This document shows, in pieces, positions 1 through 64,000 of a stretch of 64,000 nt of DNA; within the stretch, counting starts at the first letter, position 1; every line of letters starts with the position of its first letter. Location: assembly GCA_016180815.1 (NCBI GenBank), contig JACPAN010000005.1, positions 1 through 64,000 on the forward strand, given 5' to 3'. A model generated the notes under the pieces. The model had not been told where the DNA came from. It saw only the letters and a list, made by a program, of their open reading frames with translations, and ran no database searches. The translations under genes were made by a program, and so were the position numbers. Origin of the DNA: Elusimicrobiota bacterium. GTDB taxonomy: Bacteria; Elusimicrobiota; Elusimicrobia; JACQPE01.

Positions 1-549
1 GGGCTTGATCCGATCATGACGGCGGTGATTGATCCGACGGGACGCGTTGCAAACATGGCCCCCTGGTTTGAACAAAGCGTGATCGTCCACCGCGTGCCGT
101 TGTTGTCGGGGCAAACGGTGTACACAAAGCTGGGGAATTGGTTTGCGGGGGGGTGTTGCTGGGGGGCTCCGACGGAGTCGCCGCTCGGCGTTGTTTATAC
201 AAATGCCTTATGTTCCGTTCCGGTTCATTTGAGGGGAATCCCGCTTCATCCCGTGCAGCTTTATGAATCAGCGGGAGCGTTTATTCTTTTTTTAATCCTA
301 AACAGCGTCAAGGATAAATATAAAGGCCAGATTTTTGGTTTCTATATGATCGGTTACGGGATTCTAAGGTTTTGCATTGAATTTTTCAGGCCTGAGAGCA
401 CCCTCAAGGGTCCGAATCTTCCGGGATTGTCGTTCACTCAAACAATCATTCTGTTTTTGTTGATTCCCGCCGGAGTTTGGCTGATTGCGAAAGTGCGCCA
501 GGGCAAAATCAAAGTTGACGTTCAAGAGCCTGTGTCGAATTTAGTTTAA
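1..549 (+). CDS. lgt: Prolipoprotein diacylglyceryl transferase, C-terminal part (cut by window edge)
   Basis: Lgt moves a diacylglyceryl group from phosphatidylglycerol to the lipobox cysteine of prolipoproteins at the inner membrane. The frame is open from base 1, so the start lies upstream. Visible family features are the Gly-Asn then Gly-Cys-Cys-Trp-Gly loop at 133-165, corresponding to the GRxGCFxxGCCYG region of this Lgt subgroup, and the Pro-Leu-His-Pro-Val-Gln-Leu-Tyr-Glu motif at 241-267. Three hydrophobic helices follow (about 274-306, 334-390 and 439-489) and a short basic tail ends in TAA. The next gene starts 8 bases after the stop, suggesting co-transcription. Nothing in the visible half is broken. 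Confidence 0.9.
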   Translation, partial: GLDPIMTAVIDPTGRVANMAPWFEQSVIVHRVPLLSGQTVYTKLGNWFAGGCCWGAPTESPLGVVYTNALCSVPVHLRGIPLHPVQLYESAGAFILFLILNSVKDKYKGQIFGFYMIGYGILRFCIEFFRPESTLKGPNLPGLSFTQTIILFLLIPAGVWLIAKVRQGKIKVDVQEPVSNLV

Positions 550-556
550 TCGGGTC

Positions 557-853
557 GTGGGAAAATTCGTCATTGGTTTCTTAATCGGGCTTGCCGGCGG
601 GGCTGCGGCCGGATGGTTCGGCGCCGGGGTGGTGCCGCCGCCGAAAGAGCTTCAGAAAATATCCAAGGATTTTCAGGCCAAGCTGGAAAAAATGGCCGAA
701 ACGCAAATGAACAGTTTGAGCGAGCACGTTAAAAGAGAGCTGGATCGCCGCATCGATGAGCAGATGAAATCTCTTGACTCCTACTCCAAACAACGAATAG
801 ATCAGACCATCGAAGAAGAGAAGAAAACCCTCCGAAGCAAGCAGAAGCGCTGA
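557..853 (+). CDS. Small membrane-anchored coiled-coil protein
   Basis: 98 residues from a GTG start. Residues about 4-28 form one Gly/Ala-rich membrane helix. The rest (about 30-95) is highly charged with Leu/Met/Ile in heptad-like spacing, so a soluble coiled coil carried on an N-terminal anchor. I recognise no family. It begins 8 bases after the lgt stop and probably shares its transcript. The start is chosen because it immediately precedes the hydrophobic segment and no better one is seen; the Shine-Dalgarno is weak (GGGT just upstream). TGA stop. Confidence 0.6.
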   Translation: MGKFVIGFLIGLAGGAAAGWFGAGVVPPPKELQKISKDFQAKLEKMAETQMNSLSEHVKRELDRRIDEQMKSLDSYSKQRIDQTIEEEKKTLRSKQKR

Positions 854-871
854 ATTTCCGTCCTCTCCTGG

Positions 872-886
872 AAAAAGGCCTTTTTT
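872..886 (+). terminator. A/T-flanked GGCC palindrome, possible weak terminator
   Basis: A run of five A, then GGCC, then six T directly follows the small coiled-coil gene. It is a perfect palindrome with a T tract but has no loop, so it would be a weak intrinsic terminator at best. The remaining bases to 953 are AT-rich with an imperfect AATTTCGAATTTGAAATT palindrome and no clear promoter. Confidence 0.25.
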
Positions 887-953
887 GCCGCTAAGCTATT
901 TCTATTGAGCAGTTGATCGGCAATTTCGAATTTGAAATTTAAGATTCAAAATT

Positions 954-1637
954 ATGGTCATTGAACAATCAGAGGACCGGCGGCAGGAATTAAAACGCAA
1001 AGCCCTTCTTTTGCTGCTGTTGTTAGGCGGCGGGTTGATGGCTTTGGTGATTTCTTTTTTTTGTTCGGGCGGACAGGCGGGCAGGACTCAGGTAATCAAA
1101 TCAGGGCCCGTTCAGTCCCTGTACCGCAAGATCGACAAAATCGCAATGGCCACCATCGGCCGCCCGTTGTTTTTGGACGCGTCTTATTTTCAGAAGCCGG
1201 ATGAGTCATTGGCCATGATCGGCACGCCCGAGTGGCGGGCGCTTTATGCGCCGGATAAGCCGGAAGACGTGGATAAAAATGATTTGGTTCCCAAGTCCCT
1301 TGTTGTTCCCGAAGGCGGGGGAGAAGCGGGCAATACCCTGGGCGAATCTTCAGTCGGTTTAGCCCAAGGCGGGGGTATCCCAGTCAAGAGCAATTTCCCC
1401 AATAATATAGAGGAAGCATTAAAAGCGGGGAAATTGCGGCCCCTGGCCGGGGGCGGGGCGGCCAATAGCAAGAGGCCTGATCCGCCGTCGCGCCGGGGCG
1501 CTACGGCCAGGCCGGTGACCGTTGAGGAAAGCGGTTTGTTCCCAGGCCGGGGCCGATCAGGAGGCCGGAAGCCTTCGGGCAAGGCGAAAAGCAGTTCCAG
1601 ACCGACGACGCCGAGCACGGCGGCGCCGGGGCAATAA
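954..1637 (+). CDS. Single-pass membrane protein with Gly/Pro-rich tail, unknown function
   Basis: 227 residues. Residues 1-15 are charged, about 16-36 are a Leu-rich membrane helix, and the remainder is predicted extracytoplasmic. A short ordered-looking part (about 45-100, with Tyr-Arg-Lys-Ile-Asp-Lys and Pro-Glu-Trp-Arg-Ala-Leu) is followed by low-complexity Gly/Pro/Ser/Arg sequence to the stop. There are no catalytic motifs and no recognised family. Its layout (N-terminal anchor plus disordered tail) is shared with the next two genes, which suggests they belong to one surface or envelope assembly. ATG start, TAA stop. Confidence 0.6.
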   Translation: MVIEQSEDRRQELKRKALLLLLLLGGGLMALVISFFCSGGQAGRTQVIKSGPVQSLYRKIDKIAMATIGRPLFLDASYFQKPDESLAMIGTPEWRALYAPDKPEDVDKNDLVPKSLVVPEGGGEAGNTLGESSVGLAQGGGIPVKSNFPNNIEEALKAGKLRPLAGGGAANSKRPDPPSRRGATARPVTVEESGLFPGRGRSGGRKPSGKAKSSSRPTTPSTAAPGQ

Positions 1638-1765
1638 TAGGCCAAAAAGACGAAGGGACTCCCCAAAAATAGGACTAAAGTCCCCTGGTAAAAAAGCCGG
1701 GGCTGGGTTAAAATAGAAGCAATAGGATAAGCCTCGTTGATAAGGGGGTATATTCTTTTTAAGCC
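1638..1765 (+). other. Intergenic spacer with GGACT palindrome
   Basis: 128 bases between two same-strand genes. It holds GGGACT at 1655-1660 and the palindrome GGACTAAAGTCC at 1672-1683, the same motif seen at 3282-3293 and 8579-8592. A TAAAAT hexamer at 1709-1714 could be a -10 element but has no convincing -35. No RNA gene is seen. Confidence 0.5.
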
Positions 1766-3274
1766 ATGAATAGGAATTTTCTTTACCGTTCAGCGAATAT
1801 CAATGCGACTAAACTGATCGCCGGCGTTCTTGCCGGCGGCATCGGCCTGGGCACTTCCTTCGGGCTATTGGCCCGTTTTTCTACGCAAGGCTCGGTCATG
1901 AATTTTATGGGGCTTAAAAGCCAGGACGTGACCAAGAGCTTCCGCAAAACGCTGTACCGGACGGCCAATTCCGAGATCATCGAACAGGGGGCTTCTCAGC
2001 CGTCGGCGGTGATGGCGGTTCGGGGTACGCCGGGGAATTTGACCTATGATATTTCGTTCATTCTTTTCGGCAAGCCCAAGGATTGGACGGATAAGGCCTC
2101 GGCTAAACCGGATAAAGCCGCGGATGCGGTCTCGCCCATCGATTTGGTGAAAAAAGAGACAAAGCCTGTCGTCGCATCGAATGTCACTTCAACGCTCTTG
2201 GATATGGGCGTTGAGAACACCCTTGAGCCGCTGCCCTCGATCGGCGACACGGCGTCGGGCAATAGCAGCAAAAGAAACGTCGAATCTCCGGCTTTGGTGG
2301 GCGCGGAGAAGCGTTTAGCTAAAGCAACGCCCATGACCGAAGATGACGCCCGGCAGCGCTCGAACGCCCGGCCCAATTTGGAGTTCGCCAAGGGGCGTCA
2401 GGCCGTGAATCCCGGCATCAATACGGCGCGCGGCGCGGTTCAACGGCGGCAACGGCTTATTCAAGAATTGCGCGGAGCCGTCGCCTTGGGGCAATATGCC
2501 CTGGGCGCCAGCGACGCGGACAGCGCGCTTTCATTGAGCATGGCGCCGGTGGCGGGCATCAATATTTCCCCGGCCTTGGAAAATTTGGCTTCGCGTGGGG
2601 AGATCGGCGGCATTGCGGCTGAAAATGTGAATACATCGGCCGGAGATTTGCTGAATACTTTAGGCGGCGGATCGGGTTTGTTGAGCACCGGGGCGGGTCC
2701 CGCTGCCGGGGGCTCTGATGATTCCGGCGGGGATACCGGAGACACCGGCGGCGATGTATTGACTGATTTAGGGGACGTTGTTTTTGGGGGCGGCGGTTCG
2801 GACGGGGGCATTCTCACCGACCCCGGAGGATATCAGGGCATACCCCCTAAATACTATGACGTTCCTTTGGGAGATATCGGGGGGCTTCTTGGGGGCGGAG
2901 TGTTGGGCGGTCCGATCATTATTACGGGTACCGATCCGGTTTGCCCGATATGCCAAGGAACGGTTGATCTTGATCCTGGTTTGATCGTCGGCCCTGCGGC
3001 GCCGACCGGACCCATCGTTCAGCTTGATCAAACAAGCCTGCAGTCATCCGTTTCTCTAACCGATTTGCAAAGCTATTCAGCGCCGTTGGCGCTGAATAAT
3101 ACGACGACGATAACCGGAAGCAAGGCGACTTATTCCGGCTCCACCACGCTGCTAAACAGCGGACCGGCGTTGAATCAAACTTCCCTCAACAGCACTCAAC
3201 TCAACAGTCCTTCTTTGCCTGCCGCAGGCGGGACAAGCGCCATTCCCGGCGGCTCAAAAGGCTTCGGTTTTTAG
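1766..3274 (+). CDS. Membrane-anchored Gly/Ser/Thr-rich protein, unknown function
   Basis: 502 residues. After a short basic head, residues about 16-36 form one Gly-rich membrane helix or uncleaved signal. About 45-110 looks folded, with a beta-like stretch ending in Ser-Phe-Ile-Leu-Phe-Gly. The middle is charged and helical. The C-terminal 220 residues are Gly/Asp/Ser/Thr-rich, with two Cys in a Cys-Pro-Ile-Cys pair (about residue 393) and a run of Ser/Thr/Leu/Asn repeats at the end. No family is recognised. ATG start, TAG stop. It probably contributes to the same envelope system as its neighbours. Confidence 0.6.
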   Translation: MNRNFLYRSANINATKLIAGVLAGGIGLGTSFGLLARFSTQGSVMNFMGLKSQDVTKSFRKTLYRTANSEIIEQGASQPSAVMAVRGTPGNLTYDISFILFGKPKDWTDKASAKPDKAADAVSPIDLVKKETKPVVASNVTSTLLDMGVENTLEPLPSIGDTASGNSSKRNVESPALVGAEKRLAKATPMTEDDARQRSNARPNLEFAKGRQAVNPGINTARGAVQRRQRLIQELRGAVALGQYALGASDADSALSLSMAPVAGINISPALENLASRGEIGGIAAENVNTSAGDLLNTLGGGSGLLSTGAGPAAGGSDDSGGDTGDTGGDVLTDLGDVVFGGGGSDGGILTDPGGYQGIPPKYYDVPLGDIGGLLGGGVLGGPIIITGTDPVCPICQGTVDLDPGLIVGPAAPTGPIVQLDQTSLQSSVSLTDLQSYSAPLALNNTTTITGSKATYSGSTTLLNSGPALNQTSLNSTQLNSPSLPAAGGTSAIPGGSKGFGF

Positions 3275-3281
3275 GTAAAAA

Positions 3282-3311
3282 GGACTAAAGTCCTATTAAC
3301 AAAATAGGACT
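3282..3311 (+). repeat. Overlapping GGACT/AGTCC inverted repeats
   Basis: GGACTAAAGTCC (3282-3293) overlaps a second hairpin in which AGTCCTATT (3289-3297) pairs perfectly with AATAGGACT (3303-3311) across a five-base loop. The second stem is followed by TTTG. The two structures share AGTCC and are mutually exclusive. This may be a weak terminator for the upstream gene or a copy of the repeat also seen at 1672 and 8579. Confidence 0.55.
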
Positions 3312-3319
3312 TTTGCCCC

Positions 3320-3348
3320 TTGATAGTCACCTGTTCCGGGCTTAAAAT
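3320..3348 (+). promoter_or_regulatory. Candidate sigma70-type promoter
   Basis: TTGATA (3320-3325) and TAAAAT (3343-3348) are separated by 17 bases, close to the TTGACA/TATAAT consensus. Transcription would start near 3355, leaving a leader of about 100 bases before the GTG at 3453. The leader holds two small hairpins: CAGCC/GGCTG at 3389-3403 and GGTTG/CAACC at 3410-3423. Confidence 0.5.
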
Positions 3349-3440
3349 TAAGGTAGTTATGCAACCCTATTTGACGGGTATTTTCGGCCAGCCCGGCCGG
3401 CTGTGGAAAGGTTGAAGGCAACCCATGAACCGATCAGGGC

Positions 3441-3445
3441 GGGAG
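3441..3445 (+). promoter_or_regulatory. Ribosome binding site of the 3453 gene
   Basis: GGGAG lies seven bases before the GTG at 3453 and fixes this start, which places a charged cytoplasmic head ahead of the membrane helix. Confidence 0.6.
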
Positions 3446-3452
3446 AATCATC

Positions 3453-5309
3453 GTGGCTGATGAAAAAGAGGGGCATCATTCCCCGTCTTTCACCCGTTTG
3501 TTGCGCGGGGCTCAAGGTCCTGAAAGCCATGCCAAGGACGTTCCTAAATCCTCAACTCTGCACCGCGAACCGGTCAAACGGGAAGAGGAGAAAAAAAGAA
3601 AACCCATTGTTTTGCCTTTTTCCAAAGGCGAGGGCGAATCCGGCCTTTTTTCCATCGGTTACCGGGAATGGGCGTTTTTGTTCGGGTCGACTTTGTTGTT
3701 ATTCGGCGGCATGGCGGCGGTGCGATTGTTCGCCCCAAAGGAGCCTTCCTTGACGCCGGCGTTTGAGGTTGCGCCCACGGATATGGAAGAAGTGACGCGT
3801 CCTCCGGAGGGCAGCGAACCCACGGATGAAATCGTGACCTCAGCCGCTGGGTCCAGGGATACGACCCGCCTGGTTCAACCGCTTTCGGAGCTCGTCCCCA
3901 AACCTAAAGAAGACAAATCCAAGGCAGCAGGCGGTCCGCTCGATCAAACAAAAGAAAGTCCGTTTTGGGCGGGGCTAAAAGAAGCGGAGAAACAAACTGG
4001 GAAACCACCTCGATTACCCGGCATGCTGGGCGCATTGAATGCGGCTTTAGGCGGCTTGGGTGGGGCTTCATCGGCCGCGCCTCCGGTGAGGATTATGTCC
4101 GGGGATGAAATCGCCAGCCGTTTGCGAAATTTGCCTGCCGGATCTTCGCGCGGAGGACCGGGCGGGCGTTTGAGTTATTCAGGCGCTCAGAATATTCCGG
4201 GCATGGGCGGCAGCGGCCGGCGATCGAGAACAACGTCGAGCAGGGATGCGGTCAGGAAAGCGCGTGAAGCGGCGCGGCAAGCTTTGGGCGCCTTGCATGG
4301 GCAGCCCGAACAGACCGCGGCCAATGCCGCGGGAAAATTCGGCGAATCAACGGGCGGCCGCGAAACGAATCAAGGACCGGGCGGCGGAGCCGTGACCAGC
4401 GGGGATACGCCTAAACAGGATAAAAGCGAAGGCCCCAGCATTGATTACAAGATTGAACGCGATCCGATTGCGGATCATATGCGCAAAGCGCTTTTTGACT
4501 GGGAGCTTGAGAAGCAGAAAAAAAGGGACAATATTACTGATTGGCTTTGGGCTTATGATGCCTTGGGCGAGGGGTTAAAGACCATCGCGCAGAAAGGATT
4601 GGCCGAGCCGCTGGCGAATTTAGTCGGGGGCGCGGTTAATGCTTTAGCCGGCGACGCTCCGCCTGAACCCACGCAATTCGTTTGCCGTCGCGGACCGCGC
4701 TCAACGACCTGCACGACAAGCACGAAAGAGTTTTTAAGAGGCAAAGTGCCTTTGTCGGATGATGAATTAAAGACGGCGTCGATTATCGGCGTCGAACATA
4801 TGTGCGGCCGGGATCCGTGCGCGGATCCCTTCGGAGCGGACGCGGAAAGTTGCATCCCTCAGGTTCGGGTGCGCTATCAGGCCTCCTCGACCACTGAGGC
4901 GAAAGAGAAAAGCACCAGCACGCAGTGGCAAGAAAGCACGTTTACGCTCAACGGCGTTCGCTGCTCCGATATCGAGAGCGTTACCGGCGCGCGAAGGGGC
5001 GAGGATGACAGCGCCGCGGCCGCGCCCGGCGCCGGCCCGGGCGGCGATTCGAGCACGCCAACTCCTCCGGCCGTTCCTCCCGCGCCCACGGCTGAGGCGG
5101 TGGTTAATAATTTGCGCGATATTCCGGAATTCAGGGACCGGGTGACTACGGCGACGCTCAACGGCAAGTCCCCGGATGAGTTGCGGGATATCAACGATAA
5201 AGCTTTGGCGCTTGCGGCCATGGACTGCGCGGCTGCGCCGGTTCCTGGGGATTGCGAGTCGGACCGTCAAGCGCATATTCAGGAGTTGAACCGGCTTCTT
5301 GGTCTTTAG
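3453..5309 (+). CDS. Single-pass membrane protein with long periplasmic region, unknown function
   Basis: 618 residues from GTG. Residues 1-65 are a charged cytoplasmic head. About 70-92 is a membrane helix (Trp-Ala-Phe-Leu-Phe-Gly-Ser-Thr-Leu-Leu-Leu-Phe). The rest is predicted periplasmic: a Pro/Glu/Lys-rich linker, a Gly/Ser-rich stretch (about 190-330), an ordered helical and Cys-containing segment (about 340-510, with Cys-Gly-Arg-Asp-Pro-Cys and further Cys), an Ala/Pro linker, then a helical end carrying two more Cys. Head-helix-linker-domain order recalls TonB or GspC-like trans-envelope adaptors, but I see no homologous motif and do not assign one. TAG stop; the next gene starts 63 bases on. 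Confidence 0.65.
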   Translation: MADEKEGHHSPSFTRLLRGAQGPESHAKDVPKSSTLHREPVKREEEKKRKPIVLPFSKGEGESGLFSIGYREWAFLFGSTLLLFGGMAAVRLFAPKEPSLTPAFEVAPTDMEEVTRPPEGSEPTDEIVTSAAGSRDTTRLVQPLSELVPKPKEDKSKAAGGPLDQTKESPFWAGLKEAEKQTGKPPRLPGMLGALNAALGGLGGASSAAPPVRIMSGDEIASRLRNLPAGSSRGGPGGRLSYSGAQNIPGMGGSGRRSRTTSSRDAVRKAREAARQALGALHGQPEQTAANAAGKFGESTGGRETNQGPGGGAVTSGDTPKQDKSEGPSIDYKIERDPIADHMRKALFDWELEKQKKRDNITDWLWAYDALGEGLKTIAQKGLAEPLANLVGGAVNALAGDAPPEPTQFVCRRGPRSTTCTTSTKEFLRGKVPLSDDELKTASIIGVEHMCGRDPCADPFGADAESCIPQVRVRYQASSTTEAKEKSTSTQWQESTFTLNGVRCSDIESVTGARRGEDDSAAAAPGAGPGGDSSTPTPPAVPPAPTAEAVVNNLRDIPEFRDRVTTATLNGKSPDELRDINDKALALAAMDCAAAPVPGDCESDRQAHIQELNRLLGL

Positions 5310-5360
5310 ACATGACAGATTTTTACGGCGGTTGGGAACTGCATAGGGAAGGGTAAATTC

Positions 5361-5367
5361 GAGGAGG
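5361..5367 (+). promoter_or_regulatory. Strong ribosome binding site of the 5373 gene
   Basis: GAGGAGG is five bases from the GTG at 5373 and is the clearest Shine-Dalgarno in the window. Confidence 0.85.
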
Positions 5368-5372
5368 ATACC

Positions 5373-8300
5373 GTGCGTAACGCTAAGTTAAACCCCAGGA
5401 ATGGGATTTTTATTTTATTGGGCTTGATCAGCCTGGCCCTTGGGCCTGTGACTGTTTTCGCCGATGATCCGGCGAGTTCCTCTGAAATCAACGCCGTGGC
5501 CGGTAATTCCGCGGTTGTGGCCTATCCGTTATCCTCCGCTGATTTGGAAGGCGCTACGTCCGCCGAGATTGCAGCCATCGGCAGTCACCTTGAGATTTTG
5601 AACAATCGGCATGCTGATTGTTATTTAAGTGATGGATGGTTTACTTCCGGGCGATCCAATGCAGACGGCAGTGAATTAGATTGTACTGATGCCGGATCAG
5701 CTATCGGCGGAATCAATGCGATTAAAAGCGCCATTGCGGCCCGCCGAAGCTCGGCGGCATCCGGATCTACCGGAGGGTCCACTCCTGGAACCGGAGCAAC
5801 CGGCGGCGGGACGCCCGCAAGAACGACGACTCCCCGTCCGACGGGCGCCGGCCGTGCGCGCGCCGGGATCAGGCATACGGGAAGCAAGAGCGGCGGCGAT
5901 GCCGCCGAAGCCAGCGCAACATTCGACGGCACGAGCGGGCATGGATCGGGGACAGGCGGCACCACGACACCGGGTGCTACCGGAGCCGATCCTGCCATCG
6001 TTCCTGTTCGGGCCGATGGCCATGGAACGACCGGCGGCGCAACGCCTGGTTCAGGGCTGACCGGCAGTGGTCATGTAGCCGCAGCGCGCGGAACCGTTCC
6101 TCCTCCCCCGCCTCCCGGATCGCCGGGAGCCGGCGGCGTCGGTGGCAGCGGAACTTCAGGCGGCGGTTCAGCTTTTGCCGGCGGGCCGGTCACGGTTTCG
6201 CCGGCCGGCGCTTCAACGTTGGTAGGCGGATCTTCCGGGGCCACGGCTTCCCCGACCCGTCGCGTTTCAACTTCGGGCGCGCTTTCGAGTTCCGGCGCCG
6301 CGTCTCCGGATATGTCCCGAACATCTCCGGTTGTGGTGCGGGACATTCCCGTTAGCGCCATCAACGATGCGGATAAGCCTTTCGATAAAGCGTCTCTTCT
6401 GGTCGGCGTGATGCAGAGCTCAACCGGCACCAATCCCGAGGCCCGGTTGGCTGGCGCTCTTTATCTTTACGAGAAAAATTTGGCCAGCGGCGCGGCCACA
6501 GCGGCCCGGCATTGGGCCGGCGTCGTTCCCATGTGGGAGAGCTTCGGCAACAGGAAATTAAATTTTCAAATCGCGCCTACTTTGGCCTCAGGGGCCCGCT
6601 ATGTTTTTAACGTGCAGGTCCAGGCCGCTTCCATCGGCGCCACCGATTCTCCGGATCGCCGGGCGATTTTGGATCAGATCAGGCAGTATGAAGTTCTGCG
6701 CGATTCATTCACGGCCAGGCTCGGCGCCGTTGAGGCCGCTGTGCCGGTTAGACCCAGCGCCGCGAACAGGACTCAATTGAATGCCTTGATCAAGCGCGCC
6801 AGAAACCGCCGGGAAACGGACTCGGCCCTTCGCTTGTTCTTGCGCGTTGTCCCGGATGAGGACCCGAGCGGTCCTTGCGTGGGGCTTGATCCTGAATCAT
6901 TCGTCGCTTGCCAAACCGCGATCCGCGATGCGGCTCAGGCCATGAATGAATTGGTGACGGTCATGAACAATGTCACCAACAACACGCGATTTAACCGGTT
7001 GAAAGTTGACCCTGCCACATTAAGGGGCAATGAACGCATCAGGGCTGAAAAATACCAGGCGAATATTCCGATTCTGGAGCAGAAGCTGGACTTTTTGAGG
7101 GCCACTTATGCCGGCGGCCGGGACGCGGCGCAAGCCCGAATCAACAGTTTGAACCAGGATTTGGAGCGGCGTTTTGAGGTTGTGGTGAATGATTTCCGCA
7201 AAGCCTTTCTTGCGGATCATCGCAATGACTTGACTTTGGCTCACAATACCGCAAATTTTAGGCAGCGTTTAAGGAAAATCAGGCACGAGGTCCGGCTCCA
7301 AGGACGCGGGCATCCTGGCGTTGACGCTCAATTGACCGGGCGTGTCGTCACCAACCTAAACGACCTTAATGTTTATGTCAGCAGCCAAAGCTTGGCGACG
7401 GTTCAAGCATCAAGCATTACTGCGGAAACCGTCCGGTCCATCATGGCGCTTCGCCAGTATTTAAACAGCGTGACCATGACGTTCGTGGTGTACCCGTCGC
7501 GGGTGAAAGAAGAGATCAACGCCGGTTTGACGGGTGAAGGGTTTGCGGCCGGAGCCTCAAGCTCCACGCCGCGTTATATGATGGAAACTCTGCCTATATT
7601 CCGGCCCATCAGCACCAATAGCGCCACCAGCGACTCTTGGCAGTATATTGAGGCCAATGCCGGATCAAGGCCGATCTCGATCAGCCCTCTGAATTCTCCT
7701 TTCATATCCAGCCGGGATGTCGGCCGCGATTCTTCAGGCCGGGCTACGGGCCCGGAATATCGAGCGTTGGCGATTTTTGACGTTGGGACGGGCGCGGATT
7801 TGATGCGCCCCCGCGTCGTTTATTTCCGCGCGGATTCCGGCGACCGGACCAGTAATGCCAATATCCGTTTGGGCCGCGGCGCGGATTCGCCTTGCGCTTC
7901 GATCGAGAGCGCGGGCCTGGCTGCGGGACGTTATCGCTGGAACACGGCGACCGTCAATTGTTCGACGGGGCAAGTGATCGTGGCTCCGCCGCCGGCGGCG
8001 GCAGTGCCCGCAAGCACAACCACGGTTGTGGGCACGACCCCGGCAGCTCCGGCCAGACGCTCCGGCAGCGGCACTAGAAGAAGAAGCGGCAGTGGATCGG
8101 GCACAGCGACATCAACAACGACCACGACCACGCCCACACTGGGAACTCTGCCCTGCAATCCGCCCAGTCACCTTCATGACGGCAACTGCATGGATGATGC
8201 TTCAAGCAATCCGACTTGCGCAGAAAATCAACATTTCCATGCACGAACCGGTCTTTGTTACAGCGACTCCAGCACGTCCGGCGGTTCTTCGGTCGCGCCG

Positions 8301-8549
8301 CTGGCTAATCCTGAGCCCGGAAGCACGACGGCGCCCGTGGAGGCTTGCACAATTTCAATCAGCGGCACCAGCGCAAGCACGTATCGGGCGAGTTGCGGTT
8401 CGAATTCCGTGTTGTTAACCTCCGCCGGCGGCGTTGCGAACACATACACCGAATCAGGGAGCACCCCGCCATGGGGACATAAGCATACGTATGTGATTCA
8501 GGGCGATACCAGGAGAATTCTCAATCGTCCGGCCGGCTGTACGCATTGA
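5373..8549 (+). CDS. Secreted Gly/Thr-rich protein with helical core and Cys/His-rich C-terminus
   Basis: 1058 residues. A textbook signal peptide (basic head, Phe-Ile-Leu-Leu-Gly core) ends near Val-Phe-Ala|Asp-Asp, about residue 31. Next come a Cys-containing segment, a long Gly/Thr/Ala/Pro low-complexity region (about 125-330), and a mostly helical, Arg-rich core (about 340-700). The C-terminus (about 870-1058) is Thr/Ser/Pro-rich with two similar Cys/His units, Cys-Asn-Pro-Pro-Ser-His-Leu-His and Cys-Ala-Glu-Asn-Gln-His-Phe-His, each with a second Cys further on. Many Cys imply disulfides in the envelope or outside. The function is unknown. It is the last gene before the giant frame and probably part of the same system. 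TGA stop. Confidence 0.7.
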   Translation: MRNAKLNPRNGIFILLGLISLALGPVTVFADDPASSSEINAVAGNSAVVAYPLSSADLEGATSAEIAAIGSHLEILNNRHADCYLSDGWFTSGRSNADGSELDCTDAGSAIGGINAIKSAIAARRSSAASGSTGGSTPGTGATGGGTPARTTTPRPTGAGRARAGIRHTGSKSGGDAAEASATFDGTSGHGSGTGGTTTPGATGADPAIVPVRADGHGTTGGATPGSGLTGSGHVAAARGTVPPPPPPGSPGAGGVGGSGTSGGGSAFAGGPVTVSPAGASTLVGGSSGATASPTRRVSTSGALSSSGAASPDMSRTSPVVVRDIPVSAINDADKPFDKASLLVGVMQSSTGTNPEARLAGALYLYEKNLASGAATAARHWAGVVPMWESFGNRKLNFQIAPTLASGARYVFNVQVQAASIGATDSPDRRAILDQIRQYEVLRDSFTARLGAVEAAVPVRPSAANRTQLNALIKRARNRRETDSALRLFLRVVPDEDPSGPCVGLDPESFVACQTAIRDAAQAMNELVTVMNNVTNNTRFNRLKVDPATLRGNERIRAEKYQANIPILEQKLDFLRATYAGGRDAAQARINSLNQDLERRFEVVVNDFRKAFLADHRNDLTLAHNTANFRQRLRKIRHEVRLQGRGHPGVDAQLTGRVVTNLNDLNVYVSSQSLATVQASSITAETVRSIMALRQYLNSVTMTFVVYPSRVKEEINAGLTGEGFAAGASSSTPRYMMETLPIFRPISTNSATSDSWQYIEANAGSRPISISPLNSPFISSRDVGRDSSGRATGPEYRALAIFDVGTGADLMRPRVVYFRADSGDRTSNANIRLGRGADSPCASIESAGLAAGRYRWNTATVNCSTGQVIVAPPPAAAVPASTTTVVGTTPAAPARRSGSGTRRRSGSGSGTATSTTTTTTPTLGTLPCNPPSHLHDGNCMDDASSNPTCAENQHFHARTGLCYSDSSTSGGSSVAPLANPEPGSTTAPVEACTISISGTSASTYRASCGSNSVLLTSAGGVANTYTESGSTPPWGHKHTYVIQGDTRRILNRPAGCTH

Positions 8550-8769
8550 GATAAACCAACCTCGATCTCCGACGGACCGGGACTGAAGTCCCAAAAGTTC
8601 ATAGGTCTGACGACTCACTATTTTGGTACCGAAGGTCACTGGTCAAAATCCACGCCGTGGCGTATCTTATAGATGACGCTTGTTAAACCGAGCGTTGGGA
8701 TTGGGAGGGGAGAGAATGCTAATTGGGTAACGCTTGTTACGCGTTCTGAGGAATGCGCAACGGTAAGGG
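8550..8769 (+). other. 220-base leader region of the giant gene
   Basis: It contains the palindrome GGGACTGAAGTCCC (8579-8592), a hairpin GTAAC-GCTT-GTTAC (8727-8740) and, over the proposed start, GCTGA-CTCG-TCAGC (8778-8791), which could affect initiation. A weak promoter candidate is TGGTCA (8640-8645) plus TATCTT (8663-8668) with 17-base spacing. No tRNA, small RNA or recognised riboswitch is seen. Confidence 0.4.
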
Positions 8770-8770
8770 G
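8765..8770 (+). promoter_or_regulatory. Shine-Dalgarno AAGGGG deciding the giant gene start
   Basis: An in-frame TAA at 8764-8766 sets the upstream limit. AAGGGG ends five bases before the GTG at 8776, making that a better start than the GTG at 8770. The only later ordinary start before the signal peptide is ATG 8794, which lacks a Shine-Dalgarno. Confidence 0.5.
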
Positions 8771-11700
8771 TGCATGTGCTGACTCGTCAGCGAATGAAGC
8801 GAGCAGACTCGTTCGAACATTGGTTTTCGACCCGTCGGAGCCAATCGCCCGTTTTTCAAAAAGATTTTGAAACCCAGAGTTACCGCTGGGGGGGATTCAG
8901 GATCAAGAAAGAAAAAATTTTCGTTCTTAATCCCAAATCCGCAATTTCCCTCCTCATCCTTATCGCGCTCCTGATCACCACCCCCGGTTTAGACTTTTAT
9001 CAGGTTTTCGCCCAGATGATCGTGGTGGACGATACGGTGGTGGATTGCTCGGTAGTGCCGCACCCCGCATGTCCGAATAGGGACAGAGGCGAACCGGCGG
9101 GCCGCGGGGGCAATTCCCCCTCGGGGACAGCCCCGGTCGCGTCAGAACCTCCCCTGGTTGATTCTTCAGAACAGCCGGCCAGCGCACCGGCTCAACCGCC
9201 TGCGGCGACGTTGGAAGCGATTCGCGCGCGTCTTGAAGCCGCGGGCATCACGGCTCAAGGCGAGGCGGACAGCGGGTATCAATTGCTGTTGGCCATGCTC
9301 TGGAGCCGGGAAAGCCAGGCGCCGCGCGAACTCTACAGAACCTTGGAAGGCCCTCTCTCCCGCAATGAGCCGCAAGCCATCGAATTTTTAAGGGAAGTTC
9401 TCGAAGCCAATCGCGATTACGCGGCCATGGAGGCCGCCGCCCAATCTCATAGCCGGCCCAATGTCCAGCAAATGGGCATGGATCGTTTGAACGAGCGTTT
9501 GAACGAGATGATCAATCGCCGGCCTTATCGCGATTATTTGACCCCTCTGGACAATGCCCTGAAAGGTTTGGTTGAAGACCAAACCGCCGAAGGCCTCCGG
9601 ATCGATCGGGTGGACCAGGAGTTAAGAGCGGTCGGCGTTGATCGCGCCTGCGCGATTCGAGACCCGGAGACCAACCAATGCGTGGAAATGCCTTTGGAAT
9701 GGTTCTACGATCAATCCGAGCGGCGTTTTACTCCCCTGACCTTGACCGTGGAGCGGGCGCGCCTCTCCGGAAAAGGCCAAGTCATTCGCGATCTTCTCGT
9801 TGATTCGGCCCGCATCGTGGTTGAGGCGCAACAGGGGCGTTACCTGGAACCGGGCAGTATGGCCGGGAATCTGCGTTTTTTGACCATCGACGAATCCCAA
9901 AAACCCGCTTACGTCCACCAGAGAATAAACCAACTGTTCGAGCGGCGCGAGGATTACCGGGAATTCGCCTCCGCCTTGGAGGGTATCCGTGACGAGATGG
10001 CTCCTTATTACCGGGTCTCAGCCGGGTTAAGACGCTTGCGGGGCCCCGACGGAAAATGGGTCGAAGATTACGTGCCCGGCGAAGAGAATGTTTTGGACGG
10101 CGACCGGCGCGCTTTTATAGAAATGGAAGACGGGCAGCGCGCCCGCCTTGTTGTCATCGATGGCACGGATCAGCGCCAGGGCAACCACCCGACCATGTCC
10201 GTTTATCAGGTAGCGCATTTGGATACGCGGCGGGTGCGCGATTATTTGACTTCAAAAGGGATTAATCCTTACGGCCGGCCGCTTGAGCAGCTGCTGGCTG
10301 AACAAGGCATCACCCTCGCCAATATCGAGCAATTCATCCCAGGAGCTAGCCGCCCAGCGGGCATGACACAGTGGCGGGTTTGGGACCAAGCCAAAGGCGA
10401 TTGGGTTGACGCCGGACCTCTCCCCCAGGCGTCAGCGGATGAATTGGCCGGAGAGGCCAAGAGACGGGCGGAGGAGTCGTCAAGTTTCCTATCAACGCTC
10501 GGCCATGCCATGGGCGTGGTGGGCAATGAGCTGGTCAAGCTGCCCGGCACCGTCGCGGGCTTGGGTATTTACGCCGTGGGTTCGGCCGCGGGCGGGCTCG
10601 GCATCATTGATGACGAAACCGCGGCGTTCACCCGCTACCTTGGCGGCAATATGATGCGGGACAATTTGATTTCGCGCACGGCCTTGAGAGTCGCCGGGAC
10701 CACGGATGAATCTTTTATGCGATCTTTGATGACGGATCGCGATGAGCAATTTTTCGAAGGCTGGGTTGAGGTGGACCGCGATCAAGGCTTAAACAAAGAT
10801 TTCAAGTTGGCGGGCGGCGATTATGAAGCCGCGGTTACGTTGCTTGATGCTTTCGACCGGCAGCGCCCCATCACGGACGAAGACCGCCAAAATACCATCA
10901 ATCGCATCAATACCTATAACATGGGCCAGGTATTCCTGGAAAACGCGGCCTTAGCCGACGCGCGCGGAGATCACGAAGAAGCGAGTTCCATGCGGCGCAA
11001 TTTTTACATTCATACCGCGTTAAGTACCGTGGCCGGGGCCATGGTGTTCGGCAGCGCCATGAACGTGGCGTTTAAGGGTTTATCCCGCACATTGGCGGCT
11101 AAAAGCGTCTGGCTCGACCGGGGCGCTCGCTTGGGCATCGCGGGCGTGATGATGGCGCCCATGGTTTGGGAATCCGGCAGGAACGCCGTCGAGTTTTTCC
11201 GCCTCGGCGACAATGAGGCGTTAAATCGCGGCGGGACGGTCCCGATGGTTTCCATGTGGCGAGACCAGCATGTCGGCCAATTTATCTCGGACGCCACCAT
11301 GGCTGCGGTTATTTTCCACGGCGCTTATGAAGGTTTGCGCGGACGCCCGACGGTCATCAGCCGGGCCCTTGAACGCGTCGACGCTTTTGTCAACCGCGCA
11401 CCGGGCATCCGCAATCTGAATCTTCAATCCCGCTGGTGGTACGGCAATTTTAAACCCGCTGTTCGCAATAGCGAACCGGCAGCCGGGGTGGTGGAAACCG
11501 CGGCCGCCAAGGCGCCTGTTGAACCGGCAGTTGGGGCCCAACCAACGTCGCCGCAGCCTGTGGTCTCCGCCCCACCGGCCTCTCGGCGTTTAGCCAGGGC
11601 GCCTCCGGCCCAAGGGTCCGGCGTGGCGCAAATGCGCCGGGGCGCCAAAGGCGAGACCCTGCAGAACCTTGAAAATGCGGCGCAAGAAGCGCAGCGCGTC

Positions 11701-14700
11701 AGCCGGGATTTGATTAATGAGACGAACCCTATTCTTGAATCAGTCAAGGATTTGCCCAAAGAGGCGTCGTTGGCCCGCGCCGCTCAGGAAGTTTGGGGCG
11801 AGTTGGCCCAGCAGCATGCGGTCACGCCCAGAGGTTCGGGGCAAGTGGCCCTGTCCATGCACTTGGTCCTGGGCCGAGGCGTGCGCGCAGCCACGGCCTT
11901 CGGCAAAACCCTCTCTGCTTTGGTTTCGGCGCGCGCCTTTAGAAAGGTCAAGCAAGGCCAGGCCGTGGTTATCATTTCCAAGACCAAGGATCAAGCAGGG
12001 CAATACACCACGGGCAGCGTTCCTTCAAAAACCGGCGCCGAGGTGCCTTACCGTAATATCGAGAACGCTGCGCACGGCGATCTTCTGTATGAGCGCGGCC
12101 AAGCGCGCGGGGATTACGCTGAAATCATCGGGGCTTTGGAGCGCGGCGAGACCGTTTCCATGTCCCAAAATACCTGGGGTCATTTAAAAACCGCGTCGCT
12201 CTTTAATCCTCAGCTGCGCGCCGCCAGAAAAAATATCGGATTGGTGATTGCCGATGAAGCCCAATGGGTGGCTAATTCCCGCGTGATTTACGTCATCGCT
12301 CAGGCTGCGGACAAGCTGTTCCCATTTAGAAAAATTGAGCGAGCCTCGCGCATCAGGCAGGCGCTCGAGGCCTTGCCTGAAGTGGCGCGCGATCAGCTTG
12401 ACGCCGTAAAAACCCCGGCTGTTTCCTGGGAGGTTTCTTTGGACGGCCGTCCGGCTTTAAACCAAGCCGCGGTCAGGGCATTAACCGGCCAAGGCACGTG
12501 GACCGGGTGGATTCAGCGGCTTCTGGGGCGCAAATTCCGCGCAGATCGCGTTGAATCCGTGGGCAGGGCCATTTGGGAGAAAAGAAACGCCAGGCAGCCC
12601 TGGTCCAAACCCGATGCCCAGGGCATGATTCACACCACGGACCCGGCGGGCGCGGCCCAGCCTCTTGAAACCCGCTTCCAGGATCCTTATTACGAGGCCG
12701 CGGCTTATCTGCTTGAAAATTTTACGGCTGATCAAATTCGGGGCAAAATAAGCACCCGCAGGACGCAAAGTTCATCGACGTTGCCTGAATCGTTCGCTGA
12801 TTTGCCCAGGGACGCCACCATCTCCGCGATGTCCGGGTCCCTGCAAGCCGTGGCTGAAATGGTGTCGGCTCAAATCGGGACCAGATTAGTTGATTTGCCG
12901 GGCGCGCCCGGCTTAGGCACGCGACATGCGCCTGCGAGCATCCGCATCGAAGGGACGCCCGGAGAAGGCGTCGCGCAAATTTGGGGGCAAGTCAGGAATT
13001 CGCTTAAACGCGGCGCGGCCTTGGTTGTGGATGTTTCCGGCGAGTACGGCCGGATTTTGGCTGAGACGGCCAGGAAAGAAGGGAAAACAGTTTACGAGAT
13101 CAATGCGCATACTCCGGAAGGGCACACGGCGGCTCGCAACGGGCTTTTAGACATCGCTCATCGCGCGGCCGAGGAAAAAGCCCTGGTCATCGACTACACC
13201 AAGCGTTCCATCGAAGGCGTTGACTGGAAAGGCAATGTGGATACGCATGGCTTGGTGGATTTTTTGAATGCGGTTGAAATCGAGCAGATGTTGGGCCGTG
13301 GCGCCCGGCGCCCGAACACGGAATCCTTCGGGCATCTTTACTTCAGCGAGACTTCCGCTCTAAGCGTGGGCGGCCGTTTGGCTTCTTTCCTGAAAGAAGG
13401 CCCCTTGGTCGCGGAATTGGGAAAGAAACTTGAGAATTTGAATCGTTTGGCCGAGGAGGGTAGTTCAGGAAGGGCGCAAGTTTCTCAAGCATTAAGCCTG
13501 CTGCAAAAGGCTAAAGAGCGGGGCGTGGCGTCTCTTCTCCCGCAAGAACGGGTGGAGCTGGCCTCTTACATTGATTTAGCCAGGTCCAAATCAATGGATG
13601 CCATCAATCAATACCATCAGAATATCCATGCCCAGATGATGATTCGCCCTCTGCAGGAGGCCATGATCAGAGCGCAGGAGATTAAAGCGTCCCAAGGCCT
13701 CTCCAATCTTTTAGCCAGGCGCCGCGCAGCCAGGGAATTGCCACGCCTTGAAAAAGTTTATGAGCAAGCATTGAACCGGGGCCGCTCGTTGGGCGAATTG
13801 GGGATTAAAGAAGGCGTTTACGAGTCGCCGGCTCAGATTATCAATCAAGTCACCCGGCAAATGGCGCGGCTTTCTAAACCGGTTATCAAGCGGGCTTTGC
13901 GGCGCGCCAAGAGCGGCGAGGTTAAAGCCGCTCTTGAAAACAGTTTGGCTCAAATTGAAGCCGTGGAGCGGGCCGTCAAAGAAAATAAGCTGCCGGATGG
14001 CACGGCGCCGACATCATTCGCCCGCGCGCAGACGCTTGTAGAGTCTTATGCCCTGGGGCTTCGTTTGGCCGAGGAAGTGATTTTGCCCAGGTTGGAAGTC
14101 CGGGTCACCGAATCCGTCATCGTTAAAGCGTCCAATAGAGTCAATCAGATTAAGAACACGCTCTCCGATTGGCGGACGAAGGGAACCGCCGGTCAAAAAG
14201 TTTTAGGTTGGGGAATCCCCGTTGCCTTGGGCGCCGGGCTGTCCGTGGCCACCCCGCTTCTGTTGGGCAGTTTAATCCCGGCTCTGCCGGTCGCCGGCAT
14301 GTTCGGCGCTTGGACTTTGCCTGTGTTGGGCGCCGTGGGCGCTGCGGGCAGCGTGTTCAAGGCTTTTCGTCATGATAAGGACCAAAAGGCCAAGAATTTG
14401 GCGGCTGAGCTCAGAGAAAAAGTCAAGCAAGCGGCCGTTGAAGTCGACGGTCAAAAGGTGACGGCGGATGATTCTTCTGTTCATGAGATTGCTTCAGCGC
14501 AAGAGGCGCTTCGCAATGACGAGCTTCGCGTTGTTGTGGCGGTCAGAAACGCCCAGTATATCCCAACGCCGCAGCGAGACAGCCATTTTGAAAAAACCGT
14601 TATTGAGGCCAATGAAGCCCAGGTCCTGGGTTACAACGATAAGCACGAGCTTTTATTGGCGTTGCCCGAGAATCGGACTGCTGACTTGAAACGGTCTCTT

Positions 14701-17700
14701 GAAGGATGGGGACTCCAGGCTTCTCGGAGCCGCGTAAAGCCGGAGAGCATCGAAACCATCGAGGTCGATTACCAAGGTTTGAAGTCGTTGGCTTGGCAAG
14801 CCCAAACCGAAGGCCGGGAAGAGGTTTCGTTCCTTGTCCTTGAGGAAAATGCCCAGGGACAGCCCTATACGGTTCTTCCCATGGAGATTTACAGTTTTAT
14901 CTCCAGTGAATTGCAAAGCGATTTCAGCTTCGCGGGCGTTGCCGCGCCTAACTTTGAAGCCGTGAGCCGGGCTTCCGTGGAAAATTTCAAGGCCTTGGCC
15001 AAGCATTACGGTCTCAGGGGCGCTGAGCGCATCCGCTCAGTCACCGCTCAGGTTAAAGAAGTTTCCTATCCGATAGGGGAAATTCTTGAATCCAGAGATA
15101 AAGAAGGCACGGTTTTCCGCCGGCCGCGGCTTGCCCGGCTTTTAGGCGAACGTCAGGGGACGCTTAAGGTGCCGTTAGCCTTGAGGGCAAAGAGATCAAA
15201 AGGCTCGGCAGTTAAACAGGGACAAACGTCGTCCGCCGGTGATTCGGCAGCGACCCCGGTCGTTTCTCCGTCATCGAAACCGGAGCCGGCAGGTTCCGCG
15301 AAATCCAAGGCGTCTTCGCGTTTGGCCAAGTTGGCTAAAGGCAGCGCCAAACTGGGCTTGCTCTTGCCTCTCCTGGTGCTGGGCGGCTCTTTGGCGGCCA
15401 TGGCGTTGATCCCTGGTTCCGGCCATGGCTTGGGAGTTGCTTTGATGCTCGCGGGCATGGCCTTAACCGTTAAAGGCAAATCTAAAAAGGGCGGGCAGCC
15501 TGCCGAAGGCGATGATTCTAAGCTGGAAACCTATGAGAAGGATGGCTCCACCCGTCCTGATCCCGAGGGCGTCGCGGATTTGGATGCATTGGGCAATCCC
15601 AAGCGCGGCGGCGAAGGCTCCTCAGGCGGGCGCGGTTTCGACGATTACTCGGGCGGCGGGCGCGGGGATTCGCTGTTGGCCGTTCCCGCTGATCCTGTCA
15701 GCGGATTTTTGGGCAAGCTCTTCCGGATATTGGGGCTAAGCGGGCTCTTTTCGTGGATCGGACGGGGCTTGCGGTCCTGGTTCTTCATGCCTGTTGCCAA
15801 CGGCGGCAATACCGGAGGTGAAGGCGCAGGCGAAGATGCCCAAGCTTGGAGCAGAAAACACGATAAAGCCGCAATCGCCGCAGCCGAATCTCAGGCGGTT
15901 GTCGCCGATAAAACGATCGAACCGCCTGCCAAGAGTTGGGAAGAAGGCCCCTATAAACAGATGATCGGCGATGAAATCGGCAAAGAATTGGAGCGTTATA
16001 TCGTCAATGAAATCCAGGCGGCCAGGGGTTTGTCCAAGAAAGAGCGCGCCCAGAAAACCGGCATCCGCGTGCTGGCTTTTCTCATCAGCTCGCGCGCCTT
16101 CGCCAATTTATTGATTCAAGCGGTGAGCGAAGGCGTTCCGGTCGAGATTATTATGGACGGTCAGCAGGCCGCCAATCGTTATTCCGAGTACCGGCGCCTT
16201 AAGGACGCCGGCGCCGAGGTCAAAATCCTCAACGGGTTTGCCGAAAAGAACATCATGCATATCAAGTACGCCTACCTTAAGTCTCAGAACGTTGATGTTT
16301 TCGGCAGCGCTAATTTTTCCAAGAGCGCGTTGACGGGCTGGAATATCGAATGGATGATGAGAACGGATCCGGCCAAGGCCTCAACGGACGGCGACCGGCG
16401 TCTGGCCCAAGCCATGATCAGCCATCGCCAGGAGATTTGGGAGTATTTGAATTCCCTTCCCGACGGCACGACAACGCCGGGCGAACAGGCCGAGCAGCTG
16501 TTCGCGTTTACCTATAAGATTCGAGATGCGGTAACCCTGCTCAAAACCCGCATGCAAAGCGGCGAGGAGTTGACGCGTTTGGGCCCGGTCAGCCGCGGCG
16601 TGGCGACCGAGCAGGATATCCGCGACATTTTGGAAGGAATGGTCGGCCTTGTCGATGTTAAAAAGCAAGACGGCAGCGGCGATGTCGAACCGGTCTTGCT
16701 TGACCCGCGGCCGGTTAATGCCGTCGGCCTTGAACAATCGGCGGCTGCGCCGGCGGCGGCAGGAGTTTCTGCCGTGTCTGCCGTGGAAAACGTCGATGTG
16801 AGGGCCCCGCCTTCGCTTAACGGCGATCAGCCCGTCAAACCCGCCCCTGTTGTCCGCAATCCCGCCCTTAATTTCGCCAAGCGAGTTTTCAGCAACGTTG
16901 TGATGCCCGCCGCCTTCCTCATCGGAAGTTTCCTCGCGGCTTCCCATGGCGATCCCATGCTCCAACTCTTAGGCGCAACCGGCGCCGCGATGGCGGCCGC
17001 CGGTTTGCATGAGGCCATGCATGCCTGGACCGCAAGCCGCCAGGGGGACTTGACGGCAAAAGAGCAAGGCCGCATGAGCCTTAACCCATTGGCGCATTTC
17101 CCGGTCGTTTCCTTAATCCCAATCGCCGTCGGCGCTTGGATGGGGTCCACCTTAGGCATGATGATGCTCCTGGCCGGCTTTCTGCTGATTAAAGAGGCTC
17201 CAGTTAAGCTGGGCGTTGTCCGGGCCAATTCCGGCCGGGGCGCAGCTCTTAAAGTCATTTTATCCGGCCCTTTGGGCAATTTATTTGTCGGCGCCCTTCT
17301 ATTCCCGCTCATTCTGGCTCATCCCTTTTTCTTTTATTTGTCGGTCGCTAATTTATTGATGGGGTTGGTTAATTTGATGCCTTGGGCTTTGTTCACTCGG
17401 CGTTCGGATGGTTTTAACGCCGCGCGAGAGTTCTGGCCGAATGTTTTTAAAAGCGACGGCGGCAGAGGAGCGTTATGGGCTGCCATGAGTTTAGTCGGCT
17501 TAGGTATTTTTGCTCAATTCGGCTTGCCGCTGTTGGGCGATGTGTTCACCACTCTGGCCGTATTTTTGATCGCCGGCAAGCTCGCTTTCCTGCCGCTGAT
17601 GGCTCCGGGAACGATTAAAGACGGCGATCAGGGAACGATTCTTTCACCGGCGGGGTTTTCGCACCTCGATCAGCAACTTCCGGCCAAGGAAGGGGCCCAG

Positions 17701-20700
17701 GTTATTGAGGAGCTTTATGAGCAAGGCAAGCGGCGCATTCTTTTGCTGCGTTTAGCGAGCGGTTCGGTTGTTTTCCCGCTGCAGAAAGACGACCTTGAGC
17801 TTAATAACAGAACTGATTTGGAGAGAGCCCAGGCGCAAATTTTGCGCGGCGAGCTGCTTGTTTACCGGGAGGGCAATCAAGGCGGCAACAAGTATTTTGT
17901 GGTCGACGGCCAGGCTCTTGAGGCCATGCAAGCGGCTCAAGCCGCGCCGGTTGTTAAGGCGGAAACTTCGCCCGTCGCCCCGGTTCGATCGCAGGCTCCG
18001 GCGATGACGCCGGCCGCCGGCCGCCGCCGGCCGGTCGATTTAAAAACATTGGTCGGACAACCCGCAGAAATTTTGGCAAAGACCGGCCATATCCAGGCGC
18101 CCGCTCACGCCAAAGACCAAATCAGTTTCGAAGAAGAAATAATGCGCATGGAGGCTGCCGAGCGAACCTTGCATCATGATCCGGCCGCCAGCCAAGGGAT
18201 TTTGCCCGGTGAATTCAGGAGTTTGGTCAAGGCGCGGCTCGCTCAAATGGCGCAATTGCCGCAGCCGTCATCGGAAATGCACCAGGCGTGGACGGCCTAT
18301 GCCCAAGGAGATGAGGGGCCGCTTCGCAGGATTTTCGGGCGCATGCTTGAGGAGCATGAAAAGTCCGAAGCCAAAGCCAGAGAAGACCTGATGTTTTTGA
18401 AAACCTCGCCTTTGATCGCCAAGCGGGCGCCCCAAGTTTTGGACGCTCTGCGCGCCGCGGAAAAGCTGCCCGGCGGTTTGCGCTATCGCTACGGCTTGAC
18501 GCCGCCGGGCGTGTTGGCCTATTTCAGCCCGGAGACTTTTGAAATTGTGGTGGGCATTGAATTCAGGGATGTGTTTACCGCCTACAAGGTCCTGATCGTC
18601 GCCCACGAGATCGATCATATGTACCGGGCTTTCAAAGATATCCCCTATTCCTTGGAATACGAAGGCCAGGCTTTCTGGGTGATGGGGGAAATCGCGGAAG
18701 ATCTTTTGAAGAACACGAATCTCCCCACGCAGAATCTTGTGGATCGCTACATGTACGAAATCGCCAAAAAGATGCTGGCCTTGAAGAAAAAATTTGCGAA
18801 ACCGGAAGAATTTATTCTCTTTACCGAAGACGCGGCCAGGCCTTACGAAGAATGGCATCTTCCTTATCATTTCGGGCTGGCTCGGGCCGAGCAGGTGTTG
18901 ATCAAGCTCAAGGCCGCGCGACAACGCATGGAGAAGGATTTGGAAACCGTGGCCAAGGTTATCGGGTATCAGAAAGACCTGCTCAAATTGGCTGTTGATC
19001 GCAACGATCTGCAAGCCCAGGAAGAAGCCCGTCAGAATATCGCCAAACATGAGCGCGAACAAACGGAGATCAGGCATCGAATCAAAGATATCCGCAATTT
19101 GATGGGCCGCTATCAAAAGGAAGTCAACGAGAGTTGGCGGCTTCAACGAGGCGAAATATCCCGCAAAGACCTGTTAAGGGTGGCGGGCCAAGTCAGGCGC
19201 CCGGAAACCGCCCGCATGAGGGAAATCATGGAAAAGGCCCGCCGGGAAACCGGAGTCGGGGCGCATGGAGCTCTGGCTAATTTGTTGGCGGCGGATTTCC
19301 CGTATTCATTGGCGGGCATCGCCAATTTCTTAGAGATCGAAGACGGCGCGGACGGGGTCTGGGCCAGCGAGGTGAGGTCTTATATTCAAAGTTTGATGCG
19401 CGAGGATTCATATCAGGGGACGGCCAAGCTCTTAAGCATGATGACGCCGGACTTTTTGTCCGCTTACCCCGGCTTGCGCGGCGTTTTATGGGGTTTGGCC
19501 GAACAAGAAGACATGCGCGAGGAGCCTTTGCGCGTGGCGATCAGCGAAAACGACTCGATCACCCTCGGCGATTTAATGCGTTCGAAGCTCGCGGGTTATT
19601 GGGCCGATCATCCGTCCATGAAATCCTGGGTTGAGAAGCGGGCGGCCAGGGCTGAGGCTGCTTTGCGCAACGGCCAGCCGCCTTCTAAAGAAATGGAACT
19701 TTTGAAAGACGCAGTGACGAATGAGAATGTCGCCGCATTGTCGCTTAATCTTTTGGTGCAGATGGCCAGCCAAGCGTCCATGGTGCAGATGGGCATCGTC
19801 ACAAGAATTCGCATGGCTGAAGAGCAGATCGCCAAGTTAGATGACGCCCAGAGAAAGGCCGCTTTGGAGTCGGCCAGAGATAAGCTGGCGGCGCAATTGG
19901 CTCAACTTAATCAACAGTTGGCTCTTCAGCAGGCGGTGCTGTTGGCCCGCTTGGCTCCGGCTTTGGACTCAAAGCACATTTCTCTCAGGGCGAAACGGGC
20001 CATGTACAAGATTTTTGCGGCGGCTCTCGAGAGCCAGGGCGCCGGCCTGTGGGAAGCTCTGGCCTCTTTAATGCAGCAAGCGGGACCCATGGAAGTGATG
20101 CAGATGACCGAGCGTTTGGGCGCGTATCTTTCGGATAAAACCAGCAGGGATTTGTTCGACAAGGTGTACGGTGAAAATGCGGATCAGCCCATCGGCGATT
20201 TCATGCTGTTGACCAAGGCCAACGCCAAGGCGTACGCCGAGGATGCCGCAACCGTCGAAGCCGCTCTTAAGGAATTGACCGGGGGCCAAGAGCTTGCGCC
20301 CAATAAATTGGTCGCGAATCTCATTTTATTGGGCAAGGCGCCCAAAAATCAGGCGATCAAAGCCGTTCTAATGCAGGCCCTTGAGGCGGCGCCGCAAGCC
20401 GCCATCGAAGGATTGGGCCAATATCTTGATGAAGCGGATGTGGCCGAGGAGTTCGTCAAACAAGCGCTGAACCGGGAATTGCCCTCCGGTCTCAGGCAGC
20501 TTTATATTGTGGAACTTTTCAAACAGCGTTCGCGCGTGCCCTGGGAGGGCCTCAAGAAAATTATCTCACAAATGTACGCGTTGATGGAGCGGGACCTGCT
20601 CGATCCCATCGACTGGAAAGGGATTGCCGAGGAGGCGCAAGCCGGCAATATGGAGAATATGCGCCAGGTCAGCCTGCGTTTCTGGGAAGCCCAGATGGTC

Positions 20701-23700
20701 GCTTGGCTGGCACGGGAGATTATTGAAAAGAACCGCAAGAATCCACCGGCGCCGCCTTCCGCATCCACCGGTGAGGCCCCTGCCCCTGCTCAACCCAACG
20801 GTCCTAATCGTTCCGTTTTCTACAACGTTAAATGGGTTCTTATGGGCGGTTTTTTGGCCTTCTTGGGAATTCAGGCCGTAGCGTCGAATGTGATTTTCGG
20901 TAATCTAGTGACCTTGGCCGGATTGATCGTCGGCGGCGTGGCCGGTATCGGGCTTTTATCCGATGTGTTCGTTATTTTCTTCCAATTTTTGTTGCCGCAA
21001 ATGGGCCGGCCGCTGACCGATGAAGCTAAAACGCAAAAAGCACGGGAATTTGAGTTGTTCCTGGACGTTGAGATGGTCAGGGAGCTTGTCAAAAAAGAAG
21101 GTATCGATAATATCCTGGCCAGGATGAAGGCCAATGCCGGGAATGATTACATCAGCAGTCTTCACTGGGCGCCGGTTCTGGTTGTCTTAGGCAGCGTGGA
21201 TTCAAAACGCGCGGCTACGCTGGTCGCTCAGATGACTCCCGGTGAAGCCGAGCATGTGTTGAGCGCCATCATCAGCCATCCGCTTTACGCAAAAAGCGCG
21301 GTCCGAATTTTGGCTCAATTGGAAAGCGTTGGCCATGGCTTTTTCGGCAGTTTTAAACAGTTGGTGGTCATGCCCCAGCGGCTGGAGAAAGAAATCGGCC
21401 GCATGAAAGATGTGATTCATGAGCAACCTGAGGAATTTCGTCAGGCTGAAATTCGAGCGTTGGAGCATATCCGCAAATTGGGCGGCATCGATTCTCAATT
21501 GCGGTCGAGAATAAGGCCCTATTTCACCAGCCGGTGGAAAATGTGGAAATTCGCTTTGGCGGATCAAAACCAGGACGCCATTTTCATGCGTCCCGAACTC
21601 ATGAACCGGCCGTACGCGTTTTACCGGGTTCTGGCCAATAAGGTCCATGATCTCAAGGACCCGCATAATGGCGCTTTGAAAAAGTGGGCGGCGGAATTGG
21701 GCGCCTCGCGCAAGTATTTCTCGAACCGCATGTTTTATTTCATGACCATGCTCATTGGCATGATCGTTTCCGGTTTGCCCATTGAAGCGGCGTTGGCGGT
21801 GTTTCCGGGCATTGAAAAAACCGCCGATCCTTTAATTTCTTTTGTTTTGGGCCAGTTGATCGGTGGGCTGGTGGGAGCCAAGGTTTTGGGCGCTAAAGCC
21901 ACGGCGGAAAACTTGATGAATAAAGAGAAAAAAGGGTGGCAGCGGTTCGCCGTCGTGCCGATAGTCGTCGCTCTTGTTTATTTATTGAGCCAGGCGGCCA
22001 ACCTTTGGCCCACCTTGGCGATGGGCGGTCTGATCGCCGCGGCCATGACGATTTGGCATTGGATTTTACCGCGACTCCGGGGAGAAGCAATTCAAGGACT
22101 TGCCTGGACGCGCAAGGCCGATGCCTCAAAGAACGCGGACCGGCAATCAGCGGCAAATCCTCAGCAGGCGGCCAAAAGCGGTCAAAAGCGAATGTCCGGC
22201 CAAGCAGGCTTTGTCAGCGTTGAAGTTTTGGGTTTCTTGGGCGGCGGAGCCTTGGGTGCGGCTCTCGGTATAGGCCTGACCATGTTATTTGGGGTTGCGG
22301 GAGGCATTGCGATTGTTTATTTGGGCGTTCTTGGAGCGGCAGGAGGATTTGTTTTGGGCCGGCGTTTGAGCCGTTCGCGAGAGGCTGCCCTGCCTCCCGG
22401 AGCCAAGTCTGCATCAATCGCCGATGATTTTGCGTCCATAAGCGACGCGGGGGACGAGCCTCCATCCGAGCCGCCGTCCGATGGTTCCGGGGATATGGAA
22501 CATAACGAACCCATGGTGACGATTCGCTGGGTTCCCAAGCAAGGAGAAATCGCCGAAACCGTGACTCAGCCCTTTAGCATGGTTCAGGGAACGGACGGGG
22601 AACGGGTGATTTGGGATGAGACGGTTCAAGAGAGGCTCAGGCAAATGGCTTCCGACATGGGCCTATCTCTTAACGATTTGGACGCCGTCGGCGGAAAAAT
22701 CAAATATGCTTTCGCGAAAAAAGACGTCGGCGATCAATGGTTCGATATTTTAGTGCCCCGTTCCATGACCAAAGCGGCTCAAAAATTGCTCGGCAAAAAC
22801 GGCGCCGTTGAAGCGGTCAATGTCCGCAATTTGCACGTGTTCGACGGCCGCGAGTGGCGTGACGCCGAGACCGGGGATGACTCGGGCGAGCCTCCTGTTT
22901 TTCCGGATGAAGCGCGCGCCGTTTTGTTGCGCGAAGCCATGGATTTGGACGCGTTTTGGCAGGGCTCCAATTACGGCGAGGGCGCTCTGGTGACGGCCGT
23001 GGATACCGGTCTTTCTCCTCATCCGGCGTTGACCGAAGACCGCGTGGCCGGTCGCGTTGATTTAAGCGGCACGGGTTTGGTCGACGGCATCCGCCACGGC
23101 AGCCATGTCATGGGCATTATGGCCGCCGGGCTCAAATACGTGGCCGGCGCTTTGGCGCGGGCCGTTGGGTTGAACCGCGAAACCCGGGACGCCGCGGCCG
23201 CCGGCGCGGAAGAGGCGCTGAAAACTTGGCCTTTCCCGGGCGTGCTGCCCAAGGCCCGTGTTTTTTCCGTTAAAATTTTCCCTTCCCACGAGCGGATGAG
23301 AAAGCGCGTCGTTGAAGTCGGCGGGCGCCGCTTGGTTCTTCCCGTTTTCGACCGGCACTCCACGGAAAGCGATTTTTTGGCTTCCTTGATCGAGGCGGAT
23401 AAAAAGGCCGTTGAGCTGGGCATCACGCGCGGCGTGGCGTCGAATCATAGCTACGGCGCTCGTTTCGGCAACGCTCGCGAGGCCTTAGCCTTATCCAGAT
23501 TGGTCAAGCCCAAGAAGCAAGGCGGCATCGGCGCCTTGCCGGTGGCCAGCAAAGGCAATTCCGGCCCGCTTAAAAATTCCGTCGGTTATCCTTCGGGTTA
23601 CCCCAAAGTTTTGAAATCCGGCTCGACTTACATCGATAAGAAAAAACGCCAGCGGCTTTCTCATTTTGCTTCGATCGGTTATGCCAAGAATCCGGTCAAT

Positions 23701-26700
23701 GGTTTGTTGAATTTCGGTTTGGGGGCCCTTACGCCGGGCGGTGACGCCTGGAAGCACCCCAAATCTCGAGTGTTTAAAGACGCCATCACATCCATCAACT
23801 CGACGCAGGGCGATCCTGATCCGTTCATGGACGCCAATCAAGTCATGGTTGATGGAAAGCCTTTAGCAGTCAATATGGCCGGCACTTCCATGTCCGGTCC
23901 GGCCGAAACAGGCATCGTCGAAGGCTTGGCCAATGGCTGGGGCAAAATCATGAAGGATGCCGGGCTGGACGAGGATTTGACCGTTGAACGCGCCGCCTAT
24001 ATCATCCAGAAAACAGCGCGAGACTTAGGCTATATCCACGATATTCAGAATGCGGGATTTGTGCAGGCTGGACAGGCGTGGAAACTGATGGAGCAGTTAG
24101 CCAAGGAAACGATCGAGGGCCGGGGCGCCGTTCTTGAGGACTACAAAGATTTCTTGGTGGCCATGGAAACGGGCCTGACTCCTGCGAGCGAAGGCGCGCC
24201 TCAGCAAAAGCTGTTGGAGCTTTTGGGTCATCGAGATTGGCTGGTCAGGCTTTATGCGGTATTAGGATTCATTAATCATCCCGTCCGGGCCGGGCCCGAA
24301 GTCGAAGCATTGCTGCGCGTGGCTGCCGGCGATCCTCAAGCAAGAGTCCGTCGCGCGGTTTACGAAGCCCTTTATTACCAAAAAGACTCCAAAGTTAGGT
24401 CTCAAGTTCAATCCCTCCTCAAGGTTTCGGATGTCAGTGAAACCGATGCCCTGTATAAAGCCCATGTTTTAGCCGTCTATGACAATAAGAACAGTCAAGC
24501 CAGAATCGTTATCCTGGAAGCTTTGAAAAAAGCCGTCAAAGAAGACGATCCCTATACGGCGCTTAATGCCCTCTGGATGGTGGGGACGTTCCGGCATCAA
24601 AACGCTCAATTTGCCGAGGTTCTGCGCGATATCGCCGACAATGAAGGGGAAAGGGAATTGGCCGCTTACGCCAGCCATGCGGTGGCTGAAATCGCCAATT
24701 CAACGCCGCTCAATCAAGTCGCTCATGTTTTGACGCCCAAATTCCTTCTGGGCATGATCGAGAAATTCGCCCGGCCCGGCAATCAGCCTTATGTGCGCGA
24801 TTTGGCTTTGACGCTGGCGGGTTTGATGGCCCGGCAAGGGAAAGACGCCAGAGACGCTTATTTTGCGGATCAAGAGTTCAGCGAAGGCGTGGGGAAGTTT
24901 TTAGAGAGGTACGCCGAATGGGAGGGTTCCGACCGTTTCTTTATAACGATTTTGGCCATTTTAGAAGGAACGCCCATGTCGAGGCTGATCCTCAAAGTGG
25001 CGCGCATTGAGCCGTTTAAAACGGATGGCGATGACGTTGATGCGCCTTTACAGGGCGCCGGGCCGGTCGATCTTGTGGTGCGTCCGCCCAAAGGAACAAA
25101 AATCAATCGAGCGCTGTTTGCGGATGACGCTTTGGCCTTGCAAAATTTCGTGCGCGCAACGTTGGGGTTTGACCCGGAACTCGTCAGGCGCCAGGGCGGC
25201 CTGTTGATTGCGGCTTTGCCGAACTTTGAGACAAGAAACGGTTCGTTGATTATCCGCGTTGATCAGCCGGGACGGGCGGCGCAGGTGCGCCGGTTATTAA
25301 GGACGCTGGGGATGTCTTCGCGCATAGCCGGAGAAGTCAAGGCCCTGATGCATGATACGGGTCCTTTAAGCGGGACGCCTGAAATGAGGGAAAAATTCGG
25401 TCTTACCGGAGACGGCGTTTTAATCATCACCATCGATGATAATTCGGATTTGGGCGACGCGCGTTTTGATGGGCGCGTCCTTTACGAGGAAAGCTATATC
25501 GATCCTAATAAGCGCGCTCAGAAGAACCGCGGCTCTCATGGATTTTCCGTAGCTACGATCGAGGCGGCCAAGCCGGTCGGGGGCAAGCCCGAGGGCATGG
25601 CGCCGGGAGCCAAGCTGGCGGCTCTTCAGGCTTTGGATCATCGCTCCGGTTCGGGCAGCGAGGCTTCGGTGGCCATGTCCATGGAGCGGGCTATCCAAAT
25701 AGGTGAAAATTTACCTGAAGGCGTCAAATTTGCGGTCGTGAACATGAGCCTGGGCGCTTCAATCAATAACGCGGATCACCCTTTGGCTAAGCTGGTTGAA
25801 AAAATGCAGGCCAAGGGTTTATTGGTGGTCATGGCAGCAGGCAATGACGGTGGGCGGCCAGGGGAGGGCACCATCGGCATTCCCGCGGCCTCCCGCGCCG
25901 GCAAAGCTGTCGCTGCTTTAAACAAAAGAAACGGCCGCGCTAACTTTTCCGCTGTCGGCCCGGCTAAGGACGCCAGAGGCAAACCGCTGGCGACGTTGCG
26001 ACCAACGGAAGCGAGCTACGGGCAAGGCGTGGTCGTGGACGGCCGTCCGATTAATGGGACTTCTTTTTCATCGCCTCATGTGGCCGGGCTTGACGCGGCC
26101 ATCAGCGAGGCGGCCATTAAGGCTTATGAGACCGTGGGCCGACAATTTAATCCTATTGCGTTCGTCGCCAAATATATTCCTTACGCGCTGGCAATCACCG
26201 CCGAGAAAGGCAAACTGCCCTACGATAAAACCGAGGTGGGGGCCGGCGCCAGAACGAAAGACGTCAATACCGCGATTATCGAGCGCATGCAAAAAGACAT
26301 CGCCGAGAACGGCGATTTGCCGGTTCAATTGTTAGCTTCGGGGACACCGGTTAGAATCAGCCCAAGGGCGTTCGACGATCTCATCTCCGGCCGCAAAACG
26401 AATTTTATCCTTCGCAATATTTTTGTCCCTAACGGCCGTTTTTACGTGACGGACGCCCGGCGCCGGGTACGCGTTCAGGCCGCGGCCTTGCATAAGAGCC
26501 TGGGGACGCTTGAGTCTTGGTATGCGCCGTTGGTGGCGGGTTTTGAAGAGCTTCTTGGGATTTCCGCCAAAACCTGGCTGCGTGAGCGGACCATCAAAAA
26601 AGCGCTCAGAGGTATGAACCCGGAGCAGTTCGTTACGATTTTCAATGTCAGCGAAATCGGGGAAGTCCTTAAAAAGACCGGCGTTGATAAAATTGTTGCC

Positions 26701-29700
26701 GCGCAGGAAGGCCCCGGCCGTAAAAGCGTCAACAGATTCGTCAATGATTCCACCCTGAAACCCGCCCGCCCGAAAATTTGGCTCAAGAATCTTAAGGCCG
26801 CGGGTATTTTCATGATGGCCAATTTATTGGGCGGCGCTTTAATCGGCGTGACGTTCGGGTTCGCTTCCTGGGCGCCGATTCAAGGTCTTTTGACCGGGAT
26901 GGCGATTTCACTCGGGCTTGGCCTGGCGATGGCGCTTTTTTCCAACAAATTGCTCGATTTTCTGACTAAGAGGCGTCATCTGCCCAGGGAAGAAGCTCCC
27001 GAAGTTTACGCGATGGTGGAAAAGCGTTTGGGCGTCGAACTTGAGCGCGCCAATGGCCGGCTGCAAAGACGCAAGATTCAAACCTTGATCAAAAAAATCA
27101 AGATCAAAATCGTCGACAAAGAGAATTTCATGATGCCGCCGTGGATGGCCAACGCTTTTGCCACCGGCCTCATCGCGCGTTTCGGTCAAATTACCGTTAC
27201 GCAAGGTATTTTGAAACTGATGGATCCCAAAACACCGGAGGGCTACGAAGCCTTGGAAGCGGTGATCGGCCATGAGCTTTCCCATATTATCGACGGCGAC
27301 GTGGCCGTCAACACCTTGGGCAGCGTTTTCGGCGGGGTTTTGGATCGCGTGGCCGTGGGTTATCGAGGCAAAGAATTTCCCGCAGGCGTTTTGTCGTCGG
27401 TGTGGCGATTTGTGACGGCCACTGTGTTGACGCTGTTCGGCCCGGTCGTCAATACAATCACGAATTTGGCCGTCGGCCGGGATCGGGAAAGCACTGCTGA
27501 TTTTCGTTCAACTTGGCAGGCGGGAACGTCCGACGGCATGATCAAGGGGCTTTTGAAATTGATGTACGGGCAGCAGCTCTCCATCGGCCCCATCGCCTCC
27601 ACGTTTTATAGCGCGCCGTATCTTTGGATTACGCCGCCGCCTTATGAGGATTTGCAGCTTTTCTCAACCCATCCTTCCATCTGGCGGCGGGTGAAAAATT
27701 TGCTTCCTTATGCCAGCCCCGAACTTAGGCCTCATGTTGAAGCGATTTTGAAAGAATCTCAAATCAATATCCCGGCCGAACCGGTTCAGGTGCCGCCCGA
27801 CGCGGACAAGGGCCCCAAGCTGACCGATCCCAAGCGTTCGCCTCTGGTGAAAAACGTCGTATCCACCGGCATCGTCGCCACGTTGAAAGGGTTGGCGTTG
27901 GCCGGAGTCGTCATGCCGGTCGGCCTTGTCATGGGCGCTTTGGGTTTTGCCGCGATGTTCGCTGAGATGGTTCTTTGGGAGTCTTTGTCGTGGTTGTACC
28001 TCATGATTCGCGGGCCCAAGCTTTCCAACGAGCAGTTTTACCAGCATTTGCGCGCGATGCGGCATATGGGCGTTGTGCGCGACAATATCGAATACCGGCC
28101 GTACCGGAATCATTTGTTTAATTTTGCCTGGGGCGCGACCAACGGCTCTGTTCATTGGTGGCGGCCTCAGTTGTTGGCTTGGCCTCAGCAGAGGATGATC
28201 ACTGAGCGAAATTTACAAGCCCGGGATGCCGCGCCCAAGAACGTGATCGGCCGCGTCACCGGTTATTTAAAGGCGCTGCTTTCCGATATGCAGAGTTCCA
28301 TGATGGCGCGCCAGCCCACGGCGTTGAATATTCCCAGAAGCTTGGTGATGGTTGTCGCCCGTTTTATTCTGCGCGGAGGTGTTGCCGTGGCCACCGCCGC
28401 GGCTGTGGGATTGACCGTCGGGTTGGCGCCCATGCTGCTGGCGGTTTTGGGGGCGCAATTGCTTGTTTTGGTGTTCTCATTGGTGGCCTCCGGAATTCGC
28501 GGCAATACCCGGCCCGTCGATCCGTTGCTTGAGCTTAAGCGCGGATTGGTTTCCTCCAGCGCTCATGCCCGCAGTCTAACCATCGAAGCGGTGGTGGCCT
28601 TAGGCAAAAATGCGGCTCCGGCGTTAAAGAAGGAATTAGCCAAGGTTTTGAAGGAACAACTCGATCAGGAAAAAAATCCGGAGTTAAGAGAACGGCTGAA
28701 CAGCGCTTTGCAGGAAGTTGTCCTGGGCATGACCGGCGCTGCGGGCGTCGTTGTCGCCGCGGTTCAGCGGCCGAACTCAGCGCCGACTCTTCAGGAAATC
28801 GCCCGGAATCTAAGCAATTTATTTTTGAACCCCAAAAAACCGTGGCGTTCGGTTAGAGGCGTTAATTTCAACCCTGAATCAAAGGTCGTTGTTGTGACGC
28901 TCAAGGATAAAAGATATTTAAGCCGCGCCAAAGCGGCTGTGATCAAGCAATTCCCCGGTTATGAGCGTTATGTTCGTTTTGACATCGCCAAACCCGTGAC
29001 CCCCCAGGCTCCCCCATCCGGCGGAACATCCGAGCCTGGCCAGGGTCAAGGTTCCCAAGCGCCTCCTTCGCCGGCTTCGTCACAAGCTCAAGCCGCGGCG
29101 CCGACCCAAAAGACGGTTGCTAAACCAAAAGTCATTATCCTCCATGCCTCATTCGGCGCCGGCCATGAGATGGCCGCGGAATCCTTAGCCAAAGCCTATC
29201 GTCAAAAGGGCATCGAACCTGAAGTGATCGACGCCCGTCAATATTTGCCTAACTCTTTTTACGCGCGTTTCCTGCAAAAACTTCTTTTCTTTTTGCAAGG
29301 AAAAATGCCGCGAACTTGGGACCGGTCTTATCGCTGGGGAGAGAGGCCCTTGCTTTGGCCCGGTGTTTCCTTTATTCGCCGTTTGTTGAATCGCTTAAGC
29401 TACAGGAAACTTGTCAAGGATATCGTCCAAAAACAGCCGGATATCGTCATCTCGACGTATATCCCGTTGGACGGCCTTTTCAAGGCTAAAGAGAAGGGGC
29501 GGCTTAAGGCCAAATTAGGCGTCGTTATTACGGATTGGTACCCGCACGGCATTTTAGTCGACGGCCGGGCGGATCGTTACTATATCGCCGGCGGCGTCGA
29601 GGCGATTCTTGCCGGTGGGCAGGCCAGGAAGGCTCAAGATGAGATCATCCGCAAATTGCAAAGTCTTGGCGTTGCCGGACATAAAATTATTGCCACCGGC

Positions 29701-32700
29701 ATTCCAGTTGATCCGAGCGTCGCCTCCCTGCGGCGGAATCAGCCTCAAAACAGCCGCCGGGTTCTGATCATGATGGGCGGCTATGGCGCGGGCGCCATGG
29801 TTGAGATTGCCAAATCCTTCAAGGGCATGGACATTCACCTTGATCTGGTCGCCGGCCGCAACGAAGGGATGAAGCGGCGTCTTCAAGAGCTGGTAACCGC
29901 CGATAACCTCAAAGCGACTGTTCATGGTTTTGTGCCGCATGAACAAATGCTGCGGTTGATGAATGATTCGGCCGTGATCGTGAGCAAGCCCGGCGGCATC
30001 ACCGTCACCGAAGCCACGGCCCTTGGCAAACCCTTGATTTTCGTTGAGCCCACATTCGCCAATGAAACCATCAATGCCGATGTGGTCGTGGGCGCAGGCG
30101 GCGGGCTCTTCGTTAAAAAGTCTTCTTTAGTCGGCGCAGAGGTTAAGAAGCTTGTCGATGATGCGGCGCGGCTTCAAGCCATGGCCGCTAAGAGCGGGCA
30201 ATTAGGCCGGGTGGATTCGGCCAAGGCCGTGGCCGATGACATGCTGACAGTCTCCGGCTTTCCAACCGGCGGCTGGGGAGCGACTTATGACGGCCTTGAG
30301 GAAGAGAATCTCAGGGCGGCCGGTTTCATTGAGCCTCCGGCCGATGCCGGTGAGCCGAGCAAGCCGAAGGTCGTTATTCTTTGGGCTCCTTACGGGGCCG
30401 GCCATGAAATGGCGGCCAAAGCCCTGACTGCCGCCTACGCCAAAAAAGGCATTAAAGCCGAAGCCATTGACATCACTTCTTATATGCCCCCGCGCTTTAA
30501 GAAATTGACTCAGGATGTTTATCATTTCGGCCAGGGGCGCATTCCCCGCGTTTACGATTTTGTTTACAACTTGCTGGATCGCATCTTGCGCTGGCCCGTT
30601 ATCCGCGATGTTCGTCATTGGATGAATCGGTGGAACTATCGAAAATTAGCCCGGGCGTTGATCGAAAAACAGCCGGATATCGTGATTGCGGTTCACTACC
30701 AGCCTCTTGATCTGTTGGAGAAATTGAGATTCGAGGGGAAAATTAGCGCGAAAATCGGCGTTACCATCACGGACTGGACGCCTCATACGGTTTGGACTGA
30801 AACCATGGCGGATCGTTACTATGTGGCCGGCGTGGTGGAGGACCCGACAGGCGCCAATCCCGCTGAAAACAGCCGCGTGCGTATGGTTCAGGAATTGATG
30901 CGCCGCGGCGTGCCCCTTCAGAAAATCGCGGTCAGCGGCATTCCGGTTGATCCGACGGTGGCGGATATTTCCGTCCGGGACCTCAGGCTGGATAAACCCA
31001 CGGTCTTGATTATGATGGGCGGATTCGGAGCCGGAAAATTAAACGAAGTTGTTTCTTCATTCGCCGGCATTGAGAACGTGCGTTTGGAAATCGTAGCCGG
31101 ACGCAATGAGAAGAAACGCCAAGAGTTGAACGAGCTGGTGAAGCAACTTAGGCTTGATGCCACGGTTTTCGGTTTTGTGCCCCATGATGAGATGCTTCAA
31201 AAAATGGCGGATGCCACGATGGTGGTCACTAAACCCGGCGCCGTGACCGTGACTGAAGCCGGAGCCCTGTTCAAACCGTTGATTATCGTGGGACCCGCAG
31301 CCGGCCAGGAGGTTGGCAACGCCCAGGCGGTCGTCGAAGGCGGCGCCGGCATCGTGGTTGATCAAGCATCGTTGGTCGGCCGCAAAGCGCGCGAGCTTCT
31401 TGATCAGCCTGATTTGCTCATCGCCAAATCATATTTGTCCCGGCGTTTGACCAATGTCCGCTCCGCGGAGTTGATCGCTGAGGATATGCTGCAATTGCCT
31501 AAACCGCCGCCCATTCCTTCCAAGCGCAGAATGCCTGCCGCGTTGAGGCGTTTTCTTCTGGCCAATGCCGCGCCTTTGGCGGGCATGGCGGCCGTCGGCG
31601 CGGCCTTTCCCAATTTTGCGGACCATGCCACGGGCAGCGAGTATGCTAAGGCCCATGCCTCCGCCATCAAGCAAGGAACGGATGCCGTGGCCACCTTGCC
31701 GAGCGGTCCTGTGGCCGACGGCAATAATCTATTGACGATTGTTCGCGTGTCTTTGATCACGGCCGGCTTGGCCTATCTTGCGGCCGCGCTTATTGCCGTG
31801 ACGTCGAGCGCGTCGTTATGGACGCCGCTGTTGGCCCTGTTGATGGTGATCGCCGTGGCCAATAATTTCAACTATCGCGCTTCCTCAAAATTGCTTCAGC
31901 GTATGGCGCTTGACATGCCCAAACAGGGGGGAAGCGATCAGGGAGCCATCTCTCAGGTGGATTCAGCCAATTGGCTCAGCAAAAATATCGCCCAGTTGAT
32001 CGGGCTGATTACTGTAATGGGGCTGGCCTTTGTGTCGCCGATTACCGCGGCTGCGATCGCTTTTGGTTTTTCGGCGATTGTTCACTTGTTCAGTTTTGTG
32101 GTGATGCAAATGCTGGCCCCCGGGCTCAAAAATGTTTCCGTCGCTCCGGCGCAGCGCAGATCATTCTGGGATCACCTTAAAGCGATCCCGCAGGCCGTCG
32201 GCCAGATCATCCGCAATAAGACGATACGCTGGGACACCATCCTCACCAGTTATGAGCTGATTGTCTTTGGCGTCACTTTCTTTGATGTTTTCTTGGCCTT
32301 TTACTTGAAGAATATTTTCGGGCTTGAGCATGCGGGATTGGCCCTGATTTTGGCCATTCGAATGGCCGGCAACATTTTGGGCAATTGGCTTTCTTTTAAG
32401 GCCAATCAAACGCATTATTTTGACAGGAAGCCCGCGGCCAAGATGTGGATGACCATCGGCGTGGGCTTTACGCGGCCTTTGTTCCTGATTCTTTTCTTGG
32501 GCGCGATCCCGGGCGTTTTTGGTTTTGCGGTCGGCTTGCCCATGCTGCCTTTGATTGCGGCTTATATGGCATTGAATGGATTTTTGGACGCTTTCCACCA
32601 CAGCATCTTAAACGGCGTCGTCCGGGAAAAGATTCAGGATCGGGGTTATGCGTCGGTCAGCGCCGTCCGCGATATTTTCTTTTTGGGTTTAGGCGCTTTG

Positions 32701-35700
32701 ACGGCCAAGGCCTTTGAGCTTTGGGCCATGCCTCAGGGCGTTGTTTTCTCCACGATCCTGATCGGGACGTTTGCCGTCGGGTTGATGTTTTTTGAATTGG
32801 TCATTCCTTATCTTTACGGGATGAAAGAAGCGAAAAAAGCGCCGCGTTGGAGCGAGGGCATTTACTATGGGTTAAACGGCGTTCTGCGCAATACGAGCCG
32901 GACGCTGGGTTTGTCCAAAGCAAGCCTGGCCTTGCGTTTGGGGTTCGCCCGTTTGATGCTGGCGCTGGGCCGAAAGGAAGCCGCGCTCAGTCTCTATCAC
33001 GGGGCCTTTTTAAGCGAATGGGCGCCGCTGAATCCGGAACAGGCGACCTTGGATGGGATGGAAGGGCAGGAGGGCAAACTTGACGACCATTCGCCCGAAT
33101 CCCGCCAGACTCATGAAAAGCTTTTACGGCGATACCTGGCCCGTTTGGAGCGGATCAATAGAAACAACCTTTCCGAGGCCGCAAACCGCGATTTTGTCGT
33201 GTTTAAGGCGCGCCTCGAAAAAGAGCTTTTCGAATCGGAGCATCCCGTTTACGGCCGACATGTTCACGACCGGCCTCAAATTTACCTGCCGGCTGAAATC
33301 ATCACGCACACGGCCGTTAACATGGATGCCTCGATCGGGCTCAAATATAGAGCCACGATCAGCCTTCTCCGGAAATTGCCCGGCCTTTTAGAGCAGGGCA
33401 AAAAGTTCTTGCGCGGTCCGCCCAAAGAATGGACTAAAGACGCCATCGAGATGGCCGAACGTTTCCCGAACCTCCTTGACGGGTTGCCTTCCGCTTTTGC
33501 CCCCATCATCAATAGAAATTCCAAGAAAAAAGAAGAGTTGCTGGCGGCCCTAGCGCAGGCGAAGGCGGCGATCGTTGATTTTCATAAGTTTTTAAATAGC
33601 GACCTTTTGCCGCGTTCCAAGGGCGCGTGGGCCGTCGGCGACGAAGCATACGGCCGCCTTCTCGCTTTCGAGCATGTGCCCTTAAGCGCCGAAGAGCTTT
33701 ATGCCATGGCTAAAAATGATTTGGATCAGCTCGAGGCCAAGGTTAAAGAAGGCGCCAAGTCCATCGACCCAAAAAAATCTTGGGAAGAGATTGTGGACAT
33801 CCTTGAGGCTGACCAGGTTCCTGAGGATCAAGTATTGGCCGCGTATAAAACGCAGATTGAACGCGCTAAAAAGCATATGGCGGAAAAGAATTTGATGCAT
33901 TTGGTTCGCGGCGAACAATTAGACGTTATTGAAACGCCGCAGGTGTTAAGAAGCGAATATCCCTTTGCGGCTTACAGCCTGCCGTTGCACGGTTCATCGC
34001 TTAGGGGCGCCGTTTATGTGACTCCCGGCAGCGTGCAAAGCAAGGCCGCTCTTGAAACGACCGCGGTTCATGAAAGCTATCCGGGGCATCATACGCAGAT
34101 GGTCACGACCAAGGCCGATCCCAGGCTTTCCGGCGTTTCCCGGCTTGCTGACAGCAATGTGCAATCCGAGGGGTGGGGCCTTTATGCCCAAAAATTGATG
34201 CAGGAAACAGGCTTCCATAATGATGCCCGGTCGGCTTGGTGGGCGGATATCGATGTGCTGCGTTGGGCGGCCTGGTTGATGACGGACGTGGCCGCTCACA
34301 CCGGGCGTTCGGCCCGCAAAGCCCAGGGGATACTCAGGAAAGTTCACAATCAGCCTCATACCAAAAACGAACCTGACCTCGATGTCGCCATGAATCCCAC
34401 GCGCAGCATCGCCTATTACTTGGGCTACAGAAAAATTATGGAGATGCGCCGGCGCTGGCAGGATCGCCTGGGGGACAAGTTCTCACTGAAGGATTTCCAT
34501 GAAGCGCTGTTGGGTTTCGGCAGCGTATCTCCGTTTTTGATCGAGAAAGAAATGGATGCCATGATGGCTGCCAAAGCGGCAGCTTCGGCGCCCGTAGCAT
34601 TGCCGGCTGAAACAGCCGCTGTTATTGAAACGGCGCTTCCGGCAGCGGCCGGTGTCGCAGCCGCCCCCATCGGCGAAGCTGCCAAGGACGAGCCTGCCAA
34701 AAAACCCGGAATGATCAAGGCCTTTATTCTGGAACTGGGCGCCACTCTTTCCTATATTTTCGGCTCCGTCAAAAAAGAGCCGACCGGCAACCCGCAGAAA
34801 CCTTACAAATGGCGTTATGTCCCTCCTCATTCCCTTGTTTTCGCCACCGGGCTTCTCGGATTTTTGATCTCCTTTAACGTCTCGGACATTATTGAGTTTA
34901 TTGTGCTGCCGGCTTTGGTGCCTCAAGTCGCTTTGCCGGCCGGCGTAGCCGGAATTCCGTTGGCGGCCATGGGCGCTGGTTTGGCGGTAACGATGTTGGT
35001 CGCGGGTCAAATCATGCTGCGCCGGGACAAAGCTAAAAAAGCGGCTCAAGTTAAAGAGCTGCAAGCCCGCGCGCCGCCCGCCGCCCAAGAGCATCAAACC
35101 AAGACATCGGACGTGAAACGTAACGATGAACAGGCAACCGGTCAGGCAACTTCGCAAACAGCCCAGCAAAAAGCAACGGGCGTTTCACGTCCGATGTCTT
35201 GGTTGAAGCGTTGGTTGGAGAAACGAGGGTTCAATTTCTCCAAGAATCCGGAACGCGCTTTTTCGATCTTGGCCATCAACTCTTTTGTCATGAGCGTGGC
35301 CGAGAAAGTGTACTCCATGATCCAGAGCTTTTTGATGGCGGTTTTGGGCCAAGGGCAAACCGGCGTGGGAGAGTTAAGGAACTACACCTGGTACGCAACC
35401 GTCATTAATCGCCCCTTGACCGGCGCTTACGCGGACAGAATCGACATGAAGAAAGGCTATGTCATCATGTCCTTTGTCTCGCTCGTCATTTTTGCGGCAA
35501 TTCCGATGATGCTGGTTTTGGATAAATTTTCTCTCTTGGCTTTCGCGCTCTTGTCGTTCGGCGCATCCTTGGCCATGCAAATCGGCGGCTCAGTCATTCA
35601 AAACAGATTGCAAAATACCATTGCCGGCGACCAGGACAAGGCGCGCTCAGCCGGCAATATCATGGCGAGCAGATGGCGCAATTTCGGCACTTATTTCGGC

Positions 35701-38700
35701 TTGACCCTGGGCGCGGTTTTAGTCGGGAATCCCGATGCCGCGACGCCCGCCGCGGTTAAAACCATGTTCGCCATTGTTCTCTTCAGCTATGTGGGCTTAC
35801 GGGTGCTGGCTACGCTTCTATTTGCTTTCGGCATTCAAATCCCTAAAGCCAAAGAAGCTGGGGGCAAACCGGACGTCAAGCAGGCGGCGGCCAAAAATCA
35901 AGAACAACCGGCTCAAGATCCGGCCAGAGAGGAATTTGAGAAGAAGAAGGCTGAGATCATGTCGCAGGGTTCACCCTTGAGAACAGCCGGGCGTATTATC
36001 AGCGTGACCGGTTTATCCTTGGGCGTCGGCGCTTTGTTTTTGGCGACCGGCGTTGGTTTTGGGGTTTTCGCCCTGTGGCTTTCCCTGTTGTTGTCCTGGG
36101 GCGTGGGTCCGCATTTGGGAACCATGGTGGCCGGAAAAATCATGGGCAAGGGCATCCACGGCTCTTCGGTAAGCGGAATTCTAAAAATCGTTCGGCTCGT
36201 GGCCCTGTTCCCGCTCACATTTTTGATTTTGGCGGTAGGCAGCTATCTGCCCGTTTGGGTTTCCGGTCTGGCGGTGGCTGCGGCCATGATCGGTTCTTAT
36301 ATTCTCCATGAAGGCATCGAAGGTCTTCTGGCCAGCACGTTGATTCAAGACAATGCGGTTGTGCCCAAGAAAGATCAGGGCAAGGCCGCGGCCGCTTTAA
36401 TTTCCATGACGTTTTTGGGCGTGATCGTCAGCAATAAGGTTTTGAAAGCCTTGCTTCCGAAAGATGTGACCATCGGCCTGTTCTGGCAATCCCACTGGGC
36501 CATTGCCGTGATCGTGGCCGGGGCCGTGCTGTTGACCGTATATACTGCCCTCATTTATCCCAAGTTGTCCAAACTTCAGTATTGGATCGAGAAGGTCAAA
36601 GGCTCGAGGGTTGATGACTGGATGAAAGACCTTACTCCCGATGCCGAAGAAACCGAGGGCATCCAAGCGACGCTGGCCAGGTATTTCAAATCTTCGGATC
36701 CTAAAGTTCTTTGGGATGCCTTTGAGGGCGCCAAAACAGCCAACGCCAGAATCGCTTATATCAAGGCTCTGACCGATTTTGAAAACAGCCGCTTAAGCGA
36801 GGCGCAGAAAGAACGATTGGCGGATACCTTGGAGAGCATGGCTCATTTTGTCGGGGGCGGCCATCAGGCGCAGGGCGCAGCCGGCGAGGCGGGATCCATC
36901 GATTTGGTTTTTGTCAAGAAAGCCGCACAGCTTGCCGAGCAATTGAAGAACCAGCAGCAAGAGCAACCTTCCAAACCCGGATTCTTAAAGCGTTTGGCGC
37001 AAAGAATTAAACGTTCGGGTCCGGGCGCCGCAGGGTGGCTTCCTTGGATTTTGATTCCGGGCATTCTTTTCGCCGGCGGCGACGCGCAAGGCGCCACATC
37101 CGGCGCTCAAGGTTTGACGGGCGGCGCCGGGGCTTGGTGGTCGGCGCTGACGACCTTGATCCCGACCGATTTGATCATGCGCATCGGCGGGGCCATCCTT
37201 GTTGTTTTAGTTACGCGTTTTGTGGCTAAGCGAGTCCGGCTTTTGGTCAAAAGATTCTTGGATAAATCCAATTTTCCCCGCGATCTTGAGGAGCGGCTGG
37301 TTCAAGGGGCCGGCGTTGTCGTTTGGGTTTTGGGCATTCTGGTCGGTTTGGTTGTTTTGGGCGTCAGCCCCACGGCCGTAGCCACGATCAGCACCGTAGC
37401 CAGCGCCGCGTTGGCCTTGGCTCTTCAGGACACCATCAAGAATATTATTTACGGCGTGCGACTGATGGTGACCGGCCGAGTCAGGATCGGGCAGTGGGTG
37501 GCGATCGGGACGGACTCCGGCATCGTTGTCCGCCAAAAATTAAGCGAGACTCTGCTGCGCACAGGCGGCAAAGACAGTCAAATCGTCAGCGTCCCCAACG
37601 CCCTTCTTTATCAAAGCATCATCAAGCAGAAAGAAAGCGAAGTCGACCTTGATTTGCCCACCGGAAAACCCAGGGATATCGAATACAACGGCAAGAAATT
37701 CCCGTCCTTCGCTTTTCGCCCGGGCACAAAAGTCGCGCCGCTGTTGGTCGAGGCCATCAATCAGACGAAGGAGGGCGAATACATCAAAATCGCCCTTTAC
37801 GATTTTGACTTGCCCCAGGTGATGAGGGCTTTGCGCGAGGCGAAAAAGCGCAACGTCAACATCCAAGTTATTCTGGATTATTCCCATGTCTTTACCAAAG
37901 ACGAAGCGAGCATGGATCAAGGCATCAACAACCTTTTAAGGGGAGGCTTTGATGTGCGCATCGCCGATCGCGTGACCAGCCGCAGCATTCAGCACAATAA
38001 ATTCGCTTCCTTCAACGGCCGGATGTTGGTCACCGGTTCCTACAACTGGAAGCATACGGCGGAAGACAATCATTATGAAAACGCCGTGTTTACAAACAAG
38101 GAGAAAGTGATCAAAGGTTTTGAAGCGTATTGGCAGTGGATGTGGAACAGAAGCAAGACGTTCGAAGAGGCCAAGGCCGAGCAGGGAGGCCGGGGCACAC
38201 AGATTCAACCCGAGGCGCCGCCGGCTGCCGGCGACAGTAAAAACCGGACCGCTAAGCCTAAAGTTACCGCCCCCCAAGATCCCGACCCCAGCGTTACCTT
38301 CCGCGGCGAAAAATTCCCGGCCTATGCTTTCTCGCCCAACGGCGGCATTGAGGAAAAAATTCTCAAAGCTATCTCCCTAGCCAAAAGCTCCATCGATATT
38401 TCCATGTTCACTTTCTTTTCCAAGAAAATTGCCGAGGCGTTGATCGAGGCCGAGCGCCGCGGCGTGACCGTGCGCGTGGTCATGGAAGCCAAACAAGCCA
38501 CGCCCGATTCCGTCTATAACTTTTTGAAGAAAAACCATATTGAAGTTTATCGCTGGGGGGGACCCGACGGCAATGAGCTTCATGACAAGATGCATCATAA
38601 ATTCATGATCGTCGACGGCGAATTGCTGGTCAACGGCTCGTTCAATTACACGGACAATGCCGAGCAATTTAATTACGAAAACGTGCTTTTTGAGACCGAA

Positions 38701-41700
38701 GAAGAGGATGTTCGCGGATTCAAGCAGGAATTCGAGCAAGTGTTTGAAGTGGCCAAGGCCGCGGATACCGGGACGTTAGGCAGGCTTGCGGTGCGCAAGA
38801 AAAAGAACGCGAACGCCCCGGCTCGGTCGGAGGTTTCTGGCGTGGAACGCGAAAAGGAACATGCACCCCAGCAGACACCTCGCGTTTCACGTCAGAAATC
38901 TTTGGCCGGCGCGGCGCGCTCAACGAGAGCCAAAAAGGGCCAGCGCGGTTTCACCACCGTTGGGGTTATGCTGGTTTTGGCGGCCGCCGGCACGCTGTTC
39001 GCCTTGGGTTGGATGGCCGCGGCCGTGCTCTTAGGGCTGGGCATGTTAGCGGGCACCGTCACCAACCGGGCGCCGACCGAGGAACAACGGCGCGGGTTTA
39101 GAGCCAAACCCGGAAGTCCGGGGAAGCCTTATTCGCCGACGATGCTCAAAATGCTGCGCGATCTGCCTGATCCCAAACCCCTTAAAAACGGGATGCTTCC
39201 CGATGAATTTGACGAGTTTATCAACCAATATATTTTAAGAACCCATTTGAACGACCCTCCGAATTCGATCGGCGCTCAACTGGTCATGGGCACCGCAGTT
39301 CATCGCACGCTGGAGGAAACGATTCATCGCGCCCTGCTCATGCATAAGCCTGTGAGCAAGTTGAGTTTGGCCAATACCTTGGTGACTTATGAACGGATGT
39401 GGCGCGAAGTGGTTGCCGAGGAATTATCCAAAGGCAAAAAAGTCGTTGCTCCGGGCTCAAGCGTTGAGAATTACCGCCGGGGCGGACGGCTGTTCTTGAA
39501 GATTTATTGGGATTACCTGATGAACGGGGAAATCATCGAACCCGACGCCGAGGACGTGATTTTTATCGAGACCATTCTGCATTCATCCCTTGAGGACCCG
39601 GCGACCGGCGAGCGCAGATCCGTCATGGGTATTCCTGATTTTGCCATCCGCATGAGAAAGCGCCGGACCGATGGAAGCGTTTATCACAAGACGACCATCG
39701 TCGACATGAAAACCCATTTGAAGGTGCCTTCCAATGCGGAAATCGACCGGATGTTTTTCCAGCAGGCGATGTATGCCTTGATCATTCAGCGGGGATACCC
39801 CGAATTGGCCGAGGATGAGTTTGAGGGCAATTTGGTTTTTCGAACCAAATATTCCCGCAAGACATTTTCTTTGGATATTTTAAAGCAAACTCAGGCCGAT
39901 GCCGCGGCCCGGATGCGCAAGGCGGACAAAATTGCCGAAATTGTCGAAGCCAATATGGATCAATACCGCGAGAAAAACGGCTTAAAAATTGCGGTGCCCG
40001 AGAAAGATCGCCTCGGTTTCATTCGTCAGCAGGTGGACCGCCTGTACGCCGTCGGCGCGGAAATTCGGGAAACCAAGGAAATTCTCAAGGACTTAAACGA
40101 CAAGGAGAATGTTTTAGCCGAAACCTTAATCGCCATCGCCAAAGAGAGAAACGCGCCGATCTTGGTGGCTAATGACGAAGATCAGGTGGAGGTTTATGAT
40201 GAGACTACGGTCGCGGCGCCGACCAAAAAAGATAACCCTGAGGGCTATGCCGAGCTCGTCAGCGTTCTTCAGGATGAGGGGCGCTGGAAAGACTATTCAT
40301 CCCTCAGTTATGCCTCGGTCAAAAAAGACGAAAAGCTTTTAAAGAAAATCGGCCGCTGGGTTACAAGAATTCCCGTGGCTGCCGTTGAGATTTTGAAAAA
40401 ATCCGGGCTTTTAGGCCTTCTTGTTTCCATTCTGGCGCCGTTGGCGAGCCTATTGGTTCTAACCACCACCCGGGTCAATCCGAGCGCGTCCGTGGCCCGC
40501 GATGGGTATTTTTCTCATAGCAGGCGCCAGACCTTTGATTATTCCAAGGTCCGCTTTGCCGGCCGTTACTTTATAGGCGGCGAGGAACATTCCACCCGGC
40601 CTGAACTGGTCGTGGGTAAAGTGGTGCATTTGGCTTTGGAGGATTTCCACCGGTGGGTCATGGACCAAGCGCGCCGCGGCAAACAGCCCGATGCTTCGAA
40701 ATTCGGCAAGGATAGAATCACCGATTCTTATTCAAAGCATTGGCAAGAAACCTTGGCTGAATTAAAGAAAAACAAGGTGGCCATCGAACTTCCCAATCCT
40801 GATTTCACGATTGATGATTGGAAAACGGACGGTTTAAAACGGGCCCAGCGGTATTTGGAGCGATTCAATGATGAAATCATCCGCGACCGCAAATTGGTCA
40901 AAGTGATTTCCGTAGAAAAAGAGGTTCTTTATCCCATCGAGGATGAAGACGGCGTCGTGTTTTGGGAAAAGGCCGTCCCGGATTTCGTCATGCTCTTTAA
41001 GGAGAAGGATGAAGGCGGCCGCGAGGCGGAGGTCGTCGAGATTCACGACTTTAAGACCATCCGCATCGCGCCGACGATCAGCACCATTAAAAAACGTTAT
41101 CCGCAGACCGTCGGCTACGTGCGCGCCGTCAACGAGCTGTTCCCCGGTTTTAAGGGCAAGGTGCGGGTGTTTTACGACTTTGAAATGTTTTCCCAGGGGT
41201 ATGAAGTCACGCCTGAAGGCGTGGAGGCTCAAACCAAGGAAGATTTGCGCGTCAATCACCAAATTCTTCAGTTTAAAGACGAGTTTAAACAGAACGAAAT
41301 TTATTATCAGCAGAAGCTCAAGATCAAGCCCATCGTTCGGCTGGCCGACAAAGAGCGTCAGAAAGTTTTGGAATGGCAGAAAGCCGCGAATGATTTATCC
41401 GTGCAAAGGGATCATTTGCGCGGCCTTGAGAACGAACGTTTGCTGGTTGAAGAAGCGCTGCTGGAAGCGGCTAAAAAAGAGGGTCTCAAAAAACTCGAGG
41501 GCACTCAGGGCAGAATCGCCATCGTCAAAGAATCGCAGACGGTTGTTTTGCCCACCAAAGACAGCGATCCTCAAGCCAACGCCCAGATGATCGAGAAGAT
41601 TCACGAAAACAGCGTGGACTCCAAAACTCATTTTAATTTGGACTTGCCTAAATTAAAGAGATTGGCCATGGAGCAGGGTCATGGCGATCATGCCTTGTGG

Positions 41701-44700
41701 AATAAGATCAAACACCTCTTTAAAATTGAATATAGCCCTGTGCTTTCCTTGATGCCCAAGGAAGACTTGCGCGTTGCTGAAAACTCCTCCAGAAAAACCG
41801 TCAAGAGGCCTAAGGGCAAGTCGCGAGGCTTTGCTTCCGTGGAAGTGATCGGCGTTTTGGCTGTCGCCGGAGTCGGCGCTTTACTTGCTCCCTCGTCTTT
41901 GCTCTTGATCGGCGTCGGCGCAGCCGGCTTGGGCAGCCTCATCGCATTCGGCGTGGGCCATCGCAAAAAAAATCCTTGGTTGACCGCCGTCGGTTTTATC
42001 AGCGCGGGTTTGGCCTTGTCTTTGGGACTGGGAACATGGGATTGGATTGCTTCGGGTTTTTTTCTTGCTTCCTCTTGGCTGTCGACGAGAAAAATTAAAG
42101 AGAGCTTTTTCTTTGGTTCCCTCGGGGGTATTTTCATCACGCTGTCCGTCTTGGCCGCCGGGAAGGGTTTTGCATTGTTGCCCATGAACATTGTCTATAC
42201 GATTTTGTCCTGGCTTGGCTGGAGAACGTGGGCGAAACAGGAAGAAGGCCGTCAGGTGAAGCCGCCGTTGAGCGACTGGCGTATCGCTGCGCCTTTGGTT
42301 TTGTTGGCTCTCGGGGGACTCGGCTATCTTTGGTATGTCAAGAACCCGGCGACTTTGCTTGGAGTGACTGATTTTCTGGCATCGGCTATTGGGTTGCCCA
42401 CGGCTATTCTTTTGGCTCTAGGATATCGAACCGGTTTTATCGTCAGCAGCGTCGGCAGCGTTTTGCGCATTGTTTGGATTATCGGGATGCAGGCTTTGTG
42501 GGGACTCTTGGGACCCATGGGTCTTGGCCTATTCATGAACTGGAAAGGCTGGAAGAATTGGGGGCAGAAAGCGGGTCAAGCCCCGGTTGTCAAAGCGCCT
42601 ATGCCTTTATGGCAGAAAGTGGCGGGCAATATTTTCTTCCCTGTCGTCCTTGTCACCATAGCGGCCTTGGCGTTTCCTGAGCTTTTGCTGGGCGCCGTTG
42701 CCGTTGTCGCCGGGTTGCCCTGGTGGGCGTTGCTTGGCGTAGGGAGCGCCGCCGCTTCGCTTGTTTTTTGGCTGGCCTTTAAATCCGCGCCTTTCGATAC
42801 GTTGGGCTATGCGGCAAAACGAAAGATTCTTGCCGCTTTGAGTTTTGCAGGTTTAACGCTCTCCCTTCCCTCCATGACCAAACCCCATAAGACAGTTCTT
42901 TCCAGCAGGCTGGCTAATAAAGAATTGAAGGCCGTTTTCTTGGATTATGACGATACCATCGGCCCATGGAAAATACCCATAACTCCGGAGATGGCCGAAG
43001 CTTTGGCTAAGGTTAATAGACGGACGCAGGTCGTCGTGATCAGCGACCGCGCCGAAAAAGACGACTTTCCTGCTTCATTGATGCCCATGACGCCCGAACA
43101 GAGAGCGGGGATGATCGTCGCCGGAGAGAAAGGCGGCAAGATTTGGAGATTCGATGAGAATGGAGAGTTGGTGAGGATTCACACTGAGGAGGCTTGGGAC
43201 TGGGAAAAACCCGGCCAGGAGGAGACGATTCTTCTAGAGGCTCTCGGCGGGCTTAAAACGAAGGCTGCTGAGTTAGGAATCGAGCTGGAAAAAGAATCCG
43301 AGAGCGGTTATCATAAAGTCTTGATATTTAAATTGGGGACGGATATCAAGAAACTGATGGCGTTGGCGAATAAATTTAATGCCGTGATCAAAGCCAAGGG
43401 TTTATCCTATGAGTCTAGGGCCAAAGAGGCTAAAGATCCAAAAACAAGGCCGCCTTACATTGAACTTGGAAAATTCGACAAGAGTCTCAGCGTGCGCCGC
43501 ATTAAAGAGATTCTGGGCCTTGAGCGCCCCGAAGAGACGGCGGTCATCGGGGACAGTTTTTTTACTCCTAATTATTGGGAGTGGTTGACCAAGCGTCCGG
43601 GTTGGATTCAACGGCTAGGTTTGCCTGTGACCGGCAATAGCGTTGACGAAGTTATGGCAAGCGCTTTGCCCGGCGCCTTGGCGATCAGCGTCGGCGGAAC
43701 AGGCAATCCGAGAATGCCGAACCTTTATGTTTGGCCGACCGAAGGCAGGACTCAGGCGGAACGCGGGCCGCGCGCTACGCTCGAAATTTTAAATGCGTTA
43801 AGCAAAATCGACCCCAACAATCAAGGCGGTTCAGACTCGGTTTCCGATCCATCAGGATCCGCGGATAAGCAGTTTTCCGATAAGGTTAATGTCGGCGAAG
43901 GCCAGGGGGCGCAGGCCCCGCCGTTTGTTGAGAGCGCCGGCCCGGAAACGGCGAGGCCATCTCAGGAAAAGGAGAGTGTTCGTGAGATTGCCTCGACGCC
44001 AGAAGCGCCAGGCGGCAAGGCCGAAACTGCGGCCTCCAATCAGCCCGCCACCCAAGAGCAAACCCTTGTCGATGACTATGCCCAGAAAGTGGGGCATGTC
44101 GCCAGCCTGTTCGAACGTTTACGCGAGTTGCGGCCGGAAATTTCCGTGGTGCGGGAATCCCTCTTGGCCTACGCCCAAAAATTCAAGGTCAAATCGATCT
44201 CGGGATCGGATAAAGTCCTGGAAATCGAAATGGGCGCCAAGAAATTGGATATCCCCAAGAAAAGCCGGGATCGGGACGCCTGGTATGCGTTTCGGCGCAA
44301 ACTGGAGGAATTGAAAGTTTACGACGAGCGTTTCGCCCGCTTGGATACCGTCGCTTTGGCCCGCCGCATCGAAGAGGGCCTGGGTGAAGAGGAAATGCAG
44401 GCTTTATTCCCCAACGGCATCGAGAATTCGAATTTTGTCGAACTGTTGCCTCAGGCCTTGGTTATTCTGGAATCCATGGATAGCGACCATGCCGTCATCC
44501 GCGATGAAGAAGCGGAAGAGGTGGACGAGGATGAAGATGAGGCCGTCGAAGAAGTCTTGGAGCCCGGCGATGATGCGGAGGTCATGACCGCCGAGAATTT
44601 ACCGACCCGCTCCGAGCTCAAAAAAACGGACGGCCAACAGCTTGTCGATCTGTTTTTAAAACTCACGACTCAGGCCAAATCTCTTGGCGAAGGGATCAGG

Positions 44701-47700
44701 AAAGGAATTCAGGATAAAGACGCGGCCAAGAACGCGCTGATTGATTTCGCGCAACAGGCCAACAAAGAGGAGTTAGCGGGCACGAAGTACCGGGCGCGCG
44801 TTCTTTACACCACTAAAGCCAAGGTCGTCACCAAGAAAAAGAGCCCGGCTCTTTGGACCCAGGTTCAAGACATTGTCTTTTCACTGACCAGCTTACGGCG
44901 TTCGGCCACGACGTTCAAGCGTCAAAGCCTCTTGAAAGCGTGGGAGGAGGGGGAATTCACCAAAAAACAAGAAAACGAGCTGGCTCCTTTCTTTAAAAAT
45001 GCCGCGGAAATTAAATTCCGCTGGGCCAACAAGCGCGGCCAAGCCAGGATTTCCGTGCTGCCGCTGATGTTGATGGCCGGAGGCCTGGCTTTATTATCGG
45101 CGATGGATTGGACCAAGCTTTTTTATGTGGCTCTTTTTATACCCATGGTCATTGTCAGCGGACTCCTGCACGAGCTGGGCCATGGGCTGACGGCGAGATT
45201 ATTGGGCGATCGAACGGCCGAACAAGCAGGCCGCTTAAGCCTTAACCCCTTGGCTCATTTCAATAAAAATTTGAGCTTCAAAAAGCCTTGGATTTTTGCG
45301 CCTGTCCCCATTGATGAGCATCATTTAAAACGAGAGCTGCGCGGTTGGGGGCATATTGCGGTTTTAGCCATGGGCCCGGCAGTCAATTTATTGTTGGGCG
45401 GCTTAGCTTTGTTTCTCCTTTATCCTCTCGGTCTTCAATCTGTTTTTCCGCTGATAACGACTAATGCCGTATTAATGTTTGCAGGGATTAATATGCTGCT
45501 TGGTTTCTACAACCTGCTGCCCTTTTTGCCGCTTGACGGCGGGCAGATTGCGCAGAACCTGCTTCCCCGGCGTTGGGCGCATCGTTACGAAAGAATGCAG
45601 AAGCATGGCCCTGTTTGGGCTTTGACTGTTGTTTTTATTCTTATGGTTTCAGGAGTGCTGAATCCTTTGCTGGCGGCGTTGACGCCGTGGTTCGGTTTGA
45701 CGGTTTCCGGAGAGGGGCGCTTTACAGGCGCCAAGCTGTTGACGAACAGCCTTGGGTTGATACCCCTCGGCGTCGCTTCATTGCCCACGCTTCAAAATCG
45801 TTTGGATGAATACAATCAAACGCTTAAAAAATCCAAGCTGCCTGCCATCGATTTAGATAATGTTTTCGTCGTTCCGCTTTCAAGCCCGTTAAATGAGCTG
45901 GAGGCCGAGCATGTGGAAACATACGGCGCTTTCCCCTATGAGGGGAAAATTTATCTAAGCCTTGAGTTTGTCAAAAGCACGGAGGATGTCGATCATTATG
46001 TCAAAGCCATGGCTGCCGCGCATTTATTGGCGCACGGGGTGAGCCCTGAGAGTCTTTCCGGGTATACCAAACGCACGACAGAGCCCGTTTTGGAGGCGCC
46101 GAAAGTCCAGGAAAGCACGGCTCTTGTCGTCGTCAAAAAAGACAAATCCTCTGTTTTTGAAGATCGCGAGCGTCTGGAAGCTGCGGAAGAAGCCTTAAAA
46201 GGAAAAATTGTCGGCCAGGATGGCGCCATTAAGGATGTCGTCAATAGGCTTAAACTTCGCGCCGCGGGCGTAGTCCCGGCGCGGGCCAAAGAGCGCCCTC
46301 TGGGCAATTTTGTGTTCCTCGGCCCCACGGGCGTCGGCAAAACGGAATTGGCTAGGGCTCTGGCGGATTATTTTGAAGTTCCTTTGCTGCGGCGCGATAT
46401 GTCCGAATACCAAGAGGAACATAAAGTCAGCCGTTTGATCGGCTCAGCCCCCGGTTATGTGGGCAACAAGCAGGAGGAGCAAGAGGGGACGCTGGTTGAT
46501 GATGTGATTAAGAATCCGGTTTCCGTTGTTTTGTTGGACGAAATCGAGAAAGCGCACCCCAAAGTTCTTAAAGTTTTGCTGCAAATTTTCGACTATGGGA
46601 CGTTGACGGACGGCCTTAACCGCACGGCTAAATTCGGCCAAACCATCTTCATTATGACCAGCAATGTGGGCCAGGAACTTTTCGGCAGGCAAAAAGAAAT
46701 CGGGTTCGGCCGAGGCCTGCAAGACGGGGGCCCGCGCCGCGTCTCAACCGCGCAAGTCGAACCGTTTTTAGTCCAACTATTGGGCAAAGAGCTGGTTAAT
46801 CGCGTGAGAAAGGGGATTATCACTTTTGATGCTCTGGCGCCGGAGCATATGGAGCCCATCGTTCGTTTAAGGCTGGCCGAAGTGGCCGCTGCGGTCAAAG
46901 AAAACAAAGGCATCAAACTGGTTTGGACGAAGCGAGCGGTTGATTTTTTGGCCAAAGCCGCTTATGACCCGGATTACAATGCGCGCGAGGTTGAGCGCAC
47001 CGTTGAAACCTGGGTGCAGGACCCCTTAGCCGATCAGATTTTGGATGAAGAATGGAAGGACGGCGATGTCATTCGCCTTGATGTCAATCAGGATCAGTCG
47101 GGGCTCGATTTTATCGATCAATCCGGTTCGCGTTCCAAGAGTTATGGTTTTGCTTTGGTGGACGTGCTGATCGTTTTATGGATGGTGGCTGTGCCGGGGG
47201 CCATTGTTCCGTTTCTTTTATTTAAAGCCGGGCAATGGGCTTACCGGCGATTTATTCAACCTGTTCCGGCGCCGAAAGAGTTGCGCGGCAAGCGCCTGAT
47301 GATGATCGGCGGTTTAGACGGCAGAGAATTCGTCGTGAATAATTTAAGAAAAGCGGGAGTCAAAATCGTTCTGGTGGATGAGCCGGAGAGCCCATGGAAA
47401 ATTCTGGCGGATGAGTTCATTCCGGTTTCCATGACCGATCCCACCGGCGAATACAAAGAGTTCGTCGAAACAGTCACCCGTTATCTGGATCAAAATAAAA
47501 TCGACGGGCAGCCGTGGGTATTTTTTGACAGAAACGTGGTGGCCTGGGCCCGCCTTCGCAACGCGCTGGGGTATCTTTCGGACCGGGAGCTTAAGCTGAT
47601 TCTGACGGCGCGGGACAAGGGAGAAATGCGGGGTTACCTTAAGGCGACCGGACTTCCCATGGCAAAATTTTTCCGAATCATGCCTTCCTCTGATCCTGAG

Positions 47701-50700
47701 GTCATAAAGGAGCGGCTCCTTGAAGCGGGCAAAAGCGCGGGTTTTCCGGCCGTGCTTAAAGTGCCCAGCGCCGCCTCCGGCAAAGGCTATCGTTATGTCA
47801 AATCCCAGGAAGAACTGGAACAGGTTTATCTCGGGCTGCAAAAATGGATTTCCGAACAGCCTAAAGATGTGGTACGACGGTATTATCCGGAATTCATCGA
47901 CGGCATGGGGCCCGTGGTGCTTGAAGAATATCTTCAGGAAAAAGCCGAATACCGGGCCATGGGCATTGATGAGCATGATGTTGATGTTTTAAAGCAAAAC
48001 GGCAAAATCAAGGCTGTTTTTATCGCCGACAACAAAAAAGTCAGCGCCCAGGACCCTCGTGATTATCGCGACGGTTACCCCTCTCAACTTCCAGCCCAAG
48101 AGCAGGTCAAAATCAAGGAGTACGCGGAAAAGCTATTGGCTGATTTTCCGGACGGCCATTATCATGTGGAGTTGATGGTGACGGACGGCGGGATTCAGTT
48201 GATTGAAAACAACACCCGAATGGGCGGGGAATTCGTGGGCATTGTCGCCAAAGAAGTTTGGGGCGTTGATTTTCCCGTGTTAAACGCCATGATAGCCATG
48301 GGCATGCCCATCGATCAATATCTGCCGCCCATGGATAAGAACGGTTTGCCTAAAGCGCGGCGGGCCGCCGAGGCCTATATGTGGCTTTCGCCGTTCGCCG
48401 GAAAAATAACCAAGCTTGAAGGTTTTGAAAAATTGGCGCGGCGCAAAGACGTTTACCTGCGCCTGGTCAAGAGAGCCGGGGACAAAATCACCGGGCCTGC
48501 GTCCGGCTATGATTATGTGGCCTATGCCCTGGTTTACGGAGACAATTTTGCGCAGGCCAGGAATAAGCTCGAGAATATCTTAGGGGAAACCGGTGTCGAG
48601 GTTGATGAGGTTACGGTTTCAGAGAAAGGCTCCGCTGAAAACTTGAAGAAAAAAGCCAAAACCAAGTGGCCCTTTTCTTCATCCACGATAAAAAAAAAGC
48701 GCCCTAAGGTAGATAGCCCCGTTGGAAACCAGCCGCTCATCCTGAGCTCGTCGAAGGATGAGCGAAAGGCTTCCCCGGGCTTATGGTTCGACAAGCTCAC
48801 CATGAGCGGGCGTCGGGGTCCTCAACAGGACGGCTCAAGGGCTCCGCCGGCCGGAGACGGCTCCCAAAGCGTCTCTTCTCCCACCGATTTAATTCCTCCC
48901 TCCCGAAAGCCGGACAATAAATTCCTTGGTTTTTTCAAATGGCTGTTCAGTTCGCTCGCGTTTTGGACATGGGGCAGCCAAGACGTTGAATCAGACGGCC
49001 GATACTGGGTTGTTGTCCGCGCCAAGGACCGCGTTGAGCGCACCAGACTGATTCAATCAGGTTTGGCCATCAGCAGAATCGATCTTGACGGCGGGCTTGT
49101 CGAAGGCACGGCGCATGAACGCTCGCTCGCGCGCATTCGAGAGGGCGGGTTTGATGTTTTGCGCGCAAGAGCCCTGTCTGATTTTAGACCGGATGATTTC
49201 CCAAAGAAAGATGAAATCTATCACAACTATCAGGAGATGATCGGTGAACTTCAGAAATTGGCCAAGGAGCATTCCGATCTGATTTCTCTATTCTCTTTGG
49301 GGAAATCCGTGGAGGGTCGCGATATTTGGGCTCTTCGTTTTAACACCAGCGAAAGGGAAGGTGACAGTCCCCACGCGAGCCAAAAGCCCGGGGTCGCTTT
49401 TTTTGGCACGCATCATGCCCGGGAACATTTGACCACGGAAATGAGTCTGCTCTTGGCCAAACATTTGGCCGAGAATCGTAACGATCCGGCGATGAAAAAT
49501 CTTCTGGAGAACCGGGATATTTACATTATCCCCATGGTTAATCCCGACGGCGTAGAACACGATATCGAGACCGGGCGCTATCGATGGTGGAGAAAAAATA
49601 GGCAGAAGAATAAAGCCGGCGGCGTGGGCGTCGACTTAAACCGCAATTACGCCAAAGGATGGGGCGGTCCCGGCGCCTCGCCTGATCCTGATGATGAGAC
49701 TTACCGGGGTCCGGAACCGTTCTCGGAGCCGGAGACTCAAATTGTCCGCGATTTTCTCAAGGCCAGGAAAAATATCAAAGCCGCGATGTCGTATCACTCC
49801 TTCAGCGAGTTGGTTCTTTATCCCAATTCCCATACTTACGATCCGGTGGCCAATGTTAAGGACCGGGCTGTTTTTGAGAAAGCAGCGACAACGATGGCGA
49901 GGTGGAATAAATACCGGCCCATGCCCGCCTCCGAGCTTTATTTGGCGTCCGGTGAATGGGGGGATTGGCTTTATCATGAGTTGGGTATTTTTTCCTTCAC
50001 CACCGAATTATCGCCCAGGGATTTGGGCGAAGGCGGATTTTATCCGGGGCCCAAAATGATCGAAAAGGCGTTTAAAGACAATTTAAACCCGGCTCTTTAT
50101 TTGATCGATCTGGCCGATGACCCATACAAAATTTTGAAAACTCAAGACAACGGCGGCGGTCCTGGAACCGGCGGAAATTCCGAATCGCCCTCAGGGTTAT
50201 CGGCGAGCTGGACGAAAATTTTGGGATTTTTTTTGGCTGCCGTATGGCTGGCCGGCGGCGCCAGCGGCGTCGTGCCTGTCGACATTTGGACCTTGGGGTC
50301 TTTGGCTATCGCCATCGGCACCTGCAATTCCATGCGGGAAAGGGAAATTAAAGATACCAATATTTTGCCCAATCCCAATGACCGCGACCTCCAGCAGAAA
50401 GCTCAGAAAGAACTGGATGATATCCTCATCGCTTTCGGCAAGAAAATGAAGGAGTTGGCCAAGGCTGATGAGCGCGTGCAATCCTCGGTCAATGCGCATA
50501 AGGCGGAACATGCGGCTGAAAACCCTGTGCTGGATAAGTTGGTTGAGTGGCGCAAACGTTTGGAGGGCGGGGAGAATCTGGACCGCGACGCGGCTTTCAT
50601 TGAGCTTCGACAAGGCATTCTTAAGGAGCTTAAACGGACCACATTGACCAAAGAGGATGGGAAGCTCATCGAGGAGTTGTTCGATCAAAGCGGCTTTTGG

Positions 50701-53700
50701 CAGCAGTTCCTTGATTGGGATCAAAAATACGGGGCTTGGGATGCTCTAAAGAAAGACATTGAAGAAGCGGCGGCCGCAAAAAAACATTCCGGCGACGTCG
50801 TTATCGAGCAGGCCGGTTCAAGCGATAAGAAAAAAGAAAAAGGCGGCGGGGGCGGCTCGCTGAATTCATTATTTTTCTTATTTATGGCCGGCTCTCTCTG
50901 GGCTAAAATTGCGGCTTTTCTTGAGCTGGGTTTGCTGGGAGCGGCGTTTTTTTTCGGCCCGTCCGCAGGCTCATTGCTGCTGGCTGGTTTTGCGTTGGGC
51001 GTCGGGGCATTATCTACGGTCAGCCTTGCTCCCGAACCGCCCAAACCCCTGGACTCTTATCTTGATTCATTGGGCTTGACCCGCGATGAAATTAAAGTTC
51101 TTTATGAGTACACCAATGATATCGGCGCCAAGGACATGGCCCCCGTGATCGGCAGCGTTAAGGATATTCAGCGTATGGTCACTATTCTTTCTAAGCCTTC
51201 CGGTTTTCAGAATAACCCGTTATTGTTAGGCGATAAAGGCGTGGGCAAAACAGCCAGGGTGGAGGCCGTCGCCAAATATCTTTATGAGAATCGTTTGCCG
51301 GGCTTGAAGGGGCGGCGCATTTTAGAGCTTGACGTGGGGCGTTTGGCCGCGGGCACCGCCGTGCGCGGCGAGATCGAGGAGCGTTTGATCATGCTTCGGG
51401 ATGTTTTGGCTAAGACGAAAAACAATGTCATTCTGTTCGTTGATGAGCTGCATACCCTTTTGAAAAACACGGCGACCGGAAATTCCATCCCCGATCTTCT
51501 TAAATCCCCTTTAAGAAACGGCGAAATCACGGTCATCGGCGCCACCACGCTGGGCGAATACCGCAAATATGTTGAACAGGATCCGGCTTTCGCCGATCGT
51601 TTTGAGACCGTGATGATCGAAGAACCCAGCGAAGATGAAACCATTGAAATTATGGAAGGGATCAAGGGCTACTTAGAGGAAAAAATCGGCGTTAAAGTGG
51701 AGCCGGACGCAATCCGGACCGCGGTTCGCCTTTCCAACAGGTTTTTACCCGAGCGTTTTCAACCCAGAAAGGCACGCCTGCTTCTTGAGTCGGTGATGAC
51801 GGAGATCAAGCCTGAGGTTCAGCGGGACGGCCTTGAAGTGCAAATCGATCAGCTGATGGGCAGGATGAGGATTTTGATCGAGCGTTACGCCGCGCTCAAA
51901 AAAGACCCTAAGAGCAGCGAGGCCGAGCAAATTCGCCTGTACAATCAAATCGTCACGATTTATCAAACCATTATTTCTCTGGAGGCGCGCCAGCAAACCG
52001 TTGCCTTGCGCAGCGTCACCAAGGAAGACGTGGCCCGCAAATTAGCCCAGGAAACGGGCATTGATTCCATGAGCCTGGAGGACAATGTTTATGAGCGTCT
52101 GGAAAAAATGGAGCCTTGGTTCACTGAGCGTATCGTCGGGCAGGATGAGGCGATTAAGGCTTTGGCCGACACAATAAGAAAAAACAAAGCCGGCCTTTCG
52201 GACCCAGGCAAACCCATCGGCAGTTTCCTTTTTGCCGGGCCCACGGGCGTGGGTAAAACCGAGTTGACCCGGCAACTCGCCGAGTTTCTCTTTGACGACC
52301 CTGATGCCGTTATCCGCATCGACATGGAAGAATATATGGAGCAGTTTTCGGTCCAGCGCCTATTCGGTGCGCCTCCGGGTTATGTGGGCTACGATCAGGG
52401 CGGCCAGTTGACCGAAGCCGTGCGCCGCAAGCCTTATAGCGTTGTTTTGCTTGATGAAATCGAGAAGGCGCACCCCAAGGTTCTGGATGCGGTTCTTCAG
52501 ATGCTTGATGCCGGCCGTATGACGGACGGCAAAGGCAATACCGTTGATTTCAAAAATACGGTTATTGTCATGACCTCCAATTTAGGGGCGGGCGGCAATG
52601 TGATGGAAGCCATTAGACAGCGCCTGCGTCCGGAATTCATTAATCGCATCGATAAAATCGTCGAGTTTAATGCTTTGGATGAATCCCAGGCCCAGGCGAT
52701 CGCGCGTATCGCTCTTAAGGGTTTAAACCTGCGCTTAAGGGATCAGGATTTGGCCTTGGACGTGAGCCCGGAGACGGTTGCTTGGCTGGCTAAAATCGGT
52801 TTTGATAAAAAATACGGCGCCCGGCCGATTAAACGCGCTATTGAACAGAATTTAACCACGCCGTTGGCTGATTTCATTCTTCAGAAACGAAAGGAAGGGC
52901 TTTTGATCAACGGGGGCATCGTTAATGTGGAATTGAAAGAGGGCAGGCTTGACTTTGCTTTGCAGCCGAATCCGCCTCCCAAACTCGATCTGATGCCGCT
53001 GCCTGAGGGACCGGTAGGCGCCAAGCTCAGAACCCTCCTTGAAGAGTCGCTGAAAGAAAATTCAAGCATCACCAAAGACATGCGCGCTTTTGAGGCCATT
53101 CTTTTCCCCGGGCGCGTTCAAATCGAACTTAAGGATCCTCTGGGCGCGTTCAGGCCAAACACCCTGGCGCCGGCAATTAACACATCGTTGAGCCAGATGG
53201 ATAAATATGAGCGCCAGATGGTGCAGGGACGTTCTGCAATGGCCGGCATTTCGGGGGATTTGAGCTGGGAGCAGACGGCTGAGGATGGTAAAAATGCCGC
53301 GCTTGAAGCCAAATTGTCTGATCTCAGCAAAGAGGCCCAATCACGTTGGACAAGTCCGGATTCTTTGGAAACTGTCTTGACTTGGCTTGAAGCGTTCGCA
53401 GGATTGGCCACGCCGGGCAAAAAAATCGAATTCGTCTACGGCCAACCCGAATACGCCGGCCAGGCGGTTGTTTTTTCTTTGCGCATTCCTATGGGGCTTA
53501 ACTTCGCCGACGAGCAGCGTCTATTGCGTTTTTTTAAAGATCATTTTTCCGTTCCCATGACTGATGAGCAGGCGGTGCGGGCTCGCGGGGGCCAACTCAA
53601 GAATGAAGGCAAAGAGGCGAATCTCGATATGCTTCAAGTCAAGCATTTGATCGAAAAAATCCCGGACGCCTTGTTCGGTTATAAATCCGATAAGGACGGC

Positions 53701-56700
53701 GTTTGGGAGTTTTGGCTTGAGATGCCGCTTCAAGAGTTGCCGGAACCGCCGCCACAGGCTAAAGAGAATACCACGGCAACGAAGGAGCAAAAAGATTCTG
53801 CATCCGTTGAGCAAGGCGGCCTATCGTTTAAGCGGCGGATCGACGAAACCATGGGGCGTATCGATGAGACCGAGCCAAACAAGGACTCTAAAGAAAAAAA
53901 GGTCCAGGCGCCTTTAACCGTCGCCGATGCCCGCTCGTCTCCGGACAAAATGTTTTTATTTTTGACTCAAGACTATCCCAGAGAGCTTGAGGAATTGCGC
54001 CAACTGACGGTCGGACTTCTATCGGCTAAAGAAACGGTCAACCGGCTTGTCGGCCTGCACTTGGCCGGTGAAATGCTGCCCAAAGAAGCCATGCAGGAGC
54101 TGATGGCCGCCAACCGTTTTCTGCCGACTTCGCAGGGAACAGAATACGCGTATTTATTCGATTTGCTCGAGCGGCATCCTTCGTTGGTCACGGACGGCCA
54201 TTTGAAATCATTGCGCGATTTTTCAAAGAATGAGTTCGACGGCGCGCTGCGGCAGATCTGGAATCGCAGCGGCCCTTCCTGGCCGGCCAGTTTTTATACG
54301 CCGATAGCCGCCAGAATTTTCGGCGAACGGTGGAGCCAGGTATCGAGAAACCTGGTCAAACCCATGAAAACCCAACGGCGATTCATCATCGCCAATGTCG
54401 TGGGCATGGTCGCTTTGTCTTTGTTTTTGCTTTTCCTGGGCGGTTTTTCCATCTACGCTTCGTTCACCGGTTTGCCGGCTTTTTGGCCGTCTTCCGCCTG
54501 GGGATGGCCGGGGCGCGTTTTTATCATTGTTCTTGAGATCGTCGCCCAACTCATTGTTTTAACTTCTTGGGGTGTTTATGCCGCGCAGGGTTTAGCCCGC
54601 ATGCGCCGCGTGCCGAGGCCTGATGAGTTGTATCTTGATCCTCCGCAAAAGACACCGGCCGCGATCCGGATGACGAGGCGCTGGGTTCACGCGGCTTTCA
54701 AAGGGAATCTTGCAGGCGTTCCCGTGGAATTGTTGGACCGGGCCCTGGTCCTTACCAAGGATTCTTTACCTCAACAAGAAATACGGCGGTATTTGGGTGT
54801 TTGGAAGAAGAAAATGAAAAAAATTTATGCCCGTTTAGATGAGGGCCGGAGCGTCAAGGAAAGAGAATTCAATCTGGTTAATTATGTCGGCTATCTTGCG
54901 CCGATTATTCCTCCCGAAGAACGGGAAGAGGTTTTTGACCTTCTCCTCGGCCTTTGGGGCCGGGGGCAGGAGCCTTATTATTCCAATCGTGAGGAATACT
55001 ACAAGGCCTTGGCCGCTTGGATTCGTTCCGATGGATTGAATCGGCAGCAAGTCGAGCGCCTGATTGCCATGGCCAGTCAGTCAAGAGCCCGGGTTTCGCA
55101 AATTTATGAAGCCCTGGTCGCCATTGCCGAGAGATCGGATGAGTGGCCGAACCTCCGGCCCAGCATTAAAGCCATGATCGAAGCCTCCCGCGGTTATGGA
55201 GGTGACAGGGTGGACAGCGTCGTGGACTGGGCTTATTGGAATGCGGCGTTGGGGGAAAAACTCGATGTTGTTTGGGGCAAGATCATCGATGCTTTGCCCA
55301 AAAACGAGACATTTTCACCGACCGAGCGTTTTGAAGCCATGGCGCTGCGTTTTCCCATTCCTGAAAACTTGCGCCAAAAATTCAATGAAGCGTTCGCAAA
55401 ACGCTTGACCGATACCAAAGGGGTTTATGAGTTGCCCCGCGCCCGCTGGATCGCCTTCCTTGTCAATAATCAGATTTATCCGGGCGGGCTTGCCGAGATG
55501 GTTCGCTGGGTGGGAGGTTGGAGCGATATTTCAAGGGGATGGGGACAAGAGGCATACCCCAAAGTTCTTGAGTCGCTCAGGATGCAGGCCAAGGTAAAAG
55601 TTCAAAGCGCGAAGGAGTCTGATGTTTTTCGTTCAGCCATGGGGAATTTGGCCCGTTTACGCTCAGGCATGGAAGGGGAAACCGGCCGGCCTTCGCCGTC
55701 GGCTTCAGGCGGCTCCAGGCGCAGCGGCGTTAGAAACGGCGGTTTTGTTCTGATCGAGATCATGGCGATGATCGCCGGTTTTTCAATCGCAGCGTTAGCG
55801 GCTTTTACCGGTTATCAGCTCTACGGCGCGGGCGGCGCTATTCTAGGCGTCGCTGTTTCCATAGCGACAATGGTCATCGGCTACCCTATCGTTCGTTGGA
55901 TTCTTGCCAAAATCCGTTCGCCGGGGAATTCAATTTTTAAAAGCCCGTTTCTTCGAGAAATGTTGTGGAGCCGCGGTATGTTGATTTTCATGGCCGCGGC
56001 TCTTGTCGCTTTTGGCTTGGATACGGGAACAAAACTGTTTGCGCTTTATTCAACGGATGGGCTGGGTGTTGCTTATCATGTCCGGCCGCAATTGATCGGT
56101 TCTTTGTTGGCGCTGACCTTGCCTTTTGTCTTGACCATGCTCATCATCAGGGCCGGGATTAGAATGCTGACCCATAAATACGGCGCCGAGCTTCCCTATA
56201 TTCACAAAGTTGCCGGCGCCCTCGATATTGCCTTGGGTTTTGTATTCGGCGCCGCCATTTCCTCGGCGCTCGAGTTATTGACTTGGGGCGCGGGCAGCGC
56301 CATCAACTGGATCGCCGTGGGCACGGTCAGCGATCCCGGGTGGTGGGTCATGAATATAGCGGATCTTTTCCTTTTCTTTTTCGTGCCCATGGCGTTTTAT
56401 TTGATGCTTAATTTGACGGCAAGGGCCCAGGGGGGAGTTGAGAGCCGCATCGGCGCCGGTCCGTGGAAAATCACGACGAGCCTGTTGATTCTTGGTCTTA
56501 GCGGCTGGACGCACGCGTTTAATTACATGCTCGACGGAAATCCTTTTCGTTTGTCTCATTTTATCGGCGGGGCCATGCTGGCGACGATCGGCGTTTTGAT
56601 GGGGGAATCGGTTCTCAAGCTGTTGGAGCCATCCGCGCCCAAAAAAGAAATCGCCGGCGGGCCGGACAAATCGTTTTTTAAAGTCTCCAAACAGAAGGGC

Positions 56701-59700
56701 CGCTGGCAAATGGAAATCAGCCCGGATCGTTTGGAGAAACCATTTTTGTTGTCCGCCACTCTGGAGCGGGGCACGGGCGAATACTTTCTTTATCCCTTAA
56801 TGCCGTTGGGGGAATTCTTGGTTTATTTCCGGCGTCCCAAGGAAAGCCCTCATCTTGAGTTGGTCATCAAAAACACCGCTTTCCGGGCTCCGCCGGGGGG
56901 CGCCCTGGCCAAGGCCATCAAACGCTCCCTCCCCGACTCAGTCATCGCCAAGGCGAAAATCGCCGGCGCCCAAAAGAATTCCGGAAACCTGCTTGTTGAG
57001 ATTGACGAGACCTTTCTTCAGGATTTGACAGGTCAGCTTGAATCGTATTTGACCGCGCTTTATGGAAACAAACAGATTGACAAAGAGTTAAGTCGTCTGG
57101 AAGATGTGTCGGCCTATCCGAAAAACGTTGAGATCAAATCCAGGCTTGTTTTCTCCGGCAAGGAGAGCGGCGACTATGGAAGCTCGTTGGCGGACACAAG
57201 AAATGTCGATATCGGCCTTCGCTACAGCCTTTCTGAGCTGCCTCAAGGCGAATTAAAAGCCCGCCCAGCGGATGAACGCATCGGGCATTTTGCCACGGCA
57301 TTCGAGGATTGGAGCAATGATCAGGCGCGCAATCTCAACGCCGCCATTATTCACCGGTGGAAGCTTGAAAAGAAAGACCCTTCGGCCGCGCTGTCTGAGC
57401 CCAAGGAGCCCATTGTTTTTTGGATGGACGATACCATCCCTCAGGAATACAGAGAAGCGGTGCGGCGCGGCGTTCTGGCGTGGAATAAGGCTTTTGAAAA
57501 GATCGGGTTTAAAAACGCCGTGCAAGTCAAAGAAGTCAAACAAAACGAGCAGGACAGCGCGGGCACAAAGGAAAAAAAGAAGGCTTGGACTCTAAAAGCG
57601 ATTATTAATCGTTTGACCGGTCGTTTCCGCCGTCAAAAGACCCAGGATCGTTTCGATCCGGCGGATATCCGATACAACGTGATTCATTGGTTTATGGCTT
57701 CCGAGAGCGCTCCGGCTATCGGTCCCTCCCGTGTCAATCCATTGACCGGGGAGATTTATCACGCCAGCGTTTTATTTCCCGCTGAGATGGCGCGCGTCAG
57801 CGGCTGGCTCAATTATGCCGGCGGCCGCCATGCGCAGGCTGCGCAGCGTCATTCGTGCAATTATGCGCGGGAAGCGGCTGAGCGCGGCGTGTTCGCCTTG
57901 GCTTATCTTGAAAGCCGGGGTGAAGTGACCGATGAAATACGCCGGCAATTTACCGAGGATTTTGTGACTGACGTTATTCTTCACGAAGTCGGCCATACCT
58001 TGGGATTGCGCCATAATTTCAAAGGCAGCGCCTGGAAAAATCTTGAAGACATGGCGGATTCAAAAGGCGTCCATTCCGCGTCCGTCATGGACTACAATCC
58101 GCCCAATATCGCGGGGCCGCAAGAAAAACAGGGCGCTTTTTGGCAGACGGATTTAGGCCCCTATGATTACTGGGCCATCGAATACGCGTATAAATCCTTT
58201 GAGGGGTTAAACGAGGAAGAACAGGGTCAAGAGCTGGCTAAAATCGCCTCGCGCTCCGGGGAGCCGGGCCTGGCCTATGCCACGGATGAAGATTTGACGG
58301 GCATGGATCCTCTGATTCAGCAATGGGATTTGGGCGACGATGTGCTGGCGTTCGCGCGTAGGCATACGGAGATGGCCCGGCGATTATGGGCGGGTCTCAA
58401 GGATTTTCCTTTTACTTCGGAGCAAGGTTATCAGGCGGTTACCGAACGTTTGTCCCAAGGTTATCGGACGTATTGGCGCGCGGTCAACGCCGCCGTCAAA
58501 TACTTGGGCGGCATTCATTCTTATAGGAGCCGTCCCGGCGATCCTAAAGCAAAGCTGCCTTATGAACCCGTGTCCGCGGAAAAACAGCAGGAGGTTCTTG
58601 CCTTCTTGGCCGAAGAAGTTTTTGCGGACACATCATTTAATCTTGATCCGGAAATTATCCGCCAGATGGCTTCTTCGCGTTTGCCGACGGTTAAGGATAG
58701 CGATACCGAGCTCAGCTATATTCCCTGGGGCGCCACGGTTCTTCAATTAAGACAAGCCGCCTTAAAGCATATTTTCAATCCTCAGACGCTGCAGCGCATC
58801 CATGAGTCGCGGCATATGGCCACCGAAGAACAACCGGCGTTTACCATTGATGATCTGTTCCTGAACGTCACCAAATCCATCTGGAGCGAGGTCTTTTCCG
58901 CCGCCGGCAAGCGCCGCCGGGCCAAGCCCATCTCCTCTATGCGACGCGACTTGCAAAAGGCGCATCTCGAACATCTCGTCGCTATGATGAACGACAAAAA
59001 TTCAGTTCCGGAAGCCGCTGATTTTGCCCGTCAGAACCTGATGTTGATCCTGGAGGCCATGGCCGCCTCCATTCAAAAAACCGGCTGGGACGATGCCAGC
59101 CAAGCGCATTTGATGCAGAGCGCTTTAAGGATTCAGAAAGCTTTGGAGGGCGGCAACAGCGCGGCTGTTGCCATGGGCGGGGTGCTGCTGGCCGCTTTGG
59201 CGGGGGGCTTGCCCTGGAGCATTTGGTCCTCGGGATATTTAGGCGCCTGGTTGATTTTAGCGGCGGCCGTTGCTGCGGCTGCGGCCTTAGGCTACGGGCT
59301 TTACCGATGGCTGCGTTCGCCGCCGGCAAATGCCGCCGTTGAAGCGCTGGCGGAAAAGGACCCCGAACTCCGCAAAGCCGCCCGCGAACGAAGGATCGCC
59401 GCCGCTTATAAAAAAGGACATTGGCTGCTTAATGCCAAAAGTTTTGCGGCCCTGGGCATCATCGCCGTGATCTCCGCTTGGATCGCTTACTCTATTTTTG
59501 TGCGCATGGGTTGGCCCGGGTTTCACAACACGGTATTTTGGTTCGGTCTTATTCTTTTCCTGCCTGTCGTCCAGGAGCTTTTCCGGCGCATCACGGGCGG
59601 CAGAAGGGAGGGTATGCCTAAGCTCGATCCCGTCAAACACGCCAAGATTTATGAAATGGTCGCCGATCTTTCCCAAAAGGCCGGGTTGAAGAAAATGCCG

Positions 59701-62034: not shown

Positions 62035-62053
62035 TTAAAAGACAAAATTTTTC

Positions 62054-62060
62054 AGGAAAG
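62054..62060 (+). promoter_or_regulatory. Ribosome binding site of the M16 gene
   Basis: AGGAAAG ends two bases before the ATG at 62063; its AGGA core has normal five-base spacing. The 28-base gap after the giant gene holds no terminator, so both are probably on one transcript. Confidence 0.65.
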
Positions 62061-62062
62061 CT

Positions 62063-64000
62063 ATGATAAAGAACAAGATCATGCTGCCTAAAACGCCGAT
62101 TAAAACATTTGTTCTTAAAAACGGTCTCAGGGTCGTTGTTGTCGAGGATCATTCGGTTCCCGTCGTTTCCGTGGCCGTTGTTTACGACGTCGGAGCCCGG
62201 GCCGAGCGGCCGGGGCGTTCCGGCTTTGCTCATTTATTCGAGCACATGATGTTCCAGGGTTCGGCCAATGTGGATAAAACCGGGCATATGCGCCTGATCG
62301 AGTCCCAGGGCGGCGTTTTAAACGGTTTCACCATGAAGGATTTCACCGCTTATTATGAGACCTTGCCGTCGAACCGGCTGGCGTTAGGCTTATGGCTTGA
62401 GGCGGACCGGATGAAATCGTTGGCCGTTACTCAGGAGAATTTCGACAATCAAAAAGACGTGGTCCAGGAAGAAAAGCGCTGGCGCTACGACAATCGTCCA
62501 TACATGACCGCGTTAAACGAGGAATTTCCCAAATTACTTTTTTCGCGTTGGGAGAATCAGCATTCGGTGATCGGCTCCATGAAAGATTTGGATGAATCCA
62601 CGCTGGAAGACATCAGGGAATTTTTTAATGCCCATTACGTGCCCGCCAACGCGGTCGTGGTGGTGGCCGGGGACGCGCGGACTCAGGAAGTCAAAAAGTT
62701 TGCTGAAAAATATTTTTCCGGCATCCCCGGTCGGTCCAAGCCGGTTCATCATGATTTAAGCGAACAAGCAAGCGCAGGGGGGCGTCAGCAAACCTATCAA
62801 GACCGCTTCGCCGCGCTGCCTGTTTTGATGGTCGGGTGGCCCGCGCCCCCGCGCAGCAGCCCGCATTACAAAGCGCTTGAATTTTTGGGATCAGTGCTGT
62901 CGGAGGGGGACGACAGCCGTTTGCATCAGCTTTTAGTCAAGACAAAAGAATGGGCTTTGGGCGTCTCCGGCGGCATGGGCTGGCCGTTCGGCAATGTATT
63001 CACACTGCGCGATCCGGCTCCGTTCGGATTGATGGCGCATTTAAAACCGGGCGTCGATTCTCGGGACGTTCTTGATGCGATCCGCCGGGAAATCGCCGCT
63101 ATCGCCGGGGGCAGTCTCACCGAAGAGGAAATGGTCCGCAGCCGGCGAAAATTTCAGGCCGGTATTCTCGATCAATTCCAGGGGACCGAAACCAGAGCCT
63201 ATTGGCTGGGCATTTATACCCATCTCAACGGCGGCAATCCGCAAGGTTTTGAGTCCGAGTTAAACGCTTATTTATCGGGAATCAGCAGGGAAATGGTGAT
63301 GAAAGCCGCGGGCGCCGGGTATTTTGAAGAAGGCAAACAAAGCGTTTTGTTGGTTGAGCCGGACCCGTCCAAGGCCGGCGCAACGCAAGCCCAGGCCGCC
63401 CGTCCCAAAGCTTCCTCTGGAAACGGGCATCCGGCAACAGAGGCCGCCAAGCGCGAACAGCCGCCTCTTCAGGGAGCCCCTAAAAAAACAACGCAAAAGA
63501 AAATCGTTTCGTGGCGGCTTGCCAACGGGTTTAACATTGTTTTGATCCGCGATCAGCGCCTGCCTTTTATCAAAGCAAGGCTGCTGTTTCCGGCTCTCAA
63601 CGAGGGACAAACAGGGCCCGGCATGGCTCAAGCGCAGGCCATGGCTCATTTGCTTAAAGCCGGCACAAGCCGGATGAATAATGCGCAAATCGAGTCGGCT
63701 CTGGCGGGCATGGGCGCCTCTCTAGGCGCCGGCGCCGGGCATGATTATTTTCACTTGAGCGGTTCGGTTTTATCCGCGACCAGCGGGGATTTCTTCAAAC
63801 TGTTGACTGAGCTGTTGACCGATTCTGTTTTCCCGGAAAACGAGTTGGAGCTTTGGCGCGCCAACACGCTTGAGGAATTAAAAGATGAGCGCAGCCGGCC
63901 CGAATTCCTTCGGGATGAGCGCTGGTCTGCGGAGGTTTTCGGCCGGCATCCCTATAGCCTTGTCTCGCCGAGCCCGGATCAAGTGCGCGCCGTTTCAAGA
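62063..64000 (+). CDS. M16 (pitrilysin-type) zinc peptidase, C-terminus beyond window
   Basis: 646 residues visible, open at the right edge. Inverted zinc motif His-Leu-Phe-Glu-His (62231-62245) after Gly-Phe-Ala, then the downstream acidic helix Val-Val-Gln-Glu-Glu-Lys-Arg (about 62459-62480) giving the third ligand. The first M16 half and its C-terminal partner domain end near 63360. A Pro/Ala/Lys linker follows, and the second, non-catalytic half starts near 63505 (Trp-Arg-Leu-Ala-Asn-Gly-Phe-Asn-Ile-Val-Leu; Met-Ala-His-Leu-Leu-Lys in place of HxxEH). No signal peptide is visible at this start, so location is uncertain. Its position suggests it degrades peptides released by the giant protein. 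Confidence 0.92.
   Translation, partial: MIKNKIMLPKTPIKTFVLKNGLRVVVVEDHSVPVVSVAVVYDVGARAERPGRSGFAHLFEHMMFQGSANVDKTGHMRLIESQGGVLNGFTMKDFTAYYETLPSNRLALGLWLEADRMKSLAVTQENFDNQKDVVQEEKRWRYDNRPYMTALNEEFPKLLFSRWENQHSVIGSMKDLDESTLEDIREFFNAHYVPANAVVVVAGDARTQEVKKFAEKYFSGIPGRSKPVHHDLSEQASAGGRQQTYQDRFAALPVLMVGWPAPPRSSPHYKALEFLGSVLSEGDDSRLHQLLVKTKEWALGVSGGMGWPFGNVFTLRDPAPFGLMAHLKPGVDSRDVLDAIRREIAAIAGGSLTEEEMVRSRRKFQAGILDQFQGTETRAYWLGIYTHLNGGNPQGFESELNAYLSGISREMVMKAAGAGYFEEGKQSVLLVEPDPSKAGATQAQAARPKASSGNGHPATEAAKREQPPLQGAPKKTTQKKIVSWRLANGFNIVLIRDQRLPFIKARLLFPALNEGQTGPGMAQAQAMAHLLKAGTSRMNNAQIESALAGMGASLGAGAGHDYFHLSGSVLSATSGDFFKLLTELLTDSVFPENELELWRANTLEELKDERSRPEFLRDERWSAEVFGRHPYSLVSPSPDQVRAVSR

What the first reader, a model, noticed from the sequence alone, without database searches (positions are those of the whole stretch)
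954..8549. Four consecutive unknown envelope proteins upstream of the giant gene
Three proteins with an N-terminal membrane helix and disordered Gly/Pro/Ser tails, then a 1058-residue secreted Cys-rich protein with paired Cys/His motifs, all on the same strand and leading into the giant. They look like dedicated partners, perhaps a surface anchor or secretion conduit.
Basis: inference. Interest (0 to 1): 0.5.

Follow-up and report, generated by a model that had tools for sequence, protein, structure and literature searches.

The report
Tad-pilus accessory genes beside giant gene
Four unnamed envelope proteins in front of a giant bacterial gene appear to be the far end of a long gene cluster for a Tad-type pilus, a known attachment machine, which suggests that the pilus and the giant protein may be deployed together.

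Summary
The four genes are real and unnamed (no Pfam, NCBIfam or PHROGs family reaches its cut-off). 'Cys-rich' is overstated: 13 Cys in 1058 residues, 7 of them in the last 131. The organism belongs to the Elusimicrobiota.

They are not a stand-alone block. A neighbouring contig, which meets the window inside lgt, carries part of tadC, TadG-like, TadE-like and FtsH genes and seven N-terminally anchored, Gly-rich array ORFs. Other contigs carry CpaB, secretin, CpaE/CpaF and TadB. So the four genes are the distal end of a Tad (tight adherence) pilus locus. Anchored arrays lie downstream of the TadG-like gene in other Elusimicrobia families too.

The link to giants is real but loose. An ORF of at least 2,000 aa lies at the array's distal end in 7 of 11 readable loci. 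One same-family genome keeps all four genes with no giant there; another has the giant without p618.

A DosR-like dyad (GGACTwwAGTCC) precedes p502, p618 and the giant, and cut-off ORFs with the giant's N-terminal module in this genome and in another genus. It was not found exactly in G001, G003 or other families.

Most likely: fast-evolving accessory proteins of a Tad apparatus, perhaps co-deployed with giant proteins. Function is inferred from context only.

The parts
1..549 (+). lgt (prolipoprotein diacylglyceryl transferase), 3' part; its 5' part is at the end of contig C26
   Evidence: Pfam LGT profile positions 124-237 here, 4-86 on the C26 end
557..853 (+). p98, small protein with one N-terminal helix
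   Evidence: ORF and hydropathy
954..1637 (+). p227, array-type protein: N-terminal helix 18-36, Gly/Pro/Ser-rich
   Evidence: homolog in G001; G003 counterpart by position, similarity only E 0.028
1672..1683 (.). dyad GGACTAAAGTCC, 94 bp before p502
1766..3274 (+). p502, array-type protein: N-terminal helix 17-35, Gly-rich, CxxC conserved in three genera
   Evidence: 3 of 235 class genomes
3282..3293 (.). dyad GGACTAAAGTCC, 171 bp before p618
3453..5309 (+). p618: 74-residue charged tail, helix 75-93, Gly-rich part with the FGE motif shared with other array proteins
   Evidence: best profile partner is the protein in the same slot of family f8
5373..8549 (+). p1058: signal-peptide-like start, Gly/Ser/Thr-rich first part, C-terminal Cys/His stretch
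8580..8591 (.). dyad GGACTGAAGTCC between p1058 and the giant, 190 bp before the first start codon of the giant
8770..62034 (+). giant, 17,754 aa: signal-peptide-type N-terminus, PLD, subtilase, M48, MGDG-synthase-like, DUF885, MscS-type, AAA/Clp, M50, M14, DUF5117/DUF4953 domains, 84 helices by hydropathy
22207..22227 (+). prepilin-type motif inside the giant (GFVSVEV, F at residue 4481)
41827..41847 (+). prepilin-type motif inside the giant (GFASVEV, F at residue 11021)
47146..47166 (+). prepilin-type motif inside the giant (GFALVDV, F at residue 12794)
55741..55761 (+). prepilin-type motif inside the giant (GFVLIEI, F at residue 15659)
62063..64000 (+). M16 peptidase (continues beyond the window); an M16-type gene also follows the giant in G003, there by my reading

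Best explanation
The four genes are the distal, fast-evolving accessory genes of a Tad (tight adherence) pilus locus. p227 and p502, and by a shared motif also p618, belong to an array of inner-membrane proteins, each held by one N-terminal helix with a long Gly/Pro/Ser-rich part on the outer side; p1058 is exported by a signal peptide. They probably build or line the periplasmic and surface part of the Tad apparatus, or dock its client. A LuxR/NarL-type response regulator, perhaps the one encoded in the locus, probably binds the GGACTwwAGTCC dyads and switches on some of these genes together with giants, so that pilus and giant are deployed together, plausibly on contact with other cells as for the Myxococcus Kil system. 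Shown by sequence: Tad core genes, gene order within contigs, recurrence of arrays, dyad positions. Well supported but inferred: the C26-window join inside lgt and the C84-C27 join. Inferred: topology, role in the apparatus, which protein binds the dyad, co-deployment with the giant.
For: Join: C26 ends in the 5' part of lgt and the window starts in its 3' part, at matching profile positions. C26 alone carries the 3' part of tadC, a TPR protein, kinase- and regulator-like genes (by reading), a TadE-like protein, FtsH, a TadG-like protein and seven array ORFs leading to lgt. C33 carries RcpC/CpaB, secretin, a CpaE-CpaF fusion and TadB. In G003 one contig runs from TadE through TadB, TadC, kinases, regulator, TadG-like, TadE-like and FtsH into two array genes. 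BLAST links a674, a373, a383 and p502 in all three genera. N-terminally anchored ORFs follow the TadG/TadE/FtsH genes in 14 of 18 Tad loci read. The FGE motif links p618 with array groups a373, a502 and a472. p618 and the family-f8 protein in the same slot are each other's best profile match among 22 groups (80% and 72%). Dyad: 3 in the window against 0.02 expected; 17 in the genome against 3 for the control; 36-92 bp before ORFs with giant-type N-terminal regions on C2, C10, C31 and in G002; one-mismatch forms before three array genes of G003. Regulators of the G003 and G001 loci have a GerE domain.
Against: No functional data. TadG-like has no Pfam match and the TadE-like protein of C26 is below cut-off. 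tadC is interrupted in this assembly. In G001 and G003 the step from the contig with the first array genes to the contig with p227/p502 rests on gene order; no overlap was found. I found arrays by walking downstream of TadG, so arrays elsewhere were not tested. Array homology across families rests on architecture and position; p227, p502 and p1058 have no confident partner outside f1, and f10 arrays are less Gly/Pro/Ser-rich (16-28%). Dyads: none on C26 even with one mismatch, none in the G001 contigs held, none exact in G003 and none with one mismatch around its giants on C27, none exact in the eight other-family stretches scanned.
Confidence: 0.55

Rival explanations
1. One reading: the four proteins are dedicated partners of the giant (surface anchor or secretion conduit); the Tad genes upstream are incidental.
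For: Direct adjacency and dyads in the window; in five genomes of family f8 the tailed protein and the signal-peptide-type protein are followed by a 2,609-2,972-aa protein, and all five of these match the 5,008-aa giant of G003 by BLAST (best E 2e-9 to 6e-18).
Against: G001 keeps all four without a giant at the locus; G003 has the giant without a p618 match; two f10 genomes have arrays without a giant.
Confidence: 0.22
2. The array and these proteins are minor-pilin tip subunits of the Tad pilus, like the Kil tips of Myxococcus.
For: Location near TadG-like and TadE-like genes; variable tips are described for Tad pili (PMC12075869, passages).
Against: None of p227, p502 or p618 shows the G/xxxxE prepilin cleavage motif before its helix (sequences, by eye); p618 has a 74-residue tail before the helix.
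Confidence: 0.1
3. Ordinary low-complexity surface proteins that hitchhike in an operon, with no shared function.
For: Low conservation (27-45% to G001 by alignment for p227, p502, p618, p1058), low complexity, no family.
Against: Conserved order in three genera, anchored ORFs in the same place in several families, dyads in front of several of the genes.
Confidence: 0.13

Closest known systems
Tad (tight adherence, Flp) pilus loci
   Same: RcpC/CpaB, secretin, CpaE/TadZ-type plus CpaF/TadA-type ATPase, TadB, TadC, TadE and a TPR protein. Tad systems in Elusimicrobia were reported before (PMC6668835, one passage).
   Different: Extra array of anchored Gly/Pro/Ser-rich proteins, an FtsH-type protease and sensor kinases inside the locus, and often a large or giant gene at its end.
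Myxococcus Kil system (contact-dependent killing by a Tad-like apparatus)
   Same: A Tad-type machine with many accessory genes of unknown function (PMC8460266, PMC12075869; passages).
   Different: PMC8460266 says that TadG and TadD are missing from Kil and that FHA proteins abound (passage); here TadG-like and TPR proteins are present, and FHA domains were not searched. No killing is shown here.
Giant ORFs of Omnitrophota with Tad complexes (Velamenicoccia)
   Same: Tad complexes and giant multi-helix ORFs in the same group, read as predation or parasitism traits (PMC10066038, passages).
   Different: The passages seen do not report that the two are neighbours; here they share one locus in Elusimicrobiota.
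DosR/DevR regulon box
   Same: Core GGACTWWAGTCC of TTSGGGACTWWAGTCCCSAA (PMC2275270, passage); the site at 8580 reads GGACTGAAGTCC. A LuxR-type response regulator is in the locus in G003 and G001.
   Different: The kinase of the G003 Tad locus has dCache and HAMP domains; binding not shown.

Membership tests
Tad pilus locus | CpaF/TadA ATPase (T2SSE) with CpaE/TadZ-type domain | tested here: met
   771-aa protein on C33: T2SSE E 2.3e-59, CbiA E 2.9e-13
Tad pilus locus | TadB and TadC platform proteins (T2SSF) | tested here: met
   TadB on C33, TadC in G003; in G000 the T2SSF part of TadC is on C26 but the gene is interrupted
Tad pilus locus | RcpC/CpaB and secretin | tested here: met
   PF16976 E 6.2e-17, PF00263 E 6.6e-40 on C33
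Tad pilus locus | TadE pseudopilin | tested here: met
   G003: PF07811 41.7 bits, cut-off 22.9; the TadE-like protein on C26 of G000 only 16.1 bits
Tad pilus locus | TadG | tested here: inconclusive
   TadG-like in 38 of 60 genomes, own included, but no Pfam match; label by position and N-terminus, from recall
Tad pilus locus | Flp major pilin and TadV/CpaA prepilin peptidase | not tested
   not searched
Tad core proteins (the four genes themselves) | match to a known Tad protein family | tested here: not met
   no Pfam or NCBIfam match; they are locus accessories, not core Tad proteins
Kil-type minor pilin tips | prepilin cleavage motif before the N-terminal helix | tested here: not met
   sequences of p227, p502, p618, read by eye
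DosR-type regulon | dyad with the DosR core upstream of the genes | tested here: met
   before p502, p618 and the giant in the window; not before p227 or p1058, and not found exactly in G001 or G003 stretches
DosR-type regulon | binding by a phosphorylated LuxR-type regulator | not testable with these tools
   regulators with GerE domain in the G003 and G001 loci; no binding data

The most novel reading that the evidence does not exclude
Tad pilus, anchored array and giant form one co-regulated contact weapon, and this giant is a polyprotein: a prepilin peptidase cuts it at internal prepilin-type sites (GFxxxE/D plus hydrophobic helix) near module borders, releasing several pilin-anchored enzymes that the apparatus displays or extrudes. 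Four convincing sites and one weak match are found against 0.13 expected, with a pattern written after the sites had been seen. Against it: no such site in the homologous G003 giant or in four other giants or giant pieces.
Probability: 0.07. Interest if true: 0.9.

Novelty: new variant of a known kind. Interest (0 to 1): 0.6.

Why it matters
To my knowledge giant bacterial proteins of this kind have no established export route, regulator or partners. If they belong to Tad loci and share a regulator with them, the question 'how are giants deployed?' becomes testable: one regulator, one dyad, one apparatus. It would also extend the idea of Tad pili as predation machines, studied in Myxococcus and Bdellovibrio (PMC8460266, passages), to Elusimicrobiota, and it gives a first context for an otherwise nameless set of envelope proteins. 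The paper searches made listed none whose title or abstract start, as shown, reports giant genes inside a Tad locus; the main preprint on giant genes (bioRxiv 10.1101/2023.11.21.568195, seen only as a reference in PMC12057145) is not held, so this is no claim of priority.

Tried and rejected
Structure: AlphaFold2 of p1058 and p618 from two-sequence alignments gave mean pLDDT 33.2 and 39.5; no fold search was run on such models.

Common box among array proteins: an unbiased 10-residue search found mostly charged low-complexity words (observed 157, 16 shuffles, largest 155), and a profile of a 'SLGFIKG' box gave mostly weak p-values (p227 of G000 0.021, p502 of G000 0.395, p618 of G000 0.865). 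Not used as evidence. The FGE motif was seen by eye first and then counted: 10 of 27 f1 proteins, 0 of 46 f8/f10 proteins; 10 of 73 in all against 1.71 expected by shuffling.

p1058 homologs: no profile partner outside f1; the protein in the same slot in f10 is a TPR protein, so only the position agrees. The f8 large protein does not match the window giant by BLAST at E 1e-4. The hhalign score of the f8 profile to the G003 5,008-aa giant (99%) came with a degenerate two-column alignment, so I rest on BLAST.

Weak hits dropped: p502 in G043 (three stops inside, not returned by the profile); p618 in G011 (20.5 bits, profile positions 123-322; not inspected).

In GC-rich genomes the ORF lists picked wrong frames; searches use one strand, searches also an Arg filter. 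These lists are my own ORF picks, not annotation. Helix calls use a Kyte-Doolittle cut-off of 1.6; with it the N-terminal helix of the f8 p618-type protein is called in 2 of 5 genomes.

Two of the three dyads were noticed in the terminator list before counting, so the Poisson value (1.6e-5) is post hoc. Of the 17 genome sites only the 7 in stretches I held were placed; 10 were not looked at. The site on C2 falls inside an overlapping ORF of my list.

Full report
OBSERVATION. The four ORFs stand at the stated coordinates, all on the + strand, with gaps of 128, 178 and 63 bp between them and 220 bp before the 17,754-aa giant. One N-terminal helix each in p227, p502 and p618, high Gly/Pro/Ser (27-31%) and a signal-peptide-like start on p1058 are confirmed. 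p1058 is not Cys-rich overall (13 of 1058), but its last 131 residues hold 7 Cys and the paired Cys/His stretches. No family reaches its cut-off for any of the four, and p618 and p1058 have no significant PDB match.

ORGANISM AND DISTRIBUTION. The p618 profile found one locus in the GTDB genome collection, in an 'Elusimicrobia bacterium' groundwater MAG, on a contig with the same length and match start as G001:C44. The p502 profile matches 3 of 235 genomes of the class, all in the window's own family f1. p618 matches 3 of 60 genomes, one of them (G011, other family) weak and not inspected. p1058 as a single query matches only itself in 60, although its 27% homolog exists in G001, so that search was not sensitive.

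THE LOCUS. Gene names here are my reading of the sequence unless a Pfam call is given. The window contig starts inside lgt; contig C26 of the same genome ends inside lgt, and the two pieces match profile positions 124-237 and 4-86. Read towards the window, C26 carries the 3' part of tadC (T2SSF), a TPR protein, membrane and kinase-like proteins, a response regulator, a TadE-like protein (below cut-off), FtsH, five other ORFs, a TadG-like protein and seven array ORFs. Contig C33 holds CpaB/RcpC, a secretin, a CpaE-CpaF fusion and TadB and runs out of tadC after about 50 codons. In G003 one contig, C72, runs from TadE through CpaB, secretin, CpaE/F, TadB, TadC, TPR, kinases, a regulator, TadG-like, TadE-like and FtsH to the first two array genes. 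Contig C84 holds further array genes, the p227-position and p502 homologs, tatC and an oxidoreductase; that C72 precedes C84 rests on gene order, as no overlap was found. C84 and C27 overlap by about 193 bp, with three differences by eye, inside that oxidoreductase gene. C27 goes on with tatD, a 965-aa and a 14,645-aa ORF, an M16-type peptidase, a ROK-type protein, a 5,008-aa ORF and pyrD-pyrF-pyrE-purM. In the window the order is p227, p502, p618, p1058, giant, M16 peptidase, ROK-type protein and the same pyr/pur genes. In G001, contig C22 runs from a regulator through TadG-like, TadE-like and FtsH into the array, and contig C44 has an array gene, p227, p502, p618, p1058, then 461-, 348- and 1174-aa genes and the pyr/pur genes, with no giant; C22 before C44 is again by order only. 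BLAST at E 1e-3 links a674, a373, a383 and p502 across G000, G001 and G003; a502 and a472 between G000 and G003; a440, p227, p618 and p1058 between G000 and G001. The other pairings rest on position. The G000 and G003 giants are homologous over many segments, mostly colinear.

CLASS-WIDE PATTERN. TadG-like proteins occur in 38 of 60 genomes, the own one included. I read the downstream side in 18 of them, chosen by contig, not at random. N-terminally anchored ORFs of this kind follow in 14 of 18 (G009 and G047 with a single one; in the f10 genomes G012 and G020 they are only 16-28% Gly/Pro/Ser). G002 was cut by a contig end, and G029, G049 and G051 show none with my filters. In 11 of the 14 the distal end is readable (not in G009, G024, G057). 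An ORF of at least 2,000 aa is the next gene, or comes after at most four others, in 7 of 11: G000, G003, G018, G040, G043, G052, G059. In G047 a 17,603-aa ORF lies 11 kb further on the same strand. In G001, G012 and G020 there is none in the stretch read. No background rate was computed. The five f8 genomes show one pattern: a tailed protein (794-874 aa), a signal-peptide-type protein (871-1121 aa), then a 2,609-2,972-aa protein (two small ORFs between in G040); being one family they are not five independent events. The tailed protein is the best profile partner of p618, and the reverse (80% and 72%; hhalign pairwise values, not calibrated on a database), while p1058 has none. All five large f8 proteins match the G003 5,008-aa giant by BLAST (best E 2e-9 to 6e-18) but not the window giant at E 1e-4.

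GIANTS IN THE FAMILY. The giant's N-terminal module (signal-peptide type 'ITTPGLDFYQVFA', then DCS..HPxCP) recurs in ORFs cut by contig ends on C10 and C31 of the same genome and, diverged, in G002; G003 has a variant. Whether the cut-off ORFs are giants is not known, though C31 holds a 5,940-aa ORF just before. C2, C10 and C32 carry complete ordinary-sized proteins similar to giant residues about 140-390. In G001 a 646-aa and a 1350-aa ORF carry parts homologous to the giant near an M16-type gene on another contig. p618 is not found in G003, which has two large ORFs; no p502 or p618 was found in G002, which has giant-like pieces but is 81% complete.

REGULATION. The dyad GGACTnnAGTCC occurs three times in the window, all in the spaces of this gene group (1672, 3282, 8580), where 0.02 are expected; the genome has 17 sites, a reversed control 3. 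The sites are 94 bp before p502, 171 bp before p618 and 190 bp before the giant's first start codon. Others lie 85 and 83 bp before the cut-off module ORFs on C10 and C31, 36 bp before a 351-aa paralog of the giant's N-terminal region on C2, and 82 and 92 bp before two module ORFs in G002. One is in front of pyrD and a divergent gene (C5:76502). Against generality: no exact site in the G003, G001 or other-family stretches scanned, and none on C26 even with one mismatch. In G003, C72 and C84 have eight one-mismatch sites (shuffle means 0.97 and 0.40): four lie 54-117 bp before array genes, two before another ORF, two inside genes; C27 with its giants has none. With a two-base centre the dyad is a poor RNA hairpin, so a protein-binding site is the likelier reading (inference). 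The core equals that of the DosR box, TTSGGGACTWWAGTCCCSAA (PMC2275270, passage), except for the centre at 8580. The Tad loci of G003 and G001 encode a response regulator with a LuxR-type GerE domain, and the G003 locus also sensor kinases. That this regulator binds the dyad is inference.

HOW IT WORKS. The Tad core is established by Pfam; that the four proteins serve it rests on conserved position, on the motif shared between p618 and array proteins and on architecture. Their helices would hold them in the inner membrane, with long flexible parts outside, next to a secretin-type channel; p1058 would be a periplasmic or surface part. Lgt and an FtsH-type protease in the locus fit envelope assembly and its control. 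The giant begins with a signal-peptide-type stretch and carries many hydrolase domains. With Tad-mediated prey contact known from Myxococcus (PMC8460266, PMC12075869, passages), and Tad plus giant ORFs linked to predation or parasitism in Omnitrophota (PMC10066038, passages), co-deployment on contact is plausible but unproven.

AGAINST. tadC is split in this assembly by other sequence, so the apparatus may be dead in this strain or the assembly mosaic. The contig joins are inferred. No expression, interaction or phenotype data exist here.

NOVELTY. Tad systems in Elusimicrobia are known (PMC6668835, one passage) and giant genes there are known (PMC12057145, passages). New here, as far as the listings go, are the array, its tie to large or giant genes in one locus, and the dyad.

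Noticed in passing
window giant, residues 4481, 11021, 12794, 15659 (weak: 6198; near miss: 10061): Internal prepilin-type motifs (GFxxxE/D plus hydrophobic stretch) near module borders: 5 hits against a mean of 0.13 (largest 1) in 200 block shuffles, 0 in the reversed protein; 0 in the G003 14,645-aa giant and four other giants or giant pieces.
   Followed up: partly
G000:C33 end (L084) and G000:C26 (L057:7915-10029): tadC is interrupted: residues about 4-52 near the end of C33 run into other sequence, and residues 88-329 on C26 are fused in frame to a DEAD-box helicase ORF. Insertion or assembly mosaic.
   Followed up: partly
window 62063-64000; L042; L055; L056: An M16-type peptidase gene lies close downstream of the giant in G000 (Pfam) and G003, and near giant-like ORFs in G001:C87 and G002:C44 (by reading).
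   Followed up: no
L033/L041-L044, L055: The window giant's modules are spread over two large ORFs in G003 (14,645 and 5,008 aa), and a few appear in ordinary-sized ORFs in G001 (646 and 1350 aa), which suggests growth of giants by gene fusion.
   Followed up: partly
G047:C11 (L097, L102, L103): Another giant ORF of 17,603 aa with only 4 predicted helices and 25% Gly/Pro/Ser, 11 kb after a short Tad array; no BLAST match to the window giant at E 1e-4.
   Followed up: no
G000:C5:76502 and ten sites on C2, C3, C7, C10, C12, C13, C15, C22, C23: The DosR-like dyad also stands between pyrD and a divergent thioredoxin-like gene (by reading); 10 of the 17 genome sites were not placed.
   Followed up: partly
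window 5373-8549 C-terminus; L009:6424-9036; L009:9060-10445: HxH followed by Cys recurs at the C-termini of p1058 (GHKHTY...C), its G001 homolog (HKHRYCC...C) and the next G001 gene (HQHFLCC...C); seen by eye.
   Followed up: no
G000:C26 (L054:11695-17174): In G000 five ORFs, among them glycosyltransferase- and methyltransferase-like ones (by reading), stand between FtsH and the TadG-like gene, whereas G001 and G003 have TadG-like, TadE-like, FtsH in a row.
   Followed up: no

Follow-up and report, generated by a model that had tools for sequence, protein, structure and literature searches.

TadE-type pseudopilins are characterized by a Gly residue, an acidic residue at position +5 of the helix and a prepilin peptidase cut; the element is N-terminal, the residue at +1 is seldom Phe and the helix is single. 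In flavivirus-type polyproteins membrane hairpins are found between the modules of one chain, some of them with a host signal-peptidase site, and signal peptidase I cuts viral polyproteins at the far side of the membrane. To our knowledge, prepilin peptidases cut short N-terminal leaders only. Known prepilin leaders comprise 6–26 residues at the N terminus, the Gly at position −1 (Gly-1) is absolutely critical for processing, which works without Glu5 whereas the assembly of homopolymeric filaments needs this residue, cleavage occurs on the cytoplasmic side, and the prepilin motif alone suffices for membrane insertion (PMC4471445). Elusimicrobiota and Omnitrophota are phyla enriched in proteins of more than 5000 amino acids (PMC11573180), and no description of internal prepilin-like seams in the giants of these phyla was found in the papers searched. 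Internal, recurrent sites of this kind would be among the few clues to the organisation, the insertion and perhaps the maturation of bacterial proteins of 10,000 residues.

The window, the whole stretch of 64,000 nucleotides analysed here, belongs to the 2.85 Mb genome of an uncultured Elusimicrobia bacterium (Elusimicrobiota) which, as the other genomes compared, is a draft assembly. It contains a giant ORF of 17,754 amino acids with a GTG start (8770–62034, forward strand, as all features below), a mosaic of enzyme and membrane modules. Pfam recognizes PLD, subtilase, HEAT, M48, glycosyltransferase, DUF885, mechanosensitive-channel, PD-(D/E)XK, M50, Clp-type AAA+, L-amino-acid-ligase-type ATP-grasp, M14, met-zincin and second M48 modules, with HExxH and Walker A motifs intact at the positions checked. 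Most of the modules named in an earlier note on this DNA are thereby confirmed, the HAD and LspA-like labels being the ones that Pfam did not confirm.

Five Gly-Phe sites lie in frame in this ORF, approximately 4,480 to 15,660 residues from its start, at 22207, 38947, 41827, 47146 and 55741, and the residue at +5 is Glu, Gly, Glu, Asp and Glu, respectively (acidic in four of the five, with Gly at 38947), exactly as the earlier note had it. At the first (22171–22359) a basic linker leads to GQAG/FVSVE (the slash marks the Gly-Phe bond), a 45-residue uncharged hairpin and RR. The second (38911–39066), downstream of the PLD module, combines a basic linker (+5), GQRG/FTTVG and an uncharged hairpin, and the third (41791–41961) a basic linker (+7), KSRG/FASVE, a hairpin with a central Pro and HRKK. 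The fourth (47110–47223; SRSKSYG/FALVD) sits in a 67-residue gap between the D2-small domain of the Clp-type AAA+ module and the ATP-grasp ligase, and its short helix is broken by two Pro residues. At the fifth (55705–55893) RRSGVRNGG/FVLIE is followed by a 45-residue uncharged hairpin and RWILAKIR. The structure models are usable for the ATP-grasp module only, whose fold AlphaFold2 predicts with confidence; the helix break at the fourth site appears at low confidence, and the two helices predicted at the fifth were left out of the evidence (pLDDT 47). The low confidence of the hairpin predictions speaks against reading the sites as hairpins.

The net charge upstream is clearly positive at four sites and about neutral over 15 residues at 47146. 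The linker before a site is generally low in bulky hydrophobic residues, and those upstream of 22207, 38947 and 55741 rank among the least hydrophobic of the giants (0.3–1.7 percentile). Position +5 is followed by 20–45 uncharged residues at the window sites, which covers the approximately 21 hydrophobic residues of a class III signal peptide. Across all sites described below the uncharged stretch mostly spans 34–51 residues, usually with basic residues next, and this leaves room for two helices with a short turn.

The resemblance to the class III signal peptide, drawn in the earlier note, holds for the basic stretch, Gly-1, Phe+1, the acidic +5 residue of every window site but 38947, the hydrophobic helix and the presence of a canonical PilD in the genome. 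However, the sites are internal and not a 6–26-residue N-terminal leader, they usually lead to a second helix and a cytoplasmic-type enzyme instead of a periplasmic pilin domain, and Glu5 is often replaced by Gly in the giants. The layout of type IV pilins and pseudopilins, in which one N-terminal helix leads into a globular domain in the periplasm, is not found, as most sites show a second hydrophobic stretch and enzyme modules. The five sites are not pilin leaders; most open a two-helix hairpin between enzyme modules. This hairpin, which replaces the lone pilin-type helix at nearly every site, is a feature that the earlier note had overlooked. The Gly and the helix with an acid at +5 are shared with TadE-type pseudopilins, from which the sites differ in being internal, mostly with Phe at +1, and in the hairpin.

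The element recurs. Sixteen sites were found, all of them in giant or long ORFs; each of the four sequenced genera of the family is represented, and one site belongs to another family (G037:C28). Besides the ORF in the window they are carried by two further giants of the host genome (C13:3-41282, 13,760 aa, and C13:76248-94481, 6,078 aa), by a 14,654-aa giant in genome G003 (G003:C27; contig JACQJO010000064.1, Elusimicrobia bacterium), by G001:C123 and G001:C104, and by G002:C151 (3,414 aa), which displays a near-textbook site (RGFTIIETMIAVIGLG). Gly-1 is present in 16 of 16 (five of five in the window), partly as a by-product of searching on Gly-Phe; Phe occupies +1 in 13, with Met, Leu and Ala once each. 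Position +5 holds eight Glu, one Asp, six Gly and one Asn (acid in 9/16), and Arg stands at −2 in 10 of the 14 internal sites, a position that is Arg or Lys in 35 of 48 true prepilins. A recent duplication of one cassette was rejected, the sites being only 14–34% identical to the first. Two other candidates were dropped: GYAKME at residue 7082 of C13, which is a cation-efflux helix, and G002:C44, which corresponds to M50 peptidase helix 1. The latter is the exception when the four family genomes are searched in full, where the strong matches are otherwise nearly all these sites together with true pilins and pseudopilins. Nearly all matches in a further 20 genomes of the class fall in ORFs of ordinary length, as pilins would give, and nine large proteins whose N-terminal signal is of the same type, only one of them belonging to the family, showed no convincing internal site.

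The five sites are not chance. Basic residues before a helix, together with common Gly and Phe, might by convergence mimic a prepilin leader, and in favour of this the curated prepilin models of Pfam (PF07963) and NCBIfam make no call at any of the five (one C13 site is hit by PF07963, though under the cut-off), one reversed sequence reaches 12.9 bits with a profile built from 48 true prepilins found in the class, and false positives do occur, as the cation-efflux and M50 helices show. We regard such convergence as a very improbable account of the sites. Only the five, among 71 Gly-Phe pairs in the giant, combine a basic stretch, Glu, Asp or Gly at +5 and a hydrophobic core devoid of charges in the scan that the earlier note had proposed, and four strict motifs are found in the giant against approximately 0.27 expected from composition. 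In ten ORFs of the family, giant or long and together 73,477 aa, a helix start that combines Gly-1 and Phe+1 with an acidic +5 residue was observed six times, where the single frequencies predict 0.35. Among about 890 segments, an independent profile, built from nine sites of other giants and excluding those of the window, gives the window sites ranks 1, 2, 3, 4 and 6. The pilin profile ranks each of the five among the 15 best of 3649 segments; given the reversed-sequence control (up to 12.9 bits) it singles out by itself only 38947 among them (18.8 bits), which is also the top window site by the independent profile. The G002:C151 site scores 19.0 bits, background ORFs on the same contigs at most 3.9 bits, and a profile made from the five sites finds its best outside matches, in 41 genomes, at the N termini of true pilins. 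All five lie between modules, as had been claimed, and none falls inside a Pfam or homology block, although the placement is a weak argument (P about 0.03 by length and about 0.2 given helix positions).

The search for closer relatives returned G003 only and no second genome of the genus, and the conservation of the sites was compared between genera; the region of the first site has essentially no relatives in 79 genomes. The sites do not keep their positions, and homologous modules of sister genera are devoid of the motif. In G003 the ATP-grasp module that follows 47146 (49% identity) lacks a leader, and G003 and G002 likewise carry the module downstream of 55741 with the leader absent. A leader is also missing ahead of all 14 ATP-grasp homologues. 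In G003 the seam that follows the PLD module keeps two helices but no Gly-Phe. Together with the leaderless modules, this is part of the outcome that the earlier note had named as counting against its reading. The homology blocks switch partner at the seams, across several of the sites, which indicates that the modules were shuffled; the element seems to have been gained and lost independently of them.

These data bear on the suggestion, made in the earlier note, that the sites are fossils of gene fusion and that each group of modules was once a separate gene with a pilin-type leader. The position of the motif at module starts and the change of partner across several sites fit this history. 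It is nevertheless very unlikely, as the four family genomes hold no free-standing protein made of leader, hairpin and enzyme, the sister giants have the same modules without leader, as do all 14 ATP-grasp homologues, and no convincing ribosome-binding site with a start codon lies near the sites. A search for internal translation starts gave no Shine-Dalgarno sequence with a start near Gly-Phe, except for a single TTG, which precedes 41827 by 20 codons.

Hairpins of the same type also form seams without the motif. About 31 isolated seam hairpins were counted in ten giants, and a minority of them carries it; in the window, hairpins without motif are seen after the motor module (14200–14358), before the PLD module (15352–15471) and between the subtilase and M48 parts (26797–26946). 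The motif is therefore not essential to a seam. Per 15 residues, the flanks of the 31 hairpins bear charges of +1.77 and +1.06, where the average is 0.16, and by the positive-inside rule basic flanks on both sides would place both in the cytoplasm. Hairpins between modules are a feature shared with viral polyproteins, but the motif of the giant is of prepilin type, and the signal-peptidase-I AxA motif is not enriched in the seam hairpins (10 observed against 11.4 in shuffles).

We tentatively prefer the explanation that pilin-type membrane hairpins serve as seams and that the Gly-Phe bond is not cut, or not regularly. A flexible, mostly basic linker would end in Gly-Phe, where a helix begins whose +5 residue is acidic or Gly; a second helix would usually fold back, and the chain would enter the inner membrane and return to the same side (N-in/C-in). 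The hairpins would most likely be membrane tethers or insertion starts between enzyme modules. The recurrence at 16 sites, the length of the uncharged stretch, the basic flanks, the cytoplasmic-type neighbours and the seams without motif support this explanation. On the other hand, an uncut tether has no obvious need for Gly-1, Phe+1 or a buried acid, and the retention of these residues while the sites diverge to 14–34% identity fits recognition by PilD better.

Cleavage is a possibility to which we give real weight, while holding it less probable than the uncut hairpin. PilD would cut Gly-Phe at the cytoplasmic face of the seams, yielding six membrane-tethered fragments from a polyprotein matured by the pilin peptidase, and would do so throughout one family of Elusimicrobiota. 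The gene that the earlier note had asked for is there: the host genome encodes a complete PilD, with both catalytic aspartate motifs (FIDFETYLIPD, GGGDVKL) as well as the CxxC pairs that bind zinc in its methylase domain. The presence of Gly-1 in every site, with Glu5 replaced by a non-acidic residue in 7 of 16, is the pattern expected if cleavage and not assembly were selected, although the retention of Gly-1 is suggestive only, the sites having been found by Gly-Phe. The Arg at −2 is in line with true prepilins, the linkers of low hydrophobicity before 22207, 38947 and 55741 are likely accessible, and the flank charges favour an N-in orientation. Against this, thousands of residues precede the sites where known leaders have 6–26, site positions differ between genera, most seam hairpins lack the motif, and the papers searched, in agreement with the earlier note, gave no report of internal use of a prepilin site. 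Internal, recurrent sites of prepilin type in giants would widen the role of the prepilin peptidase family.

The access of PilD depends on the side of the membrane that the sites face. A conserved export-type signal (ISLLILIALLITTPGLDFYQVFAQ; 8917–9036) is located at the N terminus of the giant and is common to other giants; signals of this type (...TxPGxxFYQ...) are common to large proteins across the class. The giant has 6 Cys in 17,755 residues, and the giants of the family contain 0–0.3% Cys, compared with 0.87% for the remaining ORFs on these contigs. Cys exclusion is a known trait of exported proteins, and the export signal together with the near-absence of Cys makes both the topology and the access of PilD uncertain: should the modules be exported, the bonds between Gly and Phe could face the periplasm, beyond the reach of PilD. 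The same two features would place the modules outside the cytoplasm and in this respect disagree with an N-in/C-in hairpin as well. Cytoplasmic-type modules adjoin the sites, namely the Clp-type AAA+ and ATP-grasp modules around 47146 and GGDEF, sigma-70 regions and PPDK_N in the two C13 giants. The charge pattern and the ATP-dependent modules point to the cytoplasmic side, opposite to the export signal and the Cys depletion, with the topology read from charge only.

An Rfam scan of the window gave no match. Directly 3′ of the giant, a gene for an M16-type zinc peptidase, read from the sequence (HLFEH), starts at 62063 and continues beyond the window end (62063–64000), and a gene for an M16-type peptidase occupies the same place next to the giant in G003.

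Cysteine is nearly absent from the giant ORFs of this Elusimicrobia family (window 8770–62034; loci L070–L080 and L111–L114): the window giant holds 6 cysteines in 17,755 positions and the ORF on contig C151 of a second genus (G002) none in 3,414, against 0.87% in background ORFs. Despite this near-absence, ATP- and GTP-dependent enzymes are present within the giants. A distinctive N-terminal signal, approximately ISLxxxxxxxxTxPGxxFYQxxA, is common to large cysteine-poor proteins across the class (window 8917–9036; L136–L144) and could provide a handle for enumerating them. On contig C27 of a third genus (G003) two ORFs overlap, 1700–4603 (968 aa) and 4576–48537 (the 14,654-aa giant), and the giant-type signal begins each of them.

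The giant ORFs also contain a dispersed repeat, TCATTGCGAG, translated in places as EIASSPxAPRND, which was located in the window genome (G000) near C13:78735–89869 and at the contig ends C13:73 and C31:18068, and in G003 near C27:65426–69575. The C13 and C31 ORFs, both at contig ends, have starts of near-identical sequence; the assembly therefore probably broke at a copy of this repeat, which may as well drive module shuffling in the giants. A second hairpin, LSxALPAxLFAxxEPxxGLLSMG-like and unrelated to the prepilin motif, recurs at module seams of G000 (C13, aa 294 and aa 1599; C31, aa 5056).

Immediately 3' of the giant, a gene reading as a two-lobed M16-type zinc peptidase occurs both in the window (62063–64000) and in G003 (C27:49814–52624), and this predicted peptidase is a conserved neighbour of the giant in both genera.
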